Shown: piece after piece, positions 1 to 64,000 of the stretch
Position numbering within the stretch: the stretch's first letter is position 1
Layout of the letters: each line of letters opens with the position of its first letter
Origin: Cloeon dipterum
Lineage: Eukaryota; Arthropoda; Insecta; Ephemeroptera; Baetidae
Assembly: GCF_949628265.1 (NCBI RefSeq)
Contig: NC_088787.1
Span: forward strand, 920,501 to 984,500
Direction: 5' to 3'
Length of the DNA stretch: 64,000 nt
Translations under genes and position numbers: made by a program
Notes under the pieces: generated by a model
What the model was told of the DNA's origin: nothing
What the model saw: only the letters and a program-made list of their open reading frames with translations
Database searches by the model: none

Positions 1-785
1 TCTGTTATTTGAAACTAATGTTCTTAAAATATGCCAGAAATGTGAGTCTAACCAACTGACGAGAATTGAATAAGAAAACAAAATTGCTTACCGCAAAAAT
101 TATTGCTCTGCTTTTTTAAATTTTAGTAAATGCATAGAAAATGCATAAAACTGAACGTGGAGCGGATCCTTATCAATATTTGGCACTCTCTCAGAAGGAC
201 GACGCTCGCGTGATAAATAAATGACCTTTGCCATTTTCCCGTCCGGTCCCAACGCAAAGAGATTATGAGTGTCATTCGGGGCTTTTAATCACGCATGTCC
301 ATCAAAATTTATTGATTATTCGCAGTCGATGAAATACTTGATGAAATGGGATTGTTTTTCGTGTTGTTAAATAAGTTAAAATCAAATGATACCTTTTTGA
401 ATTAATTCACTGCACTCGCGCCGCATTTTTCCGTTCATATGTATTTCTATATTGAAATATTTATCACATTTAGAGATGGAGACGAGAGGTTAAGATCAAA
501 GTGCCAAAGCAGCCTTTTTGACCTCTTGTGTGCGATGCTTAATTTTTCGAATTTTTCTTGCGTTACGTAACAAAATCATTATAATAAATAAAATTATGCA
601 GCAATTTCATAAAAATAAACAATAGGATTTTACAGTTGATGATCTTTAGCCGCATAAAATATTTAAGAAATCATATTTTCCTCGCCCCGTCAGCATTGAA
701 TTGTTACAATTGGGACTGCTTGGCAACAGCAGTTTGACTCGACACCCTTGAGACGAAATCGTTTGCCCTTTCCTCTGCGGATCTC
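1..785. other. Non-coding upstream region of first yellow-like gene
   Basis: No coding sequence seen. From about 280 on, the sequence can be matched in order with 9990-10470, upstream of the yellow-like gene at 10831, so the two genes were duplicated together with several hundred bases of 5' flank. Within it, 501-527 carries a TTTTTGACCTCTT element that recurs about 300-310 bp upstream of the transcription start of two other copies. Confidence 0.6.
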
Positions 786-790
786 CTCTG

Positions 791-856
791 ATATAAAAAG
801 GCGCTCTTGAATAATTCGATCAGTCTAAAACAGCAGCGGAGACCATCTCTCTTCTG
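791..856 (+). promoter_or_regulatory. TATA promoter and 5'UTR exon of yellow-like gene A
   Basis: ATATAAAA begins at 791 and an arthropod-type initiator TCAGT lies at 820-824, about 30 bp downstream. The non-coding first exon then runs to 856, where CTTCTG is followed by the donor GTAAG. The segment 747-875 matches 10431-10559 with only two mismatches and no gap. Confidence 0.75.
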
Positions 857-1271
857 GTAAGAAATTCCTTTTTCTCGTCAGTCTAATTAGCTCCGTGAAA
901 ATTGCAAGGAAATTGTTTCGAATATGTTCAAATTTGTTGTTAAATGTGTTGGGAAATTATTATAAAATAATAAATCACTCACGGAGAGACAACAAAATCA
1001 CATTTCCCTGAATACTCTTGCCTGCACTCACGATCTTTATCAAGTATAAGATTGAAACCAAACAAAGATGAAAAATCCCTGTTTTGAATTGTTAAAATAA
1101 TATAATTTAAAATATACTTGGCCTATTAACCACTCAAATTAAGTTATTTATCGTTCGCTGGACGATTTTAATTATTTCATTCGAGTCTGCATCGTGCCTT
1201 TCATAGCATATTCCTTTTTATTTTATTAATCTTATCGTTCTTTTCGTCAAAAGTTTAAAAACGTTAGAAGG

Positions 1272-2818
1272 ATGACGCCATTCTTCGTCGCCATTTTCTT
1301 GCTCGGCGTTTCATCCCTGGCCACTGGCGTAAACTTCACTCAGGTCTTCGAGTGGCCCGAAGCATGGGACTACGAGTGGCCGTCGGAGGAAAGCAGGGCA
1401 CAGGCCTTGAGAGACGGAACTTTCAAACCAGAGGAATTTAATCCTCGTCACATGGCTGTCTACGGAACAAGGATCTTCATCAGCCTGTCTAAAGAATTTG
1501 GTGACGTTCCGGTGACTCTGGTGACCTTGCCGACGAGCAGTGCGTCCTCCGCACCCCCGAAGCTCACTCCATTTCCTTCGTGGGACATGCATCTTAATGT
1601 AAGTTGCAAAAATAAACGCTACATGGTTCTTTAGCTTGAATCGCATTTCAGAAATGCCAACAAAATTCGATTTGTCATTTTTTTTGCAGGGATCGGAAAA
1701 CTGCGACAAGATCCAAACGGCAGTAGGGCTGCAAGTGGACTCGGTTGGCAGGCTGTGGCTGCTCGATGAGGGGAACGAGACTTGCAATTGCAGTGCCAAA
1801 CTATGGATTTTTGACTTAAACAACAATACAACAGAACTCATTCATCGATTTCCTTTTCACTTCTATATTCACGACTTGGTGATCGACGAAACGGCCAACG
1901 GAACCTTCGCATACATCGCGCGCTGGATGGTTAGCCACTTTGTTGTCTTTAGTTTGGAAAGAAAGCAGTCTTGGTTTGTGGACACGTCAGGAATCGATGT
2001 TTCGTCCATCGCCCTTTCCCCTAAGGACCAGGAACCGAGGCAGCTCTACATTGGCGAATTGCACTCCAATCAACTGCATTCAATTTCCGTCACCGTTCTC
2101 CGCAACGGGACTCGAACTGCCAAACCAAAGCTCATCGGAAACTGGAGTGGACAAAGTGCGTATAGAATGGTGATGGACAACCACGGAACCTTGCACGCCG
2201 CCTTCATGTTTGAGAATTTCATGTCCGCTTGGAACACTTCCCATTCTTTTCAAGAGCAACGTTTTTATCAGGTATTAAACCAAATTCAAAGTAAAAGTGT
2301 ACGCATCCCAGGTTCCCAAATTTTAATTCAATACCGAATAATAATTCTAATTGGCGTGCAATTGGATGATTTTTAATAGCTCCATGTTCAATTTCAAAAG
2401 TTTTTAACTGTTAAATTCGTTCACTGCTTAATTGTTTCAGTTGGCTGCACTGAAATCAGCTTGGCCGTTTATTTTTTCCTTGGACCAAAATGGAACTTTT
2501 TGGATGACAGTGTTTGATGACTCAAGAATTCCAAGATCCTGGAAATATAACGCTGCAGTCGATGCAAAATCTTATATCTTCCCCAGGTAAATTTCCTCTG
2601 GATGTAATATTGGAAAATTTGTGATTTCTTGCTCTCGTATCATTAAATATAATTTACACAGTTAAATGAAAAAATTTAAATTGATTAGTTAATCTGCTAG
2701 CTTGCTCACTCTGAAATGTTCACGGAAATTGGTCAATTATATTAAAACATTTCACGTTAATATATTTCAATTAATTTTCTATGCTTCTAGATTGCTCCGG
2801 TACGTGTCACAAGGGTGA
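1272..2818 (+). CDS. Yellow/major royal jelly-like protein A, secreted
   Basis: Coding exons 1272-1598, 1690-2271, 2441-2586 and 2791-2818 give about 360 residues. The start follows a 5'UTR intron and opens a signal peptide (MTPFFVAIFLLGVSSLATG). Family marks are NFTQVFEWPEAWDYEWPSEE near the N-terminus, PPKLTPFPSWDMHLN at the end of exon 1, VDSVGRLWLLDEG in exon 2, then HDLVIDETANGTFAYIA and FSLERKQSW. Several NxT/S glycosylation sites are present. Members of this family are secreted beta-propeller-like insect proteins used in cuticle pigmentation, in royal jelly or as salivary amine binders; the role here is unknown. The last splice enters a frame that stops after nine codons (RLLRYVSQG), unlike the sister genes, although the base sequence of that exon is conserved. 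A longer open frame there would run to 2964. ATTAAA near 2985 may be the poly(A) signal. Confidence 0.75.
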
Positions 2819-3239
2819 TACTGCCTAAGGTCAAAAGGTTGGATGGAAGGGCGAGAACTGCGTCCCACCCACGGCACCTGCGGCCAACCCTGTGGGAGTG
2901 CATCTGCCTGTCCGACTTCCACGCAAAGCTCTGCGACCTCAAAAACGATTGTAGACTCGCGTAGAGATTTTATAGTTTTGGTTATTAAATGTTTTGAAGG
3001 GTATATATTTCCGAGATTTCTTTTTACCAACAACCTAAACATCATCAGCTTTTCGCAATTGTTTTGCGAAATGTCAATATAGTGGAGAGTTGTGGTCACA
3101 CACTCTTTAGCCTGATCTCAAGTCACCTGTTAAATCAAATCCCTATAGGTTAGACACCAAAGAAATTGGTCAGTGTCTTGTCTAGTCAAAGATTAGGTGC
3201 ATAGTTTTCGAATAATCACGTAATCGCTTATTTTGTCAT

Positions 3240-3738
3240 GGATTGTGAGGACTGACTGTCCAGCACCCACAGCCTGCCAACCGAGTCCACTTGCAGCCCT
3301 GCTGTCGCCTCTTCAATTTTGTTGCACTGTCCCTTTCCCTGAAAAAAAAAAGTAATTCATTAGCATTTTTTAATACACAGAATCAAACTGAAGATTTTGG
3401 ATTTAACTGCATTTTATTTACTTACATGCATGTCCCACGAAGGGAAAGGAGTGAGCTTCGGGGACGAAGAGGACGCGCTGCTCGTCGGCAAAGTCACCAG
3501 AGTCACCAGAGTATCTATAAAGGCTGAGGAAGATCCTGGATTTGTAAACAGTCATAAAGAGAGGCTCAATGTCATTTTAGATCTGAAAGTTCCATCTTCA
3601 AAGGCCTGTGTCCTACTCTCCGCGGAAGGCCACTCGTAGTCGAATTCATCGGGCCACTCGAAGACCTGAGTGAAGTTGGCAGCCGTGGCAGCGATGAAAA
3701 GCCGAGCAAGAAAATGGCGCCCGAGAACGGAGACACAT
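3240..3738 (-). pseudogene. Truncated yellow-like pseudogene
   Basis: Read on the minus strand, 3738-3426 corresponds to first coding exon of the yellow-like genes, including an NFTQVFEWPDEFDYEWPS segment and a donor at 3425. Positions 3338 to about 3240 correspond to the first third of exon 2 (GLQVDSVGRLWVLD). The ATG at 3738-3736 is out of frame with the body, and at least two more frame shifts occur in exon 1 (around 3560 and 3500). Homology stops near 3240 and exons 3-4 are missing. It points towards, and ends close to, gene A, with which it was probably an inverted pair. Confidence 0.8.
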
Positions 3739-3842
3739 TCTTCCAACTCCTTCAAACTGTTCACAAAAGGCACGAAAAAATAAAATCTACCGTTATTCTG
3801 AGTATGTTCTGAAAGGAGCGACAATAAATGAACACGCATCAC

Positions 3843-4690
3843 TTTAAAACCATATATTTAAAAAAAAACTAAAATCGTGTATATTGGCTGTATCTTTGGC
3901 CTGAGTGTCTCACGAAACCGTCTAAATCTTGCTAATATCCGTGTAAATTTAGTATTTGGTCAAATTATCCATCTTTAATGACGACTTTTTCCTTAGAGTT
4001 CAGAGAATGGTGTTGGATTGGAAACACACCCGGCTTTTCTACACCCGGCAACTCGAATAATTCTGAATTTCATAAAAAAAATCGTAAGGTTTCAATCAAA
4101 GAGCTGAAAAATCCACAAGGACAGTTACGGAGATAAAGCGAGAAGAATTTAAACGGCATTCTACTTTGAACTAGGGAATTTTTCATTTGGCTTTTCCTTG
4201 TTCTGTGTCGTGACGAGTAGCTCGAGCAGGAAAACAAATTTTCAGCTTACCGCTTCGCTTTATATGCAGCGATGAAACGGCTGTTGCTCTCGTCAGATAT
4301 GATTGCCTCTTCTCGCGGTTTCTGATAATATAGTGTTGTGATGTGTGGTTTCCTTTTCCACCACAATCACGTGATTATGCCAAGCGAGGGGCATTTTAAG
4401 CATTGATAAAGAGAGACTATGTTCGCAATATTAAAATAAGAGTTGCTCCATGTCGTGCTGGGTCTGCTGGCGCGCGTTGTGCCAAATTGGAGATCGATAT
4501 AGTTCAAAATACAAAATATGAACCCCTTATGTTCAGGTTGTTTGGTTCAAAATAAAACTCGTAAATAAATTCCCAAAAACATTTAATATCAAACTAAAAT
4601 CGCTACTCGACTCTACTTTTTTGATGTCACAGAGCTTTGCACGGAAGTCGGGCAGGCAGGTACTCTATCTCCCAGGGTTGGTCGCAGCTA
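3843..4690. other. No gene seen
   Basis: About 850 bp between two broken yellow-like copies. I find no exon, RNA gene or clear repeat; it is AT-rich with short homopolymers. Confidence 0.5.
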
Positions 4691-4755
4691 TAGGTGCCGT
4701 GACTGCAGCCAGGCTGGGTTCTTCCAACCGTCCTTGCAAAGGCACTCTTCAGACC

Positions 4756-6418
4756 TTAGGCAGCATCATTCTTGGTACTCAAAGTGCTGCATTCTAAAAA
4801 AAAATAACGTGACATTTTTGTAGATCTTATTGTAAGCATCGATCAAAATCTTTGTTGATTGATTTCCGTTAACTTTCAACTTCCTTATGGGAGCATGAAA
4901 AATATTGAAAATGACAAAAAGATAGTATTATTGGCAACGTCAAGATGGCTACGCGTAAAAATTTTTTATATAATTGAATTTTCAAAGGATCCCCTATTCT
5001 GAAAACCTTTTTATAGCTGAATCAATTAAAAAAAACTTACCTGGCGAGCCCTCAAATGATTTTGCAGCCTTCAAAAGCTTTGGCTTCCTTTCATCAAAAG
5101 GCACCATCACCCAAAAAGTTCCATTTTGGTCCAAGGAAAGAGTAAATGGCCAAACAAAGTCCAATCCGGGGACCTAAATCAAAGCAATGAGCACCGAGTT
5201 AATTTAAAATAAGGAATTTCCAAAAACATTCAGGTCTCAAACGTAATTGGTTTCCTACCTGATAAAAACGCTGCTGCTGAAATGGCTGACAAGTGTTCCA
5301 CGAGGAAATGTAATCCATCCACATAAAGGTGGCATACATGGTCCTGTGCATGTCCATCAGCATCCTATACGCACTAATTTCGGTCCAGTTTCCGATTAGT
5401 TCCGGATTTGAAGTTCCAGTTCCGTTGCGGAGTGTGGCGACGGGAATTGAATACAATTCATTGGAGTGGAATGTGCTGAAGTAGAGCTGTCTCAGTTCAC
5501 ATTTAGGGGACAAGGCGATGGAACAAACGTCTTTTTCTTCCGTGTCAACGATCCGAGATTCATTTTTCTCCAAACTAAACACGATAATTGTTGTATCCCA
5601 TCCTCGTCGCCACTTGAAATGTATGTTGTTGCGGGGTGGCCGGGAAGGAGAAAGGAAAGAACTGCTCAGTTTGACTGCTAGAGATAGACTATAATTTATT
5701 TCATACTTCGCACTCTCTGCGTGCTCACATTCATGAAATGCCTGAGTAGATATTTGGGATATAACAATAATGTTTTCTTCAGTCCACCGCGTGATGTAAG
5801 CAAAGGTTTCATTGGGTGTTTCGTCGATCACCAAGTCGTGCAACGTGCCGTATAAAGAAAACGGATGGATGAGTTCGATTTAATTGGTTTTTAAGTTGAA
5901 AATCCACAGTTTGCCATTGCAATTGGAGTTCCCCACGTTGAGCACCCACAGCCGTCCAACCGAGTCCACTTGCATCCCTGCTGCCCGGTCGATCTTGTCG
6001 CAGTTTCCCGATTCCTGCAAAAAGATGAATCAATAATTTTTAGAACAACCTTTTACTGATATATATAAACTGAATAACATTTAATTTTGCGACTTACATT
6101 AAGATACATGTCCCACGAAGGGAACGGAGTGAGCTTCGGCGGTGCAGAGGACGCGGTGCTCGTCGGGAAAGACACCAGAGTTGCCGGAACGCCATATCTA
6201 TAAAGGCTGAGGAAGATCCTTTCGCCGTAGACAGCCATGAAACGAGGTTTGATGTTCTCTGGTTTGAACGTTTCACCACCCAAGGCCTGTGTCTTGATTT
6301 TCTCCGAGGGCCAGTCGTAATCGAATCCATCCGGCCACTCGAAGACCTGAGTGAGGTTTGCGGAGGTTGCCAGGGATGAAAGGCCGAGCAACAAATTGGC
6401 GACGAAGAATGCAGTCAT
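4756..6418 (-). pseudogene. Yellow-like pseudogene with nonsense codon and exon insertion
   Basis: All four coding exons can be placed: 6418-6098 (signal peptide MTAFFVANLLLGLSSLATS, then FEWPDGFDYDWPSEK), 6014-5259, 5173-5041 and 4793-4756. Splice sites are kept at every junction. In exon 2 a TAA at 5882-5880 interrupts the frame between WIFNLKTN and IELIHP, where sister genes read through. Further on, between ITRWTEENIIVIS and TTIIVFSLEKNESR (about 5770-5590), the exon carries roughly 135 extra bases that keep the frame open and contain a partial repeat of the neighbouring segment. The last exon ends in ...TKNDAA, as in the gene at 10831. The rest is open, so the lesion is recent, or this allele or assembly carries the stop. 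Confidence 0.7.
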
Positions 6419-6589
6419 GCTTCCAGCCTTTTTCAACTGTTCGCAGAAGGAATGAAACCATAAAAAAATACGCAGCCACGATAAGGAAATACATGAAGTA
6501 AACTCGACGAATGACATTCGCACACTCGGCACAACACAGATTGGAATTTTAAAATAGAAAACATCTTTTGCAAAATGCTGCTGTTTTAG

Positions 6590-6625
6590 ACTTATCATTA
6601 CTGTTTGAGAGCGCCTTTTTATATC
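6590..6625 (-). promoter_or_regulatory. TATA promoter of the minus-strand yellow-like copy
   Basis: On the minus strand ATATAAAAAGGCGCTC starts at about 6624, and AGTCTAAAACAGCAGC follows about 30 bp later at about 6592, matching the promoters of the plus-strand copies. An AGAGGTCAAAGAGGCT element lies at 6902-6917, about 310 bp upstream of this start. Confidence 0.6.
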
Positions 6626-6743
6626 AGAGAAGATCCGCAGAGCAAAGGGCAAACGACGAGTTCAAACTGCGTAAAGATATAATGATTGCTGTTGCTAAAA
6701 GCAGCGATAATAAACTACCAAATTCTAAAAATTCTATGCTGAC

Positions 6744-6759
6744 GGGGGGGGGGGGGGGG
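6744..6759 (+). repeat. Poly-G tract
   Basis: An uninterrupted run of 16 G in an otherwise AT-rich intergenic stretch upstream of the minus-strand yellow-like copy. The exact length is likely to vary between reads or individuals. Confidence 0.9.
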
Positions 6760-7181
6760 CAGATGGAATGATTTTTAAAATATAACAGTGGCTTCAATTC
6801 GTCGTCATCGACTGTAAAATTTTATTGATTATTTTCAAAAACATTCTGCTAAATTTTACTAAAATTTCTGTTACGTGCCGCAAGAGAGATTTGCGTCACA
6901 AAGAGGTCAAAGAGGCTAATGTGCCACATTTCGGTCTTGAACTCTCTCCCCATCTGTAACAGTGATAAACAATATTGAATGCTGAAAAACACGTACCAGC
7001 AGCAAGTTACATATTTTTTTTTTAATTTTGCAGCGATTTTCTTGAAAACATTAATTAAAATTGAACGCAGTTGATAATATATAAATAAAAATCATTTTCG
7101 TTGCTCCAGTCAGCATTGAATAAAATAAATAAATAAAATAATTGAATAAAAAAGATTAAGTCAAAATGCCGAACTAGGCCA

Positions 7182-7409
7182 TGCACATTATTATTATTAT
7201 TATTTATTCTCACACTTTGTCATAATACATTCATGTTATCACAAGTCAAATACAAATAGAAATCATGTGAGAAGGGGCGACACTTCAGGAAAACACGTTA
7301 CTAAGACCCTGCCCTTGCGGACAAAGCCGAAGTGAGCCCAGACTAGTATTCGTAACACATCACAAAAAATCACACATTAAAATCTTGCAATCACATACGC
7401 CTTGCACAT
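7182..7409 (-). mobile_element. 5'-truncated non-LTR retrotransposon tail
   Basis: On the minus strand the segment 7402-7189 ends in TGTGAGAATAAATAATAATAA, a poly(A)-signal-like sequence running into a (TAA)n tail, typical of several LINE clades. It is flanked by direct repeats TGCACAT at 7182-7188 and 7403-7409, a target-site duplication. No reverse transcriptase frame is present. The promoter-flank homology shared by the yellow-like genes (CAGCATTGAAT ... CTGCTTGGCAACAGCA) is split by this stretch and some extra AT-rich sequence. Confidence 0.6.
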
Positions 7410-7520
7410 GGTAGGAAGCATATAGCTGCTTGGCAACAGCAACCGCATATTTTCTCTCAATCAGTTTGACACTTCGCCCGCCTGACGAAATCACTTTTGC
7501 CCTTCCCTCTACGTTGTTTG

Positions 7521-7578
7521 ATATAAATAGGCGCTCTTGAATTCAGAAGTCTAAACAGCAGCAGACCATCACTTTGTG
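7521..7578 (+). promoter_or_regulatory. TATA promoter and 5'UTR exon of yellow-like gene B
   Basis: ATATAAAT at 7521-7528 followed by AAGTCTAAACAGCAGC near 7547-7562, then a short exon ending at 7578 before the donor GTAAG. Same design as the other copies but clearly more diverged. The retrotransposon tail lies about 110 bp upstream. Confidence 0.7.
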
Positions 7579-7723
7579 GTAAGAAATTCCTTTTTGAACT
7601 GTTTATAAAAATTCTATTGCACCACAGATTGTCATCCATCGTATTTGCTATGTTTTTCTCCTTTAAGCTAAACAAATAATATGTATTTGTTCCTTTTGTC
7701 AACAGTTGAAAAAGGCTGGAAGC

Positions 7724-9398
7724 ATGACTCCGTTCTTCGGCGCCATTTTCATGCTCGGCCTTCCATCCCTGATGGCCGCCGCCGCCAACTTCACTCAGGT
7801 CTTTGAGTGGCCCTATGTATTGGACTACGAGTGGCCTTCGGAAGCGAGAAGGGCTCAAGCCTTGGAAGATGGAACTTTCAACCCAGCGAAAATTCATCCT
7901 CGTTACATGGCTGTCTACGGAACAAGGCTTTTCCTTACTCTGTATAAAGAAGATGGCGTTCCGGCGACTTTGGTGTCTTTGCAAACGAGCAGCGAGTCCT
8001 CTGAGCCCCCGAAGCTCACTCCATTCCCTTCTTGGGACATGCATCTTAATGTAAGTAGCAAAAGTAAATGATATTCTGCTGTCCACATTAATGGGGAACG
8101 TTTCTATGAATCTGCAGCCATTTGCGCAATATTCATGAATTTTTCAGCTAACAACTCGATTTATCATTTTGCAGGGTTCAGGAAACTGCAACAAGATTCA
8201 GGGGGCACAAGGGCTGGAAGTGGACTCCGTCGGCAGGCTGTGGGTGCTCGACCAGGAAAGCTCCAATTCCAATTGCAGTCCCAAACTATGGATTTACAAC
8301 TTAAACAATAATGAAACAGAACTCATTCATCCATTTTCTTTTCACGACCATTTTTTGCACGACTTGGTTATCGACGAAACGGCCAATAACGAAACCTTTG
8401 CCTACATCGCATTGTGGTTGAGAAAACACATTGTCGTGTTTAGTTTGGAAAGAAACCAGTCTTGGATAGTGGACATGATAGAAGTCAAGGTGAATTCCAT
8501 TGCCCTGTCCCCTAAAAAGGATCAGGAACCGAGACAGCTCTACCTTGGCAGATCGGGCTTCAAAGAACTGTATTCGATCCCCGTCGCCGAACTCCACAAC
8601 GGAACTACAACTGCAGAACCGGAACTAATCGCAAACTGGACTGCATATAATTCGTATAGGATGCTGATGGACAACCACGGCACCTTGTACTCCGGCTTTA
8701 TGTATGAGAATTTCACTTCCACTTGGAACACTTCCCAGCCATTTATGGAGCAACCTTTTCATCAGGTATGAAAACAAAGAATTTATGGGAAAAACTAATT
8801 TCGTTCAATAAGATTTATTGTAGCTATGTTTAATTATATTTTCGCGTTGAACAAGTAAAAGTGCACTCAGCCCGGTCTCCTGAATTCTTATTCAACATCG
8901 AAAACTAATTTAAATCACTCTTTTTCATAATTCTGCTTAACTTCATTGATTTTTATCAATTAAGTTTGTTCATTGATTTGTTTTAGGTGGCTGGACTGAG
9001 ATCTTCCTGGCCGCTTACTTTTGCCTTGGACCAAAATGGAACTTTTTGGATGGCAGCGTTTAATAACGTGAGAATTCCAAAATTCAGGCTTTTGAAGGCT
9101 CCAGTTGGTGCAAAATCGTACATCTACGAGGTCTCACCGCAGGTAAATTACATCTTGACTAAAATTTGAAAATGTTTTGCTCCCATATATCTTTAAACAT
9201 AATTTAACGTCAAATTTATCAACAATTGTTTTCGAATTGCTGCTTTTATTAGTTGAAGTAATATTTTATTCACCTTGAAATGTTATCGGTAATAGGTCAT
9301 AAGATAGCAAATCTCAGAAATTCTATATTTAAACTCACCCTTCATTAATTTTAATCAAATTTCTATACCTTTAGAATCACGAGAGTGATACTGCCTAA
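7724..9398 (+). CDS. Yellow/major royal jelly-like protein B, secreted
   Basis: Exons 7724-8050, 8175-8765, 8987-9142 and 9375-9398 encode about 365 residues; all internal junctions are in phase 0. The signal peptide is MTPFFGAIFMLGLPSLMAAA. Family segments are FTQVFEWPYVLDYEWPSEAR, PPKLTPFPSWDMHLN, VDSVGRLWVLDQE, HDLVIDETANNETFAYIA, FSLERNQSWIVDM, and FALDQNGTFWMAAFNN in exon 3. It is rich in N-glycosylation motifs. The 5'UTR exon splices to 7706, 18 bp before the start. The short last exon gives NHESDTA and a stop; another open frame (ITRVILPKV...) continues to 9531 but does not fit the splice phase. ATTAAA near 9546 is a possible poly(A) signal. Confidence 0.85.
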
Positions 9399-9639
9399 GG
9401 TCGGGAAAGCGGATGGAAGGGAGACCCACCCTGACTGCGTCCACGGCACCTGCGACCAACCCTGGGAGGGCACCTGGCCACCCGCCTTCTTCCGTGCAAA
9501 AAACCTCAAAAACGATTGTAGACTTGGGTAGAGATTTTAGTTGGATATTAAAAGTTTTCTGGGAAATTATTTGCGAGTTTTACTTTTCAGCAACAACCTT
9601 GAAGTCATTTAGCAGCTTTGTTTATTAATAAATACACTC

Positions 9640-10470
9640 AACCTGCCTTAAAGTTTTTTCCAGGAAAATATAAGAAACCCCTAATCCGTAAAATATAGGC
9701 ATTCACATTTATTTCACCCCAGTAAACCATAGAAGTGCACAGATTGGCTTAAAAAACCATTCATGGCCGGGCGAGAGTAAGTGAAACCGCGCGTGTTTAG
9801 CTGCTTTTCACGAACCGAAAACGTACCCTCCGTGGATTGTTATTGATGTTCCTCCTCTCTTACCAAAAAGAAAATTCCCGTTCGGCCAGAAGGCCATAAT
9901 TGTATAAAAATACTACTCGGCAACAAAAATGTTAAAATAAAAAATGCAACTGGCAACTACACGGCATTCAGGGATCAGGGGTTTTGTTCACTAGTGTCCA
10001 CCATAATTCATTAAATGATTATTCGCTGTCGACGAAATATTTGATGAAAAGGGAATTGTTTTTCGCGTTGCTTAAAATCAATTAAGACCTTTTTGAATAA
10101 ATCTAAAGCACTCGCGACGCATTTTATATTTTTTTTGGTACATTGTTTATCGCAGTTAAGCGAAAGAGGGCAAGATCAAGTAAGTGACAGCCATTTCGAC
10201 CTCTTGTTATGCTTAAAAATCTTGCAGCACGTAACTTAATTATTTTAATTATAAAACAATGCAGCAAAAATATAATAAATAAATCTGTACAGTCTTATTC
10301 TTAATCTGCTTATATATTTTTATTATTATGTTTTCCACGAATCCGTCAGCATTGAATTTATTTAATTTGGCCATGCGGCCTTAGCAACAACGAATCATTC
10401 CATTATCTTCTCGCATTTTGACTCGTCGCCCTTGAGACGAAATCGTTTGCCCTTTGCTCTGCGGATCTTC
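9640..10470. other. Intergenic region, no gene seen
   Basis: 3' flank of yellow-like gene B and 5' flank of gene C. From about 9990 it matches the upstream region of gene A in order (compare 280-785), including a TTTCGACCTCTT element near 10194-10205. Confidence 0.5.
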
Positions 10471-10474
10471 TCTG

Positions 10475-10540
10475 ATATAAAAAGGCGCTCTTGAATAATT
10501 CGATCAGTCTAAAACAGCAGCGGAGACCATCTCTCTTCTG
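10475..10540 (+). promoter_or_regulatory. TATA promoter and 5'UTR exon of yellow-like gene C
   Basis: ATATAAAA at 10475-10482, initiator TCAGT at 10504-10508, and a non-coding exon ending at 10540 before GTAAG. It is nearly the same sequence as the gene A promoter at 747-875. Confidence 0.75.
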
Positions 10541-10830
10541 GTAAGAAATTCCTTTTTCTTATTCTAATTATCGCGTCAGTAAGTGTTAAATGTGCTATCA
10601 CAAAACTATAACACGTTCTGCGTGGGGAATTATTTTCAAAATATTCATCCAAAGGTGCGATTACTCAGGTTCATTTCGCATATTGAGCAGGATATGTTTT
10701 TAATTTTAAAAATTACAATCTACGTTGATTCATTCATCACGTTTACTTCATATTTTTCATTTTTAAATTTCCTCCGTGTTTTTTAATGGTTTCGTTCCTT
10801 ATTTGTGTACAGTTGGACGAGGCTGGAAGC

Positions 10831-12291
10831 ATGACCCCGTTTTTCGTAGCCATTTTCTTGCTGGGCCTTTCGTCCCTGGCCAGCGCCGTCAACTTCACTC
10901 AGGTCTTCGAGTGGCCGGATGGATTCGACTACGAGTGGCCGTCGGAGGAAAGGAAGGCACAAGCCTTGGAAAATGTGACTTTCAATCCACGGCACATCAG
11001 TCCTAGTTACTTGGCTGTCTACGGAGAAAGAATCTTCCTCAGTCTGTACAAAAACGACGATGGCATTCCGGCGACTCTGGTGACTTTGCCCAAGAGCGGC
11101 GCGTCCTCCGCGTCCCCGAAACTCAATCCATTCCCGTCGTGGGACATGTATCTTAATGTAAGTTGCAACTTACTTTTCGGAAAATGCAACAACTCGATTC
11201 CACGTTTTTTTTTCAGGAATCGGCTGCAAACTGCAGCATCATCGACTGGGCGCAGGGGCTCCAAGTGGACTCGGTTGGAAGGCTCTGGGTGCTCAACATT
11301 GGTAGCGAAAATTGCGATGGCAAACTTTGGATTTTCGACTTGAACAACAACAATGAAATCGTTCTCATTCATTCTTTTTCTTTTGACGGCTGGATGCACG
11401 ATTTGGTGCTGGACGAAACGCCCAACGGAACGTTCGCCTACATCTCGCAGTCGGGTGAACGACGCATTGCCGTGTTTAGTTTGGAGAGAAATGAATCCTG
11501 GCTTGTGGACACTGAAATAAAGGTTTTCTCCATTACGTTGTCCCCTAAGCAGCAGGAACCGAGACAGCTCTACCTTGGCAAATACGACTCCACAGAACTG
11601 TATTCACTTTCCGTCACCCCGCTCCGCAACGGAACTGATTATGTAGATCCGGAACTTTTCGGAACATGGTCTGCATCGCCATATCGCATGCAGGTGGACA
11701 ACCAAGGGACCTTGTACGCCGGCTTAACCTGGCAGCATTACATTTCCTCTTTGAACTCTACCCAGCCTTCAGAGGAACAACGTATTTATGAGGTATGAAA
11801 CCGATTTTTAAATAATAACACATTTGAGGCCTAACATTTCGCTTTCAATTCTTCTTTTTGTTAATTCAATCGGTACATTTGTTTTGTTATAGGTAGAAAA
11901 ATCGGGCTTGCTTAGGTCGTTTACCTTCTCCTTGGACCAAAATGGAACCTTTTGGATGTTTGTATTTGATCATCTAGGAAGGCCAAGATACAGGCTTTTG
12001 AATGCTGCGGTCGGTGCAAGATCATTTGGGGGCACGCCAGGTGAGTTATAATTTGGTAATTTGCTTCTATAATTATATGCAATATACGTCTTTTTGCCTG
12101 CGTCACGTCACATTTTGTTCTAAAAATAATACAACAATCACAAGCCATTATGATTTCGCCAGGAAAATTAACTTTATTCGTTCTTATATTAAATTTAAAT
12201 TATTGACAAACTGTTTTTCAACAATCTTTTCAAACGTTCCACGTTTTTTTTAGAATGCTCCGGTTCGTGTCACAAGAATGATGCTGCCTAA
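10831..12291 (+). CDS. Yellow/major royal jelly-like protein C, secreted
   Basis: Exons 10831-11157, 11217-11792, 11893-12040 and 12254-12291 encode about 362 residues. Signal peptide MTPFFVAIFLLGLSSLASA, then NFTQVFEWPDGFDYEWPSEE, PKLNPFPSWDMYLN, VDSVGRLWVLN, HDLVLDETPNGTFAYIS, FSLERNESWLVDT and FSLDQNGTFWMFVFDH. The 5'UTR exon joins at 10813. In the phase set by the splice, the last exon reads ECSGSCHKNDAA and stops at 12291. A second frame of that exon is open for 59 codons to 12433 and contains CVHDTCDLPWEC; a related frame is open in genes A and B, so the true C-terminus should be confirmed from cDNA. ATTAAA near 12465 is a likely poly(A) signal. Confidence 0.85.
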
Positions 12292-12780
12292 GGTCAAGAG
12301 AGTGTCTTTGCAAGGAAGGGCGAAAACTGCAGCCAACCCTGGCTGCGTCCACGACACCTGCGACCTACCCTGGGAGTGCACCTATGCCCGCCCGACTCCA
12401 TGCAAAGCTCTGCGACCTCGAAAACGATTGTAGACTTGAGTAGTGATTTTAGTTGTTAGTTGGGATATTAAATGTTTTTCTTGGAATTTATTTGCGAGTT
12501 TTTCTTTTCACCAAAAACCTGAACTTCAAGTTTTTATAAATTTAAGTTTGTTGATTCGCACGCCAGTCAATGCGCCTTGGAGGGCCGTGTCCGCCCGTGT
12601 CCAGTTTTTCAAAATCAGAGACTAGTTTTGGAAATACCACGATTTGTTTTGGAGGAAATTGACTCGAGGTTTTCCCGGATTTAACAATCTACTCCATCTC
12701 GGCTAGGCATCGATTGAAGAAGATTTTATTCCCTTACGAGTGTCAAGAATTTGTTTTAAAAATCCAAAAGACACAATTAG

Positions 12781-12903
12781 GTCTCAGGACGGGTTCCTTC
12801 ATTTACTTTTGCATTGGATGAACCTGAAATATATTGGGACAGAAAGGCATGGTGCAGGCTTTTGAATGTCGGGGAACAATCCTTCGAGGACTCTTTATTT
12901 TAG
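12781..12903 (+). pseudogene. Orphan exon of a yellow-like gene
   Basis: An isolated stretch resembling third coding exon of the yellow-like genes. An AG acceptor ends at 12780, the frame reads VSGRVPSFTFALDEPE then AWCRLLNVGEQSFED, and a TAG abuts the donor GTAAG at 12904. The usual DQNGTFWM core is eroded. No other exon of this copy is visible, so it is the remnant of a further tandem member. Confidence 0.6.
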
Positions 12904-13079
12904 GTAAGTCTTCTTTATTAATTTGTTTAATATTAAAAAGGCACGAACATAATATATTATTGGTTTTCCGCGGATAAGATAAAGAAACTTCGAAACATTT
13001 TTGTGCATAATGCTACATATTTTACTAGAAAATGAAAAATTATTTCAAAATTGTGATCTAGATTTTATTAAAGCAACTG

Positions 13080-13781
13080 CTACACATTATTATTATTTCC
13101 GTTATTTGCATCATTTGGATTGATCTGTTGTCGGGCAGCATTTAAGAATGAGTAAAGCACTACCAAACCTCCAACTAAAAACAAATAGCATGGGTGTTAT
13201 CGTTACTATATTTAATTATTGGAAAAACACTTACTCAAGAAGAAAAGCAAATAAATTAAAAAAAAATCGGGAAAGTAGAAGTACACTGCAATCGGCCACA
13301 CAGCATAATTAGAAATTAATGCGCCTCCAATAGCTGCAACCCAAAGGTACAGGGGGAACTCTCTGATGAACACGTAGATGACCAGAAGCCCAAAAAAGTT
13401 GAAAATCGAGCAGGCTAAATCACCGAAAATTAAAAGTAAAATCAATTTAGGTATAACATATTTTCAAATTCACTTATGAACGCGACGAGAGCACAGATTT
13501 TTTTAGACACCGAATCGCATTCGATTGCGGCATGCTGCGGGATAAAAAATAATCTTTTATTAGAAAACACCGCAATTTATTGAGGTATTAAGAACTCACC
13601 TCAACAACGAGGGGATCGAATTTAAGCTGTATTTTCGTAGCAAATTCCGTAGATTCAGAGTTTGGAGTGTTTAGAACCTCCGATCCCTGTTTAAAATAAA
13701 AAATAAATCTTTTGGATATTAGTTCTGAATACAAACCATTGGAATGACGCACGTTGCAGAGTTCGTTCGAGGTTGCTCCAT
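13080..13781 (-). CDS. Small multi-span membrane protein, ATKI family, copy 1
   Basis: Family not recognised. Exons 13781-13737, 13686-13600, 13534-13474, 13414-13235 and 13174-13080 join to about 155 residues in one frame. The N-terminus (MEQPRTNSATCVIPM) is polar and is followed by EFATKIQLKFDPLVVE, the motif shared by the six neighbours. Hydrophobic spans are ICALVAFI...IFNFFGLLVIYVFI, YLWVAAIGGALISNYAVWPIAVYFYF, FFLIYLLFFLIGGLVVLYSF. The tail is Asn-rich. Intron phases 0,0,1,1 match copy 2. Probably a cell-surface or endomembrane protein; no function can be assigned. Confidence 0.65.
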
Positions 13782-14228
13782 ACTTTGCCTGTTCAAAAAA
13801 TCGAAACGATTCAGTGAAGGAAAGAAATAGTTGAGACCAAAATGTTATCAATTCAATACACTATAGAGCTATTATAGATTTTAAAAATAGTGACTGCTAT
13901 TTATTTTTATTTCGTTTGAATTTTTAACGTTCCTCTGTTTCCTGAAATCAGAAAAATAAGATTTCACGCATACCATTTTTTTGTTTTTTAATTATGAGAA
14001 ACATGTTTAGCAGTGTTATGTTGTGAATCACTTGATTGCACGCGTCTCAACATTAATTTTGAAACATGAAAACGGGAAAATGCATAGTGAGTAATTTTGA
14101 ATTGTGCAGATTCCATTAAATAATTTATTAACTTTATCCGGACAAGAAAGAATCTTCAAAACATTTTGTGTATATAACTATCTACTTTATTTCTAACAAT
14201 TTTAAAAACTATTATTGAAAATTCTGAT

Positions 14229-14983
14229 CTAGAATTTATTCATGCAACTGATACACCAAATGACTAGCAAATTGTCCTGTTCTTGGATAGCATTTTCCGC
14301 ACTTTTAATTTTGCGGATCCATCGTATGAGGGGGAAGAGCAGTCCCACCAATCCACCTATCAACAAATAATCGTTAGTAGACTAACTATATTGGAAAAAC
14401 ACTTACTGTACAGAATAAAATTAAAAAATAAAGAATATTCTTCGCCGGACAAGTTGCTAATTGCAAACGGCCACACAAACAACTCGGAAATTATTACGCC
14501 AAGACATGCAGCACAAATGTATAGGTTGGACCAGCTGATAAACATGTAGATGTCCAGAAATCCTAAAGCGTTGTAAAACGAGCAAACTAAAAAACAATTA
14601 AATTATATTCGAGAAGATTTAAGATATAGTTTGAAAAGTACTTATCAACACGAAGAGGAAAACACAGATTTTTTTCATCACCGAATCGCTTTCCAATGCG
14701 GCATGCTGCGAGTTATCCTAAAAATTCGTATTTAGCAATAGATAATGCTATTTCTTGAGATATTAAGAACTCACCGCAACAACCAGTGGATCCAATTTGA
14801 GTGGTATTTTCGTGGCAAATTCCAAAGATTCAGGGTTTGGCTTCGATTCTGGAGCGTTTGGAATAACCTCGGACTCCTGTTTAAATTTAGAAAAAAATTA
14901 ATCTTGTTGACGTTTTTCATTGAATACAAATTACAAACCACTGGAATGACGTAAGTTGCAGTGTTCGTTCGAGGTTGCTCCAT
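14229..14983 (-). CDS. Small multi-span membrane protein, ATKI family, copy 2
   Basis: Exons 14983-14939, 14876-14775, 14705-14642, 14586-14407 and 14356-14229 give about 172 residues. Exon 1 reads MEQPRTNTATYVIPV, nearly identical to copy 1, so these two are the closest pair. Then come EFATKIPLKLDPLVVA, a cytosol-like HAALESDSVMKK segment, and hydrophobic spans (ICVFLFVLI, YNALGFLDIYMFI, LYICAACLGVIISELFVWPFAI, LFFNFILY, LVGLLFPLI). The C-terminus is longer and more polar than in copy 1. Function unknown. Confidence 0.65.
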
Positions 14984-14989
14984 ATTTTG

Positions 14990-15362
14990 CCTGATCAGCA
15001 AAATAGAAACGCTTCAGTGAAGGAACGAAATAGTTGTGACTAAAATGTTTTCGATTTAATACACTAGCGCTGTAGATTTTAAAAAACAGTGGGGGCTGTT
15101 TATTTTTATTTCGATTGCATTTTTATTGTTATGGAGTTCCTCTGTTTTCTGAAATCAGAAAAATAGAGTTTCGAATTATGAGAAATATGTTTTATGCAAT
15201 GTTAAAAATATGCTTTTATTGTATGTTGTGTTTGTTATATCGGTAACCTTTGAGAATTTATAATAAGTCATTGCTATAGAAGTAGTGAGAGCGACAGCTT
15301 ATCACTTGATCGAACGCGTCTCAACTCTCAACATTAATTTTGAAACAAGGAAACAGGAAAAG
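14990..15362. other. Divergent intergenic region between ATKI copies 2 and 3
   Basis: No coding sequence. It must hold the promoters of the two divergently transcribed small genes. I see no clear TATA box. Stretches resemble the flank upstream of copy 1 (13860-14100), so the 5' flank was duplicated too. Confidence 0.4.
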
Positions 15363-15926
15363 ATGGACGCTACGAAGATAGATCTCCAAATTGACGCGAA
15401 GATACTAGCTCAAGTGAGTTTTTAACCAAAATATAGGTTTTTCTAACTAATTCAATCCAAATTAATAGGAGTATCGTAATAAAAATAGCGACATTAGAGA
15501 ACTGCGCGACATAACATCGTTGGCCTTTTCAGACTTCTTCACCATGCTCTTAGGTATATGAAAACGATAGTACAAACAAATTTACTCTAAATATTGTTTT
15601 TCTTTAGTCTGTGTTGCGTGGAACGTTGCCGGAGGGATTTTTCTCATCTGGGTCTGCTCGTGGTCGGCGCTTCTCGGCGCAATCGTCGGTTCTGCTATTT
15701 CCTGCGTGATTTGGGGCCTGCTCTCTCTTATTTTGAGCCACGCTGTCTGGATTTACGCTTTTTATACCCTTTGGTGGTGTAAGAAATTTTGAATTAATTT
15801 TTGCTGAATTCAGTAAAATTGTTAATGTGTTCTTGATTTTCAGTAACGGGCATCCTCTTCGCATCCATAATTGCTATTATAGTTTTAATTCTAATACCGT
15901 ACGTTATTTACTCCGAAAATCGATAA
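15363..15926 (+). CDS. Small multi-span membrane protein, ATKI family, copy 3
   Basis: Exons 15363-15413, 15469-15553, 15608-15778 and 15844-15926 give about 129 residues. It starts MDATKIDLQIDAKILAQ, without the extra N-terminal exon of copies 1 and 2. Three to four hydrophobic spans follow: VCVAWNVAGGIFLIWV, ALLGAIVGSAISCVIWGLLS with LILSHAVWIYAFYTLWW, and LTGILFASIIAIIVLILIPY. It ends in SENR. Intron phases 0,1,1 match the other copies. AATAAA at about 15949 is a likely poly(A) signal. Function unknown. Confidence 0.7.
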
Positions 15927-16028
15927 TTGGCATAATATGTGGAATGAAGAATAAACTTTGTAACGATAAAAAGCTGAGTTATTTTTTTTTAAATCCAGCA
16001 TGAAAATAGATATCTAGCAATTTTTTCC

Positions 16029-16589
16029 TCAAGAGAAATAATGCATGTAGATACAGACAAGTGCCATTGGCCACTCTGAAAGTCAAAACAAAATTTAGTT
16101 GTATAATCTATTTTATAAAAGTAGTGAAACTTGCCGTAATATTTCTCGGCTTGAATGAGCCAATCAATAATATCAAATCCAATTATGAATCCAAGCAAAG
16201 GCCAAAGAGTTAAGTAAAGAATAGAGCCGATTATTGCACCCCATCGTGACTCCGTGGATTTGAAAACGCTGGTGACGCCATATCCGAAAACAAACCAGGT
16301 CAAAGTCGCTAAAAATAAACAAACAAACAAATGCAGAGATTTCAAAAAGATTTTTCAGTTGTTCGTCTCCCACCTGCCATCGATGCGAAGAAGTGGAGCC
16401 ATTTTATTCGGTGAGTCCTCGCATCAGGAGCGATTTCCTGCTAATTGAGAGAATTCTATTACGTTTAGATTTGTAAAATTGAATAAATACCTCTTCAGTG
16501 CACCGCAAATTATTAAAAGGATCGAATTTGAGTTTGATCTTCGTCGCGTACTCAACGGCTACCGCCGGGGGCTCATTTCCAACCTCCAT
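16029..16589 (-). CDS. Small multi-span membrane protein, ATKI family, copy 4
   Basis: Exons 16589-16491, 16440-16374, 16308-16135 and 16075-16029 give about 128 residues. N-terminus MEVGNEPPAVAVEYATKIKL, then a basic/amphipathic exon (TRHRIKWLHFFASM), spans LTWFVFGYGVTSVF and AIIGSILYLTLWPLLGFIIG, and a last span WPMALVCIYMHYF. The third intron appears to use a GC donor (GGCAAGT at 16134); without it the exon would run on into a different tail. An upstream exon with a different start is possible. Confidence 0.6.
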
Positions 16590-16697
16590 CCCTCTTTTTC
16601 GTGGATAATGAAAGAAAACGAGTGTAAAGTTAAAAACATTGTTATATTTTCAACACCCAATAAATTGTTATTTTAAAAGTAAAAACAAGATAACTTC

Positions 16698-17273
16698 CTA
16701 ATTGAAAGGAATGACCCAACGTCCGTATCTGATCTTGCGCATGACGTAACACACTCCGATGGCAGGAACTACGAAAACACAGCCGTCTTTGCGGGAAACA
16801 AAATATTATTCCTAATAGCAATTTGTATAAATTTTACTTACTGCCTTTGAGTAAATAGTTTGAGGCGGTGGTGGCAGTCTGCTGGCCGAGAAGAAAATTG
16901 AGACAAGTCCACACGACGACGTGCACGAACAGGCCGACGAACGCTCCGCACAGCGCTTCCGTCGACACGAGGAAGAGACACGCTACCACCCCGGAAATGC
17001 TCCAAATCGTTGTGACTTTGACAGTAAAAAATAATTAAATTTTGATTGCGTAATCAATAGAAATTTGATTCCTGACTTATCATGCCGCCGAAGAAGTCGA
17101 GCCACATGAAAGTACGCTCTTCTTCGTAAAGGTTTAACTGATTAAGATAAATTAAAAATTAAATTATTATGATGCTGTCAATTGTATACCGCGGCTGGCT
17201 CAAATTTCAACTGTATCTTCGTGGCTTCCTCTGCAATCAAAGGCTGATCTTGCTCTGCTCTCATCTCTGACAT
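16698..17273 (-). CDS. Small multi-span membrane protein, ATKI family, copy 5
   Basis: Exons 17273-17190, 17137-17077, 17015-16842 and 16786-16698 give about 135 residues with phases 0,1,1. It begins MSEMRAEQDQPLIAEEATKI, followed by LNLYEEERTFMWLDFFGGMI, spans IWSISGVVACLFLVS and ALCGAFVGLFVHVVVWTCLNFLL, then NGCVFVVPAIGVCYVM and a basic tail (RKIRYGRW). Neighbouring copies on both sides have the same design. Function unknown. Confidence 0.65.
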
Positions 17274-17548
17274 AATTACCAAAGATGCAGGAAAACAGCT
17301 ATTTAAAAATCAAAATTAATATGAAAATTGTGAAATTACGACATAACTTTGCAGGACTGGAAATAACGACGAGGCATCTTACTGGAACAACATTAGTTTT
17401 CGAAAAAATAAAGCTAATGAACTGTTTTCCATTCTCGAAATAATTTAAACGGTTCCTTAATTCTTGGAAAACTTAATTGTGTCGCTTTCGATGACAGACC
17501 TGGAACACCGAAGCCTTTCAATCTTGAACAGCCAGCAAGGAACTCCTG

Positions 17549-18064
17549 ATGGTAAATTTTTTGCAGCGTGTGTGGATAAGGGTTTAAATTTGTATATTTA
17601 GGGTTCACCGGGGGAGACGCTGCCCCAGAAGGCAGAGCCCAAATGGGAAAATGCTACGAAAATTGAAGTGATTTTGAATCCGTTGCAGCTGGCCCAAAAT
17701 TCAGTAAATAAAATCAAATTTTTTGATAAGATAAAAAAACTACAATTAAATTCACAGGGAATTCGTATCTACGATGAAGAAACCCCATTTGTGCAAAAGT
17801 TTTTGCCTTGTGCAAAAAGCGCTTTAGGCGACTTCTTCGCCTTGTTTCTCGGTAATTTGATATTTTTAAATAATCCTATGTTGATGGTTCGTAATTGTTT
17901 CAGTGTGCTTATTGTGGAACTTCGCTGGAATGATTGTGTTGCTGTTGATTCGGTCCCGAGCGGCCGTTTTCGGAGCGTCAGTCGGAATCGTCGCGTCCAT
18001 CATCATGTGGACCTCAGTCGCACATATGATCACGGTTCGAATTCCTGATCTCATGCCTGACTGA
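17549..18064 (+). CDS. Small multi-span membrane protein, ATKI family, copy 6, short
   Basis: Exons 17602-17703, 17758-17851 and 17904-18064 join in one frame: ENATKIEVILNPLQLAQ, then FLPCAKSALGDFFALFL, then LLWNFAGMIVLLLI and AAVFGASVGIVASIIMWTSV. It stops at 18064, so the last membrane span seen in copies 3-5 is missing. The start is uncertain. An ATG at 17549-17551 directly before a GTAAAT donor would fit phase 0 with the exon at 17602, but the longer upstream frame (MTDLEHRSLS) does not. It could be a shortened functional copy or a decaying one. Confidence 0.5.
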
Positions 18065-19216
18065 TCGGAACAAGGTTGAGAGGAAAGAGGATGACAATTA
18101 ACATCTTTTCTCGTGTTTTTATTAAAATGGAGCACATTGAAGAACATTAAAATATGATTTGGTGATAATTATTCCTTTTAATTAACGTTTTTATTTTTTT
18201 TATAACCAAACAATGTTTTTTTCGTGAATTTCTTAAAAGAAAGGTGCACCGCTTCCAATATAAAATTCATTAAATTAGACGAAAATTTCCTTAGGAGAAA
18301 ATACGTCATTTTTTTGGTTTCGGAGACTCTCCTCTGTTTCATAAATATAATACGAATCATAAAATTGCCGATGTTATCCAGTTATTTTCTTCAATCAGCA
18401 AAAAATCTTGGTGAATTCGGAAAGCTGTTGAAATTTGTGGTTTAATATAATTTCCTCTCCTCAAGTACCCGGAGAAGCCGTTTTAAACGTTGTCTAGCAA
18501 GTTCTGCGACCCGAAAAGAATTATAAAAGACGAGTCCCTTTCTGTTCCCGCCCGCCAGAGTTCTGTTAGGTTGGCGCGCTGTATAAAGGCCACAGCTGGA
18601 TGCTCACGAACCAATCAGAGCGCGCTACGCGATTCGCGCCAGAACGCCAGAAGCATATGTTGTCTCCCACCACTCCCACCAGCTATTGATGTGACGCGGG
18701 TGCAAGTCGTCAGTTTCATATTTTGCTCCTGGAATTTTGAGCGATGGAGGTCCCAGGATTCCTTAAAAACTGCCATCAGGTGAAAGGTACGTAGGTAAGC
18801 GATTATATTGTTCTGGTTTTGAGCGAATCTCCGGCGAAAACGGCCGCACAAGTCGTATAATGATTAATTATTTGGCGTGTATTTTTGTATTTTGAGTTTC
18901 TTCTTGATGGGCGTTTCCCTCGATGACAGAAAGCGATTTTTATTGAGCAAAAGACAGAATCTTTCCTAAAGCCGCGTATTTAAAAGCGGTTTTAACGTGA
19001 AAATCGTTCAGCGTGCTTTATGGACTCGTTGCTTTTCGGTCGATTTCGTGAGGGTGGATTTGAAATTTGATTAACTAATTACTATAGCTTACTGCTCCTC
19101 CGTACTGATTTATTTTATAATCTTAGAAAGAAACAAAAATATAGTTCTGGCCGGCTGACTCATTTTTTTCATAATCTGAATTTTCCTGTAACGGAAAATT
19201 GAAGTCAATTTTGCGT
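18065..19216. other. Non-coding stretch with a possible orphan promoter and first exon
   Basis: No certain gene. Around 18540-18660 the sequence is unusually GC- and CpG-rich, with a TATAAAG (18581-18587) and CCAATCAGAG (18610-18619). Downstream an ATG at 18744 opens MEVPGFLKNCHQ, followed by a GTGAAA donor at 18780. No second exon can be joined to it on the plus strand before the next minus-strand gene. Confidence 0.3.
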
Positions 19217-19602
19217 CTAAATTTATAGTTGTTTGAATATTCGTCCATTTTTAAGCTGCGCAGTAGACTTGTGCGCATCTTAAGCATGCGCAGTATGTTC
19301 AGATAGCTTGTTCATCTCACATGGAGGCTGAAATTTATCACTGCGCATGCGTGACCAAAATCAAAACCTTCTGCGCAGTCGCAATTCCCACCTCAATTTC
19401 CAAGTTGCGATCTATGTTGGTTTCCGCCGGTAAGAAGTCAATGTAGCGTCAAAATAATGGAGGCCAATCATGAGACAGTCCACCGGCCAATCAGAGGTGT
19501 CGAAAAAGGGGCGTGCCGACCCAATAATTTCACTCTTGGGTATTTTGTTACATTTCCACTAGGAAAACGGGTAAGACTTCCGGTCTGCTGTTAGTACTGT
19601 TA
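19217..19602 (+). repeat. 0.37-kb dispersed repeat, copy 1
   Basis: Core reads GCTGCGCAG-(A/T)-ACTTGTGCGCAT ... CACTGCGCATGCGT ... TTCTGCGCAGTCGCAATTCCC ... GGCCAATCAGAGG, then GTCGAAAAA and TTTTGTTACATTT. The same order is found at 53742-54092 and 59990-60358 on this strand and inverted at 59117-59480. No coding capacity; probably a MITE or SINE-like element. Outer ends are estimated from where the copies stop matching. Confidence 0.75.
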
Positions 19603-19773
19603 ACATTCGCGATTGAAAACTTGACAAAATTTGAAATATAAACAAAAAACTAGAAATTCTTAAAAATATTGGTGGTTTTCTTGGCTATTTTTAGAATAAA
19701 TTTAATAATAAACCATATCTAATAATTTGCATATTTATTATCAGGTGCTCATAATAATTTACATCTTAAAACT

Positions 19774-22700
19774 TCAATAACGCCAATAGGCCCATTCTGG
19801 AAGGCTGTTGTTTGCGGTGCACTCGGTGACAACGGGCTGAGGGAAGCGGCAGAAGACGTCGGTTTGATAGAGCAGCTCCTCGGTCGCGGATACGGCGCGA
19901 AGGTTGGGCTTGGGCCCTGGCAGAGAGATCAGCATCAAAGGCTCTTTCGTGGTGGCAGCCCCTTTCACGGCAATTGGCACTGCAACCCTGTCCGAGGGGT
20001 TGAAGGGGTTGAGGCCGCTGCGGCACCACGCGAGAACACGGTCGTTGGACGAAAAGAAGGCTTGGTCCCAGATGATCGTCAGGTTCGGAGCCACGCCTGA
20101 AAAAAATGTAGATTTTGTTTCTTAAATTAGTGAAATGTTTACTTCTGAAAAATGAGTAAAGTTGGAAAAACATCTCTTTGGTTTCTGCGTAGGGAAGCGA
20201 GCCCCTTCTTTCCAAGCACGCGGTGTATGAAGATGTGTTTAACTGAAATCACAATAAAATTTAAAGACCGTCTCTGACGAAGTTTCTGAGCCCACTAATC
20301 GATTCCTGAGGGTCGAATTAGGTAAAGTGCATATTTTTACCTCCAAAAAGGCAAATGCGACGTAAGAACTTTTTTCCCGCCAAAACTTAATGAACCTATT
20401 TGCGAGAAGTGCGCATGCGTGAGAGCTTAATTGAGCACTTGCAGAGAGACCAGCTGTACGAATGACTTCTTTGTCACATCCAGCCCCCTCTCACGCATGC
20501 GCACTTCTCGCTTTTATATTATTTTGGCGGGAAAAAACGTTCGCACGTCACGCTGCACTTTTTGGCCGGGAAAAATATCAATTTTACCTAATTCGACCTT
20601 CAGAAATTGATTGGTGGGCTCAGAAACTTCGTCAAAAAGTCGGATTTTAAATTAATCCTACTTTTTGAACATTAATCGGCACTCCGGAGATGAACGGTCC
20701 AGAATCACCAAGTTGAGCCAAAATAGCAGCTTTTCCAATAAAATAATTACTTATTTAATTCTTTAAATAAATAATACACACGCGGAATGCACAGAAAAGT
20801 GTTTTGCAAATAGTTTTGTAACTTGAGGCAAGGCGAGGAAATCTCATCCTGCGCGGGAATCACGCTGAATTGCTTTAATTAAAAATTTAAATAAATTTGA
20901 GAGGAAAATCTTGAATAAATTACGTCTGATTGGTAACTGTAAGCCTTCCAGAAGCGTTGCAGCTCCTTGGACTGGAGGAGGCACTGCACAAAACCGAATG
21001 CGAACGTTGCCTCGCCGGATTCTCCAATGAAAAAAATTCGATAAACAATTAAAGAAAAATTAAATTAAACCTGGTATGGCACTGCAGTCATCGAGTTTGT
21101 TGATTAACTCGGTGCCGAGTTGAAAAGGTTCCAAGTAAAAATCTTCCATCGTGTTCTTGGACATGTCTTCGATCATATTTTGAACCTTTTGCTCTCCGTA
21201 TGTCTCCTTGTAGGCCCGAAACCAATCTCTTTTGTTTGTCATGATGGTGAACATTTTTTGTAAGTCACTGAAAACAATATTTAAATTATTAATTCTGCTA
21301 TTTTAATTGCCTTATACATGGTCGAAGTAATAATTTTGGAGACCATGTTCAGGTAGGTCTGCTTGTTTAGCTTTGTCGAGCTGTAAAACTGAGAGAAAAA
21401 CACTAAAATTTTCTACGAGAGGCGTTTGAAAATACCAGTCCGGCGAATTCCGCCAAGCATTGAATCATTTTCTGAAATTAATTGCTCACAAGGAGTTATA
21501 AATCTGTCATGTTATACTTTTGCTCCACTTCCAGCTCGACTCAAATCACCAGAGTTCCAAAGTGTATAAGCCTCGGCTGAATTAACCAAAAGAAAAATCA
21601 ATTTTAAATTTTAAAAAATTCCAATTAATTACCCTCTTTGACCATGTATATTTTTCTGCAAAATAACGCGGGCACTTGCAATTTGTAGCCTACTCCTGCA
21701 GGCGCCTGTTCGTTTATTTTAAATAAAAACCATTTCAAATTAATTAATTAATTAATAATACTTCGCATAAAATCTGTTTCTTCTCGGAACATTCGGCCAA
21801 CGCCAAGCTGGACATTTTGGGTTTGCTCAGGTCGATGAAGACGCACGAATTGTTGGCCGAGTCAGGGTCCTCTCCTGCCTTCCAAATCAGGTCTTTTTTC
21901 AGGAAGTCGTTCAGGTAGCCGGTGCACCAGCGCAATTTTCCGCGACAGGCGTTTAAATCCCTTCCGGACGTCCAGAATTGTCCCTCGGGCGGCTTGAGGG
22001 CTTCTTTAATTTCGATTAAATTGAATTTTGATCAGAAATTCGTGTTTAACTTGGAGGATTGGCCAAGCAGTGTTGCTTGATCGGATTTTGAAATGATAAA
22101 AGGTCCATTCCGAGGGAGCAGCACCGCGTGTACGCCTCGTCCCAAGTGCCCTGTTATTTTTAGGTAGTGATAAATTGGAATTTAAAGCTACATAGCTCAA
22201 CATATTCATTCGGCAGCTCGAGGAAACTGTGGCTGCATGAGATCGTCCAGTTTCCGAAACGTTGGGGGACTAGATTCGGAATTAATTAAAAAGAGTCGTT
22301 ATTTTTATAATTTCACCAAGCAAAACTCTGAATGGTTGGGTCAGGAAGTTAGAGTCCTGAAAATAAACTTTAATTATTTTTAAAGAATTAAAATTAATGA
22401 AAATATACATCCATGACGCATTCAGCGATTCCTGTACAGTCTGGTACTTTACAGTTGGTCTTCTTTTTCTTCTAAAATTCTCTTAAAAGAATCGGAAACA
22501 TTTAAAAGATGAAATTTACCTTCATTCTAAAAGTCTGAACCGGGCCTTCGCAGGCCAACAGCAGTTTTGAAATGCAAGGGGTAGTTTTTACTGCAATTCT
22601 ATATCCCAAATAGAGTTTCGCGGAAGGATCACGGACCGTGACAGCCACGCAAGACCCTTCTTGAAACACTCCGTGGATCGTAGGAATAGAGAACGGCTCC

Positions 22701-24639
22701 GTGGCATTCGAGTGGAAGCAATTTTCGAATTCGTAGGGACAGTCGGCACGAGTCATGGCCGTCCAGTAGACTAGGCCTTGCATTGCTGATAGTACCAAGT
22801 GAATTTTAAAATTAATTATGCATTTTGTTTGATTTTAAACTCACGAGAGTCTTCTCTGTCGAATTGGTTAGTCAAATTGTCAGTCAGAGCTATTGGTTTG
22901 AGGCCGAGACTGCAACAAGTCTTCCAGTTCTCGCTCCAATCAACCTTTTGAGGTTTAAAAATTAAATTTTCTTCCTGGAATATTGTTTTAAAGTACTTGT
23001 TTCTCTCCCAGAAAGTAGGAAATGTTGTTATTTGATCGTATCCACTTGCCTCCAAATTTGTTTCCTATCAAATTTCGAAAATTAAAAGTGAAACTAATTA
23101 AAAAGATCCCCTACCTGATTTCAGATAGGACTTCCCTTTAGTTACTGTGAATAGAGAATCCTGTAAATGCCATTATTAATTGAAAGACCGTCCTTGACAA
23201 ATTTCTGAGCACACCAATCGATTCCTGAGGATCGAATTAAGTAAAAAGTATATTTTTTCCGTTAAAAACGTCCAGCGCGATGTTTGAACTTTTTTCCCGC
23301 CAAAACAATTTGAACGTATTTGTGAGGATTGCGCATGCGTGAGAGCTGGCTGGATGTGACAAAGATGTCATTCGTACAGCTGCGGTCTCTCTGCAAGTGC
23401 TCAAACCAGCTCTCACGCATGCGCACTCCTCGCATTCATTTTGTTTTGGCGGGAAAAAATGTCCGCACGTCGCGCTGCACTTTTTGGTCAGAAAAAACAT
23501 GCACTTTACCTAATTTGACCCTCAGGAATTGATTGGTGTGCTCAGAAACTTCGTAAAAATGTTCTTTAAGGAAGAAAACCAATTTTTAACTTACATCTTT
23601 GATGCATTCGTCCGGCAAGGGACACTTCGGCTTCGAGCAAGGCGTCTATTCGTTTTCTTATTGAAATTCTACAATTTTCTACAATAAGCAATTTATTACC
23701 TCGCAAAAAAATGACGCTTCCAAAGTGCAGTTTGTAGGTTCGAGTTGCCTGCTGGACCTTCTGTAAATCATGCAGTAGGGCGGGGAAAATCGACCTAGAT
23801 AGAGCGTGTAGTCGAGGCGAGTGGCGACGTCATTCGAACACCACGTGACGCTCGAACAGGATTTGGTTTTTGCGTCCAGCGGATCGCTTTTCGAGCACGG
23901 AGCCGCGCTCGTCCACAAAAACTCCAAGTCTTCATCTGGAATTTATTATTTAGACCAACTAAATTCGCGAGAAATATTATTCTTCAACGTGATTCATCGG
24001 CGTTGCTTTTGTAAATGCTGCTGAGATAAATTTCGTTTATTTCTTCTGGTCTTTCGAGCGCCAACAGTTGCATGTTTCGATACACGCAGGTTTTCACGGC
24101 TTTGTCGTATTTCGCCTTGTTTAAATGCGGTCAGGGAATAATTTTCTTAGGAATAATTAACATACCTTTTCGAGAGAGCTGAATAAAATTTTGTATCCCT
24201 TTTTGACGAAAGTTCCAACCGCTCTGTCTCGATTGTCAAGCAATTCCACTTCACTGTCTTAATTCAGAAAAGGTAATGATTTAATATTATGAAAGGTTGC
24301 GGCAACCATACCTCGTTTCCCAATTATAAAATCTAGAATGTTTTTAAAATAATTAATTACATAAAAAATGATGAGCTGAACTCACCAGCAGCAGTTGCAC
24401 TATCTAACAAATTCTACGGAAAACATTTTTTATACCTTTTCCTATATTAAAATAAATTATAACCTTTTTAACCAGGTTGTAATTTCGACAGTAGAGCCAA
24501 TAATTTAGTCTCTTTGATTCCGTCGAGCCGGTTGCTTGAGATTTCCCTGGAATTTGTTTTAAAATAAAGAAAACAAAATTATCGTCAAACCCGTGGAGAT
24601 GAGAAGCGCAGAGAAGACGAGAATTTTTAAAATTTCCAT
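19774..24639 (-). CDS. CTL-1: secreted triple C-type-lectin-like protein
   Basis: Start MEILKILVFSALLISTG (signal peptide, exon 24639-24591), then a linker exon ending WLYCRNYNLVKK. CTLD1 uses small exons plus 23935-23700 (FLWTSAAPCSKSDP ... TLEASFFCE). CTLD2 has VDWSENWKTCCSLGLKPIA and AMQGLVYWTAMTRADCPYEF. CTLD3 has GTWDEAYTRCCSLGMDLLSF and GQFWTSGRDLNACRGKLRW...ECSEKKQILCE. The C-terminal region ends in the 323-base exon 20096-19774 (APNLTIIWDQAFF ... EWAYWRY). It is the most diverged member of the array, with a promoter of its own type. I traced most exons and saw no frame break. Both foldback elements sit in its introns and make it the longest copy. Likely an extracellular recognition protein; ligand unknown. 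Confidence 0.75.
20266..20643 (+). mobile_element. Foldback MITE, copy A, in an intron of CTL-1
   Basis: Long imperfect inverted termini: TGACGAAGTTTCTGAGCCCA at the left is mirrored at the right end, followed inward by TCGAATTAGGTAAA, then TTTTTTCCCGCCAAAA and GCGCATGCGTGAGAGC in both arms. A unique centre of about 70 bp (AGCACTTGCAGAGAGACCAG...) separates the arms. No coding sequence. It lies between the exons for GPFISGVPINVQK and TSSYTACLERRGSLPYAETK. Confidence 0.75.
23186..23567 (-). mobile_element. Foldback MITE, copy B, in an intron of CTL-1
   Basis: Same family as the element at 20266-20643, with the same terminal arms and TTTTTTCCCGCCAAAA / GCGCATGCGTGAGAGC blocks. The unique centre is inverted relative to copy A (GGATGTGACAAAGATGTCAT... 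here, its complement there). It lies between the exons encoding TPCSKPKCPLPDECIKD and DSLFTVTKGKSYLKS, so splicing should remove it. Confidence 0.75.
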
Positions 24640-24870
24640 TTCATGCCGATTTCATGCCGATGGTCGATCCAACTGCGTTTGTGAGGACTCTCGCCCGCAC
24701 AACCGAGCTGACTCACTTCCGGAGACGCACGCAGCCCACTTTCCGTTTCGCTGGAAATTGGGTTGCTGGTGAAGCCGTATCTATCACGCCACAAAACAGC
24801 AAAAAACCATTGCTTCACGCTGCACTTGGACAAATTAAATTAAAATATTGAATTCACTCACAAAAATCGG
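24640..24870 (-). promoter_or_regulatory. 5' flank of CTL-1 (type-A promoter)
   Basis: About 200 bp containing ACTTCCGGAGACGC, TTTCCGTTTCGCTGGAAATTGG and CCGTATCTATCACGC. Close copies occur at 30210-30420, 37089-37310 and 48896-49115, each attached to a relic of a CTL-1-type first exon. It lacks the GGGGTTTTCC motif of the other minus-strand CTL genes and ends directly at the 3' end of CTL-2. Confidence 0.5.
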
Positions 24871-24927
24871 TAATTTATTGATAGCATAAAACCAAGTATA
24901 AGAATTGCAAACAAACGATTCAAAGGG

Positions 24928-27900
24928 TTAATAGTTCCATGTAGAGGTATAAAGGTTGTTTTCGCAACTTTTTTTAACGGATGGTGAGAAGCGGCAGAAG
25001 ACGTCGGTGTCGTACTTGAGCGTTTCGGTCACAGGGACAGCGTGGAGGTTCGGCTCCTTTCCAGGCCGCGAGACCAGCATCAGGGGGATTTTATTTGAGG
25101 TTGCGGTCACTGGGACGGGAACCGGGATCCTGGCGGAAGGGTTCAAAGGGTCGACGTCGCTGCGGCACCACACGAAACCCTTTCCGTTTGCTGCTGCGTA
25201 TCCGTGGTCCCAGATAATCGTCAGGTTTGGTGCCACGCCTTTATGATTAATTATCAATTTTTGGCATTTTTTTAAATAAAAAAGCACCTACTCCTGAAGT
25301 AATTATAAAGACCTACAAAAATTTCCTTGGTTTCCGCGTATGGCAGCGATCCATTTCTCTCCAAGCACGCGATAAACGATGACGAACCAACCTTAATTAC
25401 AAAGTATTAATCGCAATTTTTAATTATTAAATAAAACCTTAGTAACATTGATCGGGATGAGAGAAACAAAAGGCCCCGTGCGAGTCAATCCATACAAAAA
25501 ATTTTTAGCTAACGATTTAAATCATTTTCAAAGTCATCCGTTTTGAAATTCTATGAAAAAACCTACGTATGCACATATAGGAGTTTCTCAAAAGTCCCTG
25601 GAATTTGAAACAAGGCGAGCTGATCTCTTCATACATCGGGACCAGGCTGTTTTCCTATTTTTCACGAAGGGGAATTAATCAATTCAACAGACCAAATTCA
25701 TACCTCAAGCTCGAAATCGTAATTATTCCAAAAATTAGCCATTCCTGGAGACTTAAGGAGGCACCGCAGAAAGTCAAAAGCGAACGTAGCATCGTTCGAG
25801 TCTTTCAAGATTTTTTCATAATTTTTAAAACTAATCTAGAAAGGTAAAACCTGGAGTATTTTTGCACTCGTAGAATTGAATGATCAAATCGGCAGAAACT
25901 TGAAAGTGAGCCGAGTAGAATTGTTCCATCACTTCAAAAGTAGACAGAAGCAGGAATATCTTGTATTTTATAAGATTTGTCATTCCATACGACGTCACGA
26001 GGTCACTTTTTTCATTTAAAACTCTTTGCATCGCATCCGTATCTCTAAAAAATATAAGCAATTTTAATTTTGTTTATAACTTAATTTAAAAGTTTTTGAA
26101 TACACAGGATATAACATTCTGGAAACCATTTGAAAGTACGCGTGCTCGTTTATTTTGGTTGAGTTATACACCTGCAATTATTGGGAATTTATTTCATACA
26201 GAATTAAAGTTTAAAAAAAATACCAGTCCCATGTATTCAGCTAAGCATTGGACCATATTCTACTCAAAACCTTTATAAATATTTAATACGAGGGTTTTAA
26301 TAAGAAATTTTACTTTTGCTCCGTATCCGGCCTTGCTTAAATCGCTGGTGTTCCAGATTTGGATTGCTTCACCTAGATGAGAAATTGCTAAATTATTAAA
26401 ATATCCCGGAACAGTCTGATAAAAATTACTCTCTTTCACGTTGAAACTTCTTCTGCAAAACGTTGCGTGCATCTGCGATTTGTAACCTACTCCCGAAGGC
26501 GCCTGGATCGGAATTTAAGTTTAAACCGTTTGAATAATGTAAACTCACTTCGCAGAAAAACTGTTTCCTTTCCGAGCAGTCGGCCAAAGCCAAACTGGGC
26601 AAAATCGGGTCGTCGAAATCTATGTAGACGCAAGAATTGTTGGCAAAACTAAGATCTTCCTTGGCTTTCCAAACAAGGTCTGTTTTGAGGAAGTCATTCA
26701 GGTAGAATGTGCACCAGCGTAGTTTTCCAGGGCAAGAGCCGATGTCCCTTCCAGATGTCCAGAATTGTCCGGAGAACGGCAGCTGATTCCCAATTTTTTG
26801 CTTTTTACTTGAAGAGCTAGCCAAGCATATCTGCTCTGCTGGATTTTGAATTGATAAGAGGTCCATTCCTACAAAGCAGCACCGTTTGTAAGCCTCGTCC
26901 CAAGTTCCCTGAAAACGGTTTCAGAGTAACATATAATACATCAAAAGATAAGCTTACAGAAGGATTTGGAAGTTGAAGAAAACTATGGTCACAGGCAGAC
27001 AGCCATTTTCCCAGACGTTGGGGTGCTTGATAAGGAACAGTTTTTTCATACGTAGAAAGTTTATTAATTTTATCTAGATCTCACCGAGCAAAACTGGAAA
27101 AGGTCGCAGGAGGAAATTCGAGCTCTAGACAAAAAATTTCTAGTTAAACAAATTTTAAAATTTTAAATAAAATTACATCAGTGTAGCAATTATCAGCGAT
27201 TCCTCTGCACTCTGGCAGATCACAGTTAAGCGAGTCCTCAATCTATTTCGAAATTTACTTAAAGAAAAAATTGTAACAATTTTTACCTTGACTTGGAAGG
27301 TCTGCTCCGGGCCTTGGCATCCAAGCAAAAGTTTCGAGCTGCAAACAAACGTTTTCACTGCAAGACCCATGCCCCATTTTTTCTTGGTAGCTGAGTCGCG
27401 CATCGAAATGGCAATGCAAGATCCCCCGGTCGTCATTCCATTCACGGTCAGCTGAGAAAATGGCTCATTGACATCAGGGTGGAAGCAATTCTCGAACTGA
27501 TAGGGGCAGTTGGCGCGCGTCATGGCCGTCCAGTACACGAGACCCTGCATGGCTGAAAGGGAGTTAACAATAATATTTAGCTTTGGAATTGTATACGAGA
27601 ATTTGCTCTGTCAAAGTGAAGTGTCAAATCATTCATGGCAATGGGCTTGAGTCCCAGACTGCAGCACGTCTTCCAGTTCTCGCTCCAAGAGACCTAGGGG
27701 AGAAATAGTTTAAATTGGAACATTGACAAATTGTTCACCAGTTTTTCTCCAAGAAAATAGAACAATGACACGTTTAATCTTGAACGTTCCCACTTGCCCG
27801 GAATCTCTAAAGACAAAATATTTAAATAGCTCGAATGATTATGAGGTTGCAACCGTTTTTGAGAAAAGTCCTTCCCTCATCCACTTGGAACAACGAGTCC

Positions 27901-29084
27901 TGTAAAATTCTTTATTATACCTAATTTCAATTTCAAAAATTGAATACAAACATCTTTCTTGCATAGATTCGAAGATGGACAGTTTGGCTTCGAGCAAGAC
28001 AGCTTATTTGTTGAATAATTAACATTTCCATATTTATAGTTGGCTAACATTTCTTTACCTCGCACAAAAACAGTGCCTCAAAGGAACAGTTCATAGGTGC
28101 GAGTTGCTTGGTTGACCTTCTGTAAATCATGCAGTAGGGCCGAGCAAAGTTTCCCAAATTCAACGTGTAGTTTAGTCGAGTTTCCACATTGCTGGAACAC
28201 CAGGTGACGCTCGAGCACGAATTCGTGGCTTTGTTCAGCGGATCGCTTTTCGAACACGGCACCGCACTCGTCCACAAAAACTCCATGTCCGCGTCTTGAG
28301 TGTGAGGACAGCCACGAATTATGAAAGTTATTAAAATAATGGATTAATGACCTGTGTCATTGAAGTGAATAATGTCAAGCGTCCGGAAATCGGAACCAAA
28401 ATACGGATCGTTTAATTCTTCGGCTGTATCCAGCGCCAATAACTCCATTTTTCGAAACAAACACGTTTCAATAGATTTTTTGTGCTCGACCTGTATCAGT
28501 ATCATTTTTTAACCATCCGGATAATTTATTAGATTATAGGAACTTTTTCCAGGCTGTCGAAATATATTTTAAATCCTCTTTTAGCAAAGGTGCCGAGCGC
28601 CCGGTCCCGAACATCAAGCATTTCGGCTAAAATTCCTTTTGGAACAATTAAATTATTATCGATATTTCTCTACTTTAGGTTACTTCTCTCCCCAATAATG
28701 AAGTCTACACGAGTGAATAATTTAACAGTTATAACTCCGTATTTTTCAAATTAAATTGCTCACCATCCGGCATAGTAACATCGAGGAAATTCTTTGAAAT
28801 AAGAAATTTAAACAATGAACTCTTACATTTCAAAATTACCAACCTTTTTGATTTTATTGAAGTTTCGGCAAAAGGGATAAGGAGGTTGGGTGGTTGTCGT
28901 AGGCCTCGCCGTGCTAGTAGTAGGTGTTGTCAAAAGCGGCTTTTTTGTTGTAGATTTTGTGGAAGATCTTGTGCACTCAATCTCTGGATTTTGGTATGCA
29001 ATTGACTATCAGTTGAAGATTTTTGGTCAAACCTGTGGCAACGAGAAGCACGAACAGAATCCTTCTAATGGCTGGGATTCCCAT
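24928..29084 (-). CDS. CTL-2: secreted triple C-type-lectin-like protein
   Basis: Signal-peptide exon 29084-29033 (MGIPAIRRILFVLLVATG), a Thr-rich linker, CTLD1 ending in exon 28294-28059 (236 bases, the same length in every copy), CTLD2 (VSWSENWKTCCSLGLKPIAM; GLVYWTAMTRANCPYQFENC), CTLD3 (GTWDEAYKRCCFVGMDLLSI; QFWTSGRDIGSCPGKLRWCT...ADCSERKQFFCE), the helical exon around 26061-25850 and the terminal exon 25238-24928 (APNLTIIWDHGYAAANGKGF ... STWNY). No stop or frame shift noticed in the exons traced. AATAAA on the minus strand at 24879-24874 is a good poly(A) signal, about 50 bp after the stop. Confidence 0.75.
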
Positions 29085-29161
29085 TGTGCAAAACACGGGA
29101 TGCACCTGCAATCACTACTTTCGCTCTACTGGCTTTAATGCCTATGCCACCGTCATACACT

Positions 29162-29171
29162 GGGGTTTTCC
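29162..29171 (-). promoter_or_regulatory. kappaB-like site upstream of CTL-2
   Basis: GGGGTTTTCC on the plus strand fits the consensus GGGRNYYYCC and is 78 bp from the CTL-2 start codon. It is followed by CTTTCCCGACGTG, a variant of the CATTCCCTGACGTG seen at most other copies. Confidence 0.6.
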
Positions 29172-29574
29172 CTTTCCCGACGTGTTACTTTTTAATCATA
29201 TTAGAAGAGCTTAGCAATATTGCATGCATGGTTTCCATCATTGTTTCAGTAAATGACATATACAGCGATTTATGTTTTCATTTCGTAGTGTATTATTAAA
29301 TGGAAGTGTGTAATGAGTTTTACATCAAAGATATACCTAAAATATTTTAAATGGAAATAAATTTTCAATTCAAAATCAGACTGCATGCAGATTTCAAACT
29401 GTTCTTTAATTAGTTTTTTTAAGTTTGTAAATTGAAAAGCAATGTGCAGCTCAATAACTTTTGGTATTATTTTGTTATTAATACAAGCTATTTCTTGCTT
29501 TGAAATAGAATATTTAGTTTATAAGACCCGAGGATAAATAATTGCTTTCTCATTGTTTTAATTCATCAGATGTA

Positions 29575-30209
29575 ACAGTACATAATTTTTAAACCTTTTC
29601 CGACGCAATACATGAGAGTGTCGATTCTCTCGTTGAAGCATGCATTTCCTTTCCTGCCGGTGTTGCCACTCGCAGCCGGTTGACAATCTATATGGAAGCT
29701 CAATTCTTTTCAAAATTCTGTTCAACCCCTCTGCAATGATAAATAACGATTGGGCAAGGTCCGTTCTTTCTTAAAGAGATTTTTTTAATTCTTCATAATT
29801 GCAGTTAGTTTTACGCCAATGGCTTGAATAAATTTGTGAGAATACCAATATTCCGTCGAAATAATCATCATAACAGATAAATCATTCAACAGACACAACA
29901 AGTTATTCACAGTGGCCTCGCGTTTCCCATTTTAATTGAAATCTAGAATATTTCCAACCTCTTTCATTATAAATCATAAAAATATATACTATGAAGTCAT
30001 CATCAGCACACGCACTATATATCAAATTCTACGGAAAAAAACGTAATCATATCTTTTCTTATTTTAAAATAAGTTCCAAATTTCTTAATCGCAGAGGGTG
30101 GTAATTTTGGCAGCAGAGCCAACAAAAGTAAAAAAAACGACATCAAAATTATCGTCAAACCCGTGGTTATGAGAAGCGTAGAAAAGACGAGAATTTTTAT
30201 AATTTCCAT
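29575..30209 (-). pseudogene. Relic of a CTL-1-type gene, 5' exons only
   Basis: On the minus strand 30209 starts MEIIKILVFSTLLITTG, almost the CTL-1 signal peptide. Further pieces follow in the right order: eroded exon 2 (about 30145-30065, matching GTAATTTCGACAGTAGAGCC of CTL-1), exon 3 (about 30035-30000), exon 4 (29949-29916, CCTCG...TTTCCCA...TCTAGAAT) and a trace of exon 5 (about 29690-29620). Frames are lost. The remaining two-thirds of a CTL gene is absent. Confidence 0.7.
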
Positions 30210-30470
30210 TTCATGCCGATGGTCGATCTGCGTTTGTGAGGACTCTCGTCCGCGCAACCGAGCTGACTCACTTCCGGAGAAGCTCGCAGCACACTCTCCG
30301 TTTCGCTGGAAACTAGGTTGCTGATGAAGCCGTATCTATCACGCTACAAAATAGTGAAAAATCGTCGCTTCACGTACTGCAGCTGGTGAAATAAATAAAA
30401 GTATCGAATTCACTCACAAGCCGAAATTTATTGATAAAATCAAGCATGAAAATCGCAAACAAATTAATTA

Positions 30471-31576
30471 TCAATAGTCCCAAATTCCGGTATTAAAGTT
30501 GCCTTTGCAAAGCACCACGAAGGATAGCGGAAAGCGCCAGAAGACATCCGTGTCATACTTGAGCGTTTCGGTCACCGGGACAGCGTGGAGGTTCGGCTCC
30601 TTTCCAGGCAGCGAGACCAGCATCAAAGGCAATTTATTTGAGATTACGGCCACTGGAACGGGAACCGGGATCCTGGCGGAAGGGTTCAAAGGGTCGACGT
30701 CGCTGCGGCACCACATGAAACCCGTTCCGTTTGCTGCTGCGTATCCGTGGTTGTTCAACGGATCGCTTTTCGAACACGGCGCCGCACTCGTCCACAAAAA
30801 CTCCGTCCTCGTCTGGGAAAACTGCCGCGAAGTAGAAAAATAATCCAAATAATGATTCACTGACTTGTTTCTTTGAAGTGCAAAATGTCAAGTTTTCTGA
30901 AATCGGAACCAAAATAAGGGTCGTTTGATTCTTTGGTTGAATCCAGCGCCAATAGCTCCATTTTTCGCAACAAACAAGTGTTGATGGCTTTTTTGTAGTT
31001 GACCTGTTTAAATTTGTAACATTCATTTGTTCGAATAATGTAAAATCGTGACTTTTTCTATGCTGTCGTAATAAATTTTATATCCTCTTTTAGCTAAGGT
31101 GCCAAGCGCACGATCCCGATCATCAAGCATTTCGGCTAAGATTCCTTTTGGAACAATTATGATATCATCGACATTTCTTAGTGTTCATTTTAGGTTACCT
31201 CGCTCCCCAACAATAAAATCTACAACGATTGAATTAATAAACAGATATCACTTGAAACTTTCAAATTAATTTACTCACCATCCGGCATAGTAACATTAAG
31301 GAAATTCTTTTAAATGGGAAACTTATATAATTAATGAACAATATTTCCTTATTACTAACCTTTTTAATTTTATTGTAGATTCGGCAAAAGGGATAGGGAG
31401 TTTGGGTGGTTGTCGTAGGCCTCACTGTGCTCGTAGTAGTTGTTGATTGTATGGAAGATCTTGCGCACCAAATTCCTGGATTTTTTAATGTATTCAAGTA
31501 ATAGTTAAAGGACTTTGGTCAAACCTGTGACAACGAGTAGCACGAAAAGAATTTGTCTTAAGGTTAGAAGAGCCAT
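30471..31576 (-). pseudogene. CTL-3: deletion chimera joining CTLD1 to the terminal exon
   Basis: The 5' half is normal: signal peptide MALLTLRQILFVLLVVT (exon 31576-31525), Thr-rich linker exon 31475-31360 (STTTTSTVRPTTTTQTPYPF), and the small exons up to VNYKKAINTCLLRKMELLAL. The next exon (30812-30471) begins as the 236-base CTLD1 exon (FLWTSAAPCSKSDPLNN), but at about 30750 it passes directly into the terminal exon (HGYAAANGTGFMWCRSDVDP ... GIWDY). Roughly 3 kb of CTLD1-CTLD3 and the helical region is missing. Within the CTLD1 part two bases are also absent (GAGGACGGAG against GCGGACATGGAG), so the spliced frame would run off to a stop at 30634. Upstream it keeps the usual promoter, and AATAAA lies at 30432-30427. 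It could still give a short secreted product of about 240 residues. Confidence 0.7.
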
Positions 31577-31650
31577 TTTACTAAACACGGGCTGCAGCAC
31601 CTGCAACCTCTTTCTCTCTACTGAATTTAACGCCAGCGTCAAAAACAACT

Positions 31651-31660
31651 GGGGTTTTCC
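31651..31660 (-). promoter_or_regulatory. kappaB-like site upstream of CTL-3
   Basis: GGGGTTTTCC followed by ATTCCCTGACGTGTTG, 75 bp from the CTL-3 start codon. The 5' flank is therefore intact although the gene body is a deletion product. Confidence 0.6.
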
Positions 31661-32058
31661 ATTCCCTGACGTGTTGTTTTTTTAATTACTCTAGAAGCAC
31701 TTTGGAAAATTGGTTTCCATCAAAGTTTCGGTAAAATACATGGACGGCTTTTAATTTTGTCATTTTGTAGAGCAGGCTCATTTAATAAATTAGTTTTTCA
31801 TATTCATATATGAGATCTTATTGTTGATGAAATAAATTTTTAAAACAAAGTCAGAATGTATGTTCTTTAATTAATCAATTTTTTCAGTATTTTAATTAAA
31901 ACCTTCCATATCAATCAAGCCTTAAAACAGCAAAAAACCATTGCTTCACGCTGCAGTTGGACAAATTAAATTAAAATATTGAATTCACTCACAAAAATCA
32001 GTAATTTATTGATAGCATAAAACCAAGTAAAAGAATTGCAAACAAATGATTCAAAGGG

Positions 32059-35000
32059 TTAATAGTTCCATGTAGAGGTATAAAGGTTGTTTTCGCAACT
32101 TTTTTTAACGGACGGCAAAAAGCGGCAGAAGACGTCGGTGTCGTACTTGAGCGCTTCGGTCACAGAGACAGCGTAAAGATTCGGCTCCTTTCCAGGCAGC
32201 GAGACCAGCATCAAAGGCATTTTATTTGAGATTACGGCCACTGGAACGGGAACCGGGATCCTGGCGGAAGGGTTCAAAGGGTCGACGTCGCTGCGGCACC
32301 ACATGAAACTGCTTCCGTTCACTGAGTATCCGTGGTCCCAGATAATCATCAGGTTTGGCGCCACACCTAGTGATAATAACTTTTAAAATTATATCTTTTT
32401 TTTAACAAACACTTACTTCGGAAGTAATTGTAAAGTTTTACGAAAATTTCCTTGGTTTCCGCGTATGGCAGCGATCCATTTCTTTCCAAGCACGCGATAA
32501 ACGATGATGAACCAACCTTAATTTCTAAGTTTTATTTGTGAATTTTAATTGATAACTATACAACCCTTTTAACATTTATCGGGACGTGAGAAACAAAAGG
32601 TCCGGTAAAAGTCAATCCATATAAAAAATTTTTAGCTAACGATTTAAATCATTTTCAAAGTCATCAGTTTTGAAATTCTATGAAAAAACCTACGTATGCA
32701 CTTATAGGAGTTTCTCAAAAGTCCCTGGAATTTGAAACAAGGAGAGCTGGTCTCTTCAAACATTGGGACCAGGCTGTTTTCCTATTTTTCACGAAGAGGA
32801 ATTAATCAACTGAAAAGACCAAATTCATACTTCAAGCTCGAAATTGTAAGATTTCCAAAATGTTGCCAATCCTGGAGACTCTAGAAGACACCGCAGAAAG
32901 TCAAATGCGAACGTAGCATCATTTGATTCTTTAAACGTATAGAGTTTATCAATTTTATTATAAAAACTATGAAAATTACCCGAAATATTTTTGCACTTGT
33001 AGAGGTTATTAATCGAATCGGCAGAAACTTGAAAGTGGGCTGAGTAAAATTGTTCTATCACTTCGAAAGTAGACAAAAGTAGTAATTTCTTGTATTTTAA
33101 AGGATTTGAAATTTCAAATGACTTCATGAAGCTGTTTTTTGCACTTAAAGCTTCCTGCACCGCATACAAATCTCTAAATATTAGAAGCAATTTATAGTAT
33201 TTACCAATACACTAAGGTTACTAAGCATTACATAGAAGATATCATTCTGGAAACCATTTGAATGTACATGTGCTCGTTTATTTTGGTTGAATTATACACC
33301 TGCGATTGAGAATTGATTAATTTCTGAAATTTAAGTGATTTGCTAATATACCAGTCCCACGTATTCCGCTAAGCATTGCATCATTTTCTACTCAAACTCT
33401 TGATAAATATTGATTTGAGGTTTTAATTAAAATTAAATACTTTTACTCCGTATCCGGCCTGCCTTAAATCGCCTGTATTCCAAATTTGGATTGCTTCTCC
33501 TAGATGAGAAATTATACAAAATTATTAAAATATCCCAGTACAGCTTTGTTTAATTACTCTCTCTCACGTTGAAACTTCTTCTGCAAAACGTTGCGTGCAC
33601 CTCCGATTTGTAGCCCGCTCCCGACGGCGCCTGTATCAAAATTTTTCAGTTTGAAGCTTTTTAATTAAATGTAACCGTACCTCGCAGAAAAACTGTTTCC
33701 TTTCCGAGCAGTCTGCCAAACCCAAACTGGGCAAAATCGGGTCGTCGAAATCGATGTAGACGCAAGAGTTGTTGGCAAAACTAAGATCTTGCCCGGCTTT
33801 CCAAACAAGGTCTTTTTTGAGGAAGTCGTTCAGGTAGTTTGTGCACCAGCGAAGTTTTCCAGGACAAGAGCTAATGTCCCTTCCAGCCGTCCAGAATTGT
33901 CCTGAGAACGGCAGCTGAGTCTCTTTCATTTTAGGAATAAACCATATCGTTGGTATTAATATTTTATTTTTATTTTACTCGAAGAACTGGCCAAGCATAT
34001 CTGCTTTGCTGGATTTTGAATCGATAAAAGGTCCATCCCTACAGTGCAGCACCGTTTGTAAGCCTCGTCCCAGGTTCCCTTGAAGAGGTTTATATGTAAA
34101 ATACAAAATTTCAAAGGGAAAAGCTTACAGAAGGATTTGGAAGTTGAAGAAAACTGTGGTCACAGGCAGACAGCCACTTTCCAAAACGTTGAGGTGCTTA
34201 ATTAGAAATAGTTTTATCAAATTTAGTTGCTATCCAAGGTCTCACCAAGCAAAACTGGAAAAGGTCGTAAGAGGAAATTCGAACTCTAAATTAATTTATT
34301 TTATGCAGGACTGATCAATAATTAAAAGAGAGGCAATTACATCAATGTAGCAATTTGCGATTCCTCTGCACTTTGGTAGATCACAGTTTTGTGAATCCAC
34401 GATCTATTTCGTAATTTAACTTTAAGAAATAAAAGTTTAATCAATTTTTACCTTGACTTGGAAGGTCTGCTCCGGGCCTTGGCACCCAAGCAAGAGTTTC
34501 GAGCTGCAGACAATCGTTTTTACCCCCAGACCAATGCGAACAAATTTCCTGATGACCGAATCGCGCATTGAAACAGCAACGCAAGATCCTCCGGTCGCTA
34601 TTCCATTTACGGCCAACTGAGAAAATGGCTCATTGACATCAGGGTGAAAGCAATTCTCGAACTGATATGGGCAGTTGGCACGCGTCATGGCCGACCAGTA
34701 CACTAAACCCTGCATTGCTGAGAAGGGCTTAAGATTTTTTTTATTTTTTATTATATAGATACGATTATTTTCTCTGTCAAAGTGGAACGTCAATAAATTA
34801 TTCATGGCCAAGGGCTTGAGTCCCAGACTGCAGCACGTCTTCCAGTTTTCACTCCAAGAAACCTAGGAGAGAAATAGAAGAGTTTTAAACTTGGACAATT
34901 TTGAGACAATTCACCAATTTTTCTCCAAGAAAATAACTAATATTAAATGTTGAACGTTCCCACTTGCCCGTAATTTCTAAATATTTAAAATATTTATACA

Positions 35001-36262
35001 ACTTGAATTTTGTTTGATGTTGCAACCTTTTTTGAGAAAAGTCCTCCCATCAATAACTTGGAACAACGAGTCCTGAAAAATTCGATATTTTAACTATTTT
35101 TAATTTTATTTCATGTAATACATCTTTCTTGCATAGATTTGAAGATGGACAGTTTGGCTTCGAGCAAGACAGCTTTGTCAAATAATTAACATTTCCATAT
35201 TTATAGTTGGCTAACATTTCTTTACCTCGCACAAAAAGAGTGCTTCAAAGGAACAGTCCGTGGGTGCGAGTTGCTTGGTTGACCTTTTATAAATCATGCA
35301 GAAGGGTCGAGGAATTTGGCCCAAATTCAACGTGTAGTCGAGGTTGGTTTCGACTTTGCTCGAACACCAGGTGACACTCGAGCAGGAATTGGTGGCTTTG
35401 TTGAACGGATCGCTTTTCGAACACGGCACCGCACTCGTCCACAAAAACTCCATGTCCGCGTCTGGAAAATGCGGCGACAGCCACGGAATAGAAAAATATG
35501 ACGAATAATCGTTTACTGACTTGTGTCATTGACGTGAATGATGTCTAGCTGTCTGAAATTGGAACCAAAATACGGATCGTTTAGTTCTTTGGTTGTATCC
35601 AGCGCCAATAACTCCATTTTTCGCAGCAAACAAGTTTCCATAGCTTTTTTGTAGTTGACCTGTTAAAATTTGTTACATTCATTTATTCGATTAAAGTAAA
35701 ATCGTGACCTTTTCTATGCTGTCGTAATAGATTTGATATCCCCTTTTAGCAAAGATGCCAAGCGCCCGGTCCCGATCATCAAGAATTTCGGCTAAGATTC
35801 CTATTGCACGATGAAAATATGTTACCGACATTTCTGAACTTTTTTTCTTAGTTTAGGTTACCTCGCTCCCCAATAATGAAGTCTACACGAGTGAATAATT
35901 TAACAGTTATAACTCCGTATTTTTCAAATTAAATTACTCACCATCCGGCATAGTAACATCGAGGAAATTCTTCGAAATATCAAATTTAAATAATGAACTC
36001 TTATATTTTAAAATGATCAACCTTTTTAATTTGATTGAAATTTCTGCAAAATGGATAAGGAGGTCGGGTGGTTGTCGTAGGCCTCGCCGTGCTCGTAGTA
36101 GTTGTTTTCAGACGCGGCTTTTTTGTTGTTGACTTTGCGGAGGATCTTGTGCACCGAATCTCTGGATTTTTGTATGCAATTGATTATCAGTTGAAGATTT
36201 TAGGTCAAACCTGTGTCCGCGAGAAGCAAGAAAAGATATAATCCTAAGGCTAGAATTTTCAT
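32059..36262 (-). CDS. CTL-4: secreted triple C-type-lectin-like protein
   Basis: Starts MKILALGLYLFLLLADTG. CTLD1 exon 35461-35226 (FLWTSAVPCSKSDPFNKATN), CTLD2 exon near 34720-34452 (GLVYWSAMTRANCPYQFENC ... LLLGCQGPEQTFQVK), CTLD3 exon near 33915-33682 (QFWTAGRDISSCPGKLRWCT ... FFCE), a helical exon near 33180-32985 and the terminal exon 32366-32059 (SVNGSSFMWCRSDVDPLNPS). The terminal exon is 308 bases, as in CTL-5, CTL-6 and CTL-8. The WTA of CTLD2 has become WSA. AATAAA at 32010-32005. No frame break seen in the traced exons. Confidence 0.75.
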
Positions 36263-36342
36263 TTTGCAAAACACTGGCTGTCGCGCAATGCGACCTCTTT
36301 CTCTCTGCTGAATGTAATGCATAGCCACCGTCAGACTACTCT

Positions 36343-36352
36343 GGGGTTTTCC
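36343..36352 (-). promoter_or_regulatory. kappaB-like site upstream of CTL-4
   Basis: GGGGTTTTCC followed by ATTCCCTGACGTACTACT, 81 bp from the start codon, the longest spacing in the set. The CRE-like half differs by one base from the other copies (TGACGTA). Confidence 0.6.
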
Positions 36353-36839
36353 ATTCCCTGACGTACTACTTTTTAATTACATAAGTAGCACTTTGGGAAA
36401 TTGGTATCCATCATTGTTTCAGTAAAATGCGGGACAGCTTTTAATTTTGTCATTTTGTAGAGCAGCCTCATTTTATAAAGAGAAATTTAATGAGTTTTTC
36501 ATGGAAGATTTACCCGATATTTCTACAACATCAGATTTTAAAGATGTACCTCAACAGAAAAAAGTCAATGCATGTTCTTTCATTAATAGTTTTTGCTAAA
36601 TAGATGGGATATATTTGTTTTGTGATGGATCGCTTTAGAATTTTTTCACCAGCAGTGCTTTATCCCTTTCTTGCTTTGAGTTCTTATCTTAAAAATGTAT
36701 TTGGAAGAATGAACAAGTTTACATTGTCTTCTCGTAGTTTTATTCATCAATCATGAAACACAGCTGGTAGTAGAGTTGCTGCTTTTTTATTTAGTTTTAG
36801 GTATTCCGAATGGTCAAAGTGGTTCAAGATTAATTATAT

Positions 36840-37088
36840 TCTTTAATATAAATCATGGATATATCTCGACGCTCTTATAACTTCTGTTGCCGGATACAAT
36901 TCGTCTATTTCTTCTGATGTTTCTATTGCCATAATCGGATTGCAACTTCGGCAATGATTCCAGTCATTTCTATTATTTCTGCAATCCAGTCACTTGAATT
37001 TTAAATTTATAAATAAAGACAACAAAATCCTTCTCAAACCAGTAGAGATGAGAAGCGCAGAGCAGACGAGAATTTTTATAATTTCCAT
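36840..37088 (-). pseudogene. Relic of a CTL-1-type gene
   Basis: 37088 starts MEIIKILVCSALLISTG on the minus strand, followed directly by non-matching sequence and then by an eroded exon 6 at 36935-36871 (LMAIETSEEIDELYPATE, compare LLALERPEEINEIYLSS of CTL-1). The rest of the gene is gone. Its 5' flank (37089-37310) matches that of CTL-1. Confidence 0.65.
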
Positions 37089-37366
37089 TTCATGCCGACG
37101 GTCGATCTGCATTTGTGAGGACTCTCGCCCGCGCAACCGAGCTGACTCTCACTTCCGGAGACGAACGCAGCCCACTTTCCGTTTCGCTGGAAATTGGGTT
37201 GCTGATGAAGCCGTATCTATCACGCCACAAAATAGTGAAAAATCGTCGCTTCACGTGTACTGCAGATGGTGAAATAAATAAAAATATTGAATTCACTCAC
37301 AAAAATCAGTAATTTATTGGTACCATAAAACCAAGAATAAGAATTGCAAACAAATGACTCAAAGGG

Positions 37367-40300
37367 TTAATAGTTCCATGTGGTGGTGTAAAGGTTGTTT
37401 TCGCAACTTTTTTTAACGGACGGCGAAAAGCGGCAGAAGACGTCGGTGTCGTACTTGAGCGTTTCGGTCACAGAGACAGCGTAAAGATTCGGCTCCTTTC
37501 CAGGCAGCGAGACCAGCATCAGGGGGATTTTATTTGAGATTACGGCCACTGGAACGGGAACCGGGATCCTGGCGGAAGGGTTCAAATGGTCGACATCGCT
37601 GCGGCACCACATGAAACTGCTTCCGTTCACTGAGTATCCGTGGTCCCAGATAATCATCAGGTTTGGCGCCACACCTAGTGATAATAACTTTTAAAATTAT
37701 ATCTTTTTTTTTAACAAACACTTACTCCGGAAGTAATTGTAAAGTTTTACGAAAATTTCCTTGGTTTCCTCGTATGGCAGCGATCCATTTCTTTCCAAGC
37801 ACGCGATAAACGATGATGAACCGACCTTAATTTCTAAGTTTTATTTGTGAATTTTAATTGATAACTATATACAACCCTTTTAACATTTATCGGTACGTGA
37901 GAAACAAAAGGTCCGGTAAAAGTCAATCCATATAAAAAAATTTTAGCTAACGATTTAAATCATTTTCAAAGTTATCCATTTTAAAATTCTATGAAAAAAC
38001 CTACGTATGCACTTATAGGAGTTTCTCAAAAGTCCCTGGAATTTGAAACAAGGTGAGCTGGTCTCCTCAAACCTCGGAACCACGCTGGTACGCTATTTTT
38101 ACGAATCAGACTCGATCATTTGAAGTCTAGAAACACATACTTCAAGCTCGAAATTGTACGCTTTCCAAAATGTTGCCAATCCTGGACTCTTTAGGAGACA
38201 CCGCAGAAAGTCAAAAGCGAACTTATCCTCATTCGATTCTTTCAAAGTATAGAGTTAATAAATTTTACGAAAAAACTATGAAAATACCTGAAATATTTTT
38301 GCACTCGTAGAGATTATTAATCATATCGGCAGAAACTTGAAAGTGGGCTGAGTAAAATTGTTCCATCACTTGGAAAGTAGACAAAAGTAATAATTTCTTG
38401 TATTTTAAAGGATTTGTTTTTTCAATTGACTTGATGAAGCTGTTTTTTGCACTTAAAGCTTCCTGCACCGCATACATATCTCTAAATATTAGAAGCAATT
38501 TATAGTAGTATTTACCAATATACACTAAGGTTATTAAGCATTACATAGAAGATAACATTCTGGAAACCATTTGAAAGTACACGTGCTCGTTTATTTTGGT
38601 CGAGTTGTACACCTGCGATTCAGAATTAGTTAATAAATAATTAAAGTTTAAAAAATTACCAATCCCACGTATTCAGCTAAGCACTGGATCATTTTCTACT
38701 CAAAAACCGTGATAGATATTGAATTGGAGAATTTTCATACAAAATTATACTTTTGCTCCGTATCCGGCCTGGCTTAAATCGCCTGTATCCCAAATTTGGA
38801 TTGCTTCACCTAGATGAGAAATTATACAAAATTATTAAAATATCCCAGTACAGCTTTGTTTAATTACTCTCTCTCACGTTGAAACTTCTTCTGCAAAACG
38901 TTGCGTGCACCTCCGATTTGTAGCCCGCTCCCGACGGCGCCTGAATGAACATTTTTCAGTTTGAACCTTTTTAATAAAATGTAACCGTACCTCGCAGAAA
39001 AACTGTTTCCTTTCCGAGCAGTCGGCCAAACCCAAACTGGGCAAAATCGGGTCGTCGAAATCGATGTAGACGCAAGAGTTTTTGGCAAAACTAAGATCTT
39101 GCCCGGCTTTCCAAACAAGGTCTTTTTTTAGGAAGTCGTTCAGGTAGTTTGTGCACCAGCGAAGTTTTCCGGGACAAGAGCCAATGTCTCTTCCGGACGT
39201 CCAGAATTGTCCTGAGAACGGCAGCCGAGTTCCTTTTATTTCATAAATATAACAATTCTTTATTTATTATCCAATTTTTAAATTTTACTCGAAGAACTGG
39301 CCAAGCATATCTGCTTTGCTGGATTTTGAATTGATAAAAGGTCCATTCCTACAGAGCAGCACCGTTTGTAAGCCTCGTCCCAGGTTCCCTTGAAGAGGTT
39401 TATATGTTAACTATATTTTTTCAAAGGGAAAAGCTTACAGAAGGATTTGGCGGTTGAAGAAAACTGTGATCACAGGCAGACAGCCACTTTCCAAAACGTT
39501 GGGGTGCTTAATTAAGAATAGTTTTATTAAATTTAGTTGCTATCCAAGGCCTCACCGAGCAAAACTGGAAAAGGTGAAAAGAGGATGTTCGAACGCTATT
39601 GTAAATTATTTTATGTAGGACAAATCAAGAATTAAAAGAGAGGCAATTACATCAATGTAGCAATTTGGGATTCCTTTGCACTTTGGTAGATCACAGTTTT
39701 GTGAATCCACGATCTATTTCGTAATTTAACTTTAAGAAATAAAAGTTTAATTAATTTTCACCTTGACTTGAAAGGTCTGCTCCGGGCCTTGGCATCCAAG
39801 CAAGAGTCTCGAGCCACAGACAGTCGTTTTTACCGCCAGGCTATGGCCCAATAATTTCCTGGTGGCTGAGTCGCGTATCGAAATGGCAATGCAAGATCCC
39901 CCGGTCGTCATTCCATTCACGGTCGGCTGAGAAAATGGCTCATTGACATCAGGGTGAAAGCAATTCTCGAACTGATAGGGGCAGTTGGCGCGCGTCATGG
40001 CCGTCCAGTACACTAATCCCTGCATGGCTGAAGGGGTCTTTAAAATACGATTTTATTTTGGAATTATTGAGATACGAGAATTTTCTCTGTCAAAGTGGAA
40101 CGCCCAATCATTCATGGCCAAGGGCTTGAGTCCCAGACTGCAGCACGTCTTCCAGTTTTCGCTCCAAGAGACCTAGGTGAGAAATAGTTTAAATTGATAT
40201 ATTGAGAAATAGTTCACCAGTTTTTCTCCAAGAAAATAATTCATATTAAATGTTGAACGTTCCCACACCCCTGGAATTTCTAAATATTTAAAATATTTAT

Positions 40301-41540
40301 ACAAGCTGAATTTTGTTTTATGTTGCAACCTTTTTTGAGAAAAATCCTTCCATCGACCACTTGGAACAACGAGTCCTGAGACAAATTCATTATTCTAGCT
40401 ATTTTTAATTTAAATATTTGAATACAAACATCTTTCTTGCATCGATTCGAAGGTGGACAGTTTGGCTTCGAGCAAGTCAGCTTATTTGTTGAATAATTAA
40501 CATTTCAATATTTATAGTTGGCTAACATTTCTATACCTCGCACAAAAAGAGTGCTTCAAAGGAACAGTCCGTGGGTGCGAGTTGCTTGGTTGACCTTTTA
40601 TAAATCATGCAGAAGGGTCGAGGAAGTTGGCCCAAATTCAACGTGTAGTCGAGGTTGGTTTCGACTTTGCTCGAACACCAGGTGACGCTCGAGCACGAAT
40701 TGGTGGCTTTGTTCAGCGGATCGCTTTTCGAACACGGCGCCGCACTCGTCCACAAAAACTCCATGTCCGCGTCTGGAAGCAGTGACGAAATAGAAAAATA
40801 CGACAATTAATCGTTTACTGACTTGTTTCATTGATGTGCATGATGTCTAGCCGTCTGAAATTGGAACCAAAATACAAATGGTTCAATTCTTTTGGTGTAT
40901 CCAGCGCAAATAGCTCCATTTTACGCAGCATACAAGTTTCCATAGCTTTTTTGTAGTTGACCTGTTTAAATTTGTTACATTCATTTGTTCGATTAAAGTA
41001 AAATCGTTACCTTTTCTATGCTGTCGTAATAGATTTGATATCCCCTTTTAGCAAAGATGCCAAGCGCCCGATCCCGATCATCAAGCATTTCGGCTAAGAT
41101 TCCTATTGCACGATGAATATATGTTACCGACATTTCTGAACTTTTTTTCTTAGTTTAGGTTACCTCGCTCCCCAATAATGAAATCTACACGAGTGAATAA
41201 TTTAACAGTTATAACTCCGTATTTTTCAAATTAAATTGCTCACCATCCGGCATAGTAACATCGAGGAAATTCTTCGAAATATCAAATTTGAACAATGAAC
41301 TCTTATATTATAAAATGATCAACCTTTTTAATTTTATTGAAGCTTCGGCAAAATGGATAAGGAGGTCGGGTGGTTGTCGTAGGCCTCACTGTGCTCGTAG
41401 TAGTTGTTGATTGTATGGAAGATCTTGCGCACCAAATTCCTGGATTTTTTAATGTATTAAAGTAATAGTTAAAGAATTATGGTCAAACCTGTGACAACGA
41501 GTAGCACAAAAGGAGAGTTTCTTAAGGCTAGAAGCGCCAT
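37367..41540 (-). CDS. CTL-5: secreted triple C-type-lectin-like protein
   Basis: Starts MALLALRNSPFVLLVVT; the linker exon is the same Thr-rich type as in CTL-3 (GIWCARSSIQSTTTTSTVRP). CTLD1 exon 40772-40537, CTLD2 exon near 40025-39761 (GLVYWTAMTRANCPYQFENC), CTLD3 exon near 39240-38992, helical exon near 38480-38290, terminal exon 37674-37367 (SVNGSSFMWCRSDVDHLNPS). The T-rich stretch at 39121 differs in composition from CTL-4 but not in length, so the CTLD3 frame is kept. AATAAA at 37318-37313. The 5' end resembles CTL-3 and CTL-6 while the 3' end resembles CTL-4, as expected after unequal exchange. Confidence 0.75.
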
Positions 41541-41614
41541 TTCACTAAACACGGGCTGCAGCACCTGCAACCTCTTTCTCTCTACTGAATTTAACGCCAG
41601 CGTCAAAAACAACT

Positions 41615-41624
41615 GGGGTTTTCC
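41615..41624 (-). promoter_or_regulatory. kappaB-like site upstream of CTL-5
   Basis: GGGGTTTTCC then ATTCCCTGACGTGTTG, 75 bp from the start codon. A TTCAGTAGAG initiator-like sequence lies about 30 bp closer to the gene (41590-41581), so the motif occupies roughly the position of a TATA box. Confidence 0.6.
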
Positions 41625-42027
41625 ATTCCCTGACGTGTTGCTTTTTTTAATTGCTTTAGAAGCACTTTGGAAAATTGGTTTCCATCAAAGTTTCGGTAAA
41701 ATGCATGGACGGCTTTTAATTTTGTCATTTTGTAGAGCAGGCTCATTTAATAAATGAGTTTTTCATATTCATATATGAGATCTTATTGTTGATGAAATAA
41801 ATTTTTAAAACAAAGTCAGAATGTATGTTCTTTAATTAATCAATTTTTTCAGTATTTTAATTAAAACCTTCCATATCAATCAAGCCTTAAAACAGCAAAA
41901 ACCCATTGCTTCACGCTGCAGTTTGACAAATTAAATTAAAATATCGTATTCACTCACAGAAATCAGTAATTTATTGATATCGAAAAACCAAGTATAAGAA
42001 TTGCAAACAAATAAATGATTCAAAGGG

Positions 42028-45000
42028 TTAATAGTCCCAGGTTGCGGTATTTACGTCCTCTTCGCAACGCACCACGACGGATGGCGAAAAGCGGCAGAAG
42101 ACGTCGGTGTCGTACTTGAGCGTTTCGGTCACAGGGACAGCGTGGAGGTTCGGCTCCTTTCCAGGCAGCGAGACCAGCATCAGGGGGATTTTATTTGTGG
42201 ATGCGGTCACTGGGACGGGAACCGGGACCCTGGCGGAAGGGTTCAAAGGGTCGACGTCGCTGCGGCACCACATGAAACTGCTTCCGTTCACTGAGTATCC
42301 GTGGTCCCAGATAATTATCAGGTTGGGCGCCACAACTAATAATTAATTGTCAATTTTTTTGTATTTTTTAAGAAGAACTTACTCCGGAAGTAATTATAAA
42401 GAGCTACGAAAATTTCCTTGGTTTCTGCGTATGGCAGCGATCCATTTCTCTCCAAGCACGTGATAAACGATGATGAACCAACCTTGATGCATCAAAGTTT
42501 TGTTTTATGTGATATTTAATTATTAATTATAACCTTTTTAACATTAATCGGGATGTGAGAAACGAAAGGTCCGGTACGAGTCATTCCCATTATAAAATAT
42601 TCAGCTAACGATTAAAATAATTTTGAAGGTCTTCTGTTTTAAAATAAAATAAATATCTTACGAATGCACGAATTAGAATTTCTCAAAAGTCCCTGGAATT
42701 TGAAACAAGGCGAGCTGATCTCTTCAAACATCGGAATCACGCTTTTACCCTATTTTTACGAAACAGAATTAGTCAATTTAAGAGAAAACATTCATACTTC
42801 ACGCTCGAAATCGTAAGTTTTCCAAAATTTAGCCATTTCTTGAGACTTAAGGAGACACCGCAGAAAGTCAAAAGCGAACGTAGCCTCATTCGATTCTTTC
42901 AAAGTATAGAGTTAATAAATTTTACGAAAAAACTATGAAAATACCTGAAATATTTTTGCACTCGTAGAGATTATTAATCATATCGGCAGAAACTTGAAAG
43001 TGGGATGAGAAATATTGTTCCATCACTTCAAAAGTGGACAAAATTAGAAATTTCTTGTATTTTATAGGATTTGTCAGTCTAATTGACGTCACGAATAAGC
43101 TATTTTTTTCTTGTAAAGCATCCTGCATCGAGTTCATGTCACTAAAAAAAATGCAATCGTTTTTATAGAACTAACGAAATTTAAAGTTTTTTTTACAAAG
43201 GAGTTATCATTCTAGAAACCATTTGAAAGTACACGTGCTCGTTTATTTTGGTTGCGTTGTACACCTGCGATTGAGCATAATTTAAAATTTGTATTAAATA
43301 ATTTTTATAATATACCAGTCCCAAGTATTCAGCTAAGCATTGGATCATTTTCTGTTTCAAATCCTTGATAAATATTCAATTCGAGATTTTTAAAAAGAAA
43401 TTGTACTTTTGCTCCGTAACCGGCCTGGCTTAAATCGCTTGTGTTCCAGATTTTGATTGCTTCATCTAGATGATAAATTTTTAAAATTACTAAATGCACA
43501 GGAGCATAATCTTTAAAGACATCATTCGAAACAGTTGTGTTAATTTAATTACTCTCTTTCACGTTGAAACTCCTTCTACAAAATTTTGCATGCATCTCCG
43601 ATTTGAAGCCCGCTCCCGACGGCGCCTGAAACAAAATTTTTCAGTTTGATCCTTTTTAATAAAGTCTAACCGTACCTCGCAGAAAAACTGTTTCCTTTCC
43701 GAGCAGTCTGCCAAACCCAAACTTGGCAAAATCGGGTCGTCGAAATCTATGTAGACGCAAGAATTGTTGGCAAAACTAAGATCTTGCCCGGCTTTCCAAA
43801 CAAGGTCTTTTTTGAGGAAGTCGTTCAGGTAGTTTGTGCACCAGCGAAGTTTTCCGGGACAAGAGCCAATGTCCCGTCCAGCCGTCCAGAATTGTCCGGA
43901 GAACGGCAGCTTACTCCCTTATATTTTAGGAATAAACCATATCATTGGTAGGAATATTTTATTTTTATTTTACTCGAAGAACTGGCCAAGCATATCTGCT
44001 TTGCTGGATTTTGAATCGATAAAAGGTCCATTCCTACAGTGCAGCACCGTTTGTAAGCCTCGTCCCAAGTTCCCTTATAAACGGTCCTGATGTAAAATAT
44101 ACGGATATATCAAATGGATAATATGTTACATAATGATTTGGCAGTTGAAGAAAACTGTGATCACAAGCAGACAGCCATTTTCCCAAACGTTGGGGTGCTT
44201 GATACGGAATAGTTTTTATCAAATTTAGAAAATTTAGTTTCAATCCAGATCTCACAAAGCAAAACTGGAAAGGGTCGCAAGAGGAAATTCGAGATCTATA
44301 AGTTATTTCATGCTGAACAAATTAAAAATTAAAATAGAGAATAAATACGTCAATGAAGCAATTTCCGATCCCTCTGCACTTTGGTATATCGTCACAGTTG
44401 AGTGAATCCTCTATCTATTTCGCAATTGCACCAAAAGAAATACAAAAGTGTTAACAATCTTTACCTTGACTTCAAAGGTCTGCTCCGGGCCTTGGCATCC
44501 TAGCAAGAGTTTTGTGCTACAAACAGTCGTTTTCACAGCGACACCATTGCCCAAAATATTCTTGGTGATCGAGTCGCGCATCGAAATGGCCACGCAAGAT
44601 CCTCCGGTCGCCATTCCATTTATGTTCAGTTGAGAAAATGGCTCATTGAAGTCATCGTGGAAGCAATTCTCGAATTGATAGGGACAGTTGGCACGCGTCA
44701 TGGCCGTCCAGTACACGATGCCCTTCATTGCTAAAAGAGGTTTAAGAATCATATTTTATCGAATTTTGGAATTATCGAGATACGAGAATTTTCTCTGTCA
44801 AAGTGGAACGTCAATAAATCATTCATGGCCAAGGGCTTGAGTCCCAGACTGCAGCACATCTTCCAGTTCTCGCTCCAAGAGACCTTAGGGAAAAAGAAGT
44901 GTTTAACTTGCAATATTGATAAATTATTCACCAGTTTTTCTCCGAGAAAATAGAAGATGTTATCTTTTGAACGTTCCCACGTGCCCAGAATATAATTTTC

Positions 45001-46279
45001 TAAATAGAAATAGATAAAACACGTTGAATAATTTCGATGTTGCTACCTTTTTTGAGAAAATTCCTTCCATCAACCACTTGGAACAAAGAGTCCTGCCAGA
45101 TTCATTATTATATTTCTATTTTTAATTTAAAATAATTGAATACGTCTTTCTTGCATAGATTCGAAGGTGGACAGTTTGGCTTCGAGCAAGAATGCTTATT
45201 TGTTGAATAAATATTATTTCAATTCATGATAGTCGGCTAACATTTCTATACCTCGCACAAAAACAGTGCTTCAAAGGAGCAATCCATGGGTGCGAGTTGC
45301 TGGGTCGACCTCTTGTAAATCATGCAGTAGGGCCGAGCAAAGTTGCTCAAATTCAACGTGTAGTTCAGCCGAGTTTCCACATTGTTGGAACACCAGGTGA
45401 CGCTCGAGCAGGAATTGGTGGCTTTGTTCAGCGGATCGCTTTTCGAACACGGCGCCGCACTCGTCCACAAAAACTCCATGTCCTCGTCTGGAAAGTGCGG
45501 CGACAGTCGCTAGGTAAAAATATGACAAATAATAGTTGACTGACCTGTGTCATTGAAGTGCACAATGTCAAGACTTCGGAAATCGGAACCAAAATACGGG
45601 TCGTTTAATTCTTCGTCTGTTTCCAGCGCCAACAGCTCCATTTTTCGAAACAAACAAGTGTTGATGGCTTTTTCGTAATTGACCTGTTTACATTTGTGAC
45701 ATTTATTCGTTCGATTCAAGTAAAAGCGTCACCTTTTCAATGCTGTCATAATATATTTTATATCCTTTTTTAGCTAAGGTGCCAAGTGCCAGGTCCCGAT
45801 CATCAAGCATTTCGGTTAAAATTCCTTTAGAAACATTGAATATATTATCGACATCCAATTTCTGATTTCATTTCAGGTTACCTCGATTGCCAATAATAAA
45901 ATCTATGACGAGTGAATATAATTACAAAGTCATAGTTCAAATGTTTGAAATGATTTATTGATTACCTTCCGGCATAGTAACATCGAGGAAGTTCTTAGAA
46001 ATAGGAAATTTATTAAACAATTAACTATTAATATTTCAAAATTACTTACCCTTTTGATTTTATTCAAGTTTCGGCAAAAGGGGTAAGGAGGTTGGGTGGT
46101 TGTCGTAGGCCTCGCCGTGCTAGTAGTAGTTGTTGTCCAAGGTTGCTTTTTAGTTGTTGATCTTGCGAACTGAATCTCTAGATTTATGAATGTGATTAAC
46201 TATAAATCTGTAGATTTTTGGTCAAACCCGTGGCAACGAGAAGCACGAAAAGAGAGTTTCTTAAGGCTAGAAGCGCCAT
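42028..46279 (-). CDS. CTL-6: secreted triple C-type-lectin-like protein
   Basis: Starts within AAATGGCGCTTCTAGCCTTA on the minus strand (MALLALRNSLFVLLVATG). CTLD1 exon 45487-45252 (TRLNYTLNLSNFARPYCMIY), CTLD2 exon near 44725-44466 (GIVYWTAMTRANCPYQFENC; the usual GLVY is GIVY), CTLD3 near 43915-43677, helical exon near 43137-42945, terminal exon 42335-42028 (SVNGSSFMWCRSDVDPLNPS ... TATWDY). AATAAA at 41975-41970. It forms a head-to-head pair with the truncated plus-strand copy at 47350, as CTL-7 does with CTL-8. Confidence 0.75.
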
Positions 46280-46356
46280 TTGACTTAACACGGGCTGCAG
46301 CACCTGCAACCTGCTCTTTCTCTCTACTGAATTTAACGCCAGCGTCAAAAGCAACT

Positions 46357-46366
46357 GGGGTTTTCC
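46357..46366 (-). promoter_or_regulatory. kappaB-like site upstream of CTL-6
   Basis: GGGGTTTTCC then ATTCCCTGACGTGTTG, 78 bp from the start codon. Confidence 0.6.
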
Positions 46367-46544
46367 ATTCCCTGACGTGTTGCTTTTTAATTACTTTAGA
46401 AGCACTTTGGTAAATTTGTTTTCATCACATTTCCTGTAAAATTCGTGGACAGCTTTTAGTTTCGACATTTTGTAGAGTGGCCAGCCGCTCAATTTAATAA
46501 ATGGAAATTTAATGACATTTTCCTGATCAAAATATAAGATCATC

Positions 46545-46825
46545 AGGGGGATTTTACTTGAGGTTAAGGTCGCCGGGATCCTGACGGAAGGGTTCAAGGG
46601 TTGACGTCACTGCGGTAATGTATTTTGTCGTATCCAGCGCCAATAGCTTCATTTTTCGATAAAAGACATCTTTAAATATGAGGCACTTATTTTTAGAGAA
46701 AGCAAAGAGATTTTTCGTCACTTGCTCCAAATGCAGTCGAAATATATTTTTCGTCCACTTTGAGCCAGGATGCCAAGCGGCCGATCCCGTTCATCAAGCA
46801 TCTCGGCTAAGATTCCTATGTTCTT
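46545..46825 (-). pseudogene. Decayed chimeric CTL remnant
   Basis: Three fragments in the order of a minus-strand gene: 46820-46735 resembles CTLD1 exon 5 (reverse of GATGCCAAGCGGCCGATCCCG and CATCAAGCATCTCGGC), 46670-46622 resembles exon 6 (CCAGCGCCAATAGCTTCATT), and 46613-46545 resembles the terminal exon (GGGGGATTTTACTTGAGGTT ... GGATCCTGACGGAAGGG). Everything between exon 6 and the terminal exon is missing, the same layout as the CTL-3 chimera. No open frame remains. Confidence 0.65.
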
Positions 46826-47039
46826 TTGAAAAAAGGGATGAAAATATGAATATTTGTGAATTCAAAAGTATTGATTTCTTGTTGCTTCAATCAACCAGTT
46901 CGTGATGTGTGAATCACCACAACATGACGACTCACTAACGAGGTTCGTTCGAGCGTGAATAAAACTTCCTGTCGATTTCAATATTCCTGCCAGCACGTAG
47001 TCTTTCGCAAAATGATGAAATCATAGAAGTAACAATGTT

Positions 47040-47349
47040 TAAATTTACTTCTGAACAGCCGAAAAGCGAGTCAAGAATTCAAATTTTTACCCTCTTAATT
47101 AAAATTTGTGACTGGTCTCGATAAAAAGAAAATGCTGTTCAAGTGCAATATATTTGGTGCTCTACCAAATATTTTTCTCTTCAAAATTTTGTTTTGCAAT
47201 AAAGCCGGAAGCTTGGCCCCCATAGCAGATGGACCAGGAAGCGAAACACGGCACGAGGCAAGAGTTTTCGTTGAAATTGAGGCAGAGGAAACACAAACAG
47301 CTCCACATCGGAGACTCGTTAGCATTTTCGATTCGGATTTTGGTTCGGA
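47040..47349 (+). promoter_or_regulatory. 5' flank of the truncated plus-strand CTL copy
   Basis: Matches the flanks of CTL-8 (53620-53740 and 54180-54358) and CTL-9 (59900-59980 and 60480-60608), for example CAGCC-AAAAGCGAGTCAAGAAT, GCAATAAAGCCGGAAGC and TTCGGAATGATCAAA. It lacks the 0.37-kb repeat that lies at this point in the other two. Confidence 0.5.
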
Positions 47350-47939
47350 ATGATCAAAACTCAATTTGCTCTTCTTTTCGCTCTCCTCGCAATTTACTTT
47401 GCAACAAGTTAAAAAAATTTAACTAATTTTTTAAAAATACACCATCCCGTTTTTAACCAGATGTTTGGAGTACGACTACTCGAAGGCCGAGGGCGACCAC
47501 GACCACGACGGTTGCTAAACCAATTCGAAGAATGACAACCACGAAAAGGCGTCCAACTAAGAGAACGACTCCTCCTCCGAACACGGACAGTTCATATCCC
47601 TTTTGCAGGAATTACAATCGAATAAAAAGGTGACATTTAAAAAAATATAAATCACAAATTCCGTTTTAAACCTTCAAAATAATCAGATTTTCCTGGAAAC
47701 TACTTACTCCGATGGTATGACTAAAACGTATTTCAACATCGATGATTATTATTCCAATTTGCTATTATAGATTTTATCGTGGGGAAACGAAATATGATGA
47801 TAAAATATCCTACAAAAATTCGCACGAACAATCAAATTTTTAGGCTTGCTGGCGGAGTTGCTCGACCCGAAACCAATACCTCAAGGGTCTTTCAGCAAAA
47901 GAGGAAATAGAATATTTTTCGGCAGCATTGAAAAGGTTG
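47350..47939 (+). pseudogene. Plus-strand CTL copy with internal deletion
   Basis: Signal peptide MIKTQFALLFALLAIYFAT, linker exon near 47460-47629 (RATTTTTVAKPIRRMTTTKR), exon 3 (about 47690-47715), exon 4 (about 47771-47790) and exon 5 (47846-47936, LAELLDPKPIPQGSFSKRGN) all align with CTL-8. The exon 1 donor is changed (ACAAGTTAA for ACAGGTT) and an in-frame stop follows. After exon 5 the sequence leaves the gene and from about 48000 resembles the 3' flank of CTL-8, so all CTLD exons from exon 6 on are deleted. Confidence 0.75.
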
Positions 47940-47989
47940 CCACCCAAACGCAATTTTTAGCGTTTTCTAAATTGTAAATTTTAAAAGGT

Positions 47990-48300
47990 CATAATTTGTG
48001 AACCTTCTTGGGGAACATTTTAAAATATTACTAGTATCCATAACAATTTGAGGACAGATCTTTTACGAGTGTTTCTTTATTAAAAATTTATTTCATTTGA
48101 GAAAAAATCGAAAAGCTGTTTTTAACGAATTCAATCCTACCAATCAAAGATTTTCGGTTTTCACTTGGGAGGCTCATTCAATACAAGCCAGGAAGCGAAT
48201 GACGCAACATCTCTGCAATAACAAAGCAGACAGGAAGTTCACGCAGCAGTTGCTGCTAAAGATCAAATCAGTTTGACACCTCGTCGATATCAATTTTCTC
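47990..48300 (+). other. Former 3' flank of the deleted plus-strand CTL copy
   Basis: Resembles 58720-59040 downstream of CTL-8, for example AATCGAAAAGCTGTTTTTAA against ATTCGAAAGGCTGTTTTTTA, and AGCCAGGAAGCGAATGACG against AGCTAGAAAGCGAACGGAAC. No gene in it; it marks the right end of the deletion. Confidence 0.5.
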
Positions 48301-48740
48301 CACGGTAGACCAAAACTACAGCAATATAAATATTCGCAGTTTTCAAATTTTAAAAATATATAATCAAATTTTCCCCAAACCATTCAGAAGCTGCTTGAGG
48401 TTGCGTTTGATGACGCTACACTTATAAATTAATATCTTTCTCACACCTTAACATTTATTTTTCGTCCTGACATATTGAAAAATTTGATCACCAAAAGCGA
48501 CCAACGATCTGCTTTCCCCCTCAGTTCACAAAATATTAAAAATTCCCCCAAGTGGATTTTGTGTTTGTTTCACTTCCGTGGACGCCATGAAAGCGACCTG
48601 ATTATTTTCTCTTGAATGATAATTGTCAGCAGAAAAATTCTGATATCTTTTAAATAAGGGCAAAAAATACTTCAAAAATTAATCATAGACAAGCAAGACA
48701 TGCAGGTGTTGGGAGATTAATTTAATTTAATTCATCAAGT
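48301..48740. other. No gene seen
   Basis: AT-rich intergenic sequence between the deleted plus-strand copy and the type-A relic. No exon, repeat or RNA gene recognised. Confidence 0.4.
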
Positions 48741-48749
48741 GTTTGACAA

Positions 48750-48895
48750 ACAAAAATCAGGTTTTAATTTCGGAAGTGGAGCCAATAACTTTTATTCAGT
48801 ATTTTTAAATTTCTGCATAAAGAAAACGAAATCGCCCTCAGACTCGTGGAGACGTGGAGCGCAGAGATGAAGACGAGAATTTTCATGATTTCCAT
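48750..48895 (-). pseudogene. Relic of a CTL-1-type gene, exons 1 and 2
   Basis: 48895 starts MEIMKILVFISALHVST on the minus strand, an altered CTL-1 signal peptide. Positions about 48800-48760 resemble the CTL-1 linker exon (reverse of TTTTAATTTCGGAAGTGGAG). The 5' flank (48896-49115) is the type-A promoter block. Nothing else of the gene remains. Confidence 0.6.
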
Positions 48896-49170
48896 TTCAT
48901 GCCGATGGTCGATCTGCGTTTGTGAGGACTCTCTCGCCCGCGCAACCGAGCTGACTCACTTCCGGAGACGCTCGCAGCACACTTTCCGTTTCGCTGGAAA
49001 TTGGGTTGCTGGTGAAGCCCGCGTATCTATCACGCCACAAAATAGTGAAAAATAGTTGCTGCACACTGCAGTCGTCAAACAAAATTAAAATATTTGCATT
49101 CACTCACAAGCCACGATTTATTGTAAAAATAAAACCAAATATAAGAATTGCGAACATATTATTCAAAGGG

Positions 49171-52100
49171 TTAATAGTTCCATGAAGTGGTATAAACGTC
49201 GCCTTCGCAACTTTTTATAACGGATGGCGAAAAGCGGCAGAAAACGTCGGTGTCGTACTTGAGCGTTTCGGTCACAGGGACAGCGTGGAGGTTCGGCTCC
49301 TTTCCAGGCAGCGAGACCAGCATCAGGGGGATTTTATTTGTGGTTGCGGTCACTGGAACGGGAACCGGGATCCTGGCGGAAGGGTTCAAAGGGTCGACGT
49401 CGCTGCGGCACCACACGAAACCCTTTCCGTTTGCTGCTGCGTATCCGTGGTCCCAGATAATCGTCAGGTTTGGCGCCACACCTAGTGATAACAACTTTTA
49501 AAATTACATTTCTTTTAACAAACACTTACTCCTGAAGTAATTGTAAAGTTTTACGAAAATTTCCTTGGTTTCCGCGTATGGCAGCGATCCCTTTCTTTCC
49601 AAGCACGTGATAAACGATGACGAACCAACCTTAATTACAAAGTTTTAATCGCAATTTTTAATTATTATTTAAAACCTTAGTAACATTGATCGGGATGCGG
49701 GAAACGAAAGGTCCGGCACGAGTCATTCCATATAAAAAATATTCAGCTAATGATTTTCATCATTATTAAATTTTTCCGTTTAAAATTAAAAATCGTACGT
49801 ATGCACGAATTAGAGAGTCTCAAAAGTCCCTGGAATTTGAAACAAGGAGAGCTGATCTCTTCAAACATCGGGACCACGCTGTTTTGCTATTTTTACGAAT
49901 CAAAATTAATCATTTAAAGTGAAGAAATGCATACTTCAAGCTCGAAATCGTAAGCTTTCCAAAATGTAGCCATTCCTGGTGACTTAAGGAGACATCGCAG
50001 AAAGTCAAAAGCGAACGTAGCATCATTTGATTCTTTAAACGTATAGAGTTTATCAATTTTACTATAAAAACTATGAAAATTACCCGAAATATTTTTGCAC
50101 TCGTAGAGACTGTTAATCATATTGGCAGAAACTTGAAAGTGGGCTGAAAAAAATTGTTCCATCCCTTCAAAAGTGGATAAAAGCAATAATTTTTTGTATT
50201 TTAATGGATTTGTCAATCCAAATGACTTCATGAAGCTATTTTTATCACGTAAAGCATCCTGCATCGCATTCATATCCCTAAAAAAACCGGCAAAGGTATT
50301 TATAGAAACAACTATACTGAAAGTTTTGGTTTACAGAGGAGATAACATTCTGGAAACCATTTTAAAGTACACGTGCTCGTTTATTTCGGTCGAGTTGTAC
50401 ACCTGCGATTGAGAATTGATTAATTTATGAAATTTAAGTTACTTGTTAATACCAGTCCCACGTATTCAGCTAAGCATTGCATCATTTTCTACGCAAACTC
50501 TTGATAAATATTGATTTGAGGTTTTAATTAAAATTTAATACTTTTACTCCGTATCCAGCCTGCCTTAAATCGCCTGTATTCCAAATTTGGATTGCTTCAC
50601 CTAGATGGGAAATTATACAAAATTATTAAAATATCCCGGCACAGTCGTGTTTATATTTACTCTCTTTCACGTTGAAACTTCTTCTGCAAAACGTTGCGTG
50701 CATCTGCGATTTGTAGCCCGCTCCCGACGGCGCCTGAATCAAAATTTTTCAGTTTGAACCTTTTTAATAAAGTGTAACCGTACCTCGCAGAAAAACTGTT
50801 TCCTTTCCGAGCAGTCTGCCAAAGCCAAACTGGGCAAAATTGGGTCGTCGAAATCGATGTAGACGCAAGAGTTTTTGGCAAAACTAAGATCTTGCCCGGC
50901 TTTCCAAACAAGGTATTTTTTGAGGAAGTCTTTCAGGTAGTTTGTGCACCAGCGAAGCTTTCCGGGACAAGAGCCAATGTCCCTTCCGGACGTCCAAAAT
51001 TGTCCTGAGAACGGCAGCCGAGTTCCTTTTATTTCATAAGTATAACAATTCTGTATTTATTATCCAATTTTTCAATTTTACTCGAAGAACTGGCCAAGCA
51101 TATCTGCTTTGCTGGATTTTGAATTGATAAGAGGTCCATTCCTACAGAGCAGCACCGTTTGTAAGCCTCGTCCCACGTTCCCTTAAAACAGTTATGTTAA
51201 TGTATAAAATGTATATTAAAGGGACAAGCATACATCTGGATTTGGAAGTTGAAGAAAACTGTGGTCACAGGCAGACAGCCATTTTCCCAGACGTTGGGGT
51301 GCTTGATAAGGAACAGTTTTTTCATGCTTAGAAAGTTCATTAATTTATATCTAGATCTCACCGAGCAAAACTGGAAAAGGCCGCAGGAGGAAATTCGATC
51401 TCTAGACAAACCTTTCTAGTTAAACAAATTTTAAAATTTAAAATAAAATTACATCAATGTAGCAATTATTAGCGATCCCTCTGCACTCTGGTAGATCACA
51501 GTTTATCGAGTCCTCAATCTATTTCGGAATATTAAATAAAGAATTAAAATTGTAACAATTTTTACCTTGACTTCGAAGGTCTGCTCCGGGCCTTGGCATC
51601 CGAGCAAGAGTTTCGAGCTGCAAACAAACGTTTTCACCGACTGACTATTGCCCAATGTCTTCTTGGTGGCTGAGTCACGCATCGAAATGGCAATGCAAGA
51701 TCCTCCCTTCAACATTCCGTTTATATTCGGCTGAGAAAATGGCTCTTTGACATCAGGGTGAAAGCAATTCTCGAATTGATAGGGACAGTTGGCACGCGTC
51801 ATGGCCGTCCAGTACACTAAACCCTGCATGGCTGAAGGGGTCTTTAAAATACGATTTTATTTTGGAATTATTGAGATACGAGAAATTTCTCTGTCAAAGT
51901 GGTGCGTCAATAAATCGTTCAAGGCCAAGGGCTTGAGTCCCAGGCTGCAGCACGTCTTCCAGTTCTCGCTCCAAGAGACCTTGGAGAAATGCAGAAAAGG
52001 TTTTGACATAAAAAACATTGAGAAATTATACTCACCATTTTTTCTCCGAGAAAATAGGACAGGTTAAATTTTGAACGTTCCCACTCGCCCGGAATTTCTA

Positions 52101-53346
52101 AATGTTAAAAAATATAAACGAGCATATTTTTGTTTGACGTTTCAACCTTTTTTAAGAAAAGTCCTTCCATCGACCACTTGAAACAACGAGTCCTGAGACA
52201 AATTCATTATTCTATCAATTTTTAATTTAAATAATTGAATACAAACATCTTTCTTGCATAGATTCGAAGGTGGACAGTTTGGCTTCGAGCAAGACAGCTT
52301 ATTTGTTGAATAATTAACATTTCCATATTTATAGTGGGCTAACATTTCTATACCTCGCACAAAAAGAGTGCTTCAAAGGAACAGTCCATGGGTGCGAGTT
52401 GCTTGGTTGACCTTTTATAAATCATGCAGAAGGGTCGAGGAAGTTGGCCCAAATTCAGTGAATAGCCTAGGACAGTTTCCACATTACTGGAACACCAGGT
52501 GACGCTCGAGCAGGAATTGGTGGCTTTGCTCAGCGGATCGCTTTTCGAACACGGCACCGCACTCGTCCACAAAAACTCCAAGTCCGCGTCTGGAATAGCC
52601 ACTAGAAAAAAATAAGACAATAATTGTTTACTGACCTGTATCACTGAAGTGCACAATGTCAGGTTTTCTAATATTTTTCCCAAAATACGGATCGATCAAT
52701 TCTTCGGTTGAATCCAGCGCCAATAGCTCCATTTTTCGCAACAAACAAGTGTCGATAGCTTTTTTGTAATTGACCTGTTTACATTTGTAACATTCATTTA
52801 TTCGACTAATGTGAAATCGTGACCTTTTCAATGCTGTCGTAATAGATTTTATATCCTCTTTTAGCTAAGGTGCCAAGCGCACGATCCCGATCATCAAGCA
52901 TTTCGGCTAAGATTCCTTTTGGAATAATTATGATACTATCGACATTTCTTAGTGTTCATTTTAGGTTACCTCGCTCCCCAATAATGAAATCTAAAATAAT
53001 AAAACAGATATAACTCTATACTTTCAAATTAATTTACTCACCATCCAGCATAGTAACGTCAAGGAAATTCTTTGAAATAGGATATTTAAACAATTAGCTA
53101 ATCATCTTTCTTTAATAACCTACCTTTTTAATTTTATTGAAATTTTGGCAAAAGGGGTAAGGAGTTTTAGCGGTTGTGGTCGGCCTAGCTGTGCTAGCAG
53201 TAGTTGCTGTTGTTGATTTTGTGGAAGTTCTCGCGCACCAAATCCCTGAATATTTGAATGCATTTGACTATAAGTTGAAGAATTTTGGTCAAACCTGTGG
53301 TAACGAAAAGCACGAAAAGAATTTTTCTAATGGCTGGGATTCCCAT
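49171..53346 (-). CDS. CTL-7: secreted triple C-type-lectin-like protein
   Basis: Starts MGIPAIRKILFVLFVTTG, closest to the CTL-2 signal peptide. CTLD1 exon 52589-52354 (LEFLWTSAVPCSKSDPLSKA), CTLD2 exon near 51829-51566 (GLVYWTAMTRANCPYQFENC), CTLD3 near 51020-50783, helical exon near 50273-50085 (LTNPLKYKKLLLLSTFEGME), the following exon DATFAFDFLRCLLKSPGMAT, and the terminal exon 49481-49171 (HGYAAANGKGFVWCRSDVDP, as in CTL-2). Poly(A) signal AATAAA at 49122-49117. No frame break seen in the traced exons. Divergent from CTL-8, about 1 kb apart. Confidence 0.75.
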
Positions 53347-53422
53347 TTTGCAAAACACTGACTGCTCTGACTGTAGCACAATGCAACCTCCTTCTCTCTC
53401 GTGAATACAGGCTGAATCAACT

Positions 53423-53432
53423 GGGGTTTTCC
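53423..53432 (-). promoter_or_regulatory. kappaB-like site upstream of CTL-7
   Basis: GGGGTTTTCC, 77 bp from the start codon. The neighbouring block has drifted (ATTTACTGCCGTG instead of ATTCCCTGACGTG), yet the decamer itself is unchanged. Confidence 0.6.
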
Positions 53433-53741
53433 ATTTACTGCCGTGTTACTTTTTAATTGTATTGTAACACTTTGGAAAATTGTTTTCCATCATAGCTTCA
53501 GCTCTTTTTGATTTCGTAGAGTGGCATTTTTTAATCAAATGGGATTTTTACTTGTTGTCACCACGACATGCACTTCCGGTTGGTTCCAATTTTCCTGTTC
53601 GTACAATGTTGAAGTCTTATATAAGTAACAATGAAAAAATTGACTTCTGAGCAGCCAACAAGCGAGTCAAGAATCCAAATTAATTGTAAATTTTAACTCT
53701 CTAAATGCTGTTCAAGTTAAATGGGTGCTGTACAACCGGAA

Positions 53742-54092
53742 ATCTGTGTTGAAGCTGCGCAGTAAACTTGTGCGCATTTGATGCATGCGCAGTATGTTCA
53801 GAACGATTTTGAATCTCACAGAGTTGATGAAACTTGTCACTGCGCATGCGTAGCCCTAATTAAAACCTTCTGCGCAGTCGCAATTCCCACCGGGGAGCCG
53901 GGTTGCGACCTGTGTTGGTTTCCCGCCGGTCAGAAGTCAAAATGGCGTCGAAATTTAAGGAGACAGTCCAGCGGCCAATCAGAGGCGTCGAAAAAGAGGC
54001 ATGCTGACGAATTAATTTCATTCCCGCGAATTTTGTTACATTTAAATCTTCCAGACGTGCCATCTAACGGTCGATTCATCAATTAGTAAAGA
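53742..54092 (+). repeat. 0.37-kb dispersed repeat, copy 2
   Basis: Same order of GCGCAT/CTGCGCAG blocks as at 19217, continuing to CCATCTAACGGTCGATT and TTAGTAAAGAAAT. It lies in the upstream region of CTL-8 between blocks that are adjacent in the truncated copy at 47350. Confidence 0.75.
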
Positions 54093-54358
54093 AATTTCAA
54101 CAGAAATATTCATTTTTCGCACTCTACCGCAGTTGCCATATCTACGTGAATCCAGACCCCGGTGTGCTGTGCATAATATTTCGCTCGTGAAAAATATATG
54201 TTGCAATAAAGCCGGAAGCGTGGCCCCACAGCAGCTGAACCAGGATACAAAGCACGACACGAGGCAAAAGTTTTGAAATTTAGGCAGGAAACAGGGCTCC
54301 ACATCAGCTGCTGCGGCAGTAGATTCTCTAGCATTTTCGGTTTGGATTTTGGTTCGGA

Positions 54359-57300
54359 ATGATCAAAGCCAAATTTGCTCTTCTTTTCGCTCTCCTCGCA
54401 ATTTACTTTGCTACAGGTTCTAGAAATTATTATTAATTTTGTAAATTTCTATCTCGTTCAACCAGATGTTTGGAGTGCGACCACTCGGAAGCCGAGGGCA
54501 ACCACGACCACGACGGTTGCTAAACCAATTCGAAGAATGACAACCACGAAAAGGCGTCCAACTAAGAGAACGACTCCTCCTCCGAACACGGACAGTTCTT
54601 ATCCCTTTTGCCGGAATTACAATCGAATAAAAAAGGTGACATTCTCTAGAATCTAAATAGAAAATTACTTGTCAAACCTTCTTAAATTAATTAGAAATTC
54701 CTGGAAATTACGTACTCTGATGGTATGACTGATATATATTTGTATTTTACCATCGATGATTATTAATACACAATGCTAACATAGATTTTGTTGTTGGGAG
54801 ACGAGGTATGATGACAATTTTGTACAAAAATTGGCATAGGAACAATTAAATTTTAAGCCTTGCTGGCTGAGTTGCTCGACCCGAAACCAATACCTCAAGG
54901 GTCTTTCAGCAAAAGGGGTAATAGAAGATTCTTCGAAAGCATTGAAAAGGTTTGTCGGCAAAGCGCAATTTTTAACATTTTCTAAAGAGTAAATTTTAAA
55001 AGGTCAACCACAAAGAAGCAGTTGAGGCGTGTTTGTATCGGAAAATGCAGCTTTTGGCGCTTGACACTCCAGGAGAAATAAATAATCAGTTTTTTACCAC
55101 AAATGGGACTCTCAACGATTACATGCACATGAATGACTCAGGTAAACAACCAACTATTTTTGCTGAAATTCGATTGCTTATATGTTTCCAATAAAGCGGC
55201 GGACATGGAGTTTGTGTGGACGAGTGCGGCGCCGTGTTCGAAAAGCGATCCGCTGAACAATGCCACCAATTCGTGCTCGAGCGTCACCTGGTGTTCGAGC
55301 AGAGTGGAAAGCCGCCTCGACTACACGCTCAATTTGGCCAAATTTTCCCCGCCCTACTGCTTGATTTATAAAAGGTCAACAAAGCAACTCGTGCCAACGG
55401 ATTGCGCCTTCGGATCGTTCTTCATGTGCGAGGTTTCATTAAAGGTGGCTGTAAATTATAAAAATCATAACTGATTCTGTTTGAAAAGCTGCCTTGCTCT
55501 AAACCAACCTGTCCGTCTGGAAAAAGGTGTTTCAAAGGTGTAAGGTTTATTTTAGAAGATTTTGTCAATTTTTTCTAAATATTTTCCCAAGGAATCCCTT
55601 TTTGAGGTAGTTGAAGGAAAAACGTTCATGAAAACAGGCAAGTTGCTAACATCTTTAACTGTATTTTTTATTTGAGAGATTGTTATGCTCTCCTAATTGA
55701 TTATTAACACGAAAATTGTGAATTTCAGGAAGAGAAATTCGCGGAAAGTGGGAGAAATCAAAGTTTAACAGTTCCTACTATTTTTTCCTCGGAGAAAAAT
55801 TGGTTAACCATCCAGCTGTTCCTAAATTATAAAATATAAATACTCTATCCCAAAAAGGTGACTTGGAGTGAAAACTGGCAGACCTGCTGCAGCCTGGGTC
55901 TCAAGCCTTTGTCCTTGGGCGAAGACATTACACACTTTGACCGACACAACTCTCGTAACTATAAAACATATAAGACTCGATTTAAAATGAAACCCCTGCC
56001 TCCAGCGATGCAGGGTGTGGTTTACTGGACAGCGATGACCAGGGCTGAATGTCCCTATCAATTCGAAAACTGCTTCCAAGAGAGCAAGGAGGAGTATGCT
56101 ATGCCTATCTATGGGTCGAAAGAGGGAGGGTCTTGCGTTGCCGTTTCGGTCCGCGACAGCAACGCTAGAGCCGCGATGGGCACAGGATTGGCGGCGAAAG
56201 TAATGGTGTGCGCCTCTAAGCTTTTGTTGGCCTGCGAAGCGCCGATGCAAACTTTTGAAGTCAGGGTATGTAAATTGCTTGATTACTAATTTTTTTGTTT
56301 AAAAATTTGGTAAAGGAAAAGATCGTCAGCTGCGATACGCCCGAGTGTACCGGAATTCCTGATTGCGTCATGGATGTAATGACATTTTTTACCATATATT
56401 ACATAAAAGCTTAAACAAATGCTTGCAGGATTCGAAATTCCTCACGCGACCTGCCAGAGTGTTGCTCAGTGAGCTCGAATTAATAGATATACAAATTATG
56501 GTTTACCAAAAATCTTTTCTATCTCAATAAAAGATCCCAGTCTTTACGGGAAATGGTCTCCTTCCTGCGACAAGAATTTTCTCCAGTTTAACAATGAACT
56601 GGTCTGATTTTTTTTGTAATAAGTTTCCAATCAACGCATATAATTAATTTTAAGGGAACTTGGGACGAGGCCTACAAGCGGTGCTGCTCCCACGGGATGG
56701 ACCTCATTGCGATCCAAAGTTCGAACCAACAAAACTGCTTGTACAGACCTCCAGGTTCGGAAATAGTTATTATGCACAAAACGTCAGCAATAATTTGATT
56801 TCAGTCATTTCGATTTTGTCAAACAATGGAAGACTTCCGTTCAATGGTCACATCTGGACGTCAGGTAGGGACCTTGAGGCTTGTCGCGGAAAATTGCGCT
56901 GGTGCACCGGCTACCTGAACGACTACCTGAAAAAGGATATCGTTTGGAAGAAAGGCGTGGACCCGAAATCGGCAAACAACTCTTGCGTGTACATCGACTT
57001 TGACGATCCCGATTTGCCCACCCTTGGTTTGGCAGACTGCTCTGAGAAAAAACAGATCGTGTGCGAGGTATCAATATCTATTTAAAAGAGTTATTTGGGA
57101 GGATTTTAAAATTCTTGAAATACAGGCTCCTGGGGGAGTGGCCTACAGGTCACAAATGCACTTATTTTTATGTAGAAATTCTCACAGAGCTAAACAAGGT
57201 TCGTTAAATTAAATTTTGTTTATGAATTTTTGGTAAAATCTTAAATATCATAAGGCGAAGCAAGTAAAATTTGGAATACCGGAGACATGAACCAAGCCGG

Positions 57301-58711
57301 ATATAGCTTTAAAGTAATTTCAGATATTTATACCGCCTTTGTATAAATGTTGTTGGGTTGGTCTTTATTTCAGAAAATGGTGCAATGCCTGGCAGAACAT
57401 ATAGGACTGGTATTTTGACTGGAAATGTTAAAGAAAATGTTTATATTCGTAAATTCTTAAGGTGTACGACTCGACAAAAATCAACGAGCATGTCTATCTG
57501 AGCATGATGTCTCGGATGTTCTTTCCTTTGTAAAAATACAAAAAATACTAAAGAGATTTATTATACATTTGAATTAAACAAATTGAAGCAATCAATCTGA
57601 GATGACGAATTCAATAATGGATAAAAGAGAATGGCTTATGTCGCAACCTACGCTCAACTCCACCAGAATGATATTTAAGTTCATAGCAGAAGCGACCGAA
57701 GACACCATGGATGATTTCTTTTCCGGCCACTTTCAACTGGCCGCCGAAATGATCCGCCAACTCTACAATTGCAGAAACACCTCAAGTAAATTTTGTTACA
57801 ATTTTCGAAATGATTTTATAATATATTCCTGAATCTACGAAGAAACTAACGAAGAGACATTCGCTTTCGACTTTCTCCAATGCCTCGTTGATTCGAAAGG
57901 GTTGAATCGCTTTTGGAGTGCTTACAATTTCGAGTTGGAAGTATATGGGGAAATTTCAAAAAGGAATTTCATTACTTAATGTTCAAATAATAGGGTTTCA
58001 GCGTGATTCCAATGGTTGATGAATTCTACTCGCCATGCTCGACGTTCCAAAACTTTTTACAAAACACATCATTTTGCATGCGTATGTTTTCTAAATTTCT
58101 GGAAAACCCAAACTAATTATTCCTGTTAGCAAACGACTTTTTAGCTGGACTTGGACAAACTGGGATTTTCATTTCAACCCTGCCGATTAACGTCAAAAGG
58201 GTTTTATATAGGAATTAAATATATCGAACTAGATAGACTGACTTCTTTTTCAGTTTCGGACGTCATCGTATACCGCGTGCATGGAGAGGAACGGCGCGTT
58301 GCCCTACGCAGAAACGAAACAAATGTTTGACTTCATGTACAATTTCTTCAGGAGTAAGCTTTCCCAGTCAGAATAATTCCAAGGATTAATAATTGGTTCT
58401 TAGGCCAGGCGCCGAATCTGACGATAATCTGGGACCAAGCGTACTTCAACTTCAACGGCGGCTTCACGTGGTGTGCCAGCAACGTCAACCCCTTCAACCC
58501 CTTTAGCCACGTCGTGGTGCCCGTCGACGTGATCAAGGAGGTGTCTGGAAACCCCCTAATGCTGGTCTCGTTGCCAGGGCCCGAGCCAAATCTGCACGCC
58601 GTCCCAGTGACCGACGAGCTCAAATACGAGACCGATGTTTTTTGTCGCTTTTCCATCAACTACTTGGCTTATTGCCAGGCAAATCCAGGCTTGAAACGCT
58701 GGGAGTACTAA
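54359..58711 (+). CDS. CTL-8: secreted triple C-type-lectin-like protein, complete model
   Basis: 27 exons join in one frame to 966 residues. Signal peptide exon 54359-54416 (MIKAKFALLFALLAIYFAT); linker 54466-54635, rich in Thr, Pro and Arg; 54696-54723, 54785-54805, 54858-54949, 55003-55141 and 55197-55432 form CTLD1 (VWTSAAPCSKSDPLNNATNS ... FFMCE). CTLD2: 55489-55539, 55592-55637, 55729-55802, 55858-55954, 56006-56265. CTLD3: 56316-56375, 56429-56468, 56534-56601, 56655-56754, 56805-57067 (IWTSGRDLEACRGKLRWCTG ... IVCE). C-terminal region: 57126-57198, 57255-57313, 57374-57409, 57462-57529, 57589-57785, 57843-57940, 57994-58081, 58130-58200, 58254-58353, 58404-58711. Exon 9 has a GC donor at 55638. 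None of the CTLDs shows the EPN/QPD and WND calcium-sugar motifs. AATAAA at 58840. Probably an extracellular binding protein. Confidence 0.85.
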
Positions 58712-58849
58712 ATCATTTTGTTCGCCTAAACTCTGTAGAAGTGTTTAAAAGATTCGTTAATTTGGGATTTTCTTGGGAAATGTTTTAGATACAATTAATT
58801 AAAATTCGAGGCAAATAATTGTTTTGTTATTGAGTTTGCAATAAAAATT

Positions 58850-59110
58850 TGTTTGATTTTAAAAAAATTCGAAAGGCTGTTTTTTATAGAATTTGGTCCT
58901 AAACCAATATGGGATGAGGACTAGATTTTAAGTTGTTAAGAACTCTTTCAATGTGACGTCTTAGCGCCAAGCTAGAAAGCGAACGGAACATCAAACGGAA
59001 ATCTACAACAGCAGACATCAGGAACTTCAGGTTATCCTTTGGATGTCTTGAGAATTATCCAAATCCTTCCCGGGTACAGAGCAATTCCTGCTAAAGTTCT
59101 TTTTGTTGTT
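58850..59110 (+). other. 3' flank of CTL-8, no gene seen
   Basis: Non-coding; part of it is shared with 48100-48300, the flank of the deleted copy. Confidence 0.4.
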
Positions 59111-59116
59111 ATTTTC

Positions 59117-59480
59117 TTACTAACAGCTGATTAGTCCGTTAGATGGACAATCAGGCTAAAGAAAATGTAACAAAATACGCGGTAATGAAATTATCACCTC
59201 TTTTTCGACGCTTTTGATTGGCCATTGGCCTCCATGGTTTCGACGCCATATTGACTTCTGACCAGCAAAGAACCAACACAGATCGCCACCCGGACACCGG
59301 TGGGAATTTCGACTGCGCAGAAGGATTTAATTTGGGTCACGCATGCGCAGTGATGAGTTTCGGCTTTCTTGTGAGATTAAGAAGCGATCTGAACGTACTG
59401 CGCATGCTTAATATGCGCACAAGTTTACTGCGCAGCTTCAAAATGGGTGAATATTCAAACAACTATAAATTACGACACCT
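59117..59480 (-). repeat. 0.37-kb dispersed repeat, copy 3, inverted
   Basis: Reverse complement of the other copies: TTACTAACAGCTGATTAG and CCGTTAGATGG at the left, then CACGCATGCGCAGTGATGA, TACTGCGCATGCTTAATATG and TTTACTGCGCAGCTTC, ending in GAATATTCAAACAACTATAA, which matches the left flank of copy 1. It lies about 500 bp from copy 4 in opposite orientation. Confidence 0.75.
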
Positions 59481-59989
59481 AAGTCAGCAGGGATTTTGCT
59501 TTTAATTTATTTCCTCTATATATCTAAAATGCGATACATAATAATTTATAACTATATTAATATTTAATCTCTGTTTAGAGTTAAAAAGCAGATAGGTGTA
59601 TACAGCATGTCACAGAGCGAGAGTCGCAGTGTTCTACTTTCAACTTCCTGCGTTATTGCGGCCGTAAAATAAAAACATGGCCGCTGAAATTGTCGGTCAC
59701 GAGTGCCGAATTTCCGCTTTTCCAGAATTTTCCAACGAATTTTGCGACCAGTCCTTACATAAACAGTAGCCGAATAAATTTTTTAAAAAAGTGATCTCCT
59801 TACTTGAAATCTGACTTTATTTCACAACAAAGAGTTTCTCTGACCGGTTTCAGGACAGATCTCGACGAGACGAATCTACCAAGAAAAAATTGACTTCTCA
59901 ACAGCCAACAAGCGAATCATGAATCCAAATTGAATGTCAAATTTAACTCTCTAAATATTCTCAATATAAAGATTCGGGGTTGTGATCTG
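59481..59989. other. Intergenic, no certain gene
   Basis: A CpG-containing stretch at 59600-59780 has a 30-codon frame from ATG at 59678 (MAAEIVGHECRISAF), too short to call. From about 59890 on it matches the upstream flanks of CTL-8 and the truncated copy. Confidence 0.35.
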
Positions 59990-60358
59990 TGTTGAAGCTG
60001 CGCAGTAAACTTGTGCGCATCTTAAGCATGCGCAGCATGTTCAAATTGCTTTTAAATCTCACAGGGAGGCCAAAACGCATTACTGCGCATGCGTGACCCA
60101 AGTTAAATCCTTCTGCGCAGTCGCAAATCCCACCGGGGTCTGGATTGCGATCTGTGTTGGTTTTCCCGCCTGTCAGAAGTCAAAAATAATGGAGGCTAAT
60201 CAGGAGACAGTTCAGCGGCCAATCAGAGGCGTCGAAAAAGAGGCTTGCCGAGCTAATAAATTCATTCCTACGAATTTTGTTACATTTTCATTAGCCTGAT
60301 ATGCCATCTAACGGTCAATTCGAAAATTGCCAGGCTAATCAGCTGTTAGTAAAGAAAT
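59990..60358 (+). repeat. 0.37-kb dispersed repeat, copy 4
   Basis: Same orientation as copies 1 and 2 and placed at the same position upstream of CTL-9 as copy 2 upstream of CTL-8, so it was probably duplicated with the gene. Ends ...CCATCTAACGGTCAATTCG and CAGCTGTTAGTAAAGAAAT. Confidence 0.75.
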
Positions 60359-60608
60359 AACAAGAGATTTTCATGATAAATTTTCCTTTTACGTTTGAAA
60401 CTTTCCCGCCGTACTCTCTACCACACGTCATATCTGCGTGTATCTGGTCCCCGGTGTGCTGTACGAAATATTTTACTCGTGAAAAATACATGTTGCTGTA
60501 TACACGAGGCAAAAGTTTTTCATCGAAATTGAGGCAGGAAACAGGGCTCCACATCGGCTGCTGGCAGTAGAAATTCGTTGGCATTTTCGGTTTGGTTTTC
60601 AGTTCGGA

Positions 60609-63600
60609 ATGATCAAAGCCAAATTTGCTCTTCTTCTCGCTCTCCTCGCAATTTACTTTGCTACAGGTTAAAAATTTAATTAATTTTTTTTAAAATACCA
60701 TCCCGTTTTTAACCAGATGTTTGGAGCGCGACCACTCGAAGGCCGAGCAGGGCGACCAAGACCACGATGGTTGCTAAACCAATTCGAAGGATGAAAACCA
60801 CGAAAAGGCGGCCAACTCCTCCGAACACGGACAGTTCATATCCCTTTTGCCGGAATTACAATCAAATTAAAAAGGTAACAATCTCTAGAATCTAAATAAA
60901 CAAATTTCGTGTAAAAACTTCTTTTAATAATAAGAAACTCTTGGAAAATACGTTCACCGATGGTATGATTAAAATATATGATTATGTTACAGTTGATTTT
61001 TATTATTTACATAGATTTTGTTGTTGGGAAACGAAGTAGGATGGTAATGTCTTACACAAATTAGCATGAACAATGAAATTTTCAGCTTTGCTGGCTGAGT
61101 TGCTCGACCCGAAACCAATACCTCAAGGGTCTTTCAGCAAAAGGGGAAATAGAGTATTCTTCGAAAGCATTGAAAAGGTTATTGCCCAGGCGCAATTTTC
61201 AGCATTTTGTTGAATGAACATCCTAAAAGGTCGACTACAAAACAGCAGTAGAGTCGTGTCTGTACCGGAAAATGCAGCTTTTGGCGCTTGATACGCCAGG
61301 AGAAATTAATAATCAGTTTTTTACCTCAAACTGGACTGTCGTCGATTTCATGCACCACAATGACTCGGGTTAAAAACGAAATGGTTTTATGAAAACTGGA
61401 TTTGTTTTACGTTTCCCATAAAGCGGCTGACATGGAGTTTGTGTGGACGAGTGCGGTGCCGTGTTCGAAAAGCGATCCGTTGAACAAAACCACAAATTCG
61501 TGCTCCAGCGTCACGTGGTGTTCGAGTAAAGTCGAAACCAACCTCGACTACACGTTGAATTTGGGCCAACTTCCTCGACCCTTCTGCATGATTTATAAAA
61601 GGTCGAATAAGCAACTCGTGCCAACGAATTGCTCCTTCGGATCGTTCTTCATGTGCGAGGTATTAAAATAGAGGGTTGTAAATTGCAAATATCTTAACTG
61701 ATCCTGTTTGAAAAGTTGGCTTGCTCAAGGCCAAGCTGCCCGTCCGGAAATAGGTGCATCAAAGATGTAAGGCGTTTTAGAAGATTTTGTGAATGCTTTT
61801 CTAACTATTTTCCCAAGGAATCCCTTTTTGAGGTAGTTGATGGAAAAACGTACATGAAACCAGGCAAGTTGCCAACATCTTTTAAGTATTTTTTTAGCTG
61901 ATTAATTGTTATACCTTTATTCAATAATAATAAAACGATTAATTGTGAATTTCAGGAAGAGAAATTCGAGGAAAGTGGGAGAAATCAAAGTTTAACAGTT
62001 CCTACTACTTTTTTCTCGGAGAGAAATTGGTTAACCATCCGTAGTTGTCTCAAAATTAAAAAATATTTAATTCTTCATCCAAAAAAGGTGTCTTGGAGTG
62101 AAAACTGGCAGACCTGCTGCAGCCTGGGCCTCAAGCCTTTGTCCTTGGGCGAAGACATTACACACTTTGACCGACACAATTCTCGTAACCTTTAAAAATA
62201 AGTCTTTATTTATTTTTTCACCAACACCCGCCCTCCAGCGATGCAGGGTGTGGTTTACTGGACAGCGATGACCAGGGCTGAATGTCCCTATCAATTCGAA
62301 AACTGTTTCCAAGAGAACAAGGAGGAGTTTCCTATGCCAATCTATGGTTTGAAAGAGGGAGGGTCTTGCGTGGCCGTTTCGGTCCGCGACAGCATGGCCA
62401 GAGCCGCGATTGGCGCAGGATTGGCAGCGAAAGTAATGGTGTGCGCCTCTAAGCTTTTGTTGGCCTGCGAAGGGCCGGTGCAGACTTTTGAAGTCAGGGT
62501 ATGTAGATTGTTTGATTACTAATTACTTTGTTAAAAATTTTGGTAAAGGGAACGATTGTCAGCTGCGATTTTCCTGAGTGTACCGGAATTCCTGATTGCG
62601 TCATGGATGTAATAAATGTTTTTGCATATGTAAATGTATTTCATAAAAGATTAAACAAATGCTTTCAGGATTCAAAATTCCTCACAAGACCTATCAGAGT
62701 GTTACTCAGTGAGCTCGAATTATATAGATATACAAAATAGGTTTACCACAAATCTTTTCTATTTCAATAAAAGATCCCCAACGTTTCGGAAAATGGAATC
62801 CAGTGTGCGGCATGAGTTTTCTCGAGTTGCGCAATGAACTGGTCAGTTTTTATAGTTGAAATTGCAATCGATGCATTTAATTAATTTTAAGGGAACTTGG
62901 GATGAGGCTTACAAAAGGTGCTGCTCCCACGGGATGGACCTAATGTCGATCCAAAATTCGAACCAACAAAACTGCTTTTACAGATCTCCAAGTTCGGATA
63001 CACAAACCGCAGCATGATTTTGATTTCTTTTTTCTCTGTTTAGGCCTTGTGGGCGTACCAAGTCCAGATAAGCTCCTTTTTAAAGGCCAAATCTGGACAT
63101 CAGGGAGGGACGTTGAGGCTTGTCGCGGAAAACTGCGATGGTGCACCGGCTACCTGAATGACTACATAAAAAAGGAAATCGTTTGGAAGAAAGGCGTGGA
63201 CCCGAAATCAGCAAACAACTCTTGCGTTTTCATTGACTTTGACGATCCCGATTTGCCCAGCCTTGGATTGGCAGATTGCTTTGAGAAAAAGCAGATCGTG
63301 TGCGAGGTATTGATATCCAAATATGAAACATATTCGGGAGCAATTTAAAATTTTGGTAATCTAGGCTCCTGCAGGAGTGGGCTACAAGTCGCAAATGCAC
63401 GAATTTTTCTGTAGATATTCTCTCAGAGTGAAAGATAGTTGGTTACATTATTTTTTGTTGATGGATTTTTGGTAAAATCTCACATGTCATAAGGCGAAGC
63501 AACTAAAATTTGGAATACTGGAGACATGAGCCAAGCCGGATATAGTTTTAAAGTAATTCGAAATATTTATAAATCATTTTTAGAAAAGTTGTTCAATTTC

Positions 63601-64000
63601 AGAAAATGGTACAATGCTTGGCGGAGTATCTGGGACTGGTAGTTCTACTGAAAATAAAAAAAAAACTATTTATATTAATAAATTCTTAAGATGTACGACT
63701 CGACAAAAATCAACGAGCATGTTTATCTGAGCATGATGTCACGAATGTTTTTTCCTTTGTAAAATCCCGACAACTATATTGATATATAATTCTTAAATTA
63801 ATCGATTTAAAGCAATCACTCTGAGTTGGTAAAGACAATAATGGATAAATCAGAATGGCTTAAGTCACAACCTTCGCTCAACTCGACAAGAAGGGTATAT
63901 AAGTTCATAGCAGAAGCGACTGAAGACACCCTGGACGATTTCTACTCCGGCCACTTTCAACTGGCCGCAGAAATGATCCGCAGACTCTACGATTGCAGAG
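60609..64000 (+). CDS. CTL-9: triple C-type-lectin-like protein, cut by window end
   Basis: Tandem sister of CTL-8. Signal peptide exon 60609-60666 (same MIKAKFALLLALLAIYFAT type), linker 60717-60874, CTLD1 exon 61424-61659 (236 bases), CTLD2 exon 62239-62498 (260 bases), CTLD3 exon 63044-63306 (263 bases, IWTSGRDVEACRGKLRWCTG); all three lengths equal those of CTL-8. Exon 9 also ends in a GC donor (ACCAGGCAAGT, 61860-61870). The last exon seen starts at 63813 (IMDKSEWLKSQPSLNSTRRV) and runs past 64000. About five more exons are expected outside the window. No frame break seen. Confidence 0.8.

Follow-up and report, generated by a model that had tools for sequence, protein, structure and literature searches.

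A 27-exon gene array in Cloeon dipterum predicted to encode lectin-OBP chimaeras

We found that an array of genes in Cloeon dipterum appears to encode a lectin-OBP chimaera, in which an odorant-binding-protein (OBP) domain sits between the third and fourth of four C-type-lectin-like (CTLD-like) domains. The array lies in the window, by which we mean the whole 64,000-nucleotide stretch analysed here (positions 920501-984500 of contig C2, in a 190-Mb genome of 10 contigs, five of them of 33-43 Mb). We are highly confident that this architecture is encoded by a single gene with each domain in the order given below. The fuller reading, in which the protein is a secreted ligand carrier on a lectin-like scaffold, has in our estimate a probability of roughly 60%, architecture and function taken as a whole.

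Eight genes of the window share one 27-exon chain and have open frames of 931-964 residues. Five of them, all on the reverse strand, carry the full chain with no internal stops: G1 (19774..24639; 931 residues), G4 (32059..36262; 946), G5 (37367..41540; 937), which served as the reference copy for domain parts, G6 (42028..46279; 946) and G7 (49171..53346; 942). MITE-like insertions occupy introns 8 and 25 of G1, the one in intron 8 being palindromic. In G2 (24928..29084, reverse strand; 955 residues), exons 16 and 17 are fused in frame (26908-26549), and just 26 nt (26808-26783), with no stop inside, lie there between a GT and an AG. The forward-strand genes G8 (54359..58711; 964 residues) and G9 (60609..64000 within the window, ending at 64934 in the right flank; 960 residues) have open frames once a GC donor is permitted at exon 9 (55592-55637 and 61818-61863, respectively). 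The remaining locus, G3 (31576-30471, reverse strand), is truncated, with exons 1-6 followed by the start of an exon 7 that runs into exon 27; this last stretch is out of frame by canonical splicing, and an internal deletion probably produced it.

An earlier note on this DNA, made from the letters alone, had described an array of 27-exon genes with one shared architecture, and the same chain with open frames recurs in our eight models. Its count of at least nine gene-sized copies falls to eight, the ninth being the truncated G3. The exon lengths it had given were recovered: exon 7, its CTLD1 exon, is 236 nt long in 8/8 window genes, and the terminal exon is 323 nt in G1, 311 nt in G2 and G7, and 308 nt in G4, G5, G6, G8 and G9. 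The unbroken frame it had reported for CTL-8, our G8, is indeed open, given the GC donor, at 964 residues rather than 966.

The gene models come from a spliced-chain search with exon templates, which required GT/AG sites and near-canonical exon lengths; the presence of GT/AG in 208/208 introns thus follows from the construction of the search and is not independent evidence. The search places 9-15 weak exons even into controls, so that the score and the strong exons are informative and a tally of placed exons is not. We ran 14 controls, comprising four left-flank stretches, two antisense strands, the strand opposite the CTLD at locus L028, five shuffles and two stretches from another CTLD cluster. 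Twelve of these scored 60 or less with no strong exons, and the two from the other CTLD cluster reached 311 and 242, each with two strong exons. For G5 the score is 5283, and 26 of its 27 exons are strongly alike, so the array is real and not the product of chance. A tblastn search with the exon peptides, which makes no demand on splice sites or length, returned an exon order identical to that of the chain. Six-frame genome searches with Lectin_C and PBP_GOBP neither show nor exclude the family; they overlook nearly all of its genes because the exons are short. A yellow/MRJP-like gene array lies in the neighbourhood (PF03022 matched by four of five ORFs tested). No TTAGG was seen at two contig ends, where 300 bases each were inspected, a result of little weight, and a search for mitochondrial COI gave no hit.

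The domain order can be followed in G5, on the reverse strand throughout. Exons 1-2 (41324..41540) encode a signal-peptide-like start and a Thr/Pro/Arg-rich linker, exons 5-7 (40537..41102) CTLD1, exons 9-12 (39762..40375) CTLD2, and exons 14-17 (38991..39595) CTLD3. Exons 18-24 (38005..38940) encode an OBP domain of Minus-C pattern, in which exon 22 forms an insert that separates C3 from C4, and exon 24 a two-cysteine tail; exons 25-27 (37367..37946) encode a degenerate fourth CTLD-like domain. The triple-CTLD description given earlier was therefore incomplete, and the 370-residue C-terminal part that it had left unassigned resolves into the OBP domain and the degenerate CTLD-like domain. The reading of the genes as one large family with a common architecture was borne out, and no full-length family was named in the open literature searched. 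Each protein has 40-41 cysteines and a hydrophobic, signal-like N-terminus, which suggests secretion. Outside the first 40 residues, the most hydrophobic 19 residues have a mean of 1.12-1.68 across five copies. In G5 (1.65) and G6 (1.68) this stretch, which lies near residues 835-874 within the CTLD-like C-terminus, comes near the hydrophobicity of the start, so that a membrane anchor is conceivable, though unlikely.

The OBP assignment of exons 18-24 draws first on Pfam. PBP_GOBP (PF01395) was matched by 12/12 members of alignment A1 at E<=10 (best 1.3e-7), mainly over the first half of the domain. When eight of the 12 were scored singly, seven passed the Pfam cut-off with 22.4-32.2 bits, and G1 fell under it (E 0.0016, 19 bits). 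Cysteine spacing is strict: the pattern C-x32-C-x88..94-C-x17..18-C-x33-C-x12..13-C occurs in 25/25 copies with exons 18-24, one of which has an extra Cys (copy H1, whose exon 23 was not found, was left out of this count). Set against the classical OBP pattern, the domain keeps C1-C3 and C4-C6 and has lost C2 and C5. The six-cysteine spacing C2-x3-C3 and C5-x8-C6 is accordingly missing, C2 and C5 being absent in 25/25 copies.

It is very unlikely, in our judgement, that the match is a chance likeness to some unrelated helical domain. When the OBP profile of the window family was set directly against those of the sister and third families described below (hhalign), the match was not significant, nor was a PDB search with the window OBP profile (best E 0.14), and both results lean towards chance. 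The four hits of that PDB search were nonetheless headed by two OBP-superfamily chains, the first of them a D7 chain. Against chance stand the 12/12 PBP_GOBP matches and the corresponding part of a sister family, which has six cysteines and matches PBP_GOBP at 1e-11. Exons 18-24 thus probably encode an OBP domain, an identification whose strongest basis is a pair of sister families with the same domain order.

The OBP and CTLD4 of these families were read at three loci. At L032 (contig C1) and L033 (contig C4), CTLD-like domains are followed by a classical six-cysteine OBP and then by a fourth CTLD-like domain, with PBP_GOBP at E 1e-11 and 1.2e-9, respectively. L034 (contig C3), from a third group, has a CTLD with a GEPNN motif (Lectin_C 4.7e-8), an OBP (2e-8) and a CTLD-like exon; the piece read there covers at least one CTLD ahead of the OBP. 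At all three loci the OBP is over the Pfam cut-off. The OBPs of all three loci have the C2-x3-C3 and C5-x8-C6 spacing, and their exon beginning CFLKC is 36 nt long and in phase 0, the same as exon 20 of the window family (beginning KMIQC). At each of the three, a single exon spans the junction, carrying the end of the CTLD together with the beginning of the OBP.

A search with this junction exon, in which the best 150 of 403 candidates were scored, found at least 97 sister loci at 54% identity or more with a stop-free match, and at least eight third-group loci. Among the 97, 96 matches reach query residue 97 or beyond and one ends at 87. At 89 of the 97 sister loci an OBP-exon hit follows downstream, on the strand of the locus and at most 1600 bases away, and at eight there is none among the matches listed. 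None of 150 OBP-exon hits fell outside the junction loci among the matches listed (150 of 199 candidates scored, 18 matches unlisted). This 0/150 says nothing about the number of stand-alone OBPs, because the search recovers only sequences close to a single OBP and misses distant ones: the window family itself is absent among the matches listed, as is a stand-alone OBP (L035) at C3:3625495.

The junction exons also bear on whether the domains belong to one gene. A neighbouring CTLD gene, OBP gene and CTLD gene could in principle have been wrongly read as one, the more so as the single-gene reading is built from sequence; we regard this as exceedingly improbable. The CTLD3-OBP junction falls within one stop-free match at 96/97 sister loci and was read directly at L032, L033 and L034. 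The introns at the domain borders are short and of constant phase, with medians of 51-56 nt and a range of 44-67 nt apart from intron 8 of two copies, G1 (434 nt) and F1 (428 nt), the only ones in which that intron is long. Between CTLD3 and the OBP the intron measures 45-65 nt in 26/26 copies, and between the OBP and CTLD4 48-67 nt in 25/25. The sister junction exons and short border introns leave little room for separate genes, and they argue likewise against the case, raised by the earlier note as the one that would undo its reading, that the three CTLDs belong to separate genes. The exon chain is probably one transcript.

We modelled 26 copies of the window family: the eight in the window, G10 in the right flank and 17 elsewhere on contigs C1, C2, C4 and C5. 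Chain scores of the 18 copies beyond the window run from 2922 to 4407, with 25-27 of the 27 exons placed. Five of them have all 27 exons; the copies we call C3, H2 and J1 are open, and copies C4 and E1 have one stop each. Copies with an unplaced exon give a joined frame with many stops, which we left unrepaired. Exons 15, 18, 19, 20 and 26 have a single length in 26/26 copies, as does exon 16 when G2 is included with its hand-set exon. With the three sister or third-family loci, 29 loci were read in all.

Single-exon searches found good matches at 39 of the best 150 loci for the CTLD3 exon (65% identity or more), at 42 of 45 for exon 27 and at 41 of 43 for exon 7, from which we estimate that the window family may have about 40 members genome-wide. 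The other 111 of the best 150 loci in the CTLD3-exon search scored at 32-49% identity, and not all of these are necessarily chimaeras. Adding the sister and third groups (about 40 + 97 + 8), the genome would hold an estimated 145 or so chimaeric genes.

Constraint varies along the protein, with dN below dS. Mean dN/dS over seven close copies, of which six were usable for CTLD1, ranges from 0.19 in CTLD3 to 0.54 in exon 22, with CTLD4 at 0.50; over five copies of the G8 clade it ranges from 0.28 to 0.76, again with exon 22 at the top (CTLD2 not counted). These are simple Nei-Gojobori means over pairs with shared history, which rank the parts and are not a test of positive selection.

The CTLD-like domains differ in how well they are recognised. 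CTLD3 of G1 passes the Lectin_C (PF00059) cut-off with 26.7 bits, and the CTLD3 core of G2, sent alone, had no Pfam match. Lectin_C was matched by one of eight CTLD1 queries, under the cut-off, and by one of ten CTLD2 queries, at 1.7e-4 (two of the ten were sister-family sequences). With profiles searched against the PDB, all 14 CTLD1 hits were CTLD proteins (best E 0.0096), as were 12 of 13 hits of the CTLD2 profile, which holds two sister sequences; none of the latter was significant singly. In hhalign comparisons, CTLD2 matched CTLD3 at a probability of 89% and sister CTLD3 at 86%, and CTLD3 matched sister CTLD3 at 99%; CTLD1 against CTLD3 was weak but collinear (probability 3%, E 0.018, 108 columns).

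The fourth domain is the most divergent. None of nine CTLD4 queries, two of them from the sister family, matched Lectin_C, and the only PDB hit of the CTLD4 profile was tetranectin (E 1.3). Window CTLD4 had no significant hhalign match to CTLD1-3 (best CTLD1, 21% over 26 columns) and reached only 33% over 10 columns with sister CTLD4. Sister/third CTLD4 in turn matched CTLD3 at 85% over 33 columns and sister CTLD3 at 57% over 52. CTLD4 shares with CTLD2 and CTLD3 an exon of 100 nt in phase 0 that is followed by one in phase 1, and a W-C motif is common to window and sister CTLD4. We call the domain "CTLD-like" because of this exon layout, the W-C motif and the match of sister/third CTLD4 to CTLD3.

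The usual sugar-binding motifs are missing from the first three domains: EPN, QPD and WND were found in 0/22 CTLD1, 0/22 CTLD2 and 0/26 CTLD3. The counts for CTLD1 and CTLD2 each leave out four copies with an exon missing or containing a stop. The variants QPN and EPD occur once each, in 1/22 CTLD2 and 1/26 CTLD3. CTLD4 has EPN in 11/25 copies and WND in none; we considered this EPN as a sugar site and rejected it, as WND is missing and its place, judged by the usual spacing, would be wrong. The combination of EPN or QPD with WND, expected of a Ca2+-dependent sugar-binding C-type lectin, was thus not found in the window copies checked. According to PMC6275457, motifs of the EPN/QPD/WND type usually mark sugar-binding CTLDs.

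On this basis we propose, tentatively and with somewhat less than even odds for the mechanism itself, that the OBP domain acts as a carrier on a CTLD scaffold. Each gene would give one secreted protein of about 105 kDa, consisting of a signal-like N-terminus, a Thr/Pro-rich mucin-like spacer, three CTLD-like domains, the Minus-C OBP and the degenerate CTLD-like end. The OBP domain would carry small ligands, and the CTLDs, lacking the usual sugar motifs, would serve as the scaffold by which the carrier is held on a surface, in matrix or to partner proteins. The ligand may differ between copies through the fast-evolving OBP insert encoded by exon 22. The mosquito D7 proteins set a precedent, since their OBP modules sit within larger proteins, bind biogenic amines and leukotrienes and act as ligand sinks (PMC5307786). 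The likeliest use would be the extracellular capture of hydrophobic cues in chemosensation, which we weakly favour over immune use.

Immune recognition is the main rival, a rather unlikely one in our view. Here the protein would be a secreted multi-CTLD pattern-recognition protein with the OBP as a secondary lipid-binding module. CTLD families do expand in arthropod immunity (PMC6275457), the family is large with weaker constraint in one exon, and the third-family CTLD retains its GEPNN motif; the absence of sugar motifs from the window CTLD1-3 speaks against it. That the genes form a recognition family, as had been supposed, is possible, and a plain immunolectin is less likely because the protein is a lectin-OBP chimaera whose CTLD1-3 lack those motifs.

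The same features could also describe a structural or secretory product, such as saliva, egg coat, adhesive or matrix, with both kinds of domain serving as cysteine-rich building blocks. We think this improbable: the secretion-like start, the many cysteines, the Thr/Pro linker and the many paralogues would suit such a product, whereas the strict cysteine spacing of the OBP and the spread of divergent subfamilies over several large contigs would not. We retain the ligand carrier on a lectin-like scaffold as the preferred reading.

The window proteins resemble several known systems in part. OBPs generally follow set rules of cysteine spacing, the Minus-C class included. The window OBP is like Minus-C OBPs (PF01395) in its C1-x32-C3 and C4-x17..18-C6 spacing, its loss of C2 and C5 and its Pfam match, and unlike them in being embedded in a multi-CTLD protein of about 940 residues and in having C3 and C4 separated by an insert of about 50 residues, with the extra two-cysteine tail. 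It is likewise no stand-alone OBP in the sense of a small single-domain secreted protein, being part of the 27-exon chain. PMC13205551 names five OBP classes and gives OBPs a length of about 120-170 residues. Insect C-type lectins and immunolectins (PF00059) share the secretion-like start and, through CTLD3 of G1, the Lectin_C match; the window family departs from them in its four CTLD-like domains, the majority of which have diverged too far for Pfam to recognise, in the motifs missing from CTLD1-3 and in the position of the OBP between the third and fourth domain.

D7 salivary proteins and dimer OBPs resemble the window family in using the OBP fold as a module; they repeat OBP domains, unlike the window family, and are not known to contain a CTLD. 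Long D7 proteins have two OBP domains (PMC5307786 and PMC2823692). No CTLD-OBP fusion was found in the open literature searched, including the accessible text of PMC8418000, PMC5381652, PMC5307786, PMC2823692, PMC7944917 and PMC6275457, and the arrangement of CTLDs around an OBP domain appears to be a combination not found in that literature.

The size of the family can be set beside what has been reported for this species. PMC7250882 gives Cloeon dipterum a genome of 180 Mb, similar to the 190 Mb here, and 191 OBP genes, 25 of them gill-specific, and places the expression of some OBPs in clusters of gill cells that carry a neural marker; its main text contains no word starting with "lectin". 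By comparison, 10 OBPs are given for the mayfly Parafronurus youi (PMC13205551) and four were found in a damselfly (PMC5381652). The repertoire of 191, the largest on record when published, is of the same order of size as the chimaeric genes estimated here. It is conceivable, and we put it forward with more doubt than belief, that lectin-OBP chimaeras are a class of insect extracellular carriers, with about 145 members here, and that they make up most of the 191 OBPs of Cloeon dipterum.

If this is true, the genes that multiplied encode ligand-capture proteins anchored to a scaffold, where an expansion of free odorant carriers had been seen. The usual view takes OBPs for small carriers that move freely and CTLDs for modules that bind sugars or proteins; a family of well over 100 genes that each place an OBP within a CTLD protein would represent a new design for capturing ligands outside the cell. 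It would point to uses of OBPs that are non-olfactory or surface-bound, and it would alter the reading of insect OBP gene counts made by the OBP domain alone.

In G2, one of the copies of the 27-exon lectin-OBP gene in the array, intron 16 has shrunk to a stop-free GT...AG stretch of 26 nt (window 26808-26783), resulting in a single in-frame exon of 360 nt; this intron has been converted to coding sequence. In the truncated copy G3 (window 30471-31576), exon 7 continues into exon 27, a join that probably reflects an internal deletion inside a single 27-exon gene. An isolated fragment resembling exon 5 lies on the + strand between copies G6 and G7 (window 47855-47935).

Copy G1 carries two palindromic MITE-like insertions, one in intron 25 (window 20275-20634) and one in intron 8 (window 23183-23567), and GCATGCGTGAGAG is common to the inverted arms of both. 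To the left of the lectin array lies an array of yellow/major-royal-jelly-protein-like genes (window 1603-11798), in which four of the five tested ORFs matched PF03022.

Outside the window, the sole PF01395 match in a six-frame search of the genome was a piece of a stand-alone odorant-binding protein gene (L035, C3:3624001-3627500; PBP_GOBP E 5.9e-8). A separate cluster, G000 (C2:6339498-6380408), contains four C-type-lectin-like domain loci spaced ~13.5 kb apart, with equal scores and identical internal stops, suggesting either an assembly repeat or a recent tandem amplification.
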